Assembly: GCA_030267565.1 (NCBI GenBank)
Contig: BRXU01000002.1
Coordinates: forward strand, 4,401,501-4,465,500
Direction: 5' to 3'
Length of the DNA: 64,000 nt
Source: Pleodorina starrii
Taxonomy: Eukaryota; Chlorophyta; Chlorophyceae; Chlamydomonadales; Volvocaceae
The number at the start of each line of letters is the position of its first letter. The stretch's first letter is position 1. The position numbers and the translations under genes are program-made. Below, in pieces: positions 1-64,000 of the stretch. The notes under the pieces were generated by a model. It was not told where the DNA came from. It made no database searches and saw nothing but the letters and a program-made list of their open reading frames with translations.

Positions 1-306
1 GCGGCGGGCAGCCCACAGGCTCTTATCGCGACCTTCCGCACAAGCCGCACAAAAGCCCTTGCAGCTTCAGCCTGTTGTTGGGGTCGCACGTTCCCGCCGG
101 TGCTGTCGACGTGTCCGCCGGGGGGAGGGGCGCCCGGCCTCTGGCCGGGAGGCCCTTGCGTTTGCACGCCGCCGCAGCGCAGCGTCCCGCAGGCCCGCGT
201 CTCTCCCGCTCCGTCTAACCCCTCCCCACCTCTGCCCGCCGTTGCCCCGGTCCGTGCGCTTGCCGTACTCCGTACACCGTCGTACCCACCATGTACGGTA
301 CGGCAG

Positions 307-3300
307 ATCGGGGAGATTCTGGCCGGCGTCCACGGGGCTCAGAACCTGCAGCAGGTCATGAAGGCCCTGTCATCGGGTGCGGAGTGCGTGCTGCAGCTCA
401 GGACGCAAGTCGCCGTAACGGTGACGTTGGCGGTTCTGCCGGGCGCCGTGACGGCTGCCGCCGCCGCCGGCGGCGGCGGCGGCGGCGTCGGCCTTCTGTC
501 GGCCGGCGTGAGCTCCGTCGGGGGCGGCAACGACAGCGTCAGCGCCGGCGGCGGCGGCGGCGGCACGAGTCTGCACGCCATCTTCTTTGAGGAGCGCGGC
601 GCGGCGGCGGGCGGTGACGGCGGCGGCGGCGGCGGCTGCAGCGGCAGCGGCGCCGGGGCGATGTCTCGGTCGTTGCCGAGCGCGGGCGAGGTGATGCAGC
701 AGGCGGCGGCGCAGGGCCTCGGCGGGCGTGGCAGGACGCAGAGGTAAGAGGCGGGGAGGCGCGGAGCGGAGGGGAGGGGAGAGAGGGGGCCCAGCACGGC
801 GGGCGAGCGGAGAGGCGGGGAGAGGGACCGGGCCGGGCAGGGGATTTAAGAGGGGGCCGTGTGAGTCGGCGGCGGCGGCGGAGGAGGAGGAGATGGTTGG
901 AAGAGGGGGAGTCACCGCGCCGGCGGGGTTCCAAAGGGGTCGTCGCTCGCGCACGTCCTCCCACAATCTCCCTCCCGTCTCCCGCCGCCCCGCCCCCCAA
1001 GAAACCCGACGCTGATCTCTGAGCCGTGCTGCATAACCCCCAACTGTGACTGCAGGGCAAACACACCGGTGGAGATGCACGGCGGCGGCGGCGGCGGCGG
1101 CGGCGCGAGTGGGGCGGGGATCCACGGGGTGTTGCCGCCGGGGCTGGGGCGGTCCGGCGGAGGCCCCGGCACGGCGCCGCCGGTGTTGCGGGTCGGGGCC
1201 TCGGGCACGTCTTCGTCGGCCGACGGCTTGCTGGCTGCGCACGGCTCCCTGCTGTGGCAGGCGAGCTCGGTGCAGGTGCGGGCGCGGGAGCGCGGGTGCG
1301 GGAGAGACGGGGGCACGGGTCGGGCCGGGGTAGGCGGGGGGCGAGGGGGAGGGGGTGGGAAAGGCCGGAGAGATGCTAGACGGGAGTACGGTTGACACGC
1401 GCCGGTAGACGCGCGCAAGCCGCATGGCGCGGGCGGCCGCGGGGGCGCGGGGGCCGCTCCCCTAGGGTAGGTTGGTGGGTCGGTCGGTCGGTGGGTCGAG
1501 GACGGATCCCCTCCCGACAACACATCCCCGACCGCCCACCCACCTACGTTTGTTGCGTGGTGCCCGCCACCGCCACCGCCACCACCACCACCACCTACCC
1601 TTTAATGGAGCATATCACTCCCCCTGACCCCCACCCACCTCGTCGGTGCTCCCCCTCCTCGCAGGCACGTGCGCTGGGTCTGCGCCACACGCTGCTGGCG
1701 AACCTCCCCGGATCCGGAACCATCGTACACGATTGCGCGTCGTACATCCAGCAGGTCGGCTCCCCCAAGCGCGACCTCTACCTCCTCAGCGCCTGCAACG
1801 GTGCGCCGCCGTACTCCCTCGCGATTGCGCCCGCGCCGCTGCAGCTGCTGCCGCGGACCGGCGGCGGCGGCGACGCCGCCGCCGCCGGCGGCGGCGGCGG
1901 CGGCGCGCAGCTGGTGCTGTACGTGGCGGTTGCGATGCGGCTGCCCCTGGAGCTGTTGGGCGAGATCTTGGCGCAGGCACAGCAACTTGCCGTACGCGTG
2001 CTGGCGCCGCTGCTGGGGCAGAAGCTGGCGCAGGGGGGTCTGGCGAATGAGTGGGCGCTCCTGCTGGGGAAGTGCGCGGCACGCCGTGGAGGAGGGGGAA
2101 CTGGCGGCGGCGGCGGCGGCGGTGGCGGCGACGTCACCGTCGCTGCTGGCGCGACGGCGACGGAACCGCCGTCGCCCGTGCGGGCGAGCAACTCGGCGAT
2201 TGGGCTGGTCACTGGCGGCGGCCACGGCGGGGGGACGACGGCGGCGGCGGCGGCGGCGGCAGCAGCATCTGCAACCGCGTCGGCGGCAGGCGGGGCCGCC
2301 AGCACTGCCGGCGACGCAGCCGCAGCGGAGGCCGGCAGCAGCCCGACCGCCGCCGCCACAGCCCCGGCGCACGACGGCGCGTGCGCCGCTGCGGCTGGGT
2401 CGGCGGCGCCGCCGCCAAGCTCTTCCGCGCTTTCGTGCACGGGGGGTGTGCCGCCGCCGGCGGCGGCGGCGCCGCCGCCGCCGGCGGCGGGCGGTGCCTC
2501 TGCCACTGGGGGCACGGGGGCCGCAAGTCACGGCCTGTCGGCTGTGGACACGTCGCGGGATTCGCAGGCGACGGTTCTGAGCACCGCCATCGCGGGCGCG
2601 TTTGCGGGTGACACGCGGACGCACATGGGCATGCTGGTGTCTTCGTTCAAGGACACGATTAATGCGCTGCAGGCGTTTCGGTGAGGAAGCGACGAGTGGG
2701 CGGGCAGGCAGAGGCGGAGGAGGGAAGGGGGGGAGGAGGGAAGGGCGAGGGCGCGGGGGGATGGGGGAGGAGAGGAGGAGGGGAGGAGGGGGTCACGGGC
2801 GACGGGAACTGGGTGTGGGGGAGAGTGAGCGCCCCGTGGGTCGGTCTGTGGGTCTTGCGTGTAGGGTTGGCAAAAATACTATTTTCCCGAGGACGTATAG
2901 TAGTATGTAGTACTACACAGCACTATATATAGTAAATAGTACTAGATTACTATTTACAATCTGGGGAACATTCTCTTGGGTAGGGGTCCCGTACACCCAC
3001 CCGTTTGGGCTCAAAATAACACCATTGGAATCCTCTTTATTAATACTTCCTAAATATAATTTTACTTTCTGAAAGGTAGCCCTCTGGGGCACCTTACAGC
3101 CCCTTCAGAGTCGGACGCCCATGGGAGTCTCTTGGGTAGGGGACCCGTACACCCACCCGTTTGGGCTGAAAATAACACCATTGGAATCCTCTTTATTAAT
3201 ACTTCCTAAATACAATTTTACTTTCTGAAAGGTAGCCCTCTGGGGTACCTTAAAGCCCGTTTAGAGTCGGACGCCCGGGGAGTCCCCCGTCCAGTCCGCG

Positions 3301-6300
3301 TGGAAGTGCCAGACACACCTCAGACTGATCCCAGATAGTCACGGGCAGTTCATGCCAAACACGAAGCACCTCTGGTAGATCGCTAAACAACCAAAATCTG
3401 CAATAACCCGAACGTCCCCGCCAGAACTCCACCAAAACCTCACCAAATCTACGGCAAACCCCACCCAATCCTCGGCAAACCCCACCCAATCAACGGCAAA
3501 CCCCACCCAATCCACGGCAAACCCCACCCAATCCACGGCAATCCACGTCTTCCCTCGGAGGCATTTCAACTACTAAAAGGGTGCACAATCGATGTGCTGC
3601 CTGTCGTTACACACTTCGAATTCTAAGTGTAAGACGGCGGCGGCCGACCTGCCGGTTGCCACATATAGTAAAACGTACTATGTCGGGGTCCCGATAGTAC
3701 TACATAGTACTATATTATAGTATACTATAATACTCTGTACCGCTGTCGTAAATAGTGCCATTTTTCGGCCTTTCATCTAGTAAATAGTACTATAATAGTA
3801 CTATACTATACTAATACTCTTTTCTAGTATAGTATCCCGGCCAACCCTACTTGCGTGGCGGCCTAGTGGGTAGATGGGGCGCAAAGGGTTGTATTGGTAC
3901 GGCACGCCCAACAGGGTTGAAGGGACCCGGCCCGGCGGGCTCCGCGGGGGCCCAGCGTCCCGGGGAGTGGTTCTTGGCTGGTGACGAACCGCGATTAGTG
4001 GTGGTGGTGGTGGTGGTGGTGGGAGGGGCACCCTGCAGCCTTGTTCTGTCGCTGACCCCCAGCGCGCGAAGGGAGGAGGGAAGGCGGGTTGTCGGCGAGG
4101 TAAGGTTGGCACTCGCGCTGGCGCGTGCAGCATGCTCCGTGCTGAGCTAACCCACCGCTCGACCGACCCGCCGGGTCGCTCTCCCGCCCCGCCCTGTCCC
4201 GCCCTGCCCCGCCCTGCCCCGCCCTGCCATGCAGCGCCGACGAGGCCGAGGAGCTGTCGGTGCTGAAGCTGGGCAAGGTGCTGGGGCGCGGCGGCAGCGG
4301 ACTGGTGTTCCAGGGCTACCTACACATGGGGCTGGAGGTGGCGGTGAAGCTGTTTGAGAACCCGGACGACACGGACACGGATACGGTGACGTCGGAGAAC
4401 GGCGCGCGGACGCTCAACTTCGACGGCTCCAGCGTCGGCCCCTCCGCGGACGCCGCCGCCGCCGCTGCCGAGTGCGCCGGGTCGCAGTCGCCGGCCGCGG
4501 CGGTCAAGGACGCCGCCGGCGGCGGCGGCGGCGCCGCCGCCGCTGGCGGCGGCGCGGTGCGGCAGACGTCCTTGCGGACGTCCGCCGCCGCCCAGATGAC
4601 GAAGCGGCAGCGCGATCTGCTTCGCAATGCGCTGGAGTTGGGCGTTACGTCGTCGCTGTCGCACCCGAATATCGTGCAGGGCTACTGCCATTGGGTGAAT
4701 GTGGTGTTGATGCAGGATGCATCGCTCAACAGGTGCTGGCTGATGGGGCAGGCGGAGTATACGGCGCTGGCGCCGCCCGGCACGCCGCCGCCGCCGCTGT
4801 GCTCGGCGCTGGTCATGGAGTACTGCGACATGGTGGGTGGGGTGTAGGGTTTTAGGGTTGGTTTTAGGGGCTTGGGGGTGTAGGGGCTTAGGAGTTTGGG
4901 GGTGTTAGGGTTTGAAGGGGGGGATGCAAGAGCGCAGAGGGGGTTCTTGGGGATCGTGGCAGTGCGTGGATGGAAGGGGTCGTGCGAGGGCGTGAGGATG
5001 GGGCCCGCAAGCGTCACCGTCCTCCTAACCGTTCCTGCTCTCTTTCCCTCTCTGGCCGCTCTGACGTACCGGTTTCCTCCTCCCTCCGCTCCCCTCCCCT
5101 CCCCTTCAATCTTCAAACTCCCCTCCCCTCCCCTCCCTGCACTGCCTCCTCCCCCCCTCCCACGCCAGGGCTCTCTGATCCACGCGCTCAAACGGGGCAC
5201 CTTCGCCGCGCCCGACGGGAAACCCAACATGGAGGTACGACAGCGTACGACAGCGCGTACGACATACACACACCCTCATGCCCTGCACATTCCCCGCTGC
5301 ACGCCCGCATTCGCCAAGGGCCAAGTAACCAACCCACCCGACACGGAGGTTCTTGAATTTTGCTTCTTTAGCGTCTGTGTTGTGTTTTTTATCGCTGCCG
5401 TGGCCGGGGCACCCAAACCCACTGTAACCCAACCCATCCTCAACCTCAAACCTCGCCTGGGCTTCCTGGTTATCGGGTAGGTATCTTGGTGCCTGGATGG
5501 GTTGAGTTGCTGCAACCCATTGGCGCACTCTTACAACCTCCACCTCGCCGGGCCTTATCTCGACCCCAAGCCTCTCCCGAACCCCACTGCTGCACCGCTG
5601 TTTTGGACTGTGATTCTGCTCAAACCTCTCCCACCTCCCCTTCACTCCTCTGCAACCCCGCAACCCCGCAACTCCCCCACCCTTCCCCCTCCCACACACA
5701 CACCCACACCCACACGCCCCCAGTACGTCTACATGTGCCTGTTGGAGATTGCTCTGGCGCTGCGGCACCTGCACACCGCCAAGCTGGCTCACTGCGACTT
5801 GAAGCCGGGCAATGTGCTGCTGAGGTCGAGCCCCCGCGACCCGCGCGGCTTCGTGTGCAAGCTGGGCGATTTTGGGTACGTTCTAAGCCTTGCCTGCCTG
5901 CCTGGCTTGCCTGCCTGCCTGGCTGACTGACTGACTGGACGAATGCCTGCCTGCCTGCCTGCTTGGCTGGTTGGCTGGCTGGTTGGCTGCCTGGCTGCCT
6001 GGTTGGATGCCTGGCTGCCTGGCTGCCGTTGTCTTCGCGGGCTCCAGAGGCTGCTGATGTACCTGCTTGCGCGATGACAGCCAGCCGCCGTGTTTTCCTT
6101 CATGTCATATCCTTCCTGCTCCCCAGAGCTGGCGCTGGTGTGTGTGCCTATTGTCATCCTTACTTGACCCTTCCCTTGCCCTCCCCCCCCCCACTCCCGC
6201 TCCCCACCCCACCCGCTCCCTGATCGTCCCCCCGGCTGGCAGCTACGCGGCGATCTTGAAGGACGGGCTGCTGCCGGGGCGACCTGCCGTACTGCCCGAG

Positions 6301-7393
6301 GAGGCCTGCGGTACACTGCAGTACATGGCTCCGGAGCTGTTTGTGGCGGGCCGGCCCGTGGACGCCAGCATCGACGTCTACGCCTTTGGTGCGTCCACCC
6401 GTCCGTACGTTTGTCCGTACGTTGGTCCGTCCGTTGGTCCGTTGGTCCGCCATTCCCGGCTTGCGTTTCTTCTTCCGCTCGCACGCACGTGTGCCCGCCC
6501 GCGTCTGGAGTCTGGAGCGCCCTGACTTGCTGCTGTGTGCGTTTCGCCCGCGTGCCCGCCCGCCCGCCCGCCCGCCTGTCTGCCTGCCCGCTTGCCTACT
6601 TGTCCCTTGGCTGGCCCGCTCCGCCGCGCTGTCAGTCGCTACTCGCACCCCCGCCCCCCGCCGTCGCCACAGCATCAATGACGCATCACCCCGTACCCCC
6701 CTCCCGCTCCCGCCCCCGTCTCCGCCTCTGCCCCCCCCCCCCCTTGCCTTGCCTTGTCACTGGACGTCGGTTCTGCAGGCATGCTGATGTGGGAGCTGAT
6801 TACGGGCCGTACGCCGTACAGCGAGAGCGAGTACCCCAGCCGCTCCCTCATGAAGGCGGTGTATCACGGCAAGCGACCCGCCTTTCCGGAGAACACGCCA
6901 CAGTCGTACAAGTGAGGCCGTACCGCAGTACCGCAGCACGGCAGTCTGTATGGATCGCAGCAGTAAACCGCAGCACCGTTAGAGAACGGTAGACCCGCTG
7001 TGTGGAAGCGCCGTAGAGTAGCGCCGCACTGTAGTACTGTAGTACAACAATACTGTAGTACTATACAGTACTGTGGTACTGTTTGCAGAGTACCATTGTA
7101 TATGAGCGGTATCGGAGCACGCTCCCTACCTCAAACTCCCGTCCTCCCTCCCAACGTCCTCCCACCCTCCCACCCACCCACCCATCCACCCACTCTCCCT
7201 GTCCTCCTGCTGCCTCCTGCGGCATTTGGCGCGTAGGAATCTGGCCATGTGCTGTTGGAACGGCGAATCCAATCTGCGGCCCGGGGCCTCGGTTCTCGTC
7301 CGGCTGCTGCGGCAGCAGCTCGAGAGCATCAAGCAGCACACAAGCACCGCGTCGTCCACCTCCACCGCCGGAGGGGGAGGCGGCGGCTCCTAG
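307..7393 (+). CDS. TKL-like Ser/Thr protein kinase, 3' part (5' end outside window)
   Basis: Exons joined by eye: 307-743, 1056-1275, 1665-2680, 4235-4832, 5169-5234, 5724-5875, 6243-6388, 6779-6911, 7237-7393. They total 2,925 nt and stay in frame to a TAG. The first ~557 residues hold Gly/Ala runs around more ordinary stretches such as ARALGLRHTLLANLPGSG and SPKRDLYLLSACNG, perhaps a diverged GAF-like sensory region (inference). The kinase domain follows: Gly loop GRGGSGLV (~571-578), VAVK lysine (~591), HCDLKPGNVLL (~802), DFG (~828), MAPELF, and a C-lobe end with CW and RP as in TKL kinases. Cys replaces the usual Arg before the catalytic Asp (non-RD type). About 80 low-complexity residues interrupt the N-lobe between the lysine strand and helix C. 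The first exon boundary is least certain, because the frame stays open upstream to about position 100. The substrate is unknown. Confidence 0.8.
2973..3283. repeat. 156-bp direct duplication inside the hAT-like element
   Basis: Two near-identical copies begin CTCTTGGGTAGGGG at 2973 and 3129. Each runs through AATAACACCATTGGAATCC and ends near GAGTCGGACGCCC. Confidence 0.8.
3451..3550. repeat. 21-bp minisatellite inside the hAT-like element
   Basis: ACGGCAAACCCCACCCAATC with small changes recurs at 3451, 3472, 3493, 3514 and 3535, a strict 21-bp period. Because the period divides by three it creates an apparent seven-residue repeat ORF on the minus strand. I regard that ORF as spurious. Confidence 0.8.
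4846..4915. repeat. Degenerate telomere-like TTTTAGGG tract in kinase intron
   Basis: The intron after the N-lobe exon starts with a G-rich run containing TTTTAGGG at 4850-4857 and 4862-4869, followed by looser GTAGGG, TTAGG and GTTAGGG units. TTTTAGGG is the known Chlamydomonas telomere unit. It may be an interstitial relic or simply a G-rich intron start. Confidence 0.35.
5885..6035. repeat. (TGCC/GGCT)n tetranucleotide tract in kinase intron
   Basis: Almost the whole first half of the intron following the DFG exon consists of TGCC, TGGC and GGTT tetranucleotide units. It is simple-sequence DNA with no coding signal. Confidence 0.75.
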
Positions 7394-10300
7394 AGGGCCT
7401 AGGGCCCTAGGGCTTAGGGCCCTAGGGCCTAGGCCAAGGCCCTAGGGCCCAAGGCCTAGGGCTCCTGGGCCCTAGGGCCCAGGGCCCAGCAGCCGAGTCC
7501 TAAGCCGGAAGTCTCAAGAGGCTGCTGCCGTCGTCGCCTCGGCGGGGTGGGGCTGCGGGTCGCTTTCAGAGATCGGTTTCGCTGCGCGGCTGCGCGGCTG
7601 CGCGGCTGCGCGGCTGCGCAGCAAGGAAGGAAGAGGGGGGGCGGCGACAGGAGGGAGGGAGGAAGAGCGGGAGGACCGCGAGAGGGGGAGGGGGGCGCGA
7701 GTGTGCCGTCGTCGTCCCTCGCTTTCGCCCTCGGCTGCTTCCGCTCGCAGGAAGTCGGGAGAGGGGCGAGTGTGTGTCTGGCGCGGCGCGAGCTGACGCA
7801 CAGCTTTGGCAGGAGGTAGTAGCTGCGGAAGGAGGAGCACGGCTGCAAGAGCTGGGGTAGGGCGGGTGAGGGCGGTTGAGCGGGACGGGCGGCCGCAGCA
7901 GCAGTGGCGCAGCAGCAGTGGAAGAGCAGCAGCAGCAGCAGCAGCAGGAGGAGGTGGTGGGGGAGGATGTTGTTGGAGAGCCGGACGGAGGTTGTTGGCA
8001 TGCGGCTGGGCGGAGGCGCGGGCGATCAGGGAGGGTGGTCGGCGACAGGTTCAAAGGTTGTGGGGAGGGATGACTCGGACGTGGAAGGGAGTCGGGTGTG
8101 TGGGCGCCTTAAGACAGCGCTCACCGCCGCCGGCGCCTGAGGGGTCTGCTCTCGCGCCCGCCCGCTTGCGGCACCTGCTGCTGGTATTGACACGGAATCG
8201 CAGTACTTGGCGATTTGCGTATAGTTGTGTTTAGGGCTTGTTTAGGGCTTGCGCGTGAGAAGAGTCGTGCTTGCGAAGGCGTGTGTGCCCCAGGGAAAGA
8301 GCTTGTGTGTGTGTCTGTCTGCCTGTGCGTGTGTGTATGAGAGAGGGACGACATGGGTTTGTGGGGCAGGGGTGTGTGTGCGTGTGTTTGCGTGTGTCGT
8401 CGTGTACGTGTACGCGTGTGCATCTCTGACGGCCTGCTGGGCATGTTTCCTCGGGTTGTTGGCGGTTGGGCAGTTGGCGAAGTGTGTTCCGCGTTCCGCG
8501 CCCGCGCGGTGCGCCACACAGACTTGTTTGCTGGCGCCACCCGGAATCAGCAAAACCCTCCCCCGCCTCCCCGCGCCCCCGCGCCCCGCGCCGCCCAGCC
8601 CCGCCTCCAAGGTACCAGTCCGCGGCCTGTTCTTTCCGTCAGTCGATCGACCACCCCCTCCCTGGACCCTCCCCTGCGATCTGTGTGTGTGCGGGGCACC
8701 TAGCTGGGTGTGATTGTGCTGCTAACGGACGGATCAGCTGCCTGACGTACCGATGTACGAATGTATGGACGAGCATACCAACGAACGGGACGGCGAGAGG
8801 CGGATCGCGACGCAAAAGCGCGGGCGGGTGAGAAAAGCCGTCGCTTGCTTGCTGGGCGGATGAAGAGTGAAAGTGGGGGACGGTAGATGTCGGAACGGGG
8901 CAGACACGGGTACGACGGTTGATGTACGACGGTCGGGGTGACGCGCCGCTGGCGGCTCTGGCGGCGCCGCCGCCACCAGCCCCCTCGGCGGCTGCTGGCT
9001 CCAGCCCCCTGGGCGGCACACACGGGTGGGGGGGGGGAAACCGGGTTTAGGGCTGCGGTCGGGTGGGCTTGTCGACGGTTGGGAACGCGGCTTGGCTGCT
9101 CTGGTGTGCGGGACGGGGGCTCTGCGGCACCCTCTCTTCGCCGCAAGGGAATCGGTCGTGCGAGAGGCCCATGTCGGGGCCTGGACTGGGGTCGGAACGG
9201 CTCCTGGAGCAGCGCTGGGCGCGGGGCGCGGCAGCGGCAGCGGCGGCAGCGGAAGCGGCGGTAGCGGGGACGACCTTACCGCTTGGAAGCGCGCCGGTTT
9301 GGTTTCGGAGTCGCCTGGGCTTTGGATTCGGGCTGGTGCGTCGCCTTGGCGGCTGGCCCGCCGACGCCGCTTCTAGTCTCAACCGGCGCTCGGTTGTCGT
9401 CGTCGGCATTTAGCCCCTCCCCCAACAATAAAATGCCGCGTAGGTTTTTGCTGCCGCTGTCTTTCCTGGAGGACATGTAGCACCGCTCCTTGTTGCAGAA
9501 GCCCCCCCTAGTCTATCTCTCAGTGCTGTTGTGCTGGGGAGGGGGCCCCGCCCCGCCGCCGCAGGCTTGGCGGCGGACGGATACGGCGGCGAATGGGGTT
9601 GTGGGCTGATGCGAAGGAGACGAGACGTGGCGCACGCGCGCTCGCGCCTCCTTGAACGCCGTCTCGGTGGCGCCGTGAGGACAACGGATGACAACAGATG
9701 CACACGAGGACTGGAAGGACACGAGGGAGGGAGGGAGGGGGGGGAAATGGGAGGGCGGCGGGGGAGGGTCTTTGGGTTTGGCGCGTTGTGGAAAGGGGGA
9801 AAGGCGGTGGCGCTCTGCTGGCTGAGCGTGTCAGGGAAGGGAGGCGGAGGCGCTCGCAGCGCGGGGTGTGTTTTGGCAGCAGCTCCAGGCAGGGAGGCGA
9901 TGTGGGTGGGGTGCCTTCGCGTGTGTGTGTGTGTGTGGGAGGCAGGCGCTCCGGCGCGATGCCCCATCTGTCTGTTGGATGCCGGGCGGGTCGGATATGA
10001 TATCGATGACGATGACGAGTCATTTACGGTGGTGGGTGCGCGCAAACTAAACAAGCAAAACCAAGCAAGCAACCAACCAATCAAGCAAGCAGGCGAGCCA
10101 CGGATCGCGACGTGCCGCGTCGCGTCGCTTCGCGTTCGCCTTGGCGTTGGCGTTCGGGAGTGTTTTGCCGCGCGGTCAGGTCAGGAAAGGCACCGCCGCC
10201 GCCGGGACGGCAAAGTGAGGGCGGCGCAGTGCACATCGGCTGCGCCGGCGGCGGTGCTCCGTTGCGGTGCGAAGCGCCGCGAGGCCGATCGCGTGCCGTG

Positions 10301-11834
10301 GCTCCCTTCTTATACATGGATGGATAGATGGATGGATGCGTGATGCATTCATAGCCTGCAAGCGCGGCTAAGGGTCTACGGCACCCGCGGGTTCGTTCCG
10401 AGGATTCCTCCTGATTGCCCCTCCGCCTCCGCCTCCGCCTCCGCTGGTCAGATGCAGCCGACTCTGACGCGGGCTAACATGTGCGTGCCTGTCGCTGTCG
10501 GGGAGCCGGTATAAAGGGGGGGGCGGGGCGGCGGCGGCTTTAGTTGTACGACATGCGCGATTCGGGGACCGATGAAGTGTGCGTGCATGACAAAGAAGGC
10601 GGTGCAGGAGTTTGAGTTGAGTCACGTTTGCACGCGTGTGTGTTTGCGTGTGTTTGTGTGTGTTTGCGTGTGTTTGTGTGTGTGTATGTGGCTTAGCACG
10701 ACCCATGCCAAGCGCACACGCAACATGTCAGGGCGCACACACGCACACGACGTGCTGTGTTGCATACTCGCCCCTCCGCGTCCGCGCGAGCTCATGGGGT
10801 GCGGGTCGGGGCGGGGGCGGTGAGTTCCTAGGTGCTTTGGGATGTAGCGGTGAGCGCCCCCGAATATGGGGTAACACCGAATGTGGCGGGGCGGCGCGTT
10901 TCTGGGCGGTAGGGGGTCGGCGGGAGACGGATCGGGCATCAAGGGTGTGGGAGGGGGGGGGCGGGTGCATACACCTTCGGTTCTCTGCCGCCTTGGTTTC
11001 GTGTGCGTTTGTTTGTGTATGTGTATGTACGGAAGCTTCTCCGTCCCTGCCCACGGGGCTGCGGGGGTGGTGAGGTAGGGTTTTGGCGGGCCGGGGCCGA
11101 TGCACTCGGGCGGGCGCGTCTGTTTGTGTATTTTCCTCGGCGCTCGCGGTTGAGCCGCGCAGGAAGGGGCGATACTGGTCGTAAGCCCACCATCTTTGCG
11201 GTCTGGAACCATCTCGCGCAGCTGCGTACGGCAGTTGGGACCGTTATTGTACGGAACCGTTACGTTGCTGCTGGTTGCCGCGGTGGTTGAGGCGGCGTGG
11301 GCGGCGTGGATGTATCTGATGGCGGGGCGTGTCGTTCGTTGTGTGCGCGTTGCGCTGACTTGTCATCACGAGTACGTTTCTCTTCTTGCTTGTTTTGCCG
11401 CCGTACCATATAATAACAGGTTCGGTTTAATCCTATTGCCCGCGCGCTCGCTGCTCTGCGGATTTCGGTGGTTCATTTTGCGAGCTGGTTGGTGCTCAAG
11501 GGTGTGTGTGCACATTAGATGAAAGAGAGGTGTACGACGACAGGGTTGAATCGATGACGATCGTGTATCTGCGGGGTTGAGCTGTTAAGTATGGCAGTAT
11601 GCGGTAAACGATGGATGTCATGCTTGAATGTTCATACATGCATGATTGCGATTACAATTAGCACCCGGCCATCGAATGCGGGGCTGGGGTGAGGCGGGGC
11701 GGGGCGGCGCTGCGGGGGCGGGGCGGTGGGCGCTGGGCGGGCGGTAGCCGACGTCGTCCAAAATGTGGAGACCTCTGCGCGTAATGCGCCCTAGCTATGT
11801 TTTCATGACATACAATGCCTGTGGGTTCACTTTC
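7394..11834. other. GC-rich stretch without a supportable gene
   Basis: This follows the kinase stop codon. It holds a CCTAGGGCCCTAGG-type palindromic run (7395-7495), a GCGCGGCTGC tract (about 7580-7620), a CAG tract (7892-7946), GT-rich tracts near 8300-8420 and 10630-10690, and many overlapping long frames on both strands that lack recognisable domains. No TGTAA was seen by eye until about 12622. The end of the kinase 3' UTR is therefore undefined; part of this could be an unusually long UTR or an unrecognised non-coding transcript. Confidence 0.5.
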
Positions 11835-12030
11835 GGTGCTGCTGCTATTGCTGCTGCTGCTATTGCTGCTGCTGCTGCTGCTATTGGTGCTGCTGCTATT
11901 ACTGCTGCTGCTATTGCTGCTGCTGCTATTGCTAGTGCTGCTGCTAGATAGTGCTACTGCTGCTAGTGCTGTTACTGCAGCTGCGTGCTGCGTGCTGCTG
12001 CTAGTGCTACTGCTGCTGCTGCTGCTGCTG
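11835..12030. repeat. (GCT/ATT)n trinucleotide microsatellite
   Basis: About 195 bp of GCT units broken by ATT, AGT and ACT variants. Frames through it give poly-Leu, poly-Ala/Ile or poly-Cys, none with flanking coding sequence. Confidence 0.9.
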
Positions 12031-12996
12031 CGTCCACCGATTGAGCCGTTTAACAGTTCGTTCAGGGGCCCATCCCAAAAGGATCAGCGGTAGGTGCACA
12101 CCTTACCACCCTGCCACTGCTGCGGCACCCCCGCTACCAAGGGAAGCGAAGCTCGAAGACACAACTGCTCGCGGGGGGCTGATGGATTCGGCGGCCATGT
12201 ATGTCGTCAATCGCGCTGATTTGCTGATAATGTCAGATTAGCTGGCAGCGGTCTGTTGCTTGATTGGGGGGTGCAGCGTTAGTTGCGGTAACGGTTGAGT
12301 GCCGTACGGGTCTATCTGCGGATCACTGATGCGTTTTCCGGTCTTTGGTTGGCCGGAACAAAGGAGAACAAACGGATCGATGGACTTTCGATGTCGCGTT
12401 AGTTGATCGTCTAGTAGTTCGGGGACATTCATCAGGATTTGGTTTCGGTGCGACATGCGCGATCTTTTGGTTCATCATTCTTAAGGATCGGCTTGCTTGA
12501 CGCTGTCCCAGCACCTCGCGTCACTGTTCTGCTCTGACGGGATCCAGGGGCGGGTGACCGTAGCCTGTTTACCTCGAATGGCTTAGACCCGGAGGTGTTT
12601 ACGGGATGAGCCTGTCTTGTCTGTAACGGAGCTTGCTTCAGTTGCGCCTTACCGATTGTACCGTAGACGGGTGGCCACGCAGGATTATGTATGTTTGGTA
12701 TAGCGACGGAGCAGCGAGCGAGCATGATGCAGCTGGTGGCTGCTGATGGCGTACGTCTTTGGGGGCACGCACCTCGCTAGCTAGGCCTACCTCCAGAGCT
12801 TTCCCGCCGTTAAGTAGTGCAGCTTTATTTGGAGTTGCAGTAAGTCCGTCTACGGTATCTTCCTGTCTCCATTGCGCTCCGTCCTGTCGCTTCCTCCCCC
12901 TCTGCTTTCCCCCCTATACGGTATGTATCGCCATTACATACCGTACATAGCTTTGGTGCTCCGTGTCTGTCAAACCCAGCGAAGCCGGCAATCTGG

Positions 12997-13074
12997 TAAT
13001 CATCATGTCATGACAGCCAGTTAGCCACGCACGCCTAATCATCATGTCATGACAGCCAGTCAGCCACGCACGCC
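12997..13074. repeat. 39-bp tandem duplication
   Basis: TAATCATCATGTCATGACAG and the following 19 bases occur twice back to back (12997-13035, 13036-13074) with a single T/C difference. Confidence 0.9.
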
Positions 13075-15170
13075 CCACCACCACCGCCGACGGCGGGTAA
13101 CGACACATTGTGCTCTCCTCTACAGGCGGCCTCTACCTACCGCGACAAGTATACGGGCTGCGGGGGCAGATCCTGAAACATCCGCCTGCGTGCCCTACCA
13201 CGCAGACACGCGATTCCCTAATCCCCTCAGGTGGGATTCCTATAGATCAGCTGTTGGGCCCCAAGCATGCACCCGGAGAAAGCGATGACGGGTCCCGCCC
13301 GCGGTGCTGTTGCTGCTGCAAGCGGCTCTCTTACACCCATCGTGCGTGACTGAAAGCGCAAATGGAATCAGTGATGGTATTTTATTTTCATGATATGGAA
13401 CGGGAAGCCTTGAGAAGGATAACTTGAGATTCTCATGTATGATTCTCATGTAACTCATTATGCAACTCGTTTAAGGTTTTGGCCTATATATTCTCACTAA
13501 CTACCACGTCATTTGACAAATTTGTTATTAAGTTTCCTTATGGTGTGTAGACAATGATGTTTTGGTTTCAAGGGGCAATGGAGCGCGGACCAAGCAACGA
13601 ACAGGGCGCGATTGCTTGGTCCGCGGCACGCTATTGGGCCATTAATGGCCCATGAGTCACCCACACTCCATCCTGCGTACACGATGGTAACCATTGGCAA
13701 AGGGAAGGGGCCAACAGCCGTCCAGAAAAGCGTCATGCATACGGGTAGGTACGCCCAATATGATACACCCCGTATTCTGATACAAGAATTTATTTGTCGT
13801 GATGCTGCATTCACAAATTTACAAATAATTATGCAAGACGTACAATTGTACGATTTACATGCAGTGATTTTTCATGCGCGGAATCGCCAAGCATGTGCCA
13901 TCTACAGCGACAGCGTTGTTTTAGCCTTCCACTTGTTGCCACCCAGCCAGCCAGCCACCCACCCACCCAGCCACCCACGCACCCAGCCACCCACCCACCC
14001 ACCCACGCACCCACCCATCCACCCAGGATGCCTATATGATATTTCTATGGGTAGGATGCAGGAGGAGGGGTGTTCCCGGCAACTGAACCGCCTTTCCGTA
14101 CGGAGTTCCTATGCGTGCGTATCACAATAGGGTACCTGTATCACAATAGGGTGCAAGTACCCAACCCCGTTTCCCGTGGGCTAATTCCTGCTAATGTTCA
14201 AACTGTTAGCTGAGACGCGGGCGAGGTACAACTTAACACATATGTGGACACCTCTGAATTTTTTCGGCATTTGTCGTGCGCTGTAACATATTGTTATGTC
14301 GGTTCAAAGACTAACTGTATCATATTGGGCGCACCTACCCGTACGTCAAAATGCGACATTCAACAACAAATAATAATCCTCCTCTCTGCAGCCCCTGGCA
14401 GCCCTGAAGGTAAGAATACCAGTTGTCAAGTCCACGGGAGCACTAGTAATCCAGCGAGACCATCATCACTCGGCCGCGTACGCTGCATGCCTAATATATA
14501 AATAAACCGAGTCGAAACTTAAGGGGTCGCACCGTCGAGCGACAGGCCACGCACGCCTCCCTAGCCATGCCGCAATAACGAATCCGCGTGCAGCAGCCTG
14601 CTGCCCACATATATTATATAAATAGAAGGGAGCGAGGCAGGTGCATTCAATCAAAGACGACAAGCTGAGATTCCAGCTGCGGCGGCAACGAACGAAACTG
14701 TGAATTGGGGATTTCCACCGTCTGCCTTTCCGAATGAACATCACCAGAGTGGTGGTGAGGCGGAGCCCTGCCTCACGGCGGGCTATATCTGGGCTTTCTT
14801 TATCTTTGTCAGGTTATGCTCGTAATGCAAGTAACGGAAGTGACATTATTAACGAACAGCAGAAGGTCGAAGGGCGGGTCAAAGGGTCATCACGACACTG
14901 CAAGCAATCAAGACCAATAAGCGAGCAAGCGGCCGATCGGTCGCATGCCAGAAATAAAGCGGCGCTCGAAAGTAAATTCCTGCAGCGGTTGTCATACGGA
15001 AACAAAAATGCTTATTTGCGACATGAGATGTGACACACGGAGGCGTAACTGTGATGAAACGAAGACGTAACGTAACCAGACGTAACCTGCATGAAACGGA
15101 AAAGTAACAGCGGCAGCAAGGTGCAAATACAAGGTAAGAAACCGTCATGATGTGAATAATGGCAGCTTTA

Positions 15171-15213
15171 AATGTGAAGAAACGTGAAGAAACGTGAAGA
15201 AACGTGAAGAAAC
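15171..15213. repeat. 10-bp minisatellite AACGTGAAGA
   Basis: About four consecutive units of AACGTGAAGA, the first with T for C. Confidence 0.85.
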
Positions 15214-15395
15214 CGGCAATGCCATGCATGCATGCATGGTAGTTAGGTGGATGGGCCTGGATATACCATTTGGCGAGCGAGGTATTACTGGCACGCGACG
15301 GACATCAAAATGCAGCTGTCCGAGGTTGAGCAACCTTATGCATCAGGCGGCACTACTGTATCCATCCGAGCTGATCAAAAAAAAAATTTATTCCG

Positions 15396-15433
15396 CCGTC
15401 TTTGAGTTTCTCAACCAAGAAACTCAACGACGG
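15396..15433. other. Hairpin with 16-bp arms
   Basis: CCGTCTTTGAGTTTCT and AGAAACTCAACGACGG pair with one mismatch across a 6-base loop. An A-run lies just upstream at about 15376. No RNA family is recognised. Confidence 0.55.
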
Positions 15434-16355
15434 TGGACGGAATATAATCCTATTGATCAACGAACCGTGCCCGCCGATAACCCAAATAATGCTTAACCGA
15501 CGTCAGGTAGGTGTAATAAGGCCCCAGCAACCCAAGCTCGCCTGACGCCTTTAATGTCCGCCATATTCGCAAGTTAAAATAAGCATATGGATGTTTTAAA
15601 CGTTATGAGTACACGCAAAGGGGCCTCGACTTTGCGCTGCGCTTATATATACGTAGCTCTACCCCTTCCATCTATCTACTGTCAGGCAACGCGTCGTAGA
15701 ACTGCAGGCCTGCGTGGAATAATGAGCACAAGTGCAGCTTTATTGGTGGCACAGAACGTAGCGGAATTTACTTTGACAGAAACCCGGCAAAACAGGAATA
15801 GGAAGTAAGGCGCGCGAGCTACCGAGCGCGCGATATCAGGCAACCCGCCGCATGACAACCTGATGATCGCCGAAAAGAAAATGAAAAATCTAACGACACC
15901 AATTTCCCTTGCCAAACTTTAACTTGCCATACATTATTTCTAATTACACACGCGAAAGGTAGGAAACGCTCCAGTGGTGTCTATTGCCCGTATGTATGTA
16001 CGCGTCGCGCTTCGTCCGGAATCTGTTACGTTCAGTCCAAACGGCCAGATAGGGGCTTCCCATTTGCCATGGCGCCAGCCAGGTTACGAAGCGCAGCAGC
16101 CCCGCCTGGGGGTCTTTAAGGCAATTCAAACAATATGTATCCTCGGTCGTGAAACCGAGACGCCCGTATGTATGTAGCCGTCCGTACGTACTGACAGCCC
16201 GCCGGCAAGCAAGCAAGCAGAGTACGAGCAAGCGCACGGCGGAATCATCAATTTAAATAGTGCAATAATTAGCTTCCTGTCCGTACATTCATCTTCTGTC
16301 CATTGAATAATCTGTACATGTTTCGTGTGCCGATCGAAGCGGCACGAGGCGGGCG

Positions 16356-16381
16356 GTGTCTCCACGGGGGTGACCGTCAGG
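16356..16381 (+). promoter_or_regulatory. Conserved upstream block of gene A (copy 1)
   Basis: This 26-bp segment begins GTGTCTCCACG and ends CCGTCAGG. It matches 40298-40323 upstream of gene B at 23 of 26 positions. It lies 398 bp before the ATG of gene A (342 bp in gene B). A looser match, TTTAAAA...CGCAA, follows in both at about 16443 and 40379. It is a candidate shared control element or core-promoter region; no transcription start can be read from sequence alone. Confidence 0.45.
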
Positions 16382-16753
16382 GGCAACTAGTCACCCGCCG
16401 GCGGTATGTCGTACCCGAATTATGCGATACGCAGTCGGATACTTTAAAAACACCGCAACTAACGCGTTTCTTACACAAGCGGGTTCCCACCACACGGCAT
16501 TTGCAAGGGGCGGTATTAGTTCGTTCGTCCGCGACGGCGCGCGCACCTACCATCAGCCGCTGCTGCTGATCCGAATAGCGTGATACATAAACAAACAGGT
16601 ATAACCGCCTGCGCCTGGTGCGTGGTTTCGTCAAAGTAGTTGAGTCCTGTTGAGTCCGTCGGCTCAATTGGTCGTTGGCCCTCCTCCGCTGAAGCCGTCT
16701 TCATTGAATCACTGCACGGAGCTCATCATTACGTAGCACTGAAACATACAGAG

Positions 16754-18797
16754 ATGGCGCGCCTGGGAGCCCGTCGTCTCCTCCTGGGCCAGATGCCGCT
16801 CCTGCTGCTGGTGCTGGCCGCTGCCTCCGGGATGCGTGCCGCTGAGGTACGCCATCACTCGTAACATGTAACATTATTTGCTTAGTTGAAGGTCGTTTAT
16901 AATTTGTGCGCCTCCATCCTTTTGCCCTGGCTCGGTTCACCAACTCGCTCGTTACGTTGTTACCTTCCTTCCTGCCAGCAGCCAACCTTTTCGGGATCGA
17001 TAAGCCGCTGCGATTGCTTGACATACATACACGGATGTATTAAGTGTCACAGAAAGAAAGAAACTGCATGCTTCGTGGCACTGCATGCTGCAGCCATACA
17101 CGCACGCACGCACGCAGAGGGAGTATGAGAGATTTCGCGAGCTCTCTTCACGCACTTCAAGGCAATTAACTCACTACTCGTGCGCCAATACACCCGCTTG
17201 TCCATGTCCCTGCCCTACATACACGCACCCTTGCTTGCAATGTCGTTCAGGCCGCTCGTAAGAAGTCATCACCCCCGCCCGCCTCCCCGCCTCCGCCTCC
17301 TCCGCCTCCGCCACCGCCGTTAGGTCAGTTTCGCTACGCTACGTACGCGTGTGTCCATGTTTGCTCTTTTGCCCAGCTACGCATTTTCACGTCAGTAAAG
17401 CGCCCGTAACTAACACAGCGCCCTTTTAGCTGCGTCCTAGGTTGGTTGGTTATGCGTGGGGCACGCAGTTGGTCTGCGCACCCGCCCGCCCGGAAGTTCC
17501 CCTCATCATTCCCCACGCAGACACGCGTGTAGCTACTGGACAGTGTTAAATATATAACGGACAGAACAAGTCCTGTCCGTATATATATACTGTGTGCGAA
17601 CAAAAGCGCCGCCCTAGCTAGCGCAGACATTCGCTGCAAGCGTCAGCCACATCATCCCGCATCGATAACGCATGCACGTGGCCCCCCCGCCCGCTTTTTT
17701 GGATGGCGATTTGCGCCCTTATTACGTACTTGATTGCAGACGATCCGCCATTGCCTGCTGAGGCAAAAGAGGTGGACATCGAGCAGTTCCCACCTGAATC
17801 GAAGGCGCCGCCGTCGGAGACAACGCTGGAGGCAGCAGGCAGGTTCGGTTGATCCGCGCGCCATTGAGTACTTCTGCAGCTAAGCCCCCTAGCTACCTAC
17901 TTGGCACGAAGCAAAGTATGCATATCTTACATGTCGTTACGACCGATTACTATTCGATCGAGTAGTGTTTCGATATATATCACTGGAGTATATATGCGAT
18001 ATGGCGGCTGCGAGTCCGTCCATCCGAGCGAGCGACGTGCATGCATGGCACACATCAGATAAATCCGTGAATGTATGTCTTCACTTTTTCGGCGCATGAA
18101 ACATTCACAGTGTAAACTCCGTTGCATTGCATTATTCTCCTGTCACATCAGCATGCCGCAGCTGCGCGCGCGCTCCATAAATATCGGCGCATGTCGATCG
18201 CTCCGCGCGCGCGCGGAAGCATGTATACGAACGAAACCATAGCCTCTTTCGTTACCATACCTAGCTGCGCGTGCTGGCGCTAGTTATGGTGCATGCTTAA
18301 CTCCTTTATCTTAAGATCTTCCTTGCTTATCCTAGCATCGTACACGGTATGTATATATGCACATGCGTCCGCGTAAGAAGCGACATACAATTTACGCACG
18401 CACTGCGTGCGATGGTCATCATTAGTGGCACCTTAGTTGACACTCGAGTCGGGTATAATTTAGCTGCTTGTGCGCGTTTATTCGCTTGCACGTGCAGACC
18501 TTACCGCCGGCAACCGCCCACCAGCTGAAGCCGACTCGCCGCCTCCGCCTCCGCCTCCGCCGCCGCCGCCGTCACCGGCGCTCATCAAGCCAGGTCAGTC
18601 CGTAACGCTACATCCGATTGCGTTCGTTTAAAAAATAACGTATGCGTATGTATGCTATTAACTCGTTATTATTTCCTACGTGCTGCCATTATTTGTCGGT
18701 CAAAGTCGCCGAACCAGCCTTGCGAGCGAGCGACGTACGTATGCCGGCAAACGAAAGAACACCATATATATATAGGGTTTATATATATATATATATA

Positions 18798-18829
<32 letters not shown>

Positions 18830-21800
18830 GGTGTTCTTTCGTTTGCCGGCATACGTACGTCGCTCGCTCGCAAGGCTGGTTCGGCGACTTTGACCGACAA
18901 ATAATGGCAGCACGTAGGAAATAATAACGAGTTAATAGCATATATATATATATATATGCTATTATATATATTATATATATATATATATATAATAGCATAT
19001 ATATATATATGCTATTATATATATATATATATATATATAATGTGCGGCGTAATAATAATGCAATGTATACACTGCTGTATGTATGAATGTATGTAGTGCA
19101 CGCGCTGTTGCAGCAGCTTTATACGTAATTACGTGCTCGCTCACCTGTTGCGTTCGTTACCTGTACGTATGTATGTCTGGTCTTAATTGTGCACGGCTGC
19201 AGAGCTCGCCGCGGCCGCACTGGCTCCTCAGTACTACATTGGTTTTGGCAACTGCCCCAGAAAGATGCAAGACCAGTCGTACGGCAACTGGGAGATGTAC
19301 CGCCCATTTGCTCAGCAGCCAGGCAGCCTCACCCTCTTCCTGGACACCCGCCTCGCGCGCCACGTGGCCAACGCCGCTGGGTCTGTCAAGCCATTGGACT
19401 TCCCCATCACGAACTTGTTCTTCGCCTTCTTTAACACTGCAGCTGTGCAGAAGTACGCCGAGCTGATGGCAACCAAGACCACCTCTATGGAGGCGTCTTC
19501 GTGGTACCGGGTCCACGTGAACGGGGTACAGCAGGGCTCCGTCATGGACATGAAGAATGTGCTGACGCCGCTCAACTTTGCCCCGTCCTCCAACTTCAGC
19601 CTCAAGATAACTCTGAACAGGGGCGCCATAGTGCCGGCATATGACGCCTTCAACATCACCATCTCGAAGAACTGCAGAACCCCATCTTTGTGCGCGACCA
19701 TTCCAGACCCCGCAATCGCGTTCGGATCACCCCTGAGCCATGTGGTATATTCTCTTTGGAGCGTCAACCAGCTGCTCAGCATTGACGGCGCAGCTCCCAG
19801 GGCCGACGCCTGGTGCCCAGTGAAGTCGGCGATTAACGGAAATTGTAGGTGTTTCCGTCGTTATTGCGTGCTAGTTGTGCGTCTTGCTTTCGCTTCCCGA
19901 CAACAATCTGTGCCAGTACGTACCTACCTGAATGAATATGCGAATACATGCCGTTCACCAGCAGTTATCGCAAAGGTCTTTAGACTTCTACGTACCCGCC
20001 GTCCCACCATCCATGCATGGGCCTAGCGAGCCGCTCCGTCCACGCGTAAGTACACTGTCTATCTGTATGACCGTTAATCCGCATCTATCTGCTGACTGCT
20101 GATGATGAATCCCTGCTGTCTCGTTGACGCGCCGCTGCCTCCGTGCATTGCAGTGCCGCAGGTATTGGACCCGGTGTTCATCACTGCAGCTAAGGCGACG
20201 ACGCAACCTCAGTACTACATTGGCTTTGGCAGTTGCCCCAAGAAGATGCAAAACCAGTCGTACGGCAACTGGAAGATGTACCGCCCACCAGCTCAGCAGC
20301 CAGGCAGCCTCACCCTCTACCTGGACACCCTCAACACACGCCACATGGCCGACGCCACCGGAACGGTCTCGCCGCTTGACTTTCCAATCGGGAACATGTA
20401 CTTCGGATACTTCGACACTGCAGCTGTGCAGAAGTACGGCGAGCTGATTGCGAACAAGAACGCCTACAAGGAGGCATCTTCGTGGTACCGGGTCCTCGTG
20501 AACGGCGTACAGCAGGGCTCCGTCGCTGACATGAAGAATGCGCTATCTCCGCTCAACATTGCCCCGTCCGCCAATTTCAGCCTCAAGATATCGCTCAACA
20601 AGGGCGCCATATTTCCTTCGACCAACCTTTTCAAAATAGTCATCTCGAAGAACTGCAAAAACGAGTCCGCGTGCGCCGCCATTCCGGACCCCGCAGTCGC
20701 GTTCGGGTCGCCCCAGGGCCATGTGGTCTACTCCCTGTGGACCGTTGAACAGAGCATGACCATCAACGGCAAGACCTTCGCAAATCACGCCTGGTGCCCA
20801 GTGCAGTCGGCGCTGAACGAGGACGGTGGGTGCGCGCACCGTTTCTTTTAGATAGGATGGATGGATGAAGAATGCAAATGTAGCCGCCTGGGAATAAACA
20901 TCCTACCGCCATGTGCCGCCGTGTGCGTTGATCCGCGTAGAAGTAGCGAGGTTAGATAGGAGCGAAAGCTGTTATTAAGTAGCATACAGCTTCTCCAGTC
21001 CTGCTCAACCCTAGCATTTCGGACTTGGTGCGTGTTAGGTTGGTGCATCAGGGGTGAATACGTATGTTTGCTGTGCACGTCTGCAAGAGCCTCTGAATGG
21101 TGTCCACGCATGTATATATGTATGGCAACGCGCACATACATCGAACGATAGATGGAGGACAATAATGTGCACATAATACGGATATATATAGAGGGTATAT
21201 TCATATATACACGGAATTTTATAACAATTCCAGGCTTCTAATTATTTACCGCTTGAACGAAATATATAAAACTCGCTCACTTACACAAAAAAATTAAACT
21301 GTGAAACGTTGCCCGTTAGTAACGAATTTGGGTCCGCCTCACCTCATAATCTACGTACCTCTGCATCGCACCCTACCCTCTTGCTGCACGTTGCGCAGTT
21401 CCACTTCCCCTTGCAAAGGCAGAGACGACGCAACCCCAGTACTACATTGGCTTTGGCAGTTGCCCCAGGAAGATGCAAAACCAGTCGTACGGCAACTGGA
21501 AGATGTACCGCCCACCAGCTCAGCAGCCAGGCAGCCTCACCCTCTACCTGGACACCCTCAACACACGCCACATGGCCGACGCCACCGGAACGGTCTCGCC
21601 GCTTGACTTTCCAATCGGGAACATGTACTTCGGATACTTCGACACTGCAGCTGTGCAGAAGTACGGCGAGCTGATTGCGAACAAGAACGCCTACAAGGAG
21701 GCATCTTCGTGGTACCGGGTCGTCGTGAACGGCGTACAGCAGGGCTCCGTCGCTGACATGAAGAATGCGCTATCTCCGCTCAACATTGCCCCGTCCGCCA

Positions 21801-24800
21801 ATTTTAGCCTCAAGATATCACTGAACAAGGGCGCCATCTTTCCTTCGACCAACCTTTTCAAAATAGTCATCTCGAAGAACTGCAAAAACGAGTCCGCGTG
21901 CGCCGCCATTCCGGACCCCGCAGTCGCGTTCGGGTCGCCCCAGGGCCATGTGGTCTACTCCCTGTGGACCGTTGAACAGAGCATGACCATCAACGGCAAG
22001 ACCTTCGCAAATCACGCCTGGTGCCCAGTGCAGTCGGCGCTGAACGAGGACGGTGGGTGCGCGCACCGTTTCTTTTAGATAGGATGGATGGATGAAGAAT
22101 GCAAATGTAGCCGCCTGGGAATAAACATCCTACCGCCATGTGCCGCCGTGTGCGTTGATCCGCGTAGAAGTAGCGAGGTTAGATAGGAGCGAAAGCTGTT
22201 ATTAAGTAGCATACAGCTTCTCCAGTCCTGCTCAACCCTAGCATTTCGGACTTGGTGCGTGTTAGGTTGGTGCATCAGGGGTGAATACGTATGTTTGCTG
22301 TGCACGTCTGCAAGAGCCTCTGAATGGTGTCCACGCATGTATATATGTACGGCAACGCGCACATACATCGAACGATAGATGGAGGACAATAATGTGCACA
22401 TAATACGGATATATATAGAGGGTATATTCATATATACACGGAATTTTATAACAATTCCAGGCTTCTAATTATTTACCGCTTGAACGAAATATATAAAACT
22501 CGCTCACTTACACAAAAAAATTAAACTGTGAAACGTTGCCCGTTAGTAACGAATTTGGGTCCGCCTCACCTCATAATCTACGTACCTCTGCATCGCACCC
22601 TACCCTCTTGCTGCACGTTGCGCAGTTCCACTTCCCCTTGCAAAGGCAGAGACGACGCAACCCCAGTACTACATTGGCTTTGGCAGTTGCCCCAGGAAGA
22701 TGCAAAACCAGTCGTACGGCAACTGGAAGATGTACCGCCCACCAGCTCAGCAGCCAGGCAGCCTCACCCTCTACCTGGACACCCTCAACACACGCCACAT
22801 GGCCGACGCCACCGGAACGGTCTCGCCGCTTGACTTTCCAATCGGGAACATGTACTTCGGATACTTCGACACTGCAGCTGTGCAGAAGTACGGCGAGCTG
22901 ATTGCGAACAAGAACGCCTACAAGGAGGCATCTTCGTGGTACCGGGTCGTCGTGAACGGCGTACAGCAGGGCTCCGTCGCTGACATGAAGAATGCGCTAT
23001 CTCCGCTCAACATTGCCCCGTCCGCCAATTTTAGCCTCAAGATATCACTGAACAAGGGCGCCATCTTTCCTTCGACCAACCTTTTCAAAATAGTCATCTC
23101 GAAGAACTGCAAAAACGAGTCCGCGTGCGCCGCCATTCCGGACCCCGCAGTCGCGTTCGGGTCGCCCCAGGGCCATGTGGTCTACTCCCTGTGGACCGTT
23201 GAACAGAGCATGACCATCAACGGCAAGACCTTCGCAAATCACGCCTGGTGCCCAGTGCAGTCGGCGCTGAACGAGGACGGTGGGTGCGCGCACCGTTTCT
23301 TTTAGATAGGATGGATGGATGAAGAATGCAAATGTAGCCGCCTGGGAATAAACATCCTACCGCCATGTGCCGCCGTGTGCGTTGATCCGCGTAGAAGTAG
23401 CGAGGTTAGATAGGAGCGAAAGCTGTTATTAAGTAGCATACAGCTTCTCCAGTCCTGCTCAACCCTAGCATTTCGGACTTGGTGCGTGTTAGGTTGGTGC
23501 ATCAGGGGTGAATACGTATGTTTGCTGTGCACGTCTGCAAGAGCCTCTGAATGGTGTCCACGCATGTATATATGTATGGCAACGCGCACATACATCGAAC
23601 GATAGATGGAGGACAATAATGTGCACATAATACGGATATATATAGAGGGTATATTCATATATACACGGAATTTTATAACAATTCCAGGCTTCTAATTATT
23701 TACCGCTTGAACGAAATATATAAAACTCGCTCACTTACACAAAAAAATTAAACTGTGAAACGTTGCCCGTTAGTAACGAATTTGGGTCCGCCTCACCTCA
23801 TAATCTACGTACCTCTGCATCGCACCCTACCCTCTTGCTGCACGTTGCGCAGTTCCACTTCCCCTTGCAAAGGCAGAGACGACGCAACCCCAGTACTACA
23901 TTGGCTTTGGCAGTTGCCCCAGGAAGATGCAAAACCAGTCGTACGGCAACTGGAAGATGTACCGCCCACCAGCTCAGCAGCCAGGCAGCCTCACCCTCTA
24001 CCTGGACACCCTCAACACACGCCACATGGCCGACGCCACCGGAACGGTCTCGCCGCTTGACTTTCCAATCGGGAACATGTACTTCGGATACTTCGACACT
24101 GCAGCTGTGCAGAAGTACGGCGAGCTGATTGCGAACAAGAACGCCTACAAGGAGGCATCTTCGTGGTACCGGGTCCTCGTGAACGGCGTACAGCAGGGCT
24201 CCGTCGCTGACATGAAGAATGCGCTATCTCCGCTCAACATTGCCCCGTCCGCCAATTTCAGCCTCAAGATATCGCTCAACAAGGGCGCCATATTTCCTTC
24301 GACCAACCTTTTCAAAATAGTCATCTCGAAGAACTGCAAAAACGAGTCCGCGTGCGCCGCCATTCCGGACCCCGCAGTCGCGTTCGGGTCGCCCCAGGGC
24401 CATGTGGTCTACTCCCTGTGGACCGTTGAACAGAGCATGACCATCAACGGCAAGACCTTCGCAAATCACGCCTGGTGCCCAGTGCAGTCGGCGCTGAACG
24501 AGGACGGTGGGTGCGCGCACCGTTTCTTTTAGATAGGATGGATGGATGAAGAATGCAAATGTAGCCGCCTGGGAATAAACATCCTACCGCCATGTGCCGC
24601 CGTGTGCGTTGATCCGCGTAGAAGTAGCGAGGTTAGATAGGAGCGAAAGCTGTTATTAAGTAGCATACAGCTTCTCCAGTCCTGCTCAACCCTAGCATTT
24701 CGGACTTGGTGCGTGTTAGGTTGGTGCATCAGGGGTGAATACGTATGTTTGCTGTGCACGTCTGCAAGAGCCTCTGAATGGTGTCCACGCATGTATATAT

Positions 24801-27800
24801 GTATGGCAACGCGCACATACATCGAACGATAGATGGAGGACAATAATGTGCACATAATACGGATATATATAGAGGGTATATTCATATATACACGGAATTT
24901 TATAACAATTCCAGGCTTCTAATTATTTACCGCTTGAACGAAATATATAAAACTCGCTCACTTACACAAAAAAATTAAACTGTGAAACGTTGCCCGTTAG
25001 TAACGAATTTGGGTCCGCCTCACCTCATAATCTACGTACCTCTGCATCGCACCCTACCCTCTTGCTGCACGTTGCGCAGTTCCACTTCCCCTTGCAAAGG
25101 CAGAGACGACGCAACCCCAGTACTACATTGGCTTTGGCAGTTGCCCCAGGAAGATGCAAAACCAGTCGTACGGCAACTGGAAGATGTACCGCCCACCAGC
25201 TCAGCAGCCAGGCAGCCTCACCCTCTACCTGGACACCCTCAACACACGCCACATGGCCGACGCCACCGGAACGGTCTCGCCGCTTGACTTTCCAATCGGG
25301 AACATGTACTTCGGATACTTCGACACTGCAGCTGTGCAGAAGTACGGCGAGCTGATTGCGAACAAGAACGCCTACAAGGAGGCATCTTCGTGGTACCGGG
25401 TCCTCGTGAACGGCTTACAGCAGGGCTCCGTCGCTGACATGAAGAATGCGCTGTCTCCGCTCAACATTGCCCCGTCCGCCAATTTTAGCCTCAAGATATC
25501 ACTGAACAAGGGCGCCATCTTTCCTTCGACCAACCTTTTCAAAATAGTCATCTCGAAGAACTGCAAAAACGAGTCCGCGTGCGCCGCCATTCCGGACCCC
25601 GCAGTCGCGTTCGGGTCGCCCCAGGGCCATGTGGTCTACTCCCTGTGGACCGTTGAACAGAGCATGACCATCAACGGCAAGACCTTCGCAAATCACGCCT
25701 GGTGCCCAGTGCAGTCGGCGCTGAACGAGGACGGTGGGTGCGCGCACCGTTTCTTTTAGATAGGATGGATGGATGAAGAATGCAAATGTAGCCGCCTGGG
25801 AATAAACATCCTACCGCCATGTGCCGCCGTGTGCGTTGATCCGCGTAGAAGTAGCGAGGTTAGATAGGAGCGAAAGCTGTTATTAAGTAGCATACAGCTT
25901 CTCCAGTCCTGCTCAACCCTAGCATTTCGGACTTGGTGCGTGTTAGGTTGGTGCATCAGGGGTGAATACGTATGTTTGCTGTGCACGTCTGCAAGAGCCT
26001 CTGAATGGTGTCCACGCATGTATATATGTACGGCAACGCGCACATACATCGAACGATAGATGGAGGACAATAATGTGCACATAATACGGATATATATAGA
26101 GGGTATATTCATATATACACGGAATTTTATAACAATTCCAGGCTTCTAATTATTTACCGCTTGAACGAAATATATAAAACTCGCTCACTTACACAAAAAA
26201 ATTAAACTGTGAAACGTTGCCCGTTAGTAACGAATTTGGGTCCGCCTCACCTCATAATCTACGTACCTCTGCATCGCACCCTACCCTCTTGCTGCACGTT
26301 GCGCAGTTCCACTTCCCCTTGCAAAGGCAGAGACGACGCAACCCCAGTACTACATTGGCTTTGGCAGTTGCCCCAGGAAGATGCAAAACCAGTCGTACGG
26401 CAACTGGAAGATGTACCGCCCACCAGCTCAGCAGCCAGGCAGCCTCACCCTCTACCTGGACACCCTCAACACACGCCACATGGCCGACGCCACCGGAACG
26501 GTCTCGCCGCTTGACTTTCCAATCGGGAACATGTACTTCGGATACTTCGACACTGCAGCTGTGCAGAAGTACGGCGAGCTGATTGCGAACAAGAACGCCT
26601 ACAAGGAGGCATCTTCGTGGTACCGGGTCCTCGTGAACGGCGTACAGCAGGGCTCCGTCGCTGACATGAAGAATGCGCTATCTCCGCTCAACATTGCCCC
26701 GTCCGCCAATTTCAGCCTCAAGATATCGCTCAACAAGGGCGCCATATTTCCTTCGACCAACCTTTTCAAAATAGTCATCTCGAAGAACTGCAAAAACGAG
26801 TCCGCGTGCGCCGCCATTCCGGACCCCGCAGTCGCGTTCGGGTCGCCCCAGGGCCATGTGGTCTACTCCCTGTGGACCGTTGAACAGAGCATGACCATCA
26901 ACGGCAAGACCTTCGCAAATCACGCCTGGTGCCCAGTGCAGTCGGCGCTGAACGAGGACGGTGGGTGCGCGCACCGTTTCTTTTAGATAGGATGGATGGA
27001 TGAAGAATGCAAATGTAGCCGCCTGGGAATAAACATCCTACCGCCATGTGCCGCCGTGTGCGTTGATCCGCGTAGAAGTAGCGAGGTTAGATAGGAGCGA
27101 AAGCTGTTATTAAGTAGCATACAGCTTCTCCAGTCCTGCTCAACCCTAGCATTTCGGACTTGGTGCGTGTTAGGTTGGTGCATCAGGGGTGAATACGTAT
27201 GTTTGCTGTGCACGTCTGCAAGAGCCTCTGAATGGTGTCCACGCATGTATATATGTATGGCAACGCGCACATACATCGAACGATAGATGGAGGACAATAA
27301 TGTGCACATAATACGGATATATATAGAGGGTATATTCATATATACACGGAATTTTATAACAATTCCAGGCTTCTAATTATTTACCGCTTGAACGAAATAT
27401 ATAAAACTCGCTCACTTACACAAAAAAATTAAACTGTGAAACGTTGCCCGTTAGTAACGAATTTGGGTCCGCCTCACCTCATAATCTACGTACCTCTGCA
27501 TCGCACCCTACCCTCTTGCTGCACGTTGCGCAGTTCCACTTCCCCTTGCAAAGGCAGAGACGACGCAACCCCAGTACTACATTGGCTTTGGCAGTTGCCC
27601 CAGGAAGATGCAAAACCAGTCGTACGGCAACTGGAAGATGTACCGCCCACCAGCTCAGCAGCCAGGCAGCCTCACCCTCTACCTGGACACCCTCAACACA
27701 CGCCACATGGCCGACGCCACCGGAACGGTCTCGCCGCTTGACTTTCCAATCGGGAACATGTACTTCGGATACTTCGACACTGCAGCTGTGCAGAAGTACG

Positions 27801-30800
27801 GCGAGCTGATTGCGAACAAGAACGCCTACAAGGAGGCATCTTCGTGGTACCGGGTCCTCGTGAACGGCTTACAGCAGGGCTCCGTCGCTGACATGAAGAA
27901 TGCGCTGTCTCCGCTCAACATTGCCCCGTCCGCCAATTTTAGCCTCAAGATATCACTGAACAAGGGCGCCATCTTTCCTTCGACCAACCTTTTCAAAATA
28001 GTCATCTCGAAGAACTGCAAAAACGAGTCCGCGTGCGCCGCCATTCCGGACCCCGCAGTCGCGTTCGGGTCGCCCCAGGGCCATGTGGTCTACTCCCTGT
28101 GGACCGTTGAACAGAGCATGACCATCAACGGCAAGACCTTCGCAAATCACGCCTGGTGCCCAGTGCAGTCGGCGCTGAACGAGGACGGTGGGTGCGCGCA
28201 CCGTTTCTTTTAGATAGGATGGATGGATGAAGAATGCAAATGTAGCCGCCTGGGAATAAACATCCTACCGCCATGTGCCGCCGTGTGCGTTGATCCGCGT
28301 AGAAGTAGCGAGGTTAGATAGGAGCGAAAGCTGTTATTAAGTAGCATACAGCTTCTCCAGTCCTGCTCAACCCTAGCATTTCGGACTTGGTGCGTGTTAG
28401 GTTGGTGCATCAGGGGTGAATACGTATGTTTGCTGTGCACGTCTGCAAGAGCCTCTGAATGGTGTCCACGCATGTATATATGTACGGCAACGCGCACATA
28501 CATCGAACGATAGATGGAGGACAATAATGTGCACATAATACGGATATATATAGAGGGTATATTCATATATACACGGAATTTTATAACAATTCCAGGCTTC
28601 TAATTATTTACCGCTTGAACGAAATATATAAAACTCGCTCACTTACACAAAAAAATTAAACTGTGAAACGTTGCCCGTTAGTAACGAATTTGGGTCCGCC
28701 TCACCTCATAATCTACGTACCTCTGCATCGCACCCTACCCTCTTGCTGCACGTTGCGCAGTTCCACTTCCCCTTGCAAAGGCAGAGACGACGCAACCCCA
28801 GTACTACATTGGCTTTGGCAGTTGCCCCAGGAAGATGCAAAACCAGTCGTACGGCAACTGGAAGATGTACCGCCCACCAGCTCAGCAGCCAGGCAGCCTC
28901 ACCCTCTACCTGGACACCCTCAACACACGCCACATGGCCGACGCCACCGGAACGGTCTCGCCGCTTGACTTTCCAATCGGGAACATGTACTTCGGATACT
29001 TCGACACTGCAGCTGTGCAGAAGTACGGCGAGCTGATTGCGAACAAGAACGCCTACAAGGAGGCATCTTCGTGGTACCGGGTCGTCGTGAACGGCGTACA
29101 GCAGGGCTCCGTCGCTGACATGAAGAATGCGCTATCTCCGCTCAACATTGCCCCGTCCGCCAATTTTAGCCTCAAGATATCACTGAACAAGGGCGCCATC
29201 TTTCCTTCGACCAACCTTTTCAAAATAGTCATCTCGAAGAACTGCAAAAACGAGTCCGCGTGCGCCGCCATTCCGGACCCCGCAGTCGCGTTCGGGTCGC
29301 CCCAGGGCCATGTGGTCTACTCCCTGTGGACCGTTGAACAGAGCATGACCATCAACGGCAAGACCTTCGCAAATCACGCCTGGTGCCCAGTGCAGTCGGC
29401 GCTGAACGAGGACGGTGGGTGCGCGCACCGTTTCTTTTAGATAGGATGGATGGATGAAGAATGCAAATGTAGCCGCCTGGGAATAAACATCCTACCGCCA
29501 TGTGCCGCCGTGTGCGTTGATCCGCGTAGAAGTAGCGAGGTTAGATAGGAGCGAAAGCTGTTATTAAGTAGCATACAGCTTCTCCAGTCCTGCTCAACCC
29601 TAGCATTTCGGACTTGGTGCGTGTTAGGTTGGTGCATCAGGGGTGAATACGTATGTTTGCTGTGCACGTCTGCAAGAGCCTCTGAATGGTGTCCACGCAT
29701 GTATATATGTCTGGCAACGCGCACATACATCGAACGATAGATGGAGGACAATAATGTGCACATAATACGGATATATATAGAGGGTATATTCATATATACA
29801 CGGAATTTTATAACAATTCCAGGCTTCTAATTATTTACCGCTTGAACGAAATATATAAAACTCGCTCACTTACACAAAAAAATTAAACTGTGAAACGTTG
29901 CCCGTTAGTAACGAATTTGGGTCCGCCTCACCTCATAATCTACGTACCTCTGCATCGCACCCTACCCTCTTGCTGCACGTTGCGCAGTTCCACTTCCCCT
30001 TGCAAAGGCAGAGACGACGCAACCCCAGTACTACATTGGCTTTGGCAGTTGCCCCAGGAAGATGCAAAACCAGTCGTACGGCAACTGGAAGATGTACCGC
30101 CCACCAGCTCAGCAGCCAGGCAGCCTCACCCTCTACCTGGACACCCTCAACACACGCCACATGGCCGACGCCACCGGAACGGTCTCGCCGCTTGACTTTC
30201 CAATCGGGAACATGTACTTCGGATACTTCGACACTGCAGCTGTGCAGAAGTACGGCGAGCTGATTGCGAACAAGAACGCCTACAAGGAGGCATCTTCGTG
30301 GTACCGGGTCGTCGTGAACGGCGTACAGCAGGGCTCCGTCGCTGACATGAAGAATGCGCTATCTCCGCTCAACATTGCCCCGTCCGCCAATTTTAGCCTC
30401 AAGATATCACTGAACAAGGGCGCCATCTTTCCTTCGACCAACCTTTTCAAAATAGTCATCTCGAAGAACTGCAAAAACGAGTCCGCGTGCGCCGCCATTC
30501 CGGACCCCGCAGTCGCGTTCGGGTCGCCCCAGGGCCATGTGGTCTACTCCCTGTGGACCGTTGAACAGAGCATGACCATCAACGGCAAGACCTTCGCAAA
30601 TCACGCCTGGTGCCCAGTGCAGTCGGCGCTGAACGAGGACGGTGGGTGCGCGCACCGTTTCTTTTAGATAGGATGGATGGATGAAGAATGCAAATGTAGC
30701 CGCCTGGGAATAAACATCCTACCGCCATGTGCCGCCGTGTGCGTTGATCCGCGTAGAAGTAGCGAGGTTAGATAGGAGCGAAAGCTGTTATTAAGTAGCA

Positions 30801-33800
30801 TACAGCTTCTCCAGTCCTGCTCAACCCTAGCATTTCGGACTTGGTGCGTGTTAGGTTGGTGCATCAGGGGTGAATACGTATGTTTGCTGTGCACGTCTGC
30901 AAGAGCCTCTGAATGGTGTCCACGCATGTATATATGTATGGCAACGCGCACATACATCGAACGATAGATGGAGGACAATAATGTGCACATAATACGGATA
31001 TATATAGAGGGTATATTCATATATACACGGAATTTTATAACAATTCCAGGCTTCTAATTATTTACCGCTTGAACGAAATATATAAAACTCGCTCACTTAC
31101 ACAAAAAAATTAAACTGTGAAACGTTGCCCGTTAGTAACGAATTTGGGTCCGCCTCACCTCATAATCTACGTACCTCTGCATCGCACCCTACCCTCTTGC
31201 TGCACGTTGCGCAGTTCCACTTCCCCTTGCAAAGGCAGAGACGACGCAACCCCAGTACTACATTGGCTTTGGCAGTTGCCCCAGGAAGATGCAAAACCAG
31301 TCGTACGGCAACTGGAAGATGTACCGCCCACCAGCTCAGCAGCCAGGCAGCCTCACCCTCTACCTGGACACCCTCAACACACGCCACATGGCCGACGCCA
31401 CCGGAACGGTCTCGCCGCTTGACTTTCCAATCGGGAACATGTACTTCGGATACTTCGACACTGCAGCTGTGCAGAAGTACGGCGAGCTGATTGCGAACAA
31501 GAACGCCTACAAGGAGGCATCTTCGTGGTACCGGGTCCTCGTGAACGGCTTACAGCAGGGCTCCGTCGCTGACATGAAGAATGCGCTGTCTCCGCTCAAC
31601 ATTGCCCCGTCCGCCAATTTTAGCCTCAAGATATCACTGAACAAGGGCGCCATCTTTCCTTCGACCAACCTTTTCAAAATAGTCATCTCGAAGAACTGCA
31701 AAAACGAGTCCGCGTGCGCCGCCATTCCGGACCCCGCAGTCGCGTTCGGGTCGCCCCAGGGCCATGTGGTCTACTCCCTGTGGACCGTTGAACAGAGCAT
31801 GACCATCAACGGCAAGACCTTCGCAAATCACGCCTGGTGCCCAGTGCAGTCGGCGCTGAACGAGGACGGTGGGTGCGCGCACCGTTTCTTTTAGATAGGA
31901 ATGATAAATCCAATTTATTGGCCAGGGAACGCGCACATACATCGAGCGATAGATGGAGGACAACGTGCGTGCAAATGGTGACGAGCGGCACATTAGATAC
32001 TATCGTTTCTGGGTTGATGGCCACCGCTATGCGCGAGCGGAGACGTCGTGCTTAGCAGGTCAATTGTTGCCAGCTTGCTTGGCCTCTTGCGAACGCCTTT
32101 CAGTAGCTAGCTAGTTTGTCGGCCACATAAGCTCGCGGAACGGAAGCAGGGGTGATGAGCGGCGCGTATACCATGCATATATGCAGCAGCAATCAGTACA
32201 TACGTACAGATGCGTGCATGATGTGATGCCCGCTTGTGTATGCACCCAGCAGACGGTATTACTTGTACAGGGCGAGTGCGAACCAGCAGGCGCTATCAGC
32301 CCTTCCTGGAGCGTCGTTCACACACATGCGGCAAAAAATAAATACATGCCACGCACGAAATCGTGTACTAAATAAAGGCGTCTTCCCCCTCACCCCCGCA
32401 GTAGATCCAGATCGCTTTGCTCTGCTGCCCTTTATAAATATTATATAACTTAATATAATACTTACATTAATGCTGTTTTCTGGTGCGTGCGTGTGCAGTG
32501 CCTCCATCGCTCTCAATGGCTGCTGAAGCGACGCAGACTCAGTACTATGTTGGCTTTGGCAGCTGCAACTCCACGATGCAAAACCAGGCGTTCAGCAACT
32601 GGGTCATGTACCGCCCGCGCACCCAGCAGCAGCCTGGTTCGCTGTCTCTGTTCCTGGACACCCGCAACATGGGCGTCGTGGCCGATGCCACCGGGAATGT
32701 AGTGCCGCGCGAGTTCCCTCTCAACAACATGTACTTCGCTTACTTCAACAACAGAGCGGTACAGAAGCTTGACGAGGCGCTTTCGAACCCGGACACCTAC
32801 ACACAGACATCTTCTTGGTACCGGATCCACATCAACGGAAAACGGGTCACAACGGTCATGGACATGAAGAACACGCTGACCGGCGCTAACACGACATCCG
32901 CTCCCTTCAGCCTCAAATCAACGCTCAACGGCGTAATCACACCGTCGACCGCCCTCTACAATATCACCATCAGCAAGAATTGCGGCGACCCAGTTGCGTG
33001 CGCCGCTATCCCCGAGCCCGTGGACGCCTTCGTCTCGCCGTCCACTGACACTTTGGTCTTCTCGTTCTGGACCGTCAACCAGCCCCTGACCATCAACGGC
33101 TTCTACAAGAGGGACCACGCATGGTGCCCGGTCAAGACGGCGGTCAATGTGGAAGGTAGGTGCTTGGATACGTACGCAAGGGTACGCACGCCGATTTGCT
33201 CCCCGTACACATACACTTTCAACATGCGTGCACCTACCGTACATATCGCACGCACCGACGCATTTTTTTGCGAATAAACAATTAATTGTTTGGGACCTCG
33301 CAAAGTGTCAAAAAAACTCGAAAGGGTTCCTCGCACATATTTAAAGTTCCAACAAATCTGCCAAGGCATCTCGCAAAATCTTCTCGCAACTTTCAAAAGT
33401 TTAGAAATTAACTCCTACCGACGCCTCGAAAAATAATAGCTTTCTCACGCATATCCAAATTCAAAATATTCCTGGCCTCGCAAAATAAACCACGTCACAA
33501 AAGATTGCGTCGGTGCGGTACGACTGATCGTCGCGCCGCCATACATCTTGTACTTGTTCTCCAAGGAGATCGCGAACTCTTCGAAGGATTTACATTTGGG
33601 GTCCTCGCTGCAACCCCCTCTCTACTGCCCCCTGGCCACGCCAGTCGTCATCCTCCTTGACGCACCTCATCACCGTCCCCGTGCCCCATGCTGCCCTCGC
33701 TGCCCTTACTAAATACCTGGCCTTCCATCCGCTCTCGACCGGCCAAGCCTGCACTTGCAACTGCCTGCCACGCACTGCTGGTGGCGGATACGGCCGTTGC

Positions 33801-34776
33801 CGCGCTCGTAGTTGCCTGTCCATCCATTTATTTGCCAAAAGTCGCACACCTGCCCTGCCTCACATACATGAAACCACTCCGTCATTATTTCTGTGGTACT
33901 ACGATCGCTCAGCAAACGAATGGTCCATGTGACCCCTAGCCATTCAGTCCGTCTCTCCAAATCAAATACGGACAAAACAACCTATCTCGGCTAACTGCTG
34001 CTCCCGCCTGCGGATGCTGTGATCTATGTGCAGTTGTGCCGCCGCCCTCCGTTACCTCTTCGCCGCCTCCGGCTCGTGGCAGCAGCCCGTCACCTTCCCG
34101 CAGCAGCAGCGCGCCGCTCGCACAGGCTGCGTCGTCGCCGCCGCCCCAGTACTACATTGGCTTTGGCAGCTGCAATGCATCCATGCAGAACGCTATGTAT
34201 GGCACCTGGCTTGTCGCCCGCCTGGGCAAGGAGCAGTCTCCAGGCTCTCTCGTTTTTATCCTGGATACACTCAACAAACCTCATGCTCGCGACATTCGCG
34301 ACAACTTGACTGTCACGCCCAAGGACTTCACTATTACCAACATGTACTTCGCATACTTCAACAGCAGGGCGGTGCAGGGCCTTAATGCAGCGCTGGCAAA
34401 CCCGGATGCTTACGTGCAGACGCCTTCACACTACCGTGTGCACGTGAATGGGCAGCGTTTGTCCACAGTGATGGATATGAAGAACACGCTGGCTGGCAGC
34501 AGCTCCGCCTTCTCCATGTTCAGCCTCAATCTGACACTCAACGGCATTATCGCGCCGTCTCGCAAGCCGTACCTGATTACCATTACCAAGAACTGCGCCG
34601 GGGCCGCCACTGCCGCTGCCTGCGCCGCCATCCCGGAACCCTCCGAGGCGTTTGTGTCGCCGGCCGGCCACGTGGTCTATTCGCTGTGGAGCCCCGACCA
34701 GCCGCTGGCCATCAATGGCTCCCACAAGAAGGACAACGCCTGGTGCCCTGTGCAGACAGCAGCCAATCCCGCCTGA
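16754..34776 (+). CDS. Gene A: giant secreted Pro-rich protein with 13 four-cysteine domains
   Basis: Exons: 16754-16846, 17251-17323, 17740-17838, 18498-18593, 19203-19844, 20154-20825; nine 654-bp exons starting 21399, 22626, 23853, 25080, 26307, 27534, 28761, 29988 and 31215; 32499-33155; 34034-34776. The total is 8,961 nt, one open frame, about 2,986 residues. The start gives a clear signal peptide (RRLLLGQMPLLLLVLAAASG). Residues 32-120 are three short exons, two with proline runs of 9-11. Thirteen domains of ~214-247 residues follow, each with QYYxGFGxC near its start, xxKNC late, a third Cys 5-8 residues on, and AWCPV at its end. NFS and NIT sequons recur. Intron 1 is phase 0 and all later introns are phase 1. 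No TGTAA was seen in the array introns, but one lies 170 bp after the stop. Exon 3 needs a GC-AG donor. An extracellular-matrix or adhesion role is inferred only. Confidence 0.8.
18651..18942. other. Perfect ~124-bp-arm palindrome with TA core, in gene A intron
   Basis: The left arm starts TATGCTATTAACTCGTTATT and the right arm ends with its exact inverse at 18942. The arms are about 18651-18774 and 18819-18942, and I found no mismatch. The centre is (TA)n broken by TAGGGTT. More TA-rich palindromic sequence (GCTATTATATA...) continues to about 19040. The structure lies in the intron 18594-19202. It may be a foldback element, a recent inverted duplication or an assembly artefact. Confidence 0.8.
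19203..19844 (+). other. Gene A domain exon D1 (GNC type)
   Basis: This 214-codon phase 1-1 exon carries GFGNCPRKM, SSWYRVHVNG, NITISKNC, a C-x5-C pair and AWCPV. It is closer to gene B exons 57942-58607 and 59470-60123 than to its own neighbours. The intron after it also matches the introns after those two exons, so the whole D1-intron segment has been copied between the genes. Confidence 0.8.
20154..20825 (+). other. Gene A domain exon D2, founder-like copy of the array
   Basis: This exon of 224 codons begins with a different N-terminal linker (PQVLDPVFITAAKATTQ), shared with the gene B terminal exon and the collapsed exon 58962-59012. From QYYIGFG onward it matches the nine array exons almost exactly, apart from CPKKM for CPRKM. 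The intron after it is already the array-type intron. D2 therefore marks the left edge of the amplification. Confidence 0.8.
20826..31900. repeat. 1,227-bp tandem exon+intron array, nine copies
   Basis: Each unit is a 573-bp intron plus a 654-bp domain exon, at an exact 1,227-bp spacing through nine exons. Copies differ at a few sites. Exon types by the RV-VNG region are: VVVNGV in copies 1, 2, 7, 8; VLVNGV in 3, 5 (as in D2); VLVNGL in 4, 6, 9. The introns carry GTATGG, GTACGG or GTCTGG at one site. Copies 3+4 and 5+6 match at these markers, giving a 2,454-bp higher-order repeat. Similarity ends just after the ninth exon near 31900. Near-identity of introns as well as exons points to recent amplification or ongoing homogenisation. 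Confidence 0.9.
32499..33155 (+). other. Gene A domain exon D12 (CNSTM type)
   Basis: This 219-codon phase 1-1 exon carries QYYVGFGSCNSTM with an NST sequon at the first Cys, a TLNGVITPSTALYNITISKNC stretch in the late half, and HAWCPV. It is nearly identical to gene B exon 56788-57444 except for a replaced patch (GANTTSAP here; GDSSSTFSRF there) and is clearly distinct from the array exons beside it. Confidence 0.8.
34034..34776 (+). other. Gene A terminal exon with Ser/Pro linker and last domain
   Basis: The exon opens with a Ser/Pro-rich linker (PPPSVTSSPPPARGSSPSPS), then GFGSCNASM and a full domain ending NAWCPVQTAANPA and TGA. The pair of cysteines after KNC is spaced by eight residues instead of five. 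This is the most diverged domain of gene A. Confidence 0.8.
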
Positions 34777-34945
34777 CCACGCGCTTAACATCGGATGCGA
34801 ATCGCACGCAACATGTGACGTACGTATGTACGTGTAGATCGATGGATTGCATGGGGATTTTAAATTGTATTATCGACTTCCTTGTGCGTCAGCGCCAAAT
34901 ACATGATGAAACATGGTACTGAAGATGAAAAGTAATTATTTACCG

Positions 34946-34950
34946 TGTAA
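34946..34950 (+). terminator. TGTAA polyadenylation signal of gene A
   Basis: TGTAA, the known volvocine polyadenylation signal, lies 170 bp after the stop codon and was not seen in the array introns. Confidence 0.6.
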
Positions 34951-35828
34951 GTTCAGCAACGATTGCGCTGCAAGTTTCTTATTAAGTGCGTGACGACATG
35001 TATGCGAAAGAACAAATTGCGATGCATGCATGAGTGCATGCGCATGGATACATACATTCCTCGTTATGCATCGCAATCTTTGGCTGCTGACTGCATGCGA
35101 ATTTTCGTTTGTGCATTAGCCGGAGTCGAATGTCGCTAGCTTACTTGCATTTCCTTCACCAACTGCGACGTGTTCTTGCTTGGCGCACTTTATTGTGCCT
35201 TTTACGCGCGCGCGATCGGTTTCAACGCCACCGTGCATGCAGCAGTCGCCCTCAAATATGCGGGCCGCGTACATACAGGAGCGCGGTTGCTAGTCGATGC
35301 AAGGACGTTCGTTTATTTGTTAGACGTTTGTTGGACGTAAGTGTGACGTTGATTAGTTGGTGAAAAGGCCGGCTTCATCTCTGTCGTTTGACTTTGCCGG
35401 ACATACAGCGCGCAGCAGATAGGTGTGCAGAAGCCTTTAGTAAGGGAACGACGTTTCCGCCGCACCTCCTGACGCACAGTGCAATTCGACCCGGAGGGAA
35501 TGCATGTACGTACTTTGTTGTATCGTTCCATCTCAGGGTTTCGTGTGCATCTGCACGCTTATTACGTGCACAGCTGGCTAGCTAACTATCTAGCTATATT
35601 GGTGTGTATCTAGGTTGATCGATCGATAGGGCGTTCTCGGTTGCTGCTGCTGGCTAGTCTCAACAGCGGCTCGCAGTACACGCGCACGTTATATATAAGC
35701 CGCGAACAATCTAAACGGCAGCCGCTTACAGGGCATAGGCACTCCAGCAGTGAGAAACCCACCCATACGTACCAGGCAGGGAACAATAGATCTATGTAGG
35801 TAATGCATGCTCTCCTCACCGCAGATTG

Positions 35829-36122
35829 ACGGTGGCACAGCTAGCTGGTATGGTAATACGACAGTCTCTTTTGGCGATGATTATTGTAGCCTTCCCTGGC
35901 TTCGTTTCCGACGGCTGATGTGATTGAGAAAGCAGAACTGCCTGCCATGCAGCAGGTGGCATGGCCAGCTGCTGGCCGCAAGGTAAAGGCAGATGCCACG
36001 GTGGCACAGCGAGCTAGGAAGGTGATAAGACAGTCTTCCTTTGTAGCCAGTCCGTCTAAGTGAGAAACCTTGCTTATCAAGGCCCTCCCTGGCTTTCCGA
36101 CGGCATATGTGATTGAGAAAAC
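35829..36122. repeat. Imperfect ~170-bp tandem duplication
   Basis: Two units share CGGTGGCACAGC, then TAGCTGGTATGG or GAGCTAGGAAGG, then CGACAGTCT or AGACAGTCT, then CCCTGGCTT, and both end CGACGGCNNATGTGATTGAGAAA. They start near 35829 and 35998. Confidence 0.6.
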
Positions 36123-38581
36123 ATACATCCACGGGCACGTGCGTTCGAAAGTATTGTAAATCATTACAAAATTAACCAGCATTTGACGAAAAAACAGAAT
36201 ATCATTGGGAGATTTTTAGTCTCGAACTCTCGAAACAAAGACGTTCTTGTTTGCATACGAGTACAGGTACGTAGGTTGCCCTATTACGGAACAGTCCCCT
36301 ATATGTAACAATGATTTTATTTCAGCGAAATGGCGCCACCAAAAATCATCAGAAAATTACAACATGGACATTCACGTACGGGCGGCAATTTACGGTAAAT
36401 TTTGGGCATGCGCTAAGTGCTTAGGGCTGCGAGAAACAATGGCTTTTGTTAGAACCACGATGCGGCATCGTCACTTCCTGACGTGCTGGATGAGCGATAT
36501 AGCGCCAGACTTGCAAGAAGGACGTTATAAGTGATATACATGTGCTATTTGTTCGGAGGTATACATAGGTTTACCCATACAGTCAAATGACGAAAGCAAA
36601 GAAGTCCCCCGCTCCGTCCAAGGGCCGACCCAGGGGCCCGGCCGCGCGCGTCGGCGGGAAGCGAGTGTCTCGCATTGGGCCACTAGGCACGCGGGGTGAC
36701 CTCTGCTAAGTGACATATGAACACTAAAGTGACCGGACATGATATATAATGGCATAATTTGCAGGAGTCGCGCGTCGCAAAGGCTGGCACTTTTTGGCCG
36801 TTGGGCGGTGTTCCAGATTAGGGGCGTTTGTTCCACTCAGGGGCGAGCGTACCCAGTACCACATTTTGAGAGTTATTGTGCAAGGACCTGCTGCCTATCG
36901 TTGCATACGTAAATTACAGCATGTCGAGGACATATGTACGGACCTCTGGTAGAGTATTTGGCTGTAAAGGTTGCAAGCTCAACTTTATAATTGCTCTCAA
37001 AGTGTTCAGTGTTCCGAATTAGGGCAACCTACCCATGGATTTCTCTCGGCGGGCTGAAAAAACGTGACGTCCGATTTAGCGTCACCCTTTTTCAGAGGAA
37101 TCCCTTCAACCATAAAATTCAATACAACAAATAAAAAAATTATACTGTCTCCTAGAAGGTAGTGATCTTGTTTTTTGGTATTGCTTAGCGTGGTCATCTG
37201 GATAGGATTGTTTAACTTCCCCCAGTCAGACCGCGATGGTACCACGCATGTACACGACGGTCTGTGAGTTTCTAGACAACTGAAACCCTTCACGAGGGTT
37301 TTTAGTCTAGATGTTATATTGAACATTAGACCCACAGAGTCGTGCGATGTTATCCAGCCACTCTGGACAGCACCGAAAGCAAGACCGGTTCTACCCAAGC
37401 CCTATAGCAGTCAAATCGCCCTTATTAAGGGCAAAATATGGCCTTACGATGTGCCCTTAAGGTCAACCATCCTAGCATGTTCAACGCCAAAACGTGTTTG
37501 GGATTGTTATTTATGCTTATTAAGCAGTATAAAAGCAATAGCCGCAGTAAAACAGACATCTCAAGTCAAATCCGTTCACATGCCTTGGTCACCCGTACGG
37601 TCACAGTATTTTTGATGTTGTCTTGTTGCCTTTTGTACTTATAATAAGTAGTGCATATAAATACTCCAGCTTGGCTGATTGAAAGTTTCCTAACCTTAGT
37701 CGGTCTGAAGGGCAACCATGGTTGCCCTCCTCCAGCGTTCCTAGTGAAGTTCACGAGTTTTAAAGGACTATGTCCAGGCTATTAAATATGAACAATTTCA
37801 ACTGTATTGGCGAGTACTGCAGCAGCTGCGGAAGCGACTTCGCGGAAATGGTTGTGCAGCTTGCCGCGGGAATAGCGCAAATGTAGAAGGACGCATGCAG
37901 GGTAAAAGTCCTCTTCTATCTGCTTGCACGGGCTCTTGAAACCAGCAGGCCGGGCACTGTGCTGCAAAGGCGCGACGGGTTCGCAAACGCCCCTGCGGAC
38001 GCCTCGCCCTCCATCATGTATAAGCTGGAGTTTACACGTATCTCACAGTTGAGAGGGGGCCACTGCAATTGAGTCCGACCGCGCGTGCCGGTGTCCGACC
38101 GCGCGTGCCGACCGCTGCTGGCATAACCCCCTGGCCCCCAACCTGGCGCATCGCAAGCCGGATAGCGGCGGCCCGATGCCCCAGGTGTGCGGGCTAGTTG
38201 TGCAGCTGCTGTCGCGCCCCAAGCGTCCAACAGCACCCCCTTTCCCTTCCCCGGGCGGGTGTGCAGTCCGTTGCAGTGCTGTCACGTGAACTTGTTGGTA
38301 TGGGTTGGTCCAGCGGCTGCACGGCCTTGCACTGTCAACCTTCTCGGTAAAGGCTACAAATAAAGTACTTGCCATATGCGTCAGTTGCAGCAGAGCGCGA
38401 AGTAAGCTTGCTTCTCGGCAGTTCACTTGTATCTCGTTTTCATACATAACTGGCAGATAAATAAATGATTATTATTACAGGAAGGCGCGTTACCGCAGGC
38501 AAAGCAAGGAGCACGCAGCTGCATGCGCCATAGAGCATTATAATTACATCAGCTCCTCTATTTCTTGCGTTTATTTTCTAT

Positions 38582-38616
38582 CTAGGGGGCATGCACTAGC
38601 TGTGCATGCCCCCTAG
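38582..38616. other. Perfect 15-bp-arm hairpin
   Basis: CTAGGGGGCATGCAC and its exact inverse flank the 5-base loop TAGCT. Function unknown; possibly the end of a foldback element. Confidence 0.75.
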
Positions 38617-38869
38617 AAACGCTTATCGGTACTTCTCAGTCCAATTAACTGAAGGTTTTCTGAGTGAAACAAAGAAAACCAAGGTTTTCTATCTGTGTAA
38701 TTGCCGAGAGCCTAATCGGCTCGTCGGTGGTGGTACGGCGGGTCCGTACCGGTGAGAGCGAAGTGCAAGTCGCGGCGAGCGCGACGGAAAGAGTAATTTC
38801 GCGAGTTTATATAGTCAGTACTGACAGGTTTCCGCTGCGTCGTCTGCCCATTACACCGCCCCACGGCAG

Positions 38870-38962
38870 ATAGCGCAGTCGGTAACCAGGCTCGCCTCCT
38901 CCCACGGAAGCAAGCACACTCGTCTGCTCGCAGGTACTCGATTCCATCCCCGTCTTCAAGCG
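38870..38962 (+). other. tRNA-like segment, possible SINE relic
   Basis: TAGCGCAGTCGG at about 38872 fits the tRNA A-box pattern. About 60 bp later GGTACTCGATTCC resembles the B-box GGTTCGATTCC with two extra bases. A proper acceptor stem is not obvious, so a functional tRNA is unlikely; a tRNA-derived SINE head or pseudogene is more plausible. Confidence 0.3.
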
Positions 38963-39363
38963 GTAAGGCAACTACTCATGAAAAGCGCTAATTGTATATA
39001 GAACGACATGGGAACAAGGTAACAAGGCAGGAGACGTGGCCGGGGGCGGGGCACGCAGTACGCCAAGCCCGCCGGCATACATGCAGCAGTGTCGGGCTGT
39101 CGGGCGGGCCCGACACGACTAGTGCTGTCGCCGGTACTGCTGACGGTATTTGTTTTTGCTCGGCCTTGATGCGTGACACTGTTTCCTTTGAACTTTCATT
39201 GGTATAACCACAATTTTTACATTTATTCGTTTTTCTTTGGCAACGTCAGGCGGTTCATGAGCCTCTGGGTTCGTCTGGACCGTACGACCTCGCTGAAGCT
39301 TGTAACATCATCAACATCATAATCGACTGCTGCAGAGGCAATTTTATTAATTTATTAATTTAC

Positions 39364-40101
39364 TAATTAATTACAGAGGAGCTGGAGAACAGCTGCATAG
39401 TGCGATCGCACGACTCTGTGGGTCTGATATTCAATAGAACATCTATCCAGACCAGGCCACTAACCAAATCACCGGCGAAATCGCCTCATTGGAAAGGGAT
39501 CCCACGCGGGGAATGAATGAAGTTGCTTCGACTAAGTGTGCCCATTCCGATTCCCTGAAACGAATCGGTACCCAGGCTAACGAAGGGGGAGCCAAAAGGG
39601 AATCGGAGTCAAGGCAAAACCTCCCCCGCTCTGGGACCGGCCTAAGGAGAAAAGCACACGTGTCCTGCAACCACCCATGTGCGAGTGGAACAAAAACATA
39701 CCGCGGCGGTGTAGTGTACCACACAATAATTGCACGAGTAACAAACAACCAGACCAAACCCAAGCCTTCTTGCTCTGTCCAACATATCATTCGTGATATG
39801 TTTCCGACAAATAACAAATGGATTGTCCAGACCCAGGAACGGATGGTTTGACGGAACCATATCCCAACCCCGCAAAGGAATATCTTGCGCCGCGAAGGCA
39901 GTCAATCGTCCCAAAAATCCGCCACCACTGTTGCGCTTATCTTGTTTATTTAGGACCGGAGATGTAAGGGTATCTCCACCGCGATCCCTATACAGCAACC
40001 GCCTTCCCTGGTCTAGATGTTCTATTGATCATTATCAGACCCACAGCAGAGTCGTGCGATCGCACTGAGTAGCTGTTATCAAGCTCCTCTGTAATTAATT
40101 A
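39364..40101. mobile_element. Inverted-repeat element (MITE-like) with ~90-bp termini
   Basis: The left end TAATTAATTACAGAGGAGCT is mirrored at 40081-40101. Homology continues inward for about 90 bp on each side through GTGCGATCGCACGACTCTG and AATAGAACATCTA. The 738-bp interior has no transposase-like frame. The flanks are AT-rich TTAATTTATTAA repeats, so the target-site duplication cannot be fixed. A second copy of its left half lies at 62571-62850. Confidence 0.7.
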
Positions 40102-40297
40102 ATTTATTAATAATTAATTAATTCATCAGTACATACACGCGTCTGGCGGCGAATCAACAGTGCACGCATGCACGAGCAACGAACCTGCCATTTATCTACG
40201 TGGCGATTGAGCTTCAGAAAGGCACATTATTATTACCAATTAAATTACCAGTATATATGGCGAGTACCATTTTTTTGCAAGTGGCCATAGGTTGACA

Positions 40298-40323
40298 GTG
40301 TCTCCACGCGGGTACCCGTCAGG
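40298..40323 (+). promoter_or_regulatory. Conserved upstream block of gene B (copy 2)
   Basis: Counterpart of 16356-16381. The surrounding DNA is otherwise diverged, which makes the conservation more notable. It lies 342 bp before the ATG of gene B. Confidence 0.45.
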
Positions 40324-40639
40324 TAGGGGTAACGAAAGGTAACCAGCCGTACTACTTGCAGTGGGATGCACAGACATTATTTAAAACGGCGCAAGGCACT
40401 CCTTGCCCTTGTCCTAACACTTTTAAGGGTTAATCACCATACTTGCGACCGCAGCGCTGCTGGTTGTAGCATTGCTAGTCTGGAGCGTGGTGATCCTACC
40501 TGACGGCTTGCCGCGATCAAGCACATATATACTAGTTGAGTTTTTCACCCTTAGGGTTACAAAAATCAGCGGTTAACACGTCTGAGCACTGCGTAAAGCC
40601 CTGAAGGTAGGATTCCTGCGTGCCACATTCCTGTCAAGA

Positions 40640-43600
40640 ATGGCACCCCTTGGAGCCCGTCGTCTCCTCCTGGGCCAGCTGCCGCTCCTGCTGCTGGTGC
40701 TGGCCGCTGCCTCCGGGATGCGTGCTGCTGAGGTACGCCAATACTACTCATTATATTCCAGGCCAGTCACGCAGATAGTAATGCGTGTTAGTTACGGCGG
40801 CGTGTGTGCGTGCGTGTGCGTCAGGCAGCCAGCGCGGCGAGCTCCGTCGCGGTATATCGATATACATACCGCGACCGTTAGACATCGATGTCTGCGAAGA
40901 GAAACATGCGATATCATATGTTTCTCTTCGCAGACATGCCTAACGGTTTTTTCGACTGCCTATTTGCCAAGAAGCGCTACCGACACAACAATATGTTTGG
41001 GCATAGTTGAATGAAAGGGCGTGTGATCCGTGTCGGCGAGAGCGTGCGTGATGACAGGGATGCATGGAACGAATGAAGGAGCTGCATGCTGGCAGGCGCG
41101 CCAGCGAGGTGGTTGATCGATTGTGTTCACCCCGATAGATGATGAGGAAGGAATGGTTCCACACCGACCGTACCATTGCATGGAGGCCACGCATTCGTTC
41201 ATCGAGGATTGTCACTCATTCGTTCACAACCAACCCTTTCCCAAATGTACCTGCCCCTTCTCCTGCATCTCCAGGCCGCGCGCCGACGGAAGTCCTCATC
41301 CCCACCGCCTCCTCCCCCGCCTCCTCCGCCTCCCTCAGGTTTGTCTATCTATCCGTTGTTAGGTGTGTGCTACGTCGGTTTATTTCCTTCAGCCTACTTC
41401 TTATGCACTGACTCTCACATGTACATGATACATACGTGTGTGTATGTGTGTGTGTGTGTGTGTGTTACATGGTTGGGGGTGCATTCCCCTCTCATGAACA
41501 AAAACCCCATACGAGCCGAGGGCCACAAAAACGTGAGCACAATTTAGGCTTATTCCTTGTACTACCACAGTGGACGGCTCACGGCTGTCATGGCCCGTCC
41601 TTGCGCGCGCCCGGTTCAAGTAATTTCTGTCGTACAGGGTTTATACATGTATGGGCAAGTCACCTACCTTGTGACAACGAAAGTTCGTCGTTTTACTTTA
41701 TTTCTTCCTTTGTTGTGTATGTTCGTGCCTGTAGAGAGCGTCGGCAACACGCCGCCGGAGGCAAAGCTTGAGTCCGCTGGTAGGATGGTTGGTCTGTATG
41801 TGCGCTCGACTTCTCTATCTGCGTGCGTGCGTCCGGACGTTCGTATCGATCCTTACTCATCATCATCACACAGCATGCTCACCTGTTACGATCATCAGCA
41901 GATAGATTGCACCGAGAGATACGTACGTATGTATGCACGCTTAGATATGGATGGTGCTGCTGTGCGATGAAACATTGCTTTGAAGTCATACTACTCGCCA
42001 AGTAAGCAGTAAATTTATGTGGAGATTATTATTTAGCAATCCCTGCAGCCTACATGCGGTCTACAGTTTTATACATACCACTACGTACGTACGAATAAAT
42101 TGATATCAGTGTGACGAGGGCGGGTGTACATCTGCATGCACGGTATATAAGCGGTTCGTTAAATCCCCCAATAATGGCATTGCAACAGTTGCCCTCTTGC
42201 TTGCTTGGCCTTGTGCGTGCTTACTTGTATATATACAGAGAATAATGTCGGCAACCCGCCGCCGGAGATGGCGCTCGAAGCCGCAGGTCAGTGTGTGTTC
42301 GTTGCGCGGCCGCTTGAACGGCTATAACGTTGCATGCAGTGCGCTGCTGCAGGTCTCATGCTTGCTGCCACGGAGATGCGACACTAGTATAATGCGGGTA
42401 CTAGAATGCGGGCACTAGAATTTATATGGATATAATTTATCAATCCCTGCAGTCTACATGCAGTCTACAGTTGTATACGTACCACTATGTACGTACGAAT
42501 AAATTGATGTCAGTGTGACGAGGGCGGGTGTACATCTGCATGTACGGTATAAAAGCGGTTCATTAAATCCCCCAATGGCATGGCAACAGCTGCCCTCTTG
42601 CTTGCTTGGCCTTGTGCGTGCTTACTTGTATATATACAGAGAATAATGTCGGCAACCCGCCGCCGGAGATGGCGCTCGAAGCCGCAGGTCAGTGTGTGTT
42701 CGTTGCGCGGCCGTTTGAACGGCTATAACGTTGCATGCAGTGCGCTGCTGCATGTCTCGTGCTTACTGCCACGGAGATGCGGCACTAGAATGCGAGTTAC
42801 AGTGGTAGAATAGCCAACCCCGCAGGGCGGCTATGCGTGCTAGCCACCATCGGGCCTTCAATACACAGTAGGCCACACCCGCCCCTTCGAAATAAACCGC
42901 CCGACCGTGGGGACTCTTACGTAGGGCTCGGCATCGCCACCAATCAAGCGTGCGAATTTGACGTATCAACTACGACCTCAACCTATTTCTTTCAGCCTAC
43001 TTATTATGCAATGACTCTCACATGTACATGATACGTGTGTGTGCGTGTGTTACATGGTTGGGGGTGCGTGCCCCTCTCATGAACAAAAAACCAATACGAG
43101 CCGAGGGCCACGAAAACGTGAACACTATTTAGGCGTATTCCTTGTACTACCACAGTGGACGGTTGTGATGGCCCGTTCTTGCGCGCGCCCGATTCAAGTA
43201 ATTTCTGTCGTACAGGGTTTATACACGTATGGGCAAGTCACCTACCTTGTGACAACGAAAGTTCGTCGTTTAATTTTCTTCCTTTGTTGTGTATGTTCGT
43301 GCATGTAGAGAGCGTCGGCAACACGCCGCCGGAGGCAAAGCTTGAGTCCGCTGGTAGGATGGCTGGTCTGTATGTGCGCTCGACCCGCGCGTGTCGACTT
43401 CTCTATCTGCGTGCGTGCGTCCGGACGTACGTATCGATCCTTACTCATCATCATCACACAGCATGCTCACCTGTTACGATCAGCAGATAGATTGCACCGA
43501 GAGATACGTACGTATGTATGCATGCTTAGATATGGCTGGTGCTGCTGTGCGATGAAACATTGCTTTTGAGTCATACTACTCGCCAAGTAAGCAGTGAATT

Positions 43601-46600
43601 TATGTGGATATAATAATTTATCAGTCCCTGTAGCCTACATGCGGTCTACAGTTTTATAAATACCACGCATTATGTACGTACGAATAAATTGATATCAGTG
43701 TGACGAGGGCGGGTGTACATCTGCATGCACGGTATATATGCGGTTCATTAAATCCCCCAATAATGGCATGGCAACAGTTGCCCTCTTGCTTGCTTGGCCT
43801 TGTGCGTGCTTACTTGTATATATATACAGGGAATAATGTCGGCAACCCGCCGCCGGAGATGGCGCTCGAAGCCGCAGGTCAGTGTGTGTTCGTTGCGCGG
43901 CCGTTTGAACGGCGGGCTATAACGTTGCATGCAGTGCACTGCTGCAGGTCTCATGCTTGCTGCCACGGAGATGCGGCACTAGAATGCGAGTTACAGTGGT
44001 AGAATAGCCAACCCCGCAGGGCGGCTATGAGTGCTAGCCACCATCGGACCTTCAATACACAGTAGGCCACACCTGCCCCTTAGAAATAAACCGCCCGACC
44101 GTGGGGGCTCTTAACGTAGGGCTCAGCATCGCCACCAATCAAGCGTGCGAATTTGACGTAACCACTACGACCTCAACCTATTTCCTTCAGCCTAATTATT
44201 ATGCAATGACTCTCACATGTTCATGATACACACGTGTGTGTATGTGTGTGTGTTACATGGTTGGGGGTGCGTGCCCATCTCATGAACAAAAAACCAATAC
44301 GAGCCGAGGGCCACGAAAACGTGAACACTATTTAGGCGTATTCCTTGTACTACCACAGTGGACGGCTGTCATGGCCCGTTCTTGCGCACGCCCGATTCAA
44401 GCAATTTCTGTCGTGCAGGGTTTATACATGTATGGGCAAGTCACCTACCTTGTGACAACGAAAGTTCGTCGTTTAATTTATTTCTTCCTTTGTTGTGTAT
44501 GTTCGTGCCTAAAGAGATCGTCGGCAACACGCCGCCGGAGGCAAAGCTTGAGTCCGCTGGTAGGATGGTTGGTCTGTATGTGCGCTCGACCCGCGCGTGT
44601 CGACTTCTCTATCTGCGTGCGTGCGTCCGGACGTTCGTATCGATCCTTACTCATCATCATCACACAGCATGCTCACCTGTTACGATCAGCAGATAGATTG
44701 CACCGAGAGATACGTACGTATGTATGCATGCTTAGATATGGCTGGTGCTGCTGTGCGATGAAACATTGCTTTTGAGTCATACTACTCGCCAAGTAAGCAG
44801 TGAATTTATGTGGATATAATAATTTATCAGTCCCTGCAGCCTACATGCGGTCTACAGTTTTATACATACCACGCATTATGTACGTACGAATAAATTGATA
44901 TCAGTGTGACGAGGGCGGGTGTACATCTGCATGCACGGTATATATGCGGTTCGTTAAATCCCCCAATAATGGCATGGCAACAGTTGCCCTCTTGCTTGCT
45001 TGGCCTTGTGCGTGCTTACTTGTATATATACAGGGAATAATGTCGGCAACCCGCCGCCGGAGATGGCGCTCGAAGCCGCAGGTCAGTGTGTGTTCGTTGC
45101 GCGGCCGTTTGAACGGCGGGCTATAACGTTGCATGCAGTGCACTGCTGCAGGTCTCATGCTTGCTGCCACGGAGATGCGGCACTAGAATGCGAGTTACAG
45201 TGGTAGAATAGCCAACCCCGCAGGGCGGCTATGCGTGCTAGCCACCATCGGGCCTTCAATACACAGTAGGCCACACCTGCCCCTTAGAAATAAACCGCCC
45301 GACCGTGGGGGCTCTTAACGTAGGGCTCAGCATCGCCACCAATCAAGCGTGCGAATTTGACGTAACCACTACGACCTCAACCTATTTCCTTCAGCCTAAT
45401 TATTATGCAATGACTCTCACATGTTCATGATACACACGTGTGTGTGCGTGTGTGTGTTACATGGTTGGGGGTGCGTGCCCATCTCATGAACAAAAAACCA
45501 ATACGAGCCGAGGGCCACGAAAACGTGAACACTATTTAGGCGTATTCCTTGTACTACCACAGTGGACGGCTGTCATGGCCCGTTCTTGCGCACGCCCGAT
45601 TCAAGCAATTTCTGTCGTGCAGGGTTTATACATGTATGGGCAAGTCACCTACCTTGTGACAACGAAAGTTCGTCGTTTAATTTATTTCTTCCTTTGTTGT
45701 GTATGTTCGTGCCTAAAGAGATCGTCGGCAACACGCCGCCGGAGGCAAAGCTTGAGTCCGCTGGTAGGATGGTTGGTCTGTATGTGCGCTCGACCCGCGC
45801 GTGTCGACTTCTCTATCTGCGTGCGTGCGTCCGGACGTTCGTATCGATCCTTACTCATCATCATCACACAGCATGCTCACCTGTTACGATCAGCAGATAG
45901 ATTGCACCGAGAGATACGTACGTATGTATGCATGCTTAGATATGGCTGGTGCTGCTGTGCGATGAAACATTGCTTTTGAGTCATACTACTCGCCAAGTAA
46001 GCAGTGAATTTATGTGGATATAATAATTTATCAGTCCCTGCAGCCTACATGCGGTCTACAGTTTTATACATACCACGCATTATGTACGTACGAATAAATT
46101 GATATCAGTGTGACGAGGGCGGGTGTACATCTGCATGCACGGTATATAAGCGGTTCGTTAAATCCCCCAATGGCATGGCAACAGTTGCCCTCTTGCTTGC
46201 TTGGCCTTGTGCGTGCTTACTTGTATATATATACAGGGAATAATGTCGGCAACCCGCCGCCGGAGATGGCGCTCGAAGCCGCAGGTCAGTGTGTGTTCGT
46301 TGCGCGGCCGTTTGAACGGCGGGCTATAACGTTGCATGCAGTGCACTGCTGCAGGTCTCATGCTTGCTGCCACGGAGATGCGGCACTAGAATGCGAGTTA
46401 CAGTGGTAGAATAGCCAACCCCGCAGGGCGGCTATGCGTGCTAGCCACCATCGGGCCTTCAATACACAGTAGGCCACACCTGCCCCTTAGAAATAAACCG
46501 CCCGACCGTGGGGGCTCTTAACGTAGGGCTCAGCATCGCCACCAATCAAGCGTGCGAATTTGACGTAACCACTACGACCTCAACCTATTTCCTTCAGCCT

Positions 46601-49600
46601 AATTATTATGCAATGACTCTCACATGTTCATGATACACACGTGTGTGTATGTGTGTGTGTTACATGGTTGGGGGTGCGTGCCCATCTCATGAACAAAAAA
46701 CCAATACGAGCCGAGGGCCACGAAAACGTGAACACTATTTAGGCGTATTCCTTGTACTACCACAGTGGACGGCTGTCATGGCCCGTTCTTGCGCACGCCC
46801 GATTCAAGCAATTTCTGTCGTGCAGGGTTTATACATGTATGGGCAAGTCACCTACCTTGTGACAACGAAAGTTCGTCGTTTAATTTATTTCTTCCTTTGT
46901 TGTGTATGTTCGTGCCTAAAGAGATCGTCGGCAACACGCCGCCGGAGGCAAAGCTTGAGTCCGCTGGTAGGATGGTTGGTCTGTATGTGCGCTCGACCCG
47001 CGCGTGTCGACTTCTCTATCTGCGTGCGTGCGTCCGGACGTTCGTATCGATCCTTACTCATCATCATCACACAGCATGCTCACCTGTTACGATCAGCAGA
47101 TAGATTGCACCGAGAGATACGTACGTATGTATGCATGCTTAGATATGGCTGGTGCTGCTGTGCGATGAAACATTGCTTTTGAGTCATACTACTCGCCAAG
47201 TAAGCAGTGAATTTATGTGGATATAATAATTTATCAGTCCCTGCAGCCTACATGCGGTCTACAGTTTTATACATACCACGCATTATGTACGTACGAATAA
47301 ATTGATATCAGTGTGACGAGGGCGGGTGTACATCTGCATGCACGGTATATAAGCGGTTCGTTAAATCCCCCAATGGCATGGCAACAGTTGCCCTCTTGCT
47401 TGCTTGGCCTTGTGCGTGCTTACTTGTATATATATACAGGGAATAATGTCGGCAACCCGCCGCCGGAGATGGCGCTCGAAGCCGCAGGTCAGTGTGTGTT
47501 CGTTGCGCGGCCGTTTGAACGGCGGGCTATAACGTTGCATGCAGTGCACTGCTGCAGGTCTCATGCTTGCTGCCACGGAGATGCGGCACTAGAATGCGAG
47601 TTACAGTGGTAGAATAGCCAACCCCGCAGGGCGGCTATGCGTGCTAGCCACCATCGGGCCTTCAATACACAGTAGGCCACACCTGCCCCTTAGAAATAAA
47701 CCGCCCGACCGTGGGGGCTCTTAACGTAGGGCTCAGCATCGCCACCAATCAAGCGTGCGAATTTGACGAATCAACTACGACCTCAACCAATTTCCTTCAG
47801 CCTACTTATTATGCAATGACTCTTCACATGTACATGATACACACGTGTGTGTATGTGTGTGTTACATGGTTGGGGGTTCGTGCCCCTCTCATGAACAAAA
47901 AACCCATACGAGCCGAGGCCCACGAAAACGTGAACACTATTTAGGCGTATTCCTTGTACTACCACAGTGGACGGCTGTCATGGCCCGTTCTTGCGCGCGC
48001 CCGATTCAAGTAATTTTTGTCGTACAGGGTTTATACATGTATGGGCAAGTCACCTACCTTGTGACAACGAAAGTTCGTCGTTTCATTCTCTTCCTTTGTT
48101 GTGTATGTTCGTGAATGTAGAGAGCGTCGGCAACACGCCGCCGGAGGCAAAGCTTGAGTCCGCTGGTAGGATGGCTGGTCTGTATGTGCGCTCGACCCGC
48201 GCGTGTCGACTTCTCTATCTGCGTGCGTGCGTCCGGACGTACGTATCGATCCTTACTCATCATCATCACACAGCATGCTCACCTGTTACGATCAGCAGAT
48301 AGATTGCACCGAGAGATACGTACGTATGTATGCATGCTTAGATATGGCTGGTGCTGCTGTGCGATGAAACATTGCTTTTGAGTCATACTACTCGTCAAGT
48401 AAGCAGTGAATTTATGTGGATATAATAATTTATCAGTCCCTGCAGTCTACATGCAGTCGACAGTTGTATACATACCACGCACTATGTACGTACGAATAAA
48501 TTGATATCAGTGTGACGAGGGCGGGTGTACATCTGCATGTACGGTATATATGCGGTTCATTAAATCCCCCAATAATGGCATGGCAACAGTTGCCTTCTTG
48601 CTTGCTTGGCCTTGTGCGTGCTTACTTGTATGTATACAGAGAATAATGTCGGCAACCCGCCGCCGGAGATGGCACTCGAAGCCGCAGGTCAGTGTGTGTT
48701 CGTTGCGCGGCCGTTGGAACGGCGGGCTATAACGTTGCATGCAGTGCACTGCTGCAGGTCTCATGCTTGCTGCCACGGATGGAGATGCGGCACTAGAATG
48801 CGAATTACAGTGGTAGAATAGCCAACCCCGCAGGGCGGCTATGCGTGCTAGCCACCATCGGGCCTTCAATACACAGTAGGCCACACCCGCCCCTTAGAAA
48901 CCTCCTGACCGTGGGGACTAGTACGTAGGGCTCGGCATCGCCACCAATCAAGCGTGCGAATTTGACGTATCAACTACGACCTCAACCTCACATCTCGACA
49001 GCTATCAATAATCTCGTCATCCCGACCTATATATATTGTCGGGCGGGGAGGCCCGGACTCAAGCAAATAAACCCGGTTCTAGAAACTATGAGTGCGCAGC
49101 TGCCGCCTGCTTGCCACATCACATTAATCACGCGGTACTTATATAATATGATGTCTTTCGTCTCTTGTTTGCCGCGTGCGCGCTCGCGTGCAGACCTTAC
49201 CACAGCTGAAGCTGACTCACCGCCGCCGCCACCACCCCCGCCGCCGCCGCCGCCTGTCGAACCAGGTTTGTGTCCCTCATTGATTGCTGGCTCCCGTTAG
49301 CATATCTATGCTGCTGAAGAGTGCTATCCTCGCTCTTTCACTTCTAATTAACATGCACCAAACGTACTCGAACACACACCAGCAGTAGCAAATATAGTGT
49401 GCCCAAGCAATCCGCGTTCTGTGTGTGACGGCAATTTATATATATCACATAACGTTTCGTTGTTGCCTGCCTGTCTGGTCCGGTATCGCAGAGCTCGCCG
49501 CCGCCCCACTGGCTCCTCAGTACTACATTGGCTTTGGCAGCTGCCCCAGGAAGATGCAGAACCAGTCGTACGGCAACTGGAAGATGTACCGCCCAGATGC

Positions 49601-52600
49601 TCAGCAGCCAGGCAGCCTCACCCTCTTCCTGGACACCCTCAACACGCGCCACATGGCCGACGCCACCGGAACTGTCTCGCCGCTTGACTTTCCAATCGGG
49701 AACATGTACTTCGGCTACTTCGACACTGCAGCTGTGCAGAAGTACGGCGACCTGATTGCGAACAAGAACGCTTACAAGGAGGCGTCTTCGTGGTACCGGG
49801 TCACCGTGAACGGGGTACAGCAGGGCTCCGTCGCGGACATGAAGAATGCGCTGTCTCCGCTCAACCTTGCCCCGTCCGCCAATTTCAGCCTCAAGATATC
49901 GCTCAACAAGGGCGCCATCTTTCCTTCGACCAGCCTCTTCAAAATAGTCATCTCGAAGAACTGCAAAAGCGAGTCCGCGTGCGCCGCCATTCCGGACCCC
50001 GCAGTCGCGTTCGGGTCGCCCCAGGGCCATGTGGTCTACTCCCTGTGGACCGTTGAACAGAGCATGACCATCAACGGCAAGACCTTCGCAAATCACGCCT
50101 GGTGCCCCGTGCAGTCGGCGCTCAACCAGGACGGTGGGTGCGCGCACCGTTTATTTATTTTAGGATGGATGAAGCATGCAAATGTAGCCGCCGGAATAAA
50201 CATCCTACCGCCGTGTGCCGCCGTGTGCACTGATCCGCGTATAAGTAGCGAGACTAGGTAGGAGCGAAAGCTGTTATTTCTTACGTAGCGTACAGCTTCT
50301 CCAGTCCTGCTGAACCCTTGCATTTCGGACTTGGTGCGTGTTATTAGGCTGGTGAATTAGGGGTAAATATGTTTGCTGTGCACGTCCGCAAGAGCCTCTG
50401 AATGGTGTCCACGCATGTATGGCAACGCGCACATACATCGAACGATAGATGGAGGACATACAATAATGTGCAAATAATACGGATATATATGCATACTTAT
50501 ACACGGATATATATACGGCGGGTATATTCATATATACACGGAATTTATTTTACATTGGTCTTCAGACAACAATTCCAGGCTTCTAATTATTATATAGCGC
50601 AAGAACGAAACATATAAAACTCGCTCACTTACACAAAAAACGACTAAACTGTGAAACGTTGCCCGTTAGTAACGAATTTGGGTCCGCCTCACCTCTTACG
50701 TAACGTACCACTGCATCTCACCCTACCCTCTTGCTGCACGTTGCGCAGTTCCACCTTCCCTTGCAAAGGCAGAGACGACGCAAGCTCAGTACTACATTGG
50801 CTTTGGCAGCTGCCCCAGGAAGATGCAAAACCAGTCGTACGGCAACTGGAAGATGTACCGCCCAGATGCTCAGCAGCCAGGCAGCCTCACCCTCTTCCTG
50901 GACACCCTCAACACGCGCCACATGGCCGACGCCACCGGAACTGTCTCGCCGCTTGACTTTCCAATCGGGAACATGTACTTCGGCTACTTCGACACTGCAG
51001 CTGTGCAGAAGTACGGCGACCTGATTGCGAACAAGAACGCTTACAAGGAGGCGTCTTCGTGGTACCGGGTCACCGTGAACGGGGTACAGCAGGGCTCCGT
51101 CGCGGACATGAAGAATGCGCTGTCTCCGCTCAACCTTGCCCCGTCCGCCAATTTCAGCCTCAAGATATCGCTCAACAAGGGCGCCATCTTTCCTTCGACC
51201 AGCCTCTTCAAAATAGTCATCTCGAAGAACTGCAAAAGCGAGTCCGCGTGCGCCGCCATTCCGGACCCCGCAGTCGCGTTCGGGTCGCCCCAGGGCCATG
51301 TGGTCTACTCCCTGTGGACCGTTGAACAGAGCATGATCATCAACGGCAAGACCTTCGCAAATCACGCCTGGTGCCCCGTGCAGTCGGCGCTCAACCAGGA
51401 CGGTGGGTGCGCGCACCGTTTATTTATTTTAGGATGGATGAAGCATGCAAATGTAGCCGCCGGAATAGACATCCTACCGCCGTGTGCCGCCGTGTGCACT
51501 GATCCGCGTATAAGTAGCGAGACTAGGTAGGAGCGAAAGCTGTTATTTCTTACGTAGCGTACAGCTTCTCCAGTCCTGCTGAACCCTTGCATTTCGGACT
51601 TGGTGCGTGTTATTAGGCTGGTGAATTAGGGGTAAATATGTTTGCTGTGCACGTCCGCAAGAGCCTCTGAATGGTGTCCACGCATGTATGGCAACGCGCA
51701 CATACATCGAACGATAGATGGAGGACATACAATAATGTGCAAATAATACGGATATATATGCATACTTATACACGGATATATATACGGCGGGTATATTCAT
51801 ATATACACGGAATTTATTTTACATTGGTCTTCAGACAACAATTCCAGGCTTCTAATTATTATATAGCGCAAGAACGAAACATATAAAACTCGCTCACTTA
51901 CACAAAAAACGACTAAACTGTGAAACGTTGCCCGTTAGTAACGAATTTGGGTCCGCCTCACCTCTTACGTAACGTACCACTGCATCTCACCCTACCCTCT
52001 TGCTGCACGTTGCGCAGTTCCACCTTCCCTTGCAAAGGCAGAGACGACGCAAGCTCAGTACTACATTGGCTTTGGCAGCTGCCCCAGGAAGATGCAAAAC
52101 CAGTCGTACGGCAACTGGAAGATGTACCGCCCAGATGCTCAGCAGCCAGGCAGCCTCACCCTCTTCCTGGACACCCTCAACACGCGCCACATGGCCGACG
52201 CCACCGGAACTGTCTCGCCGCTTGACTTTCCAATCGGGAACATGTACTTCGGCTACTTCGACACTGCAGCTGTGCAGAAGTACGGCGACCTGATTGCGAA
52301 CAAGAACGCTTACAAGGAGGCGTCTTCGTGGTACCGGGTCACCGTGAACGGGGTACAGCAGGGCTCCGTCGCGGACATGAAGAATGCGCTGTCTCCGCTC
52401 AACCTTGCCCCGTCCGCCAATTTCAGCCTCAAGATATCGCTCAACAAGGGCGCCATCTTTCCTTCGACCAGCCTCTTCAAAATAGTCATCTCGAAGAACT
52501 GCAAAAGCGAGTCCGCGTGCGCCGCCATTCCGGACCCCGCAGTCGCGTTCGGGTCGCCCCAGGGCCATGTGGTCTACTCCCTGTGGACCGTTGAACAGAG

Positions 52601-55600
52601 CATGATCATCAACGGCAAGACCTTCGCAAATCACGCCTGGTGCCCCGTGCAGTCGGCGCTCAACCAGGACGGTGGGTGCGCGCACCGTTTCTTTATTTTA
52701 GGATGGATGAAGCATGCAAATGTAGCCGCCGGAATAAACATCCTACCGCCGTGTGCCGCCGTGTGCACTGATCCGCGTATAAGTAGCGAGACTAGGTAGG
52801 AGCGAAAGCTGTTATTTCTTACGTAGCGTACAGCTTCTCCAGTCCTGCTGAACCCTTGCATTTCGGACTTGGTGCGTGTTATTAGGCTGGTGAATTAGGG
52901 GTAAATATGTTTGCTGTGCACGTCCGCAAGAGCCTCTGAATGGTGTCCACGCATGTATGGCAACGCGCACATACATCGAACGATAGATGGAGGACATACA
53001 ATAATGTGCAAATAATACGGATATATATGCATACTTATACACGGATATATATACGGCGGGTATATTCATATATACACGGAATTTATTTTACATTGGTCTT
53101 CAGACAACAATTCCAGGCTTCTAATTATTATATAGCGCAAGAACGAAACATATAAAACTCGCTCACTTACACAAAAAACGACTAAACTGTGAAACGTTGC
53201 CCGTTAGTGACGAATTTGGGTCCGCCTCACCTCATACGTAACCTACCACTGCATCTCACCCTACCCTCTTGCTGCACGTTGCGCAGTTCCACCTTCCCTT
53301 GCAAAGGCAGAGACGACGCAAGCTCAGTACTACATTGGCTTTGGCAGCTGCCCCAGGAAGATGCAAAACCAGTCGTACGGCAACTGGAAGATGTACCGCC
53401 CAGATGCTCAGCAGCCAGGCAGCCTCACCCTCTTCCTGGACACCCTCAACACGCGCCACATGGCCGACGCCACCGGAACTGTCTCGCCGCTTGACTTTCC
53501 AATCGGGAACATGTACTTCGGCTACTTCGACACTGCAGCTGTGCAGAAGTACGGCGACCTGATTGCGAACAAGAACGCTTACAAGGAGGCGTCTTCGTGG
53601 TACCGGGTCACCGTGAACGGGGTACAGCAGGGCTCCGTCGCGGACATGAAGAATGCGCTGTCTCCGCTCAACCTTGCCCCGTCCGCCAATTTCAGCCTCA
53701 AGATATCGCTCAACAAGGGCGCCATCTTTCCTTCGACCAGCCTCTTCAAAATAGTCATCTCGAAGAACTGCAAAAGCGAGTCCGCGTGCGCCGCCATTCC
53801 GGACCCCGCAGTCGCGTTCGGGTCGCCCCAGGGCCATGTGGTCTACTCCCTGTGGACCGTTGAACAGAGCATGATCATCAACGGCAAGACCTTCGCAAAT
53901 CACGCCTGGTGCCCCGTGCAGTCGGCGCTCAACCAGGACGGTGGGTGCGCGCACCGTTTCTTTATTTTAGGATGGATGAAGCATGCAAATGTAGCCGCCG
54001 GAATAAACATCCTACCGCCGTGTGCCGCCGTGTGCACTGATCCGCGTATAAGTAGCGAGACTAGGTAGGAGCGAAAGCTGTTATTTCTTACGTAGCGTAC
54101 AGCTTCTCCAGTCCTGCTGAACCCTTGCATTTCGGACTTGGTGCGTGTTATTAGGCTGGTGAATTAGGGGTAAATATGTTTGCTGTGCACGTCCGCAAGA
54201 GCCTCTGAATGGTGTCCACGCATGTATGGCAACGCGCACATACATCGAACGATAGATGGAGGACATACAATAATGTGCAAATAATACGGATATATATATA
54301 TATATATATACTTATACACGGATATATATACGGCGGGTATATTCATATATACACGGAATTTATTTTACATTGGTCTTCAGACAACAATTCCAGGCTTCTA
54401 ATTATTATATAGCGCAAGAACGAAACATATAAAACTCGCTCACTTACACAAAAAACGACTAAACTGTGAAACGTTGCCCGTTAGTAACTAATTTGGGTCC
54501 GCCTCACCTCTTACGTAACGTACCACTGCATCTCACCCTACCCTCTTGCTGCACGTTGCGCAGTTCCACCTTCCCTTGCAAAGGCAGAGACGACGCAAGC
54601 TCAGTACTACATTGGCTTTGGCAGCTGCCCCAGGAAGATGCAAAACCAGTCGTACGGCAACTGGAAGATGTACCGCCCAGATGCTCAGCAGCCAGGCAGC
54701 CTCACCCTCTTCCTGGACACCCTCAACACGCGCCACATGGCCGACGCCACCGGAACTGTCTCGCCGCTTGACTTTCCAATCGGGAACATGTACTTCGGCT
54801 ACTTCGACACTGCAGCTGTGCAGAAGTACGGCGACCTGATTGCGAACAAGAACGCTTACAAGGAGGCGTCTTCGTGGTACCGGGTCACCGTGAACGGGGT
54901 ACAGCAGGGCTCCGTCGCGGACATGAAGAATGCGCTGTCTCCGCTCAACCTTGCCCCGTCCGCCAATTTCAGCCTCAAGATATCGCTCAACAAGGGCGCC
55001 ATCTTTCCTTCGACCAGCCTCTTCAAAATAGTCATCTCGAAGAACTGCAAAAGCGAGTCCGCGTGCGCCGCCATTCCGGACCCCGCAGTCGCGTTCGGGT
55101 CGCCCCAGGGCCATGTGGTCTACTCCCTGTGGACCGTTGAACAGAGCATGATCATCAACGGCAAGACCTTCGCAAATCACGCCTGGTGCCCCGTGCAGTC
55201 GGCGCTCAACCAGGACGGTGGGTGCGCGCACCGTTTCTTTATTTTAGGATGGATGAAGCATGCAAATGTAGCCGCCGGAATAAACATCCTACCGCCGTGT
55301 GCCGCCGTGTGCACTGATCCGCGTATAAGTAGCGAGACTAGGTAGGAGCGAAAGCTGTTATTTCTTACGTAGCGTACAGCTTCTCCAGTCCTGCTGAACC
55401 CTTGCATTTCGGACTTGGTGCGTGTTATTAGGCTGGTGAATTAGGGGTAAATATGTTTGCTGTGCACGTCCGCAAGAGCCTCTGAATGGTGTCCACGCAT
55501 GTATGGCAACGCGCACATACATCGAACGATAGATGGAGGACATACAATAATGTGCAAATAATACGGATATATATATATATATATATACTTATACACGGAT

Positions 55601-58600
55601 ATATATACGGCGGGTATATTCATATATACACGGAATTTATTTTACATTGGTCTTCAGACAACAATTCCAGGCTTCTAATTATTATATAGCGCAAGAACGA
55701 AACATATAAAACTCGCTCACTTACACAAAAAACGACTAAACTGTGAAACGTTGCCCGTTAGTAACTAATTTGGGTCCGCCTCACCTCTTACGTAACGTAC
55801 CACTGCATCTCACCCTACCCTCTTGCTGCACGTTGCGCAGTTCCACCTTCCCTTGCAAAGGCAGAGACGACGCAAGCTCAGTACTACATTGGCTTTGGCA
55901 GCTGCCCCAGGAAGATGCAAAACCAGTCGTACGGCAACTGGAAGATGTACCGCCCAGATGCTCAGCAGCCAGGCAGCCTCACCCTCTTCCTGGACACCCT
56001 CAACACGCGCCACATGGCCGACGCCACCGGAACTGTCTCGCCGCTTGACTTTCCAATCGGGAACATGTACTTCGGCTACTTCGACACTGCAGCTGTGCAG
56101 AAGTACGGCGACCTGATTGCGAACAAGAACGCTTACAAGGAGGCGTCTTCGTGGTACCGGGTCACCGTGAACGGGGTACAGCAGGGCTCCGTCGCGGACA
56201 TGAAGAATGCGCTGTCTCCGCTCAACCTTGCCCCGTCCGCCAATTTCAGCCTCAAGATATCGCTCAACAAGGGCGCCATCTTTCCTTCGACCAGCCTCTT
56301 CAAAATTGTCATCTCGAAGAACTGTAAAAACGAGTCCGCGTGCGCCGCCATTCCGGACCCCGCAGTCGCGTTCGGGTCGCCCCAGGGCCATGTGGTCTAC
56401 TCCCTGTGGACCGTTGAACAGAGCATGACCATCAACGGCAAGACCTTCGCAAATCACGCCTGGTGCCCCGTGCAGTCGGCGCTCAACCAGGACGGTACGT
56501 TTATGAATATACGTGTGTATTATACGGATATATATACGGCGGGTACATTCATACATACACACAAGGAATTTCACATTGGCTTTCAGACAACAATTCCATA
56601 CTTCTAGTTATTTAAATAGAACGAAAAGGATAACACTCGCTCCGTCACTTACACAATATAGATCAAACTGTGAAATGTTAGTTTGCCTTGTTTGCCCGCC
56701 GGTTCGTAACGAATTTGGGTCCTCACCTCACCTCTTACGTAACCTACCACTGCATCTCACCCTGCCCTCTTGCTGCACGTTGCGCAGTTCCACCTTCCCT
56801 TGCAAAGGCAGAGACGACGCAAGCTCAGTACTACGTTGGCTTTGGCAGCTGCAACTCCACGATGCAGAACCAGGCGTTCAGCAACTGGGTCATGTACCGC
56901 CCGCGCACCCAGCAGCAGCCTGGTTCGCTGTCTCTGTTCCTGGACACCCGCAACATGGGCGTCGTGGCCGATGCCACCGGAAATGTGGTGCCGCGCGAGT
57001 TCCCTCTCAACAACATGTACTTCGCTTACTTCAACAACAGAGCGGTACAGAAGCTTGACGAGGCGCTTTCGAACCCGGACACCTACACGCAAACATCTTC
57101 TTGGTACCGGATCCACATCAACGGCAAACGGGTCACAACGGTCATGGACATGAAGAACACGCTTACGGGAGACAGTTCCTCCACGTTCTCCAGGTTTAGC
57201 CTCAAATCAACGCTCAACGGCGTAATCACACCGTCGACCGCCCTCTACAACATCACCATCACCAAGAATTGTGCTACCCCAGTTGCGTGCGCCGCTATCC
57301 CCGAGCCCCTGGACGCCTTCGTCTCGCCGTCTACTGACACTTTGGTCTTCTCGTTCTGGACCGTCAACCAGCCCCTGACCATCAACGGCTTCTACAAAAG
57401 GGACCACGCCTGGTGCCCAGCCAAGGCGGCAGTCAATGTGGACGGTAGGTGCTTGCGTTGTATATCTTTTACTATCAGGTAGCGGAAGATGCCGTGTCAG
57501 CCGTTTTTGGCCCGAATCGTGATCAAGGTTATCGCCCAAAAATCGCCCTACACGGTGTCCTGCACACTAAGGTCTAGAATATAGAATAGGACAATTTTGA
57601 TCGATCGAGCGAGCAAAAACCCATGCTCAGAGGTGCGCGGCGGCTTCGGAAATTGTCAACCAGACACTGCGGGAGCGCGCGACCGGCCCTACGTACGTAT
57701 CCGTCTAGCCGGAACTCGCGCGTGGTAAACCCAAGCGGGGTGTAGGGGGCAAGGGTAGCATGGCGGCGGAGGGGAGGATGGAAGATGGTAATCCAGCAAC
57801 ATAACGAAGGGAATGAAAGAGCGGGGAAGCTAAGCAGAGAGGCGATAGCGCGCACGACTCCCAGTAACTATTTATTTCCTCAGAGCTGCGCGGACTGCCC
57901 GCTGCTGTCATGCTGCTGCGTGCTTTGTTCCTGATTTGCAGCCGTGCCATCGGGCACTCAGCAGCTCGTGAAGGCATGGTCGACAGATCCCCAGTACTAC
58001 ATGGGTTTTGGCAACTGCCCCAGGAAGATGCAAGACCAGTCGTACGGCAACTGGGAGATGTACCGCCCAGATGCTCAGCAGCCAGGCACCCTCACCCTCT
58101 TCCTGGACACCCGCATCCCGCGCCACGTAGCCGACGCCGCTGGGTCTGTCAAGCCAAAGGACTTCCCCATCACGAACTTGTTCTTCGCCTTCTTCAGCAC
58201 TGCAGCTGTGCAGAAGTACGCCGAGCTGATGGCAACCAAGACCACCTCTATGGAGGCGGCTTCCTGGTACCGGGTCCACGTGAACGGGGTGCAGCAGGGC
58301 TCCGTCATGGACATGAAGAATGTGCTGACGCCTCTTAACTTTGCCCCGTCCTCCAACTTCAGCCTCAAGATCACTCTGAACAGGGGCGCCATAGTGCCGC
58401 GATATGACCCCTTCAACATCACCATCTCGAAGAACTGCAGAACCGCATCTTTATGCGCCGCCATTCCGGACCCCGCAATCGCGTTCGGATCACCCCTTGG
58501 CCATGTGGTATTTTCTCTTTGGAGCGTCAACCAGATGCTCAGCATTGACGGCGCAGCTCCCAGGGCCGAAGCCTGGTGCCCAGTGCAGTCGGCGATTAAC

Positions 58601-61158
58601 GGAAACGGTAGGTGGTTCCGTCGTTATTGCGTGCTAGTTGTGCGTCTTGCTTTCGCTTCCCGACATCTCCGATATGCGAATACATGCCGCCGGCGGTGTT
58701 GCTGGTGCACCCCATCTAATACGCATGCACCAGTTACATGTCTATCACCACGCACGGTATGTATTCACCAGCAGTTCGTTACCCCAAGGGGCTTTAGACT
58801 TCTACGTACCCGCCCACCGTCCGGTCTCACCATGGGTCTAGCCAGCCGCTCCGTCCACGCATACATTCTCTGTATGTAGTCACTATGACCGTTAATCCGT
58901 GTCGTCTGCTGACTGCTGAATCCCTGTCTCGTTGTCGCGCCGCTGCCTCCGTGCTTTGTAGTGCCGTCGGTAATGGACCCTATTTTCGTCACTGCGGCAG
59001 TCAATGTGGACGGTAGGTGCTTGTGTTGTATGTCTGTTACTATCATGTAGCGGAAGATGCCGTGTCGGCATTTTCTTGCCCGAATCGTTATCAAAATTAT
59101 CGCCCCACACGGTGCCCTCACGCACATACGTTCTAGCTAGAATATGAATAGGAACAGTAGAGCAAAAATCCTTTCATGCTCTGAGGTGCGCGGCTTCGGA
59201 AATTGTCAACCAGCATCTGAGGGAGCGCGCGGCCGGCCCTAGCATGTGGTAAACCCGCGCGTGGTAACCCCAATCAAGCGGGAGCGAGGTAGGAGGCGAG
59301 GGTAGCGTGGCGGCGGAGGGAAGGATGGAAGATGGTCATTCAGCAAGATAGAGGGGGGAAAGGGGAAGCTGTGGAGAGGCGTTACTCCCAATAACTATTC
59401 ATTTCAGATAGATAGAGGTTCGAGGACTGCTGCTTTAATGTGTGGTGCTTTGTTCTTTGCTCGTTGCAGCCGTGCCACCGCTAGTGAAGGCAGAGACGAC
59501 ACAACCCCAGTACTACATGGGTTTTGGCAACTGCCCCAGGAAGATGCAAGACCAGTCGTACGGCAACTGGCCGATGTACCGCCCACCTGCTCAGCAGCCA
59601 GGCAGCCTCACCCTCTTCCTGGACACCCGCCTCGCGCGCCACGTGGCCAACGCCGCTGGGTCTGTCAAGCCATTGGACTTCCCCATCACGAACTTGTTCT
59701 TCGCCTTCTTCAGCACTGCAGCTGTGCAGAAGTACGCCGAGCTGATGGCAACCAAGACCACCTCTATGGAGGCGGCTTCGTGGTACCGGGTCCACGTGAA
59801 CGGGGTACAGCAGGGCTCCGTCATGGACATGAAGAATGTGCTGACGCCGCTCAACTTTGCCCCGTCCTCCAACTTCAGCCTCAAGATCACTCTGAACAGG
59901 GGCGCCATAGCGCCGGCATATGACGCCTTCAACATCACCATCTCGAAGAACTGCAGAACCCCATCTATGTGCGCGACCATTCCGGACCCCGCAATCGCGT
60001 TCGGATCACCCCTGGGCCATGTGGTATTTTCTCTTTGGAGCGTCAACCAGATGCTCAGCATCGACGGCGCAGCTCCCAGGGCCGAAGCCTGGTGCCCAGT
60101 GCAGTCGGCGATTAACAGAGACTGTAGGTATTTCGTTATAGCATGGCATCAGTTGTGCGTCTTGGTTTCGCTTCCGGACGACTCTGATATGCGAATACAT
60201 GCCGCCGGCGGTGTTGCTGGTGCACCCCCTCTAATACGCATGCAGCAGTCACATGTCTATCACCACGCACGGTATTCACCAGCAGTTCGTTACCCCAAGG
60301 GGCTTTAGACTTCTACGTATCCGCCCACCGTCCGGTCTCACCATGGGCGGCCTAGCTAGCCGCTCCGTCCATCCATACATTCTCTGTATGTAGTCACTAT
60401 GACCGTTAATCCGTATCTGCTGACTGCTGCTGATGAATCCCTGCTGTCTCGTTCACGCGCCGCTGCCTCCGTGCATTGCAGTGCCGGCAGTATTGAACCC
60501 GGTGTTCGTCACTGCAGCTAAGGGGACCACACAACCCCAGTACTACATTGGCTTTGGAAGCTGCGCGAGGAAAATGCAGAACCAGTCATTTGGCAACTGG
60601 AAGATGTACCGCCCGCGTAGCGAGCAGCAAGCTGGCGGCCTCACACTCCGCCTGGACACCCAAAACAGGCGCCACTTCGCCGACGCCACCGGGACTGTCG
60701 TGCCGCGCGACTTCAACGTCACCACCCTGTACTTTGCCTACTTCATGGATAAAGCGGTGATGAGGTTCGATGAGATGGAGGCGAACCCGGCAAGCTACAT
60801 CCAGAGGTCTACCTGGTACAACGTGTTTGTGAACGGTGTGCAGCAGGGCTCGGTCCAAGACATGAAGAACACGCTCAACCCGACCAGCAAAACCCCAACC
60901 GACCATCGGCGCTTCAGCCTCAAGGTGACGCTCAACCGGGGCGCCATTGCGCCGTCGACCCAGCCGTTCGTCATTTCCATCACCAAGAACTGCAGGTTCG
61001 ACTGCGCCATCATTCCAGATCCTTCCAACGCTTTCGTGTCGCCCGATGATCACGTGGTTTACTCCCTGTGGAGCGTCAACCAGGTGCTCAGCATCGACGG
61101 CGCAGCTCCCAGGGACCACGCCTGGTGCCCAGTGCAGTCGGCGATTAATACGCCTTGA
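40640..61158 (+). CDS. Gene B: secreted paralogue with micro-exon stalk and 10 four-cysteine domains
   Basis: Exons: 40640-40732, 41275-41338; 13 micro-exons 41735-41779, 42239-42286, 42640-42687, 43309-43353, 43830-43877, 44515-44559, 45034-45081, 45719-45763, 46237-46284, 46922-46966, 47440-47487, 48121-48165, 48640-48687; 49194-49265; 49492-50133; five 654-bp exons at 50749, 52018, 53287, 54564 and 55841; 56788-57444; 57942-58607; 58962-59012; 59470-60123; 60482-61158. The total is 7,452 nt, one open frame, about 2,483 residues. The signal-peptide exon matches gene A. A 12-proline run follows in exon 2, then a ~202-residue stalk from the micro-exons, another 12-proline exon, and ten domains. 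Exons from the third on are phase 1-1. TGTAA lies 214 bp after the stop. An extracellular-matrix or adhesion role is inferred from architecture. Inclusion of every micro-exon in one mRNA is the least certain point. Confidence 0.75.
40875..40946. other. Hairpin with 20-bp perfect inner arms in gene B intron 1
   Basis: ATGTCTGCGAAGAGAAACAT (40888-40907) and its exact inverse (40918-40937) flank a 10-base loop. CCGTTA/TAACGG pair outside them. It lies in the first intron, soon after the signal-peptide exon. Confidence 0.75.
41735..48687 (+). repeat. Micro-exon array on a ~1,203-bp repeat
   Basis: Two alternating symmetric micro-exons lie in long near-identical introns. Type A (45 bp) encodes ESVGNTPPEAKLESAG or EIVGNTPPEAKLESAG. 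Type B (48 bp) encodes ENNVGNPPPEMALEAAG or GNNVGNPPPEMALEAAG. Order: A B B A B A B A B A B A B. Successive type A exons from the second on are 1199-1206 bp apart, and type B exons from the third on 1200-1204 bp. The two adjacent type B exons are only 401 bp apart, marking a half-unit duplication or deletion. Donors are GTAGGA (A) and GTCAGT (B). The middle type A exons use AAG rather than TAG acceptors. The A and B peptides are themselves related, so an older exon doubling preceded the array. Confidence 0.8.
49194..49265 (+). other. Poly-proline exon of gene B
   Basis: This 72-bp phase 1-1 exon encodes DLTTAEADS, twelve prolines, then VEPG. It matches gene A exon 18498-18593 (DLTAGNRPPAEADS, then prolines), so both genes place this rigid segment directly before the first domain. 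In volvocine walls such runs are typically hydroxylated and glycosylated. Confidence 0.7.
49492..50133 (+). other. Gene B domain exon E1
   Basis: This 214-codon exon starts with the ELAAAPLAPQ linker also used by gene A D1, but its domain body is of the array type (GFGSCPRKM, SSWYRVTVNG). It is therefore a chimera of a D1-type front and an array-type body. Confidence 0.75.
50134..56494. repeat. 1,269/1,277-bp tandem exon+intron array, five copies
   Basis: Five 654-bp exons start at 50749, 52018, 53287, 54564 and 55841. Spacing is 1,269, 1,269, 1,277 and 1,277 bp. The extra 8 bp are TA units added to the intron (GATATATATGCATAC became a longer TA run). Exons differ at single codons such as TING/IING and KSE/KNE. 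The 3' parts of the introns, including AAAACTCGCTCACTTACAC, are shared with the gene A array introns. Confidence 0.9.
56788..57444 (+). other. Gene B domain exon E7 (CNSTM type)
   Basis: This is the counterpart of gene A D12, with near-identical sequence and the same 657-bp length. In gene B it follows the array directly and its upstream intron keeps array-type sequence. Confidence 0.8.
57942..58607 (+). other. Gene B domain exon E8 (GNC type)
   Basis: This 222-codon exon has GFGNCPRKM, SWYRVHVNG, NITISKNC and AWCPV, and its closest relatives are E10 and gene A D1. Its N-terminal linker (VPSGTQQLVKAWSTDPQYY) is unique in the window. Confidence 0.75.
58962..59012 (+). other. Collapsed 51-bp domain exon
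   Basis: The exon encodes PSVMDPIFVTAAVNVDG. Its front is the linker start of a D2/terminal-type exon and its back is the last codons of a CNSTM-type exon. The ~200-residue domain between is missing. The TAG acceptor, GTAGGT donor and phase 1-1 symmetry are intact, so it could still be spliced in frame. Alternatively it is skipped. Confidence 0.6.
59470..60123 (+). other. Gene B domain exon E10 (GNC type)
   Basis: This 218-codon exon joins an array-like linker (VKAETTQPQYY) to a GNC-type body with NITISKNC. It is another front/body chimera and closely matches gene A D1 in the body. Confidence 0.75.
60482..61158 (+). other. Gene B terminal domain exon E11
   Basis: The linker VLNPVFVTAAKGTTQ is as in gene A D2. 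The body is diverged (GFGSCARKM, RSTWYNVFVNG, ITKNCRFDCAIIPDP) with only three residues between the middle cysteines. It ends HAWCPVQSAINTP and TGA. Confidence 0.8.
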
Positions 61159-61371
61159 TCGATAACAACAAAACGGGCGGCGAGTACTGCAGTACATATG
61201 AACGAGACATTATTAGGATTTTGCATTGTGCGTATGTACTTTACTGAACATGCACGACTGGCCGGAACGAATGAACATGTGTGACATTTGTCTGGACATG
61301 TCTGAATGAACATGTCTATCTGGACTTGTCTGGACATATCTGGGCATGTCTGGCGCGTGTACGTATATATG

Positions 61372-61376
61372 TGTAA
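61372..61376 (+). terminator. TGTAA polyadenylation signal of gene B
   Basis: TGTAA lies 214 bp after the stop codon, similar in placement to gene A. Confidence 0.55.
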
Positions 61377-62570
61377 CAGTAGTGCTTGCGCCTGATGAGC
61401 CGCTTCCGTTCATGACGCCGGTTGGCAGCAGCAGCAGCCGCGTCCGTAACCGCACGTCGACCATGATGCGCAAGATGCGCTTGAGCCGTCGAGTCCGCAG
61501 CGACGCCGTTGTATGTAACACCGTTTCACACGCTGCTGCCGCCGCTAGCTGCTGCCGTGGCTGCCAACGGGCCGCCACCAGGGCAGCACCTGTCGGCAGT
61601 GACGCGAAGCGGCATCCACAACTGGCTCATACGAGCCATTTGCAAGGAGACCCACAGCCGATCGGTAGAGGCGCTTGGTGCGGCCGAGAAACACAGTGCG
61701 TGCCTTAGTCCAGATGCCGTTAACGTATACTTTCTGCGTGGCGAGAGGAAACGACCAAACGATGGGTTATTAAGCCGGGCACGCAAGGTACATACCATAC
61801 ATACAGGCGATGGGAGGCCAGGCTTGCGTTTGGCCATGAGTGGGCCTCCACTCCATCCTATCCCCTAGCTACCTTCATGCGATTCAGGCGCGCCTGAAGA
61901 TCCGATTGATGCGTGATGCGTGAGGAATACATACACCGCCAGCAACTCGAACTAAAAGCGCGCGCGTATATATTATATATGTCGACTGAACACCGCGCTA
62001 GCTGTGATATCAAAACGCCCTGCCAGATAAATCACCAGCCCATTCAGCGTGCCCAAATGCATGTAGTCAGTTCATTTTTAGTGTTATTTAGGCGCGGATT
62101 AGGCCATTCGCACGCATCTGTCCATCAGCAATACCATTTCTTCATGCGCACGTACCGAGTCGAGGGCCCAGGCGCGCTGAGCCTTCTTCAGCGAATCATT
62201 GGAGCAAACGCTGCAGGAGGCTGTGGGCTCGTGGGGCCGGTGCACCAGCCAGGCGTCGGGCAGCACGTGGAATGAGAAATGTAGAGCCGCCACGTGTTGC
62301 ACGTTGATAACCTTATCCCAAGAATAGCCCCTGCGTGCAGGCAGCAGGGTTCCGTGCCCTTCCGTCGTTGCCAAACAAGCACTGAGCGTAAAGTTCCAGG
62401 GCAAGGAGATTAAACTACCAGGGTGCAACAAGCAAGCAAACGTAATCTGCAAAGCTGAGTCCCTTTCGGAGCATTATTAGGTGGCTGGATGTTCATTTTA
62501 TTTGGCTTGCTTGTTCATCATCAGGGTCTGAGTTGTTGTATGACGTTGCGTGACGCATTCATAATAACAA

Positions 62571-62850
62571 TTAATAATTACAGAGGAGCTGGATAACAGC
62601 TACATACATAGTGCGATCGCACGCCTCTGTGGTTCAAATGTTCAATAAAACATCTAGACCAGGCCACGAACCAAATAACCGGCGAAATCGCCTCATTAGA
62701 AAGGGATTCCACGCTGGGAAATGAATGTCTTCGACTACGTGTGCCAATTTCGATTCCTTGGAACGAATCGGTACCGATGCTAGCGAAGGGGGAGGCAAAA
62801 GGGAATCGGAGTTAAGGCAAAACCTCCCCCGCGCTGGGACCGCCGGCCGG
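62571..62850. mobile_element. Truncated second copy of the 39364-40101 element
   Basis: AATTACAGAGGAGCTGGATA, GTGCGATCGCACGCCTCTG, ACATCTAGACCAGGCCAC, CCGGCGAAATCGCCTCATT and AACCTCCCCCGC all match the left half of the earlier element in the same order. No right terminus follows; similarity stops near 62850, before an AT-rich tract. Confidence 0.7.
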
Positions 62851-63077
62851 ATGAACCGCGTACTAAATATAATTAGTATGTATACCGTATACTAGTATAA
62901 TTAGTATATATATGTGTATATATGTATATACATAAAAATGATCTATAAATTTATTATATTCAAATTGCTATATTTAGAGTATTTATACTAAATATAACAA
63001 GGGGTTGGTGTCGGCTTCCTTGAAGCCGGGAAAAGGGCGGGGCCCCGTTCAATCCGTACGGGTTAAGTTGAGTGATA

Positions 63078-63340
63078 GGGCGGCGAGGGCGTCAAGTGTG
63101 AGAGTGTCGACATTCCTGCTGATAGACAGCCAGAGCGTTAACCCCTAAATGCCTGCTAGCGAAGCCGTTAGCAAGGCCTGCCGGCGCCGCGCGGCATCGC
63201 GTCATCCCGCCGGGTCCATGAGCGCATTGATCGAAATACGGCATCATTTCCAAGGCGAGCGGCGAGGGCGTCAAGTGTGAGACTGTCCTGACAGTCGTGC
63301 TGATAGACAGCCAGAGCTTTATTTATATCTGAAACGCCTG
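63078..63340. repeat. Imperfect 181-bp direct duplication
   Basis: GGCGAGGGCGTCAAGTGTGA and TGCTGATAGACAGCCAGAGC occur in both copies, 181 bp apart. On the minus strand both give ALAVYQ followed by TLDALAA-like codons, but 181 is not a multiple of three, so the two cannot share one frame without an intron or frameshift. Confidence 0.6.
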
Positions 63341-64000
63341 CGGCTTCAGCGATGCGCCCCATGTTTAGCATCGCGCGCCGTCTCGGCACTGTGCAAGTCT
63401 TCCGGCCAGCGCATTGGCTTAAGTTACTTGACAGTACGTAGACATGGAGTGTATCATTCACATATCACGCAGGCTGACTTGCCAATAGAAGGACAGCGGA
63501 AATGTTTGCGAGGGTCGCGACGACGTGCAGTTGCCGACGAGAGTGCACAGGCTTCGCTACCGAGGTATTCGCCGCAGAGGAGGCTTGATAACTTTAACAT
63601 TAGGACAGGGATTGTAGAAGTCCCCTAGGTTGCCGACTGGACTTGTTGGGCGGCCCGCAGCAGAAGACCGCCGCATTGTGCGTGCAATTTGCCGCTTGAC
63701 GTCCGACAACCAGCAGTTTGTCCCTCATGGTCTGTCCCTTGCAACCTTTGTAATAGTATTATGCGTCAAGTCGATCGGATTGGGTAGCAGAGCTGCTGTG
63801 GTGTGTTCGCGGGAAGAATGTTCGCAATGCAAACATAGTTGAAGATTCATTTCACGCCGTCATGTCATAATTCCAGTTCGAGAAACGATGGATCTTCTGG
63901 AATTAATTATAGGCCGAGAGGCGTTGGTTTGACCTCGGCCTCGGTCCATGGAGACTGCCAAACTGGTTTTTACTCATACGATGTTGGAATCCTATGAAAA

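Follow-up and report, generated by a model that had tools for sequence, protein, structure and literature searches.

Two neighbouring genes built from copies of one cysteine-containing domain lie on the forward strand of the window, the 64,000-nucleotide stretch of DNA analysed here (C2:4401501-4465500). The parts of both genes follow the same order, in which a signal peptide precedes poly-Pro, one or more acidic linkers, further poly-Pro and the domains (Table 1). By exon assembly, gene 1 encodes a signal peptide, a proline-rich and acidic N-terminal region and 13 domains, and gene 2 encodes a signal peptide, poly-Pro, 13 micro-exons, poly-Pro and 10 domains. A preliminary description of this DNA had proposed paired genes sharing a signal-peptide exon, poly-Pro exons in both, 13 and 10 domain copies, and summed exon lengths that are multiples of three. 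All four points hold: the signal-peptide exons are identical at 29 of 31 residues, each gene has two poly-Pro exons, the coding totals of 8961 and 7401 nt are divisible by three with no internal stop, and the domain counts are those of the motif scan given below. The earlier exon picture of gene 2 was incomplete in that it missed the 13-member micro-exon array.

Table 1. Features of the two genes (positions in the window)
Feature	Position	Strand	Remarks
Gene 1	16754..34776	+	17 exons, CDS 8961 nt, 2986 aa; exon assembly, internal stops = 0
Gene 1 exon 1, signal-peptide-like	16754..16846	+	exon assembly
Gene 1 exon 2, poly-Pro	17251..17323	+	exon assembly
Gene 1 exon 3, acidic linker	17740..17838	+	GC donor; alternative GT donor after 17847, same phase
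Gene 1 exon 4, poly-Pro	18498..18593	+	exon assembly
Gene 1 domain 1, type C	19203..19844	+	splice-site check, tree
Gene 1 domain 2, type A body	20154..20825	+	linker end and upstream intron like gene 2 domain 10; probably chimeric exon
Array of 1227-bp exon+intron units, domains 2-11	20197..31900	+	tenth unit stops after 661 bp; 11 variable columns
Gene 1 domain 3, type A	21399..22052	+	
Gene 1 domain 4, type A	22626..23279	+	
Gene 1 domain 5, type A	23853..24506	+	
Gene 1 domain 6, type A	25080..25733	+	
Gene 1 domain 7, type A	26307..26960	+	
Gene 1 domain 8, type A	27534..28187	+	
Gene 1 domain 9, type A	28761..29414	+	
Gene 1 domain 10, type A	29988..30641	+	
Gene 1 domain 11, type A	31215..31868	+	
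Gene 1 domain 12, type B	32499..33155	+	splice-site check, tree
Gene 1 domain 13, with Ser/Pro-rich linker and stop codon	34034..34776	+	
Gene 2	40640..61158	+	26 exons, CDS 7401 nt, 2466 aa; exon assembly, internal stops = 0
Gene 2 exon 1, signal-peptide-like	40640..40732	+	exon assembly
Gene 2 exon 2, poly-Pro	41275..41338	+	exon assembly
Gene 2 micro-exon array	41735..48687	+	13 exons of 45 or 48 nt; exon assembly
Gene 2 micro-exon starts	41735, 42239, 42640, 43309, 43830, 44515, 45034, 45719, 46237, 46922, 47440, 48121, 48640	+	
Gene 2 exon 16, poly-Pro	49194..49265	+	exon assembly
Gene 2 domain 1, type A	49492..50133	+	
Gene 2 domain 2, type A	50749..51402	+	
Gene 2 domain 3, type A	52018..52671	+	
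Gene 2 domain 4, type A	53287..53940	+	
Gene 2 domain 5, type A	54564..55217	+	
Gene 2 domain 6, type A	55841..56494	+	
Gene 2 domain 7, type B	56788..57444	+	splice-site check, tree
Gene 2 domain 8, type C	57942..58607	+	close to gene 1 domain 1
Gene 2 domain 9, type C	59470..60123	+	close to gene 1 domain 1
Gene 2 domain 10, terminal type, with stop codon	60482..61158	+	

The exon structure of the two genes is highly regular. Every exon from exon 2 through the penultimate ends in phase 1, and internal exons are multiples of three except exon 2, at which the phase passes from 0 to 1; all exons from exon 3 through the penultimate are consequently of phase 1-1. The modelled introns are GT-AG in 40 of 41 cases, the exception being intron 3 of gene 1, which is GC-AG as modelled and becomes GT-AG, with unchanged phase, when exon 3 is lengthened by 9 nt. 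Each of the 23 domain exons has an in-phase AG acceptor, an in-phase GT donor is present wherever one is required (21 exons), and the splice sites of the arrays are identical from unit to unit. Many domain exons carry a second in-phase AG ~24 nt downstream, the use of which would only shorten the linker.

Scanning all six frames for QYYxGFGxC reveals 23 matches, all on the forward strand, with 13 starts at 19229-34147 and 10 at 49518-60538, and WCP[VA] follows each of them. The domain is ~204 residues long, with cysteines at about positions 9, 149, 155 and 196 conserved in 23 of 23 copies; all cysteines of the two products (52 in gene 1, 40 in gene 2) lie inside domains. The links between domains are 15-21 residues long in 20 of 21 cases, and a Ser/Pro-rich link of 40 residues precedes domain 13 of gene 1. 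The predicted products have masses of 325 kDa (gene 1) and 267 kDa (gene 2) and contain 39 and 21 N-glycosylation sequons, respectively. The signal peptides were judged by eye from the hydrophobic core. Beyond residue 41, the highest 19-residue hydrophobicity scores are 1.21 and 1.23, and hence no membrane anchor is apparent. In the signal-peptide-like exon (called by eye) and the two poly-Pro exons of each gene, the products agree at the sequence level with volvocine hydroxyproline-rich glycoproteins in the broad sense; the rods are short, as proline makes up 8.5% of the whole protein in both genes. Exon assembly and domain scan agree on modular, signal-peptide-bearing proteins of one repeated domain, as had been proposed.

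Both genes have seemingly been lengthened very recently by whole-exon duplication. In gene 1, a unit of 1227 bp consisting of a domain exon and a 573-bp intron occurs ten times in succession, and the variable columns among the ten units number 9 in the exon and 2 in the intron. Self-alignment shifted by one unit extends over 10,477 bp at 99.58% identity, far beyond chance. Linkage among seven of the exon columns defines three haplotypes, arranged along the array as P V V P Q P Q V V Q (labels assigned here). Such a mosaic points to several rounds of unequal exchange and makes a single, simple duplication in the assembly less likely, while the unit count itself is not proved by it. The micro-exons of gene 2 encode linkers of the NTPPEAKLESA or NPPPEMALEAA type, and the ~1203-bp units of their array show neighbour identities of 99.2, 99.8 and 98.3% in three comparisons. 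Unequal crossing-over or conversion between exon-plus-intron units would alter the length of a gene, and the gain or loss of units would be tolerated because phase-1 exons preserve the frame.

The relationships among domains cut across the two genes. A midpoint-rooted tree of the 20 distinct sequences among the 29 domains of the genome (9 identical rows dropped) contains subtypes that span both genes rather than splitting by gene. Type A comprises domains 2-11 of gene 1 and 1-6 of gene 2, type B domain 12 of gene 1 and 7 of gene 2, and type C domain 1 of gene 1 and 8-9 of gene 2; domain 13 of gene 1 and the copies at C2:6.55 Mb have no firm placement, and the copies on contigs C4 and C16 are set apart under this rooting. 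Between-gene dS is 0.12-0.13 for type A (two pairs), 0.18 for type B and 0.036-0.09 for type C, and such variation points to subtypes of different age, as would arise from conversion or shuffling. Among the 13 pairs for which dN/dS was computed, between-gene values of 0.17 and 0.20 (type A) and 0.19 (type B) show constraint, as read from codon changes, on type A and B copies. Copies of type C show weaker or unclear constraint, with dN/dS of 0.51-0.89 on few changes, as do comparisons across subtypes (0.27-0.44); inside the gene 1 array the value is 0.58 on three changes. For type A, identity between the genes is 95.3% in exons and 93.7% in introns, the latter with 78 gap columns, so recency or conversion also contributes to the likeness, besides constraint. 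Positions 19226-19901 of gene 1 match gene 2 at 94.8% (59505-60179) and 94.5% (57988-58665). Domain 2 of gene 1 is probably a chimeric exon with a start like that of gene 2 domain 10, since 19954-20382 matches 60275-60713 at 81% identity and the two domains have a common linker (LPQVLDPVFITAAK, LPAVLNPVFVTAAK).

The domain is represented at three further loci of the 136-Mb genome (95 contigs), which harbors 29 copies. Besides the 23 of the window, C2:6.55 Mb has two, C4:3.62-3.63 Mb three and C16 one. A thirtieth row, at E 4.84, was taken as chance. These paralogous loci are treated as candidate genes with provisional exon borders. A Ser/Pro-rich stretch leads in frame into each of the four single copies (C4, three; C16, one), and a signal-peptide-like start lies before one of those on C4. 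Within C2:6550500-6560000, at about 854-3478, nine similar poly-Pro frames, mostly in 339-bp units of which six are 99-100% alike, stand before two domain exons, and more poly-Pro frames lie further upstream. Domain exons, micro-exons and poly-Pro frames are thus each amplified at some locus, so that different modules of one family have been amplified in the genome. The search for prokaryotic and viral relatives confirmed none among 22 pattern stretches in viral contigs and 41 in genome contigs; each scan used two short peptide patterns and could therefore miss distant relatives.

The remainder of the window contains several smaller features. Intron 4 of gene 1 harbors an inverted repeat (18647-18946) with 128-nt arms that are 99% complementary and that looks like a recent foldback. 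Between the genes, 39344-40121 is bounded by 75-nt inverted repeats, 85% complementary and 628 nt apart, with a related arm at 37308-37348; the element may be a small DNA transposon. Frames 4146-4847 and 6058-6525 weakly match separate parts of the Pkinase domain, at E 0.0029 and 0.00056 and below the Pfam cut-off, and are probably exons of one kinase gene. A 156-bp unit occurs twice in tandem at 2972-3284 with 94% matches. The G+C content per 2-kb step is 0.60-0.74 in 1-12000 and 0.47-0.57 in 12001-64000. No tRNA genes were found in the window by a search run with the bacterial code.

Assignment of the domain to a family relied on profile and sequence comparison, and the earlier impression that it belongs to no named family is borne out for the libraries tested. 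No credible match was detected in Pfam, in hmmscan runs with seven domain exons (E up to 10) and 15 members (E up to 1), or in NCBIfam or PDB sequences. MCP-like_PDC_1, TAT_ubiq, Zona_pellucida, DUF4183, PDZ_3 and DUF3013 each matched one of the 15 members at E 0.02-0.17 and were attributed to chance, as were PDB sequences at E 0.34, 1.1 and 1.7; the weak Pfam rows given with a cut-off all fall under it. The domain appears new relative to these three libraries. Among the papers listed by a literature search covering few subscription papers, none was recognised from its title or abstract opening as describing it. The Peptidase M11 domain PF05548 marks the Volvox-type matrix metalloprotease (PMC10066295) and is absent from the families matched by the 15 members at E up to 1.

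Pherophorins, which contain two DUF3707/PF12499 domains separated by a variable hydroxyproline-rich region (PMC10066295), are the nearest known system in setting and architecture. Both are volvocine-type proteins with a signal peptide, proline-rich rods and cysteine-containing globular domains, and pherophorins are abundant in this genome, with 157 PF12499 domain matches as compared with none in 14 control genomes; the genome was accordingly taken as that of a volvocine-type green alga. Two of these matches, C3:2306707-2306973 and C13:1094798-1095229, lie in frames of 5421 and 2846 codons, which are either giant pherophorins or long low-complexity frames. It is unlikely that the domain is a highly diverged DUF3707 and the two genes giant pherophorins with changed cysteines. 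In favor of such an origin, the C-terminal half presents, in an informal comparison by eye, the same order of VNG, LK..LN, ITI..C, a second C, YSLW/YALF and WCP/CCP, and an architecture of proline-rich rod and globular domain is present in the same genome. However, DUF3707 was matched by none of seven domain exons (E up to 10) and none of 15 members (E up to 1) in hmmscan. The hhalign probability against pherophorin was 0.1% with eight domains and at best 0.6% with sets of 12 and 24, and unfiltered hmmsearch, with sets of 15 and 24 sequences, gave best E values of 0.27 and 0.098 in the two directions, the match at 0.098 aligning regions other than the correspondence seen by eye. A PDB profile search at E up to 1 returned no pherophorin structure. 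The cysteine patterns also differ, with four per ~204 residues here and nine invariant in ~150 residues in eight aligned pherophorin domains, and the poly-Pro exons precede 13 and 10 domains rather than joining two. As the profile tests detect no DUF3707 domain, where a pherophorin requires at least two, membership by sequence was rejected, and the two genes are not recognisable pherophorins, in line with the preliminary description, which found the cysteine number and spacing unlike the pherophorin pattern.

Structural modeling hints at a beta-sandwich fold. Structure prediction, which had been suggested as a check, gave a mainly beta fold at low confidence: two AlphaFold2 models computed from window sequences only have mean pLDDT values of 59.7 and 56.6 and pTM values of 0.63 and 0.65, and the term beta domain is tentative as both models are weak. 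In VIA-align second looks with these weak models, eight of the best ten rows of each are CBM3, CBM6 or CBM35 at Z of at most 4.4, a weak resemblance of predicted fold only to these carbohydrate-binding modules.

The two genes are interpreted, with a probability of about 0.6, as encoding giant secreted matrix glycoproteins that combine a signal peptide, polyproline rods and strings of separately folding, disulfide-stabilised, mainly beta domains. Each gene would yield one pre-mRNA. The proteins would be secreted into the extracellular matrix, the polyproline rods would be hydroxylated and glycosylated, and the conserved cysteines would form disulfides. The domains, linked by ~15 residues, would act as a long multivalent spacer or binding ladder. 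The preliminary description had offered modular extracellular-matrix or adhesion glycoproteins; the modular part and the signal peptide stand, and the matrix part, where we infer the location, is backed by proline-rich paralogues and the abundance of pherophorin matches. A role as adhesins in cell-cell or gamete recognition, instead of structural matrix, is decidedly unlikely: long strings of many domains that are secreted and turn over their units rapidly would suit adhesins, as would sequence exchange between neighbouring genes, but no hydrophobic segment exceeds 1.23 after the signal peptide, the gene models contain no head domain distinct from the repeats, and the paralogues resemble wall proteins of rod and domain.

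The arrays might instead serve splicing choice, with symmetric exons skipped or included to give many protein lengths per gene. Uniform 1-1 phase means that any subset of exons from exon 3 to the penultimate keeps the frame, and the splice sites are the same between units; however, near-identical exons provide little sequence diversity and tandem duplication equally requires phase symmetry, which makes this explanation improbable. Modular animal-type proteins are likewise built of symmetric class 1-1 exons. The genes described here resemble them in exon phase, in having one domain per exon and in tandem duplication; they differ in that the domain belongs to no named family tested and the gene 1 units are almost identical, introns included.

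In Chlamydomonas-type algae, TGTAA serves as the poly(A) word. In introns thinned by removal of array copies, sense TGTAA occurs twice in gene 1 (4478 b) vs 5.8 expected, with 18 of 300 shuffles as low, and is absent from gene 2 (6351 b) vs 8.8 expected, with 0 of 300 as low. Antisense counts are 4 vs 5.1 expected and 10 vs 8.1. Pooled, 2 sense sites are seen for 14.6 expected and 14 antisense for 13.2, counts that are partly dependent because some remaining introns are still similar. Across all introns, copies included, the sense and antisense counts are 2 and 12 in gene 1 and 0 and 24 in gene 2; outside the genes they are 8 and 11 in 34777-40639, 4 and 6 in 12001-16753, and 3 and 1 in 61159-64000. 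Past the two stop codons, TGTAA occurs at +170 and +214. This pattern supports two long pre-mRNAs, one per gene. As a counterweight to the reading as matrix glycoproteins, depletion is modest in gene 1 taken alone, with residual sense sites in introns 1 and 3, constraint is weaker or unclear for type C and across subtypes, and ~99% identity between neighbours contrasts with the values reported for mammalian domains. In the open frame running into each domain exon, 21 of 23 have no in-frame upstream ATG, the exceptions being gene 1 domain 2 and gene 2 domain 10. Together with the sense depletion and the closed phase-1 chain, this makes many separate short transcripts, the case against the genes that the preliminary description had named, appear unlikely. 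It is very improbable that the tract is decayed, consists of many short genes or arose as an artefact of assembly: the number of near-identical units is difficult to establish in an assembly, two domain exons do have an upstream ATG and leader exons within introns could escape an ATG check limited to the entry frame, but neither exon chain has an internal stop, the other domain exons lack such an ATG, TGTAA is depleted on the sense strand only, and a haplotype mosaic runs along the gene 1 array.

In its working, the nearest analogue of the family is the class of bacterial Periscope Proteins. These contain tandem repeats of more than 50 residues with high coding-sequence identity, and changes in their length by recombination have been proposed (PMC9704523). 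Gene 1, with 11 variable columns of 1227 in ten units, has repeats of this kind, and in both systems secreted or surface proteins contain strings of domains that are near-identical in DNA sequence. The genes described here are not bacterial surface proteins, given intron-containing models in a genome with pherophorin domains; they are eukaryotic and intron-bearing, so that the repeat unit is an exon plus an intron, and one genome is considered here. In mammalian proteins, neighbouring domains share 30-40% identity and very similar ones tend to misfold (PMC9704523), and a ~99%-identical array of ten domains therefore stands out for a eukaryotic protein. Tentatively, and with more doubt than confidence, the family may be a eukaryotic, intron-containing counterpart of Periscope Proteins built on a new domain, in which recombination would set a strain-dependent copy number that adjusts the thickness of the matrix or the valency of binding. 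On this reading, the amplified modules differ from gene to gene, with domain exons in genes 1 and 2, linker micro-exons in gene 2 and polyproline exons at C2:6.55 Mb.

Evolution of the matrix and, with it, of multicellularity is studied in volvocine algae as the standard model, and the papers considered here centre on pherophorins and matrix metalloproteases. If the interpretation as matrix glycoproteins is true, the two genes would represent a second kind of modular matrix component, in which a domain family of its own is combined with similar proline-rich rods and exon-amplified into proteins of 267-325 kDa. Their recent, near-identical arrays appear to show protein lengthening in progress, and provide a test of the rule that adjacent domains need diverged sequences if misfolding is to be avoided.
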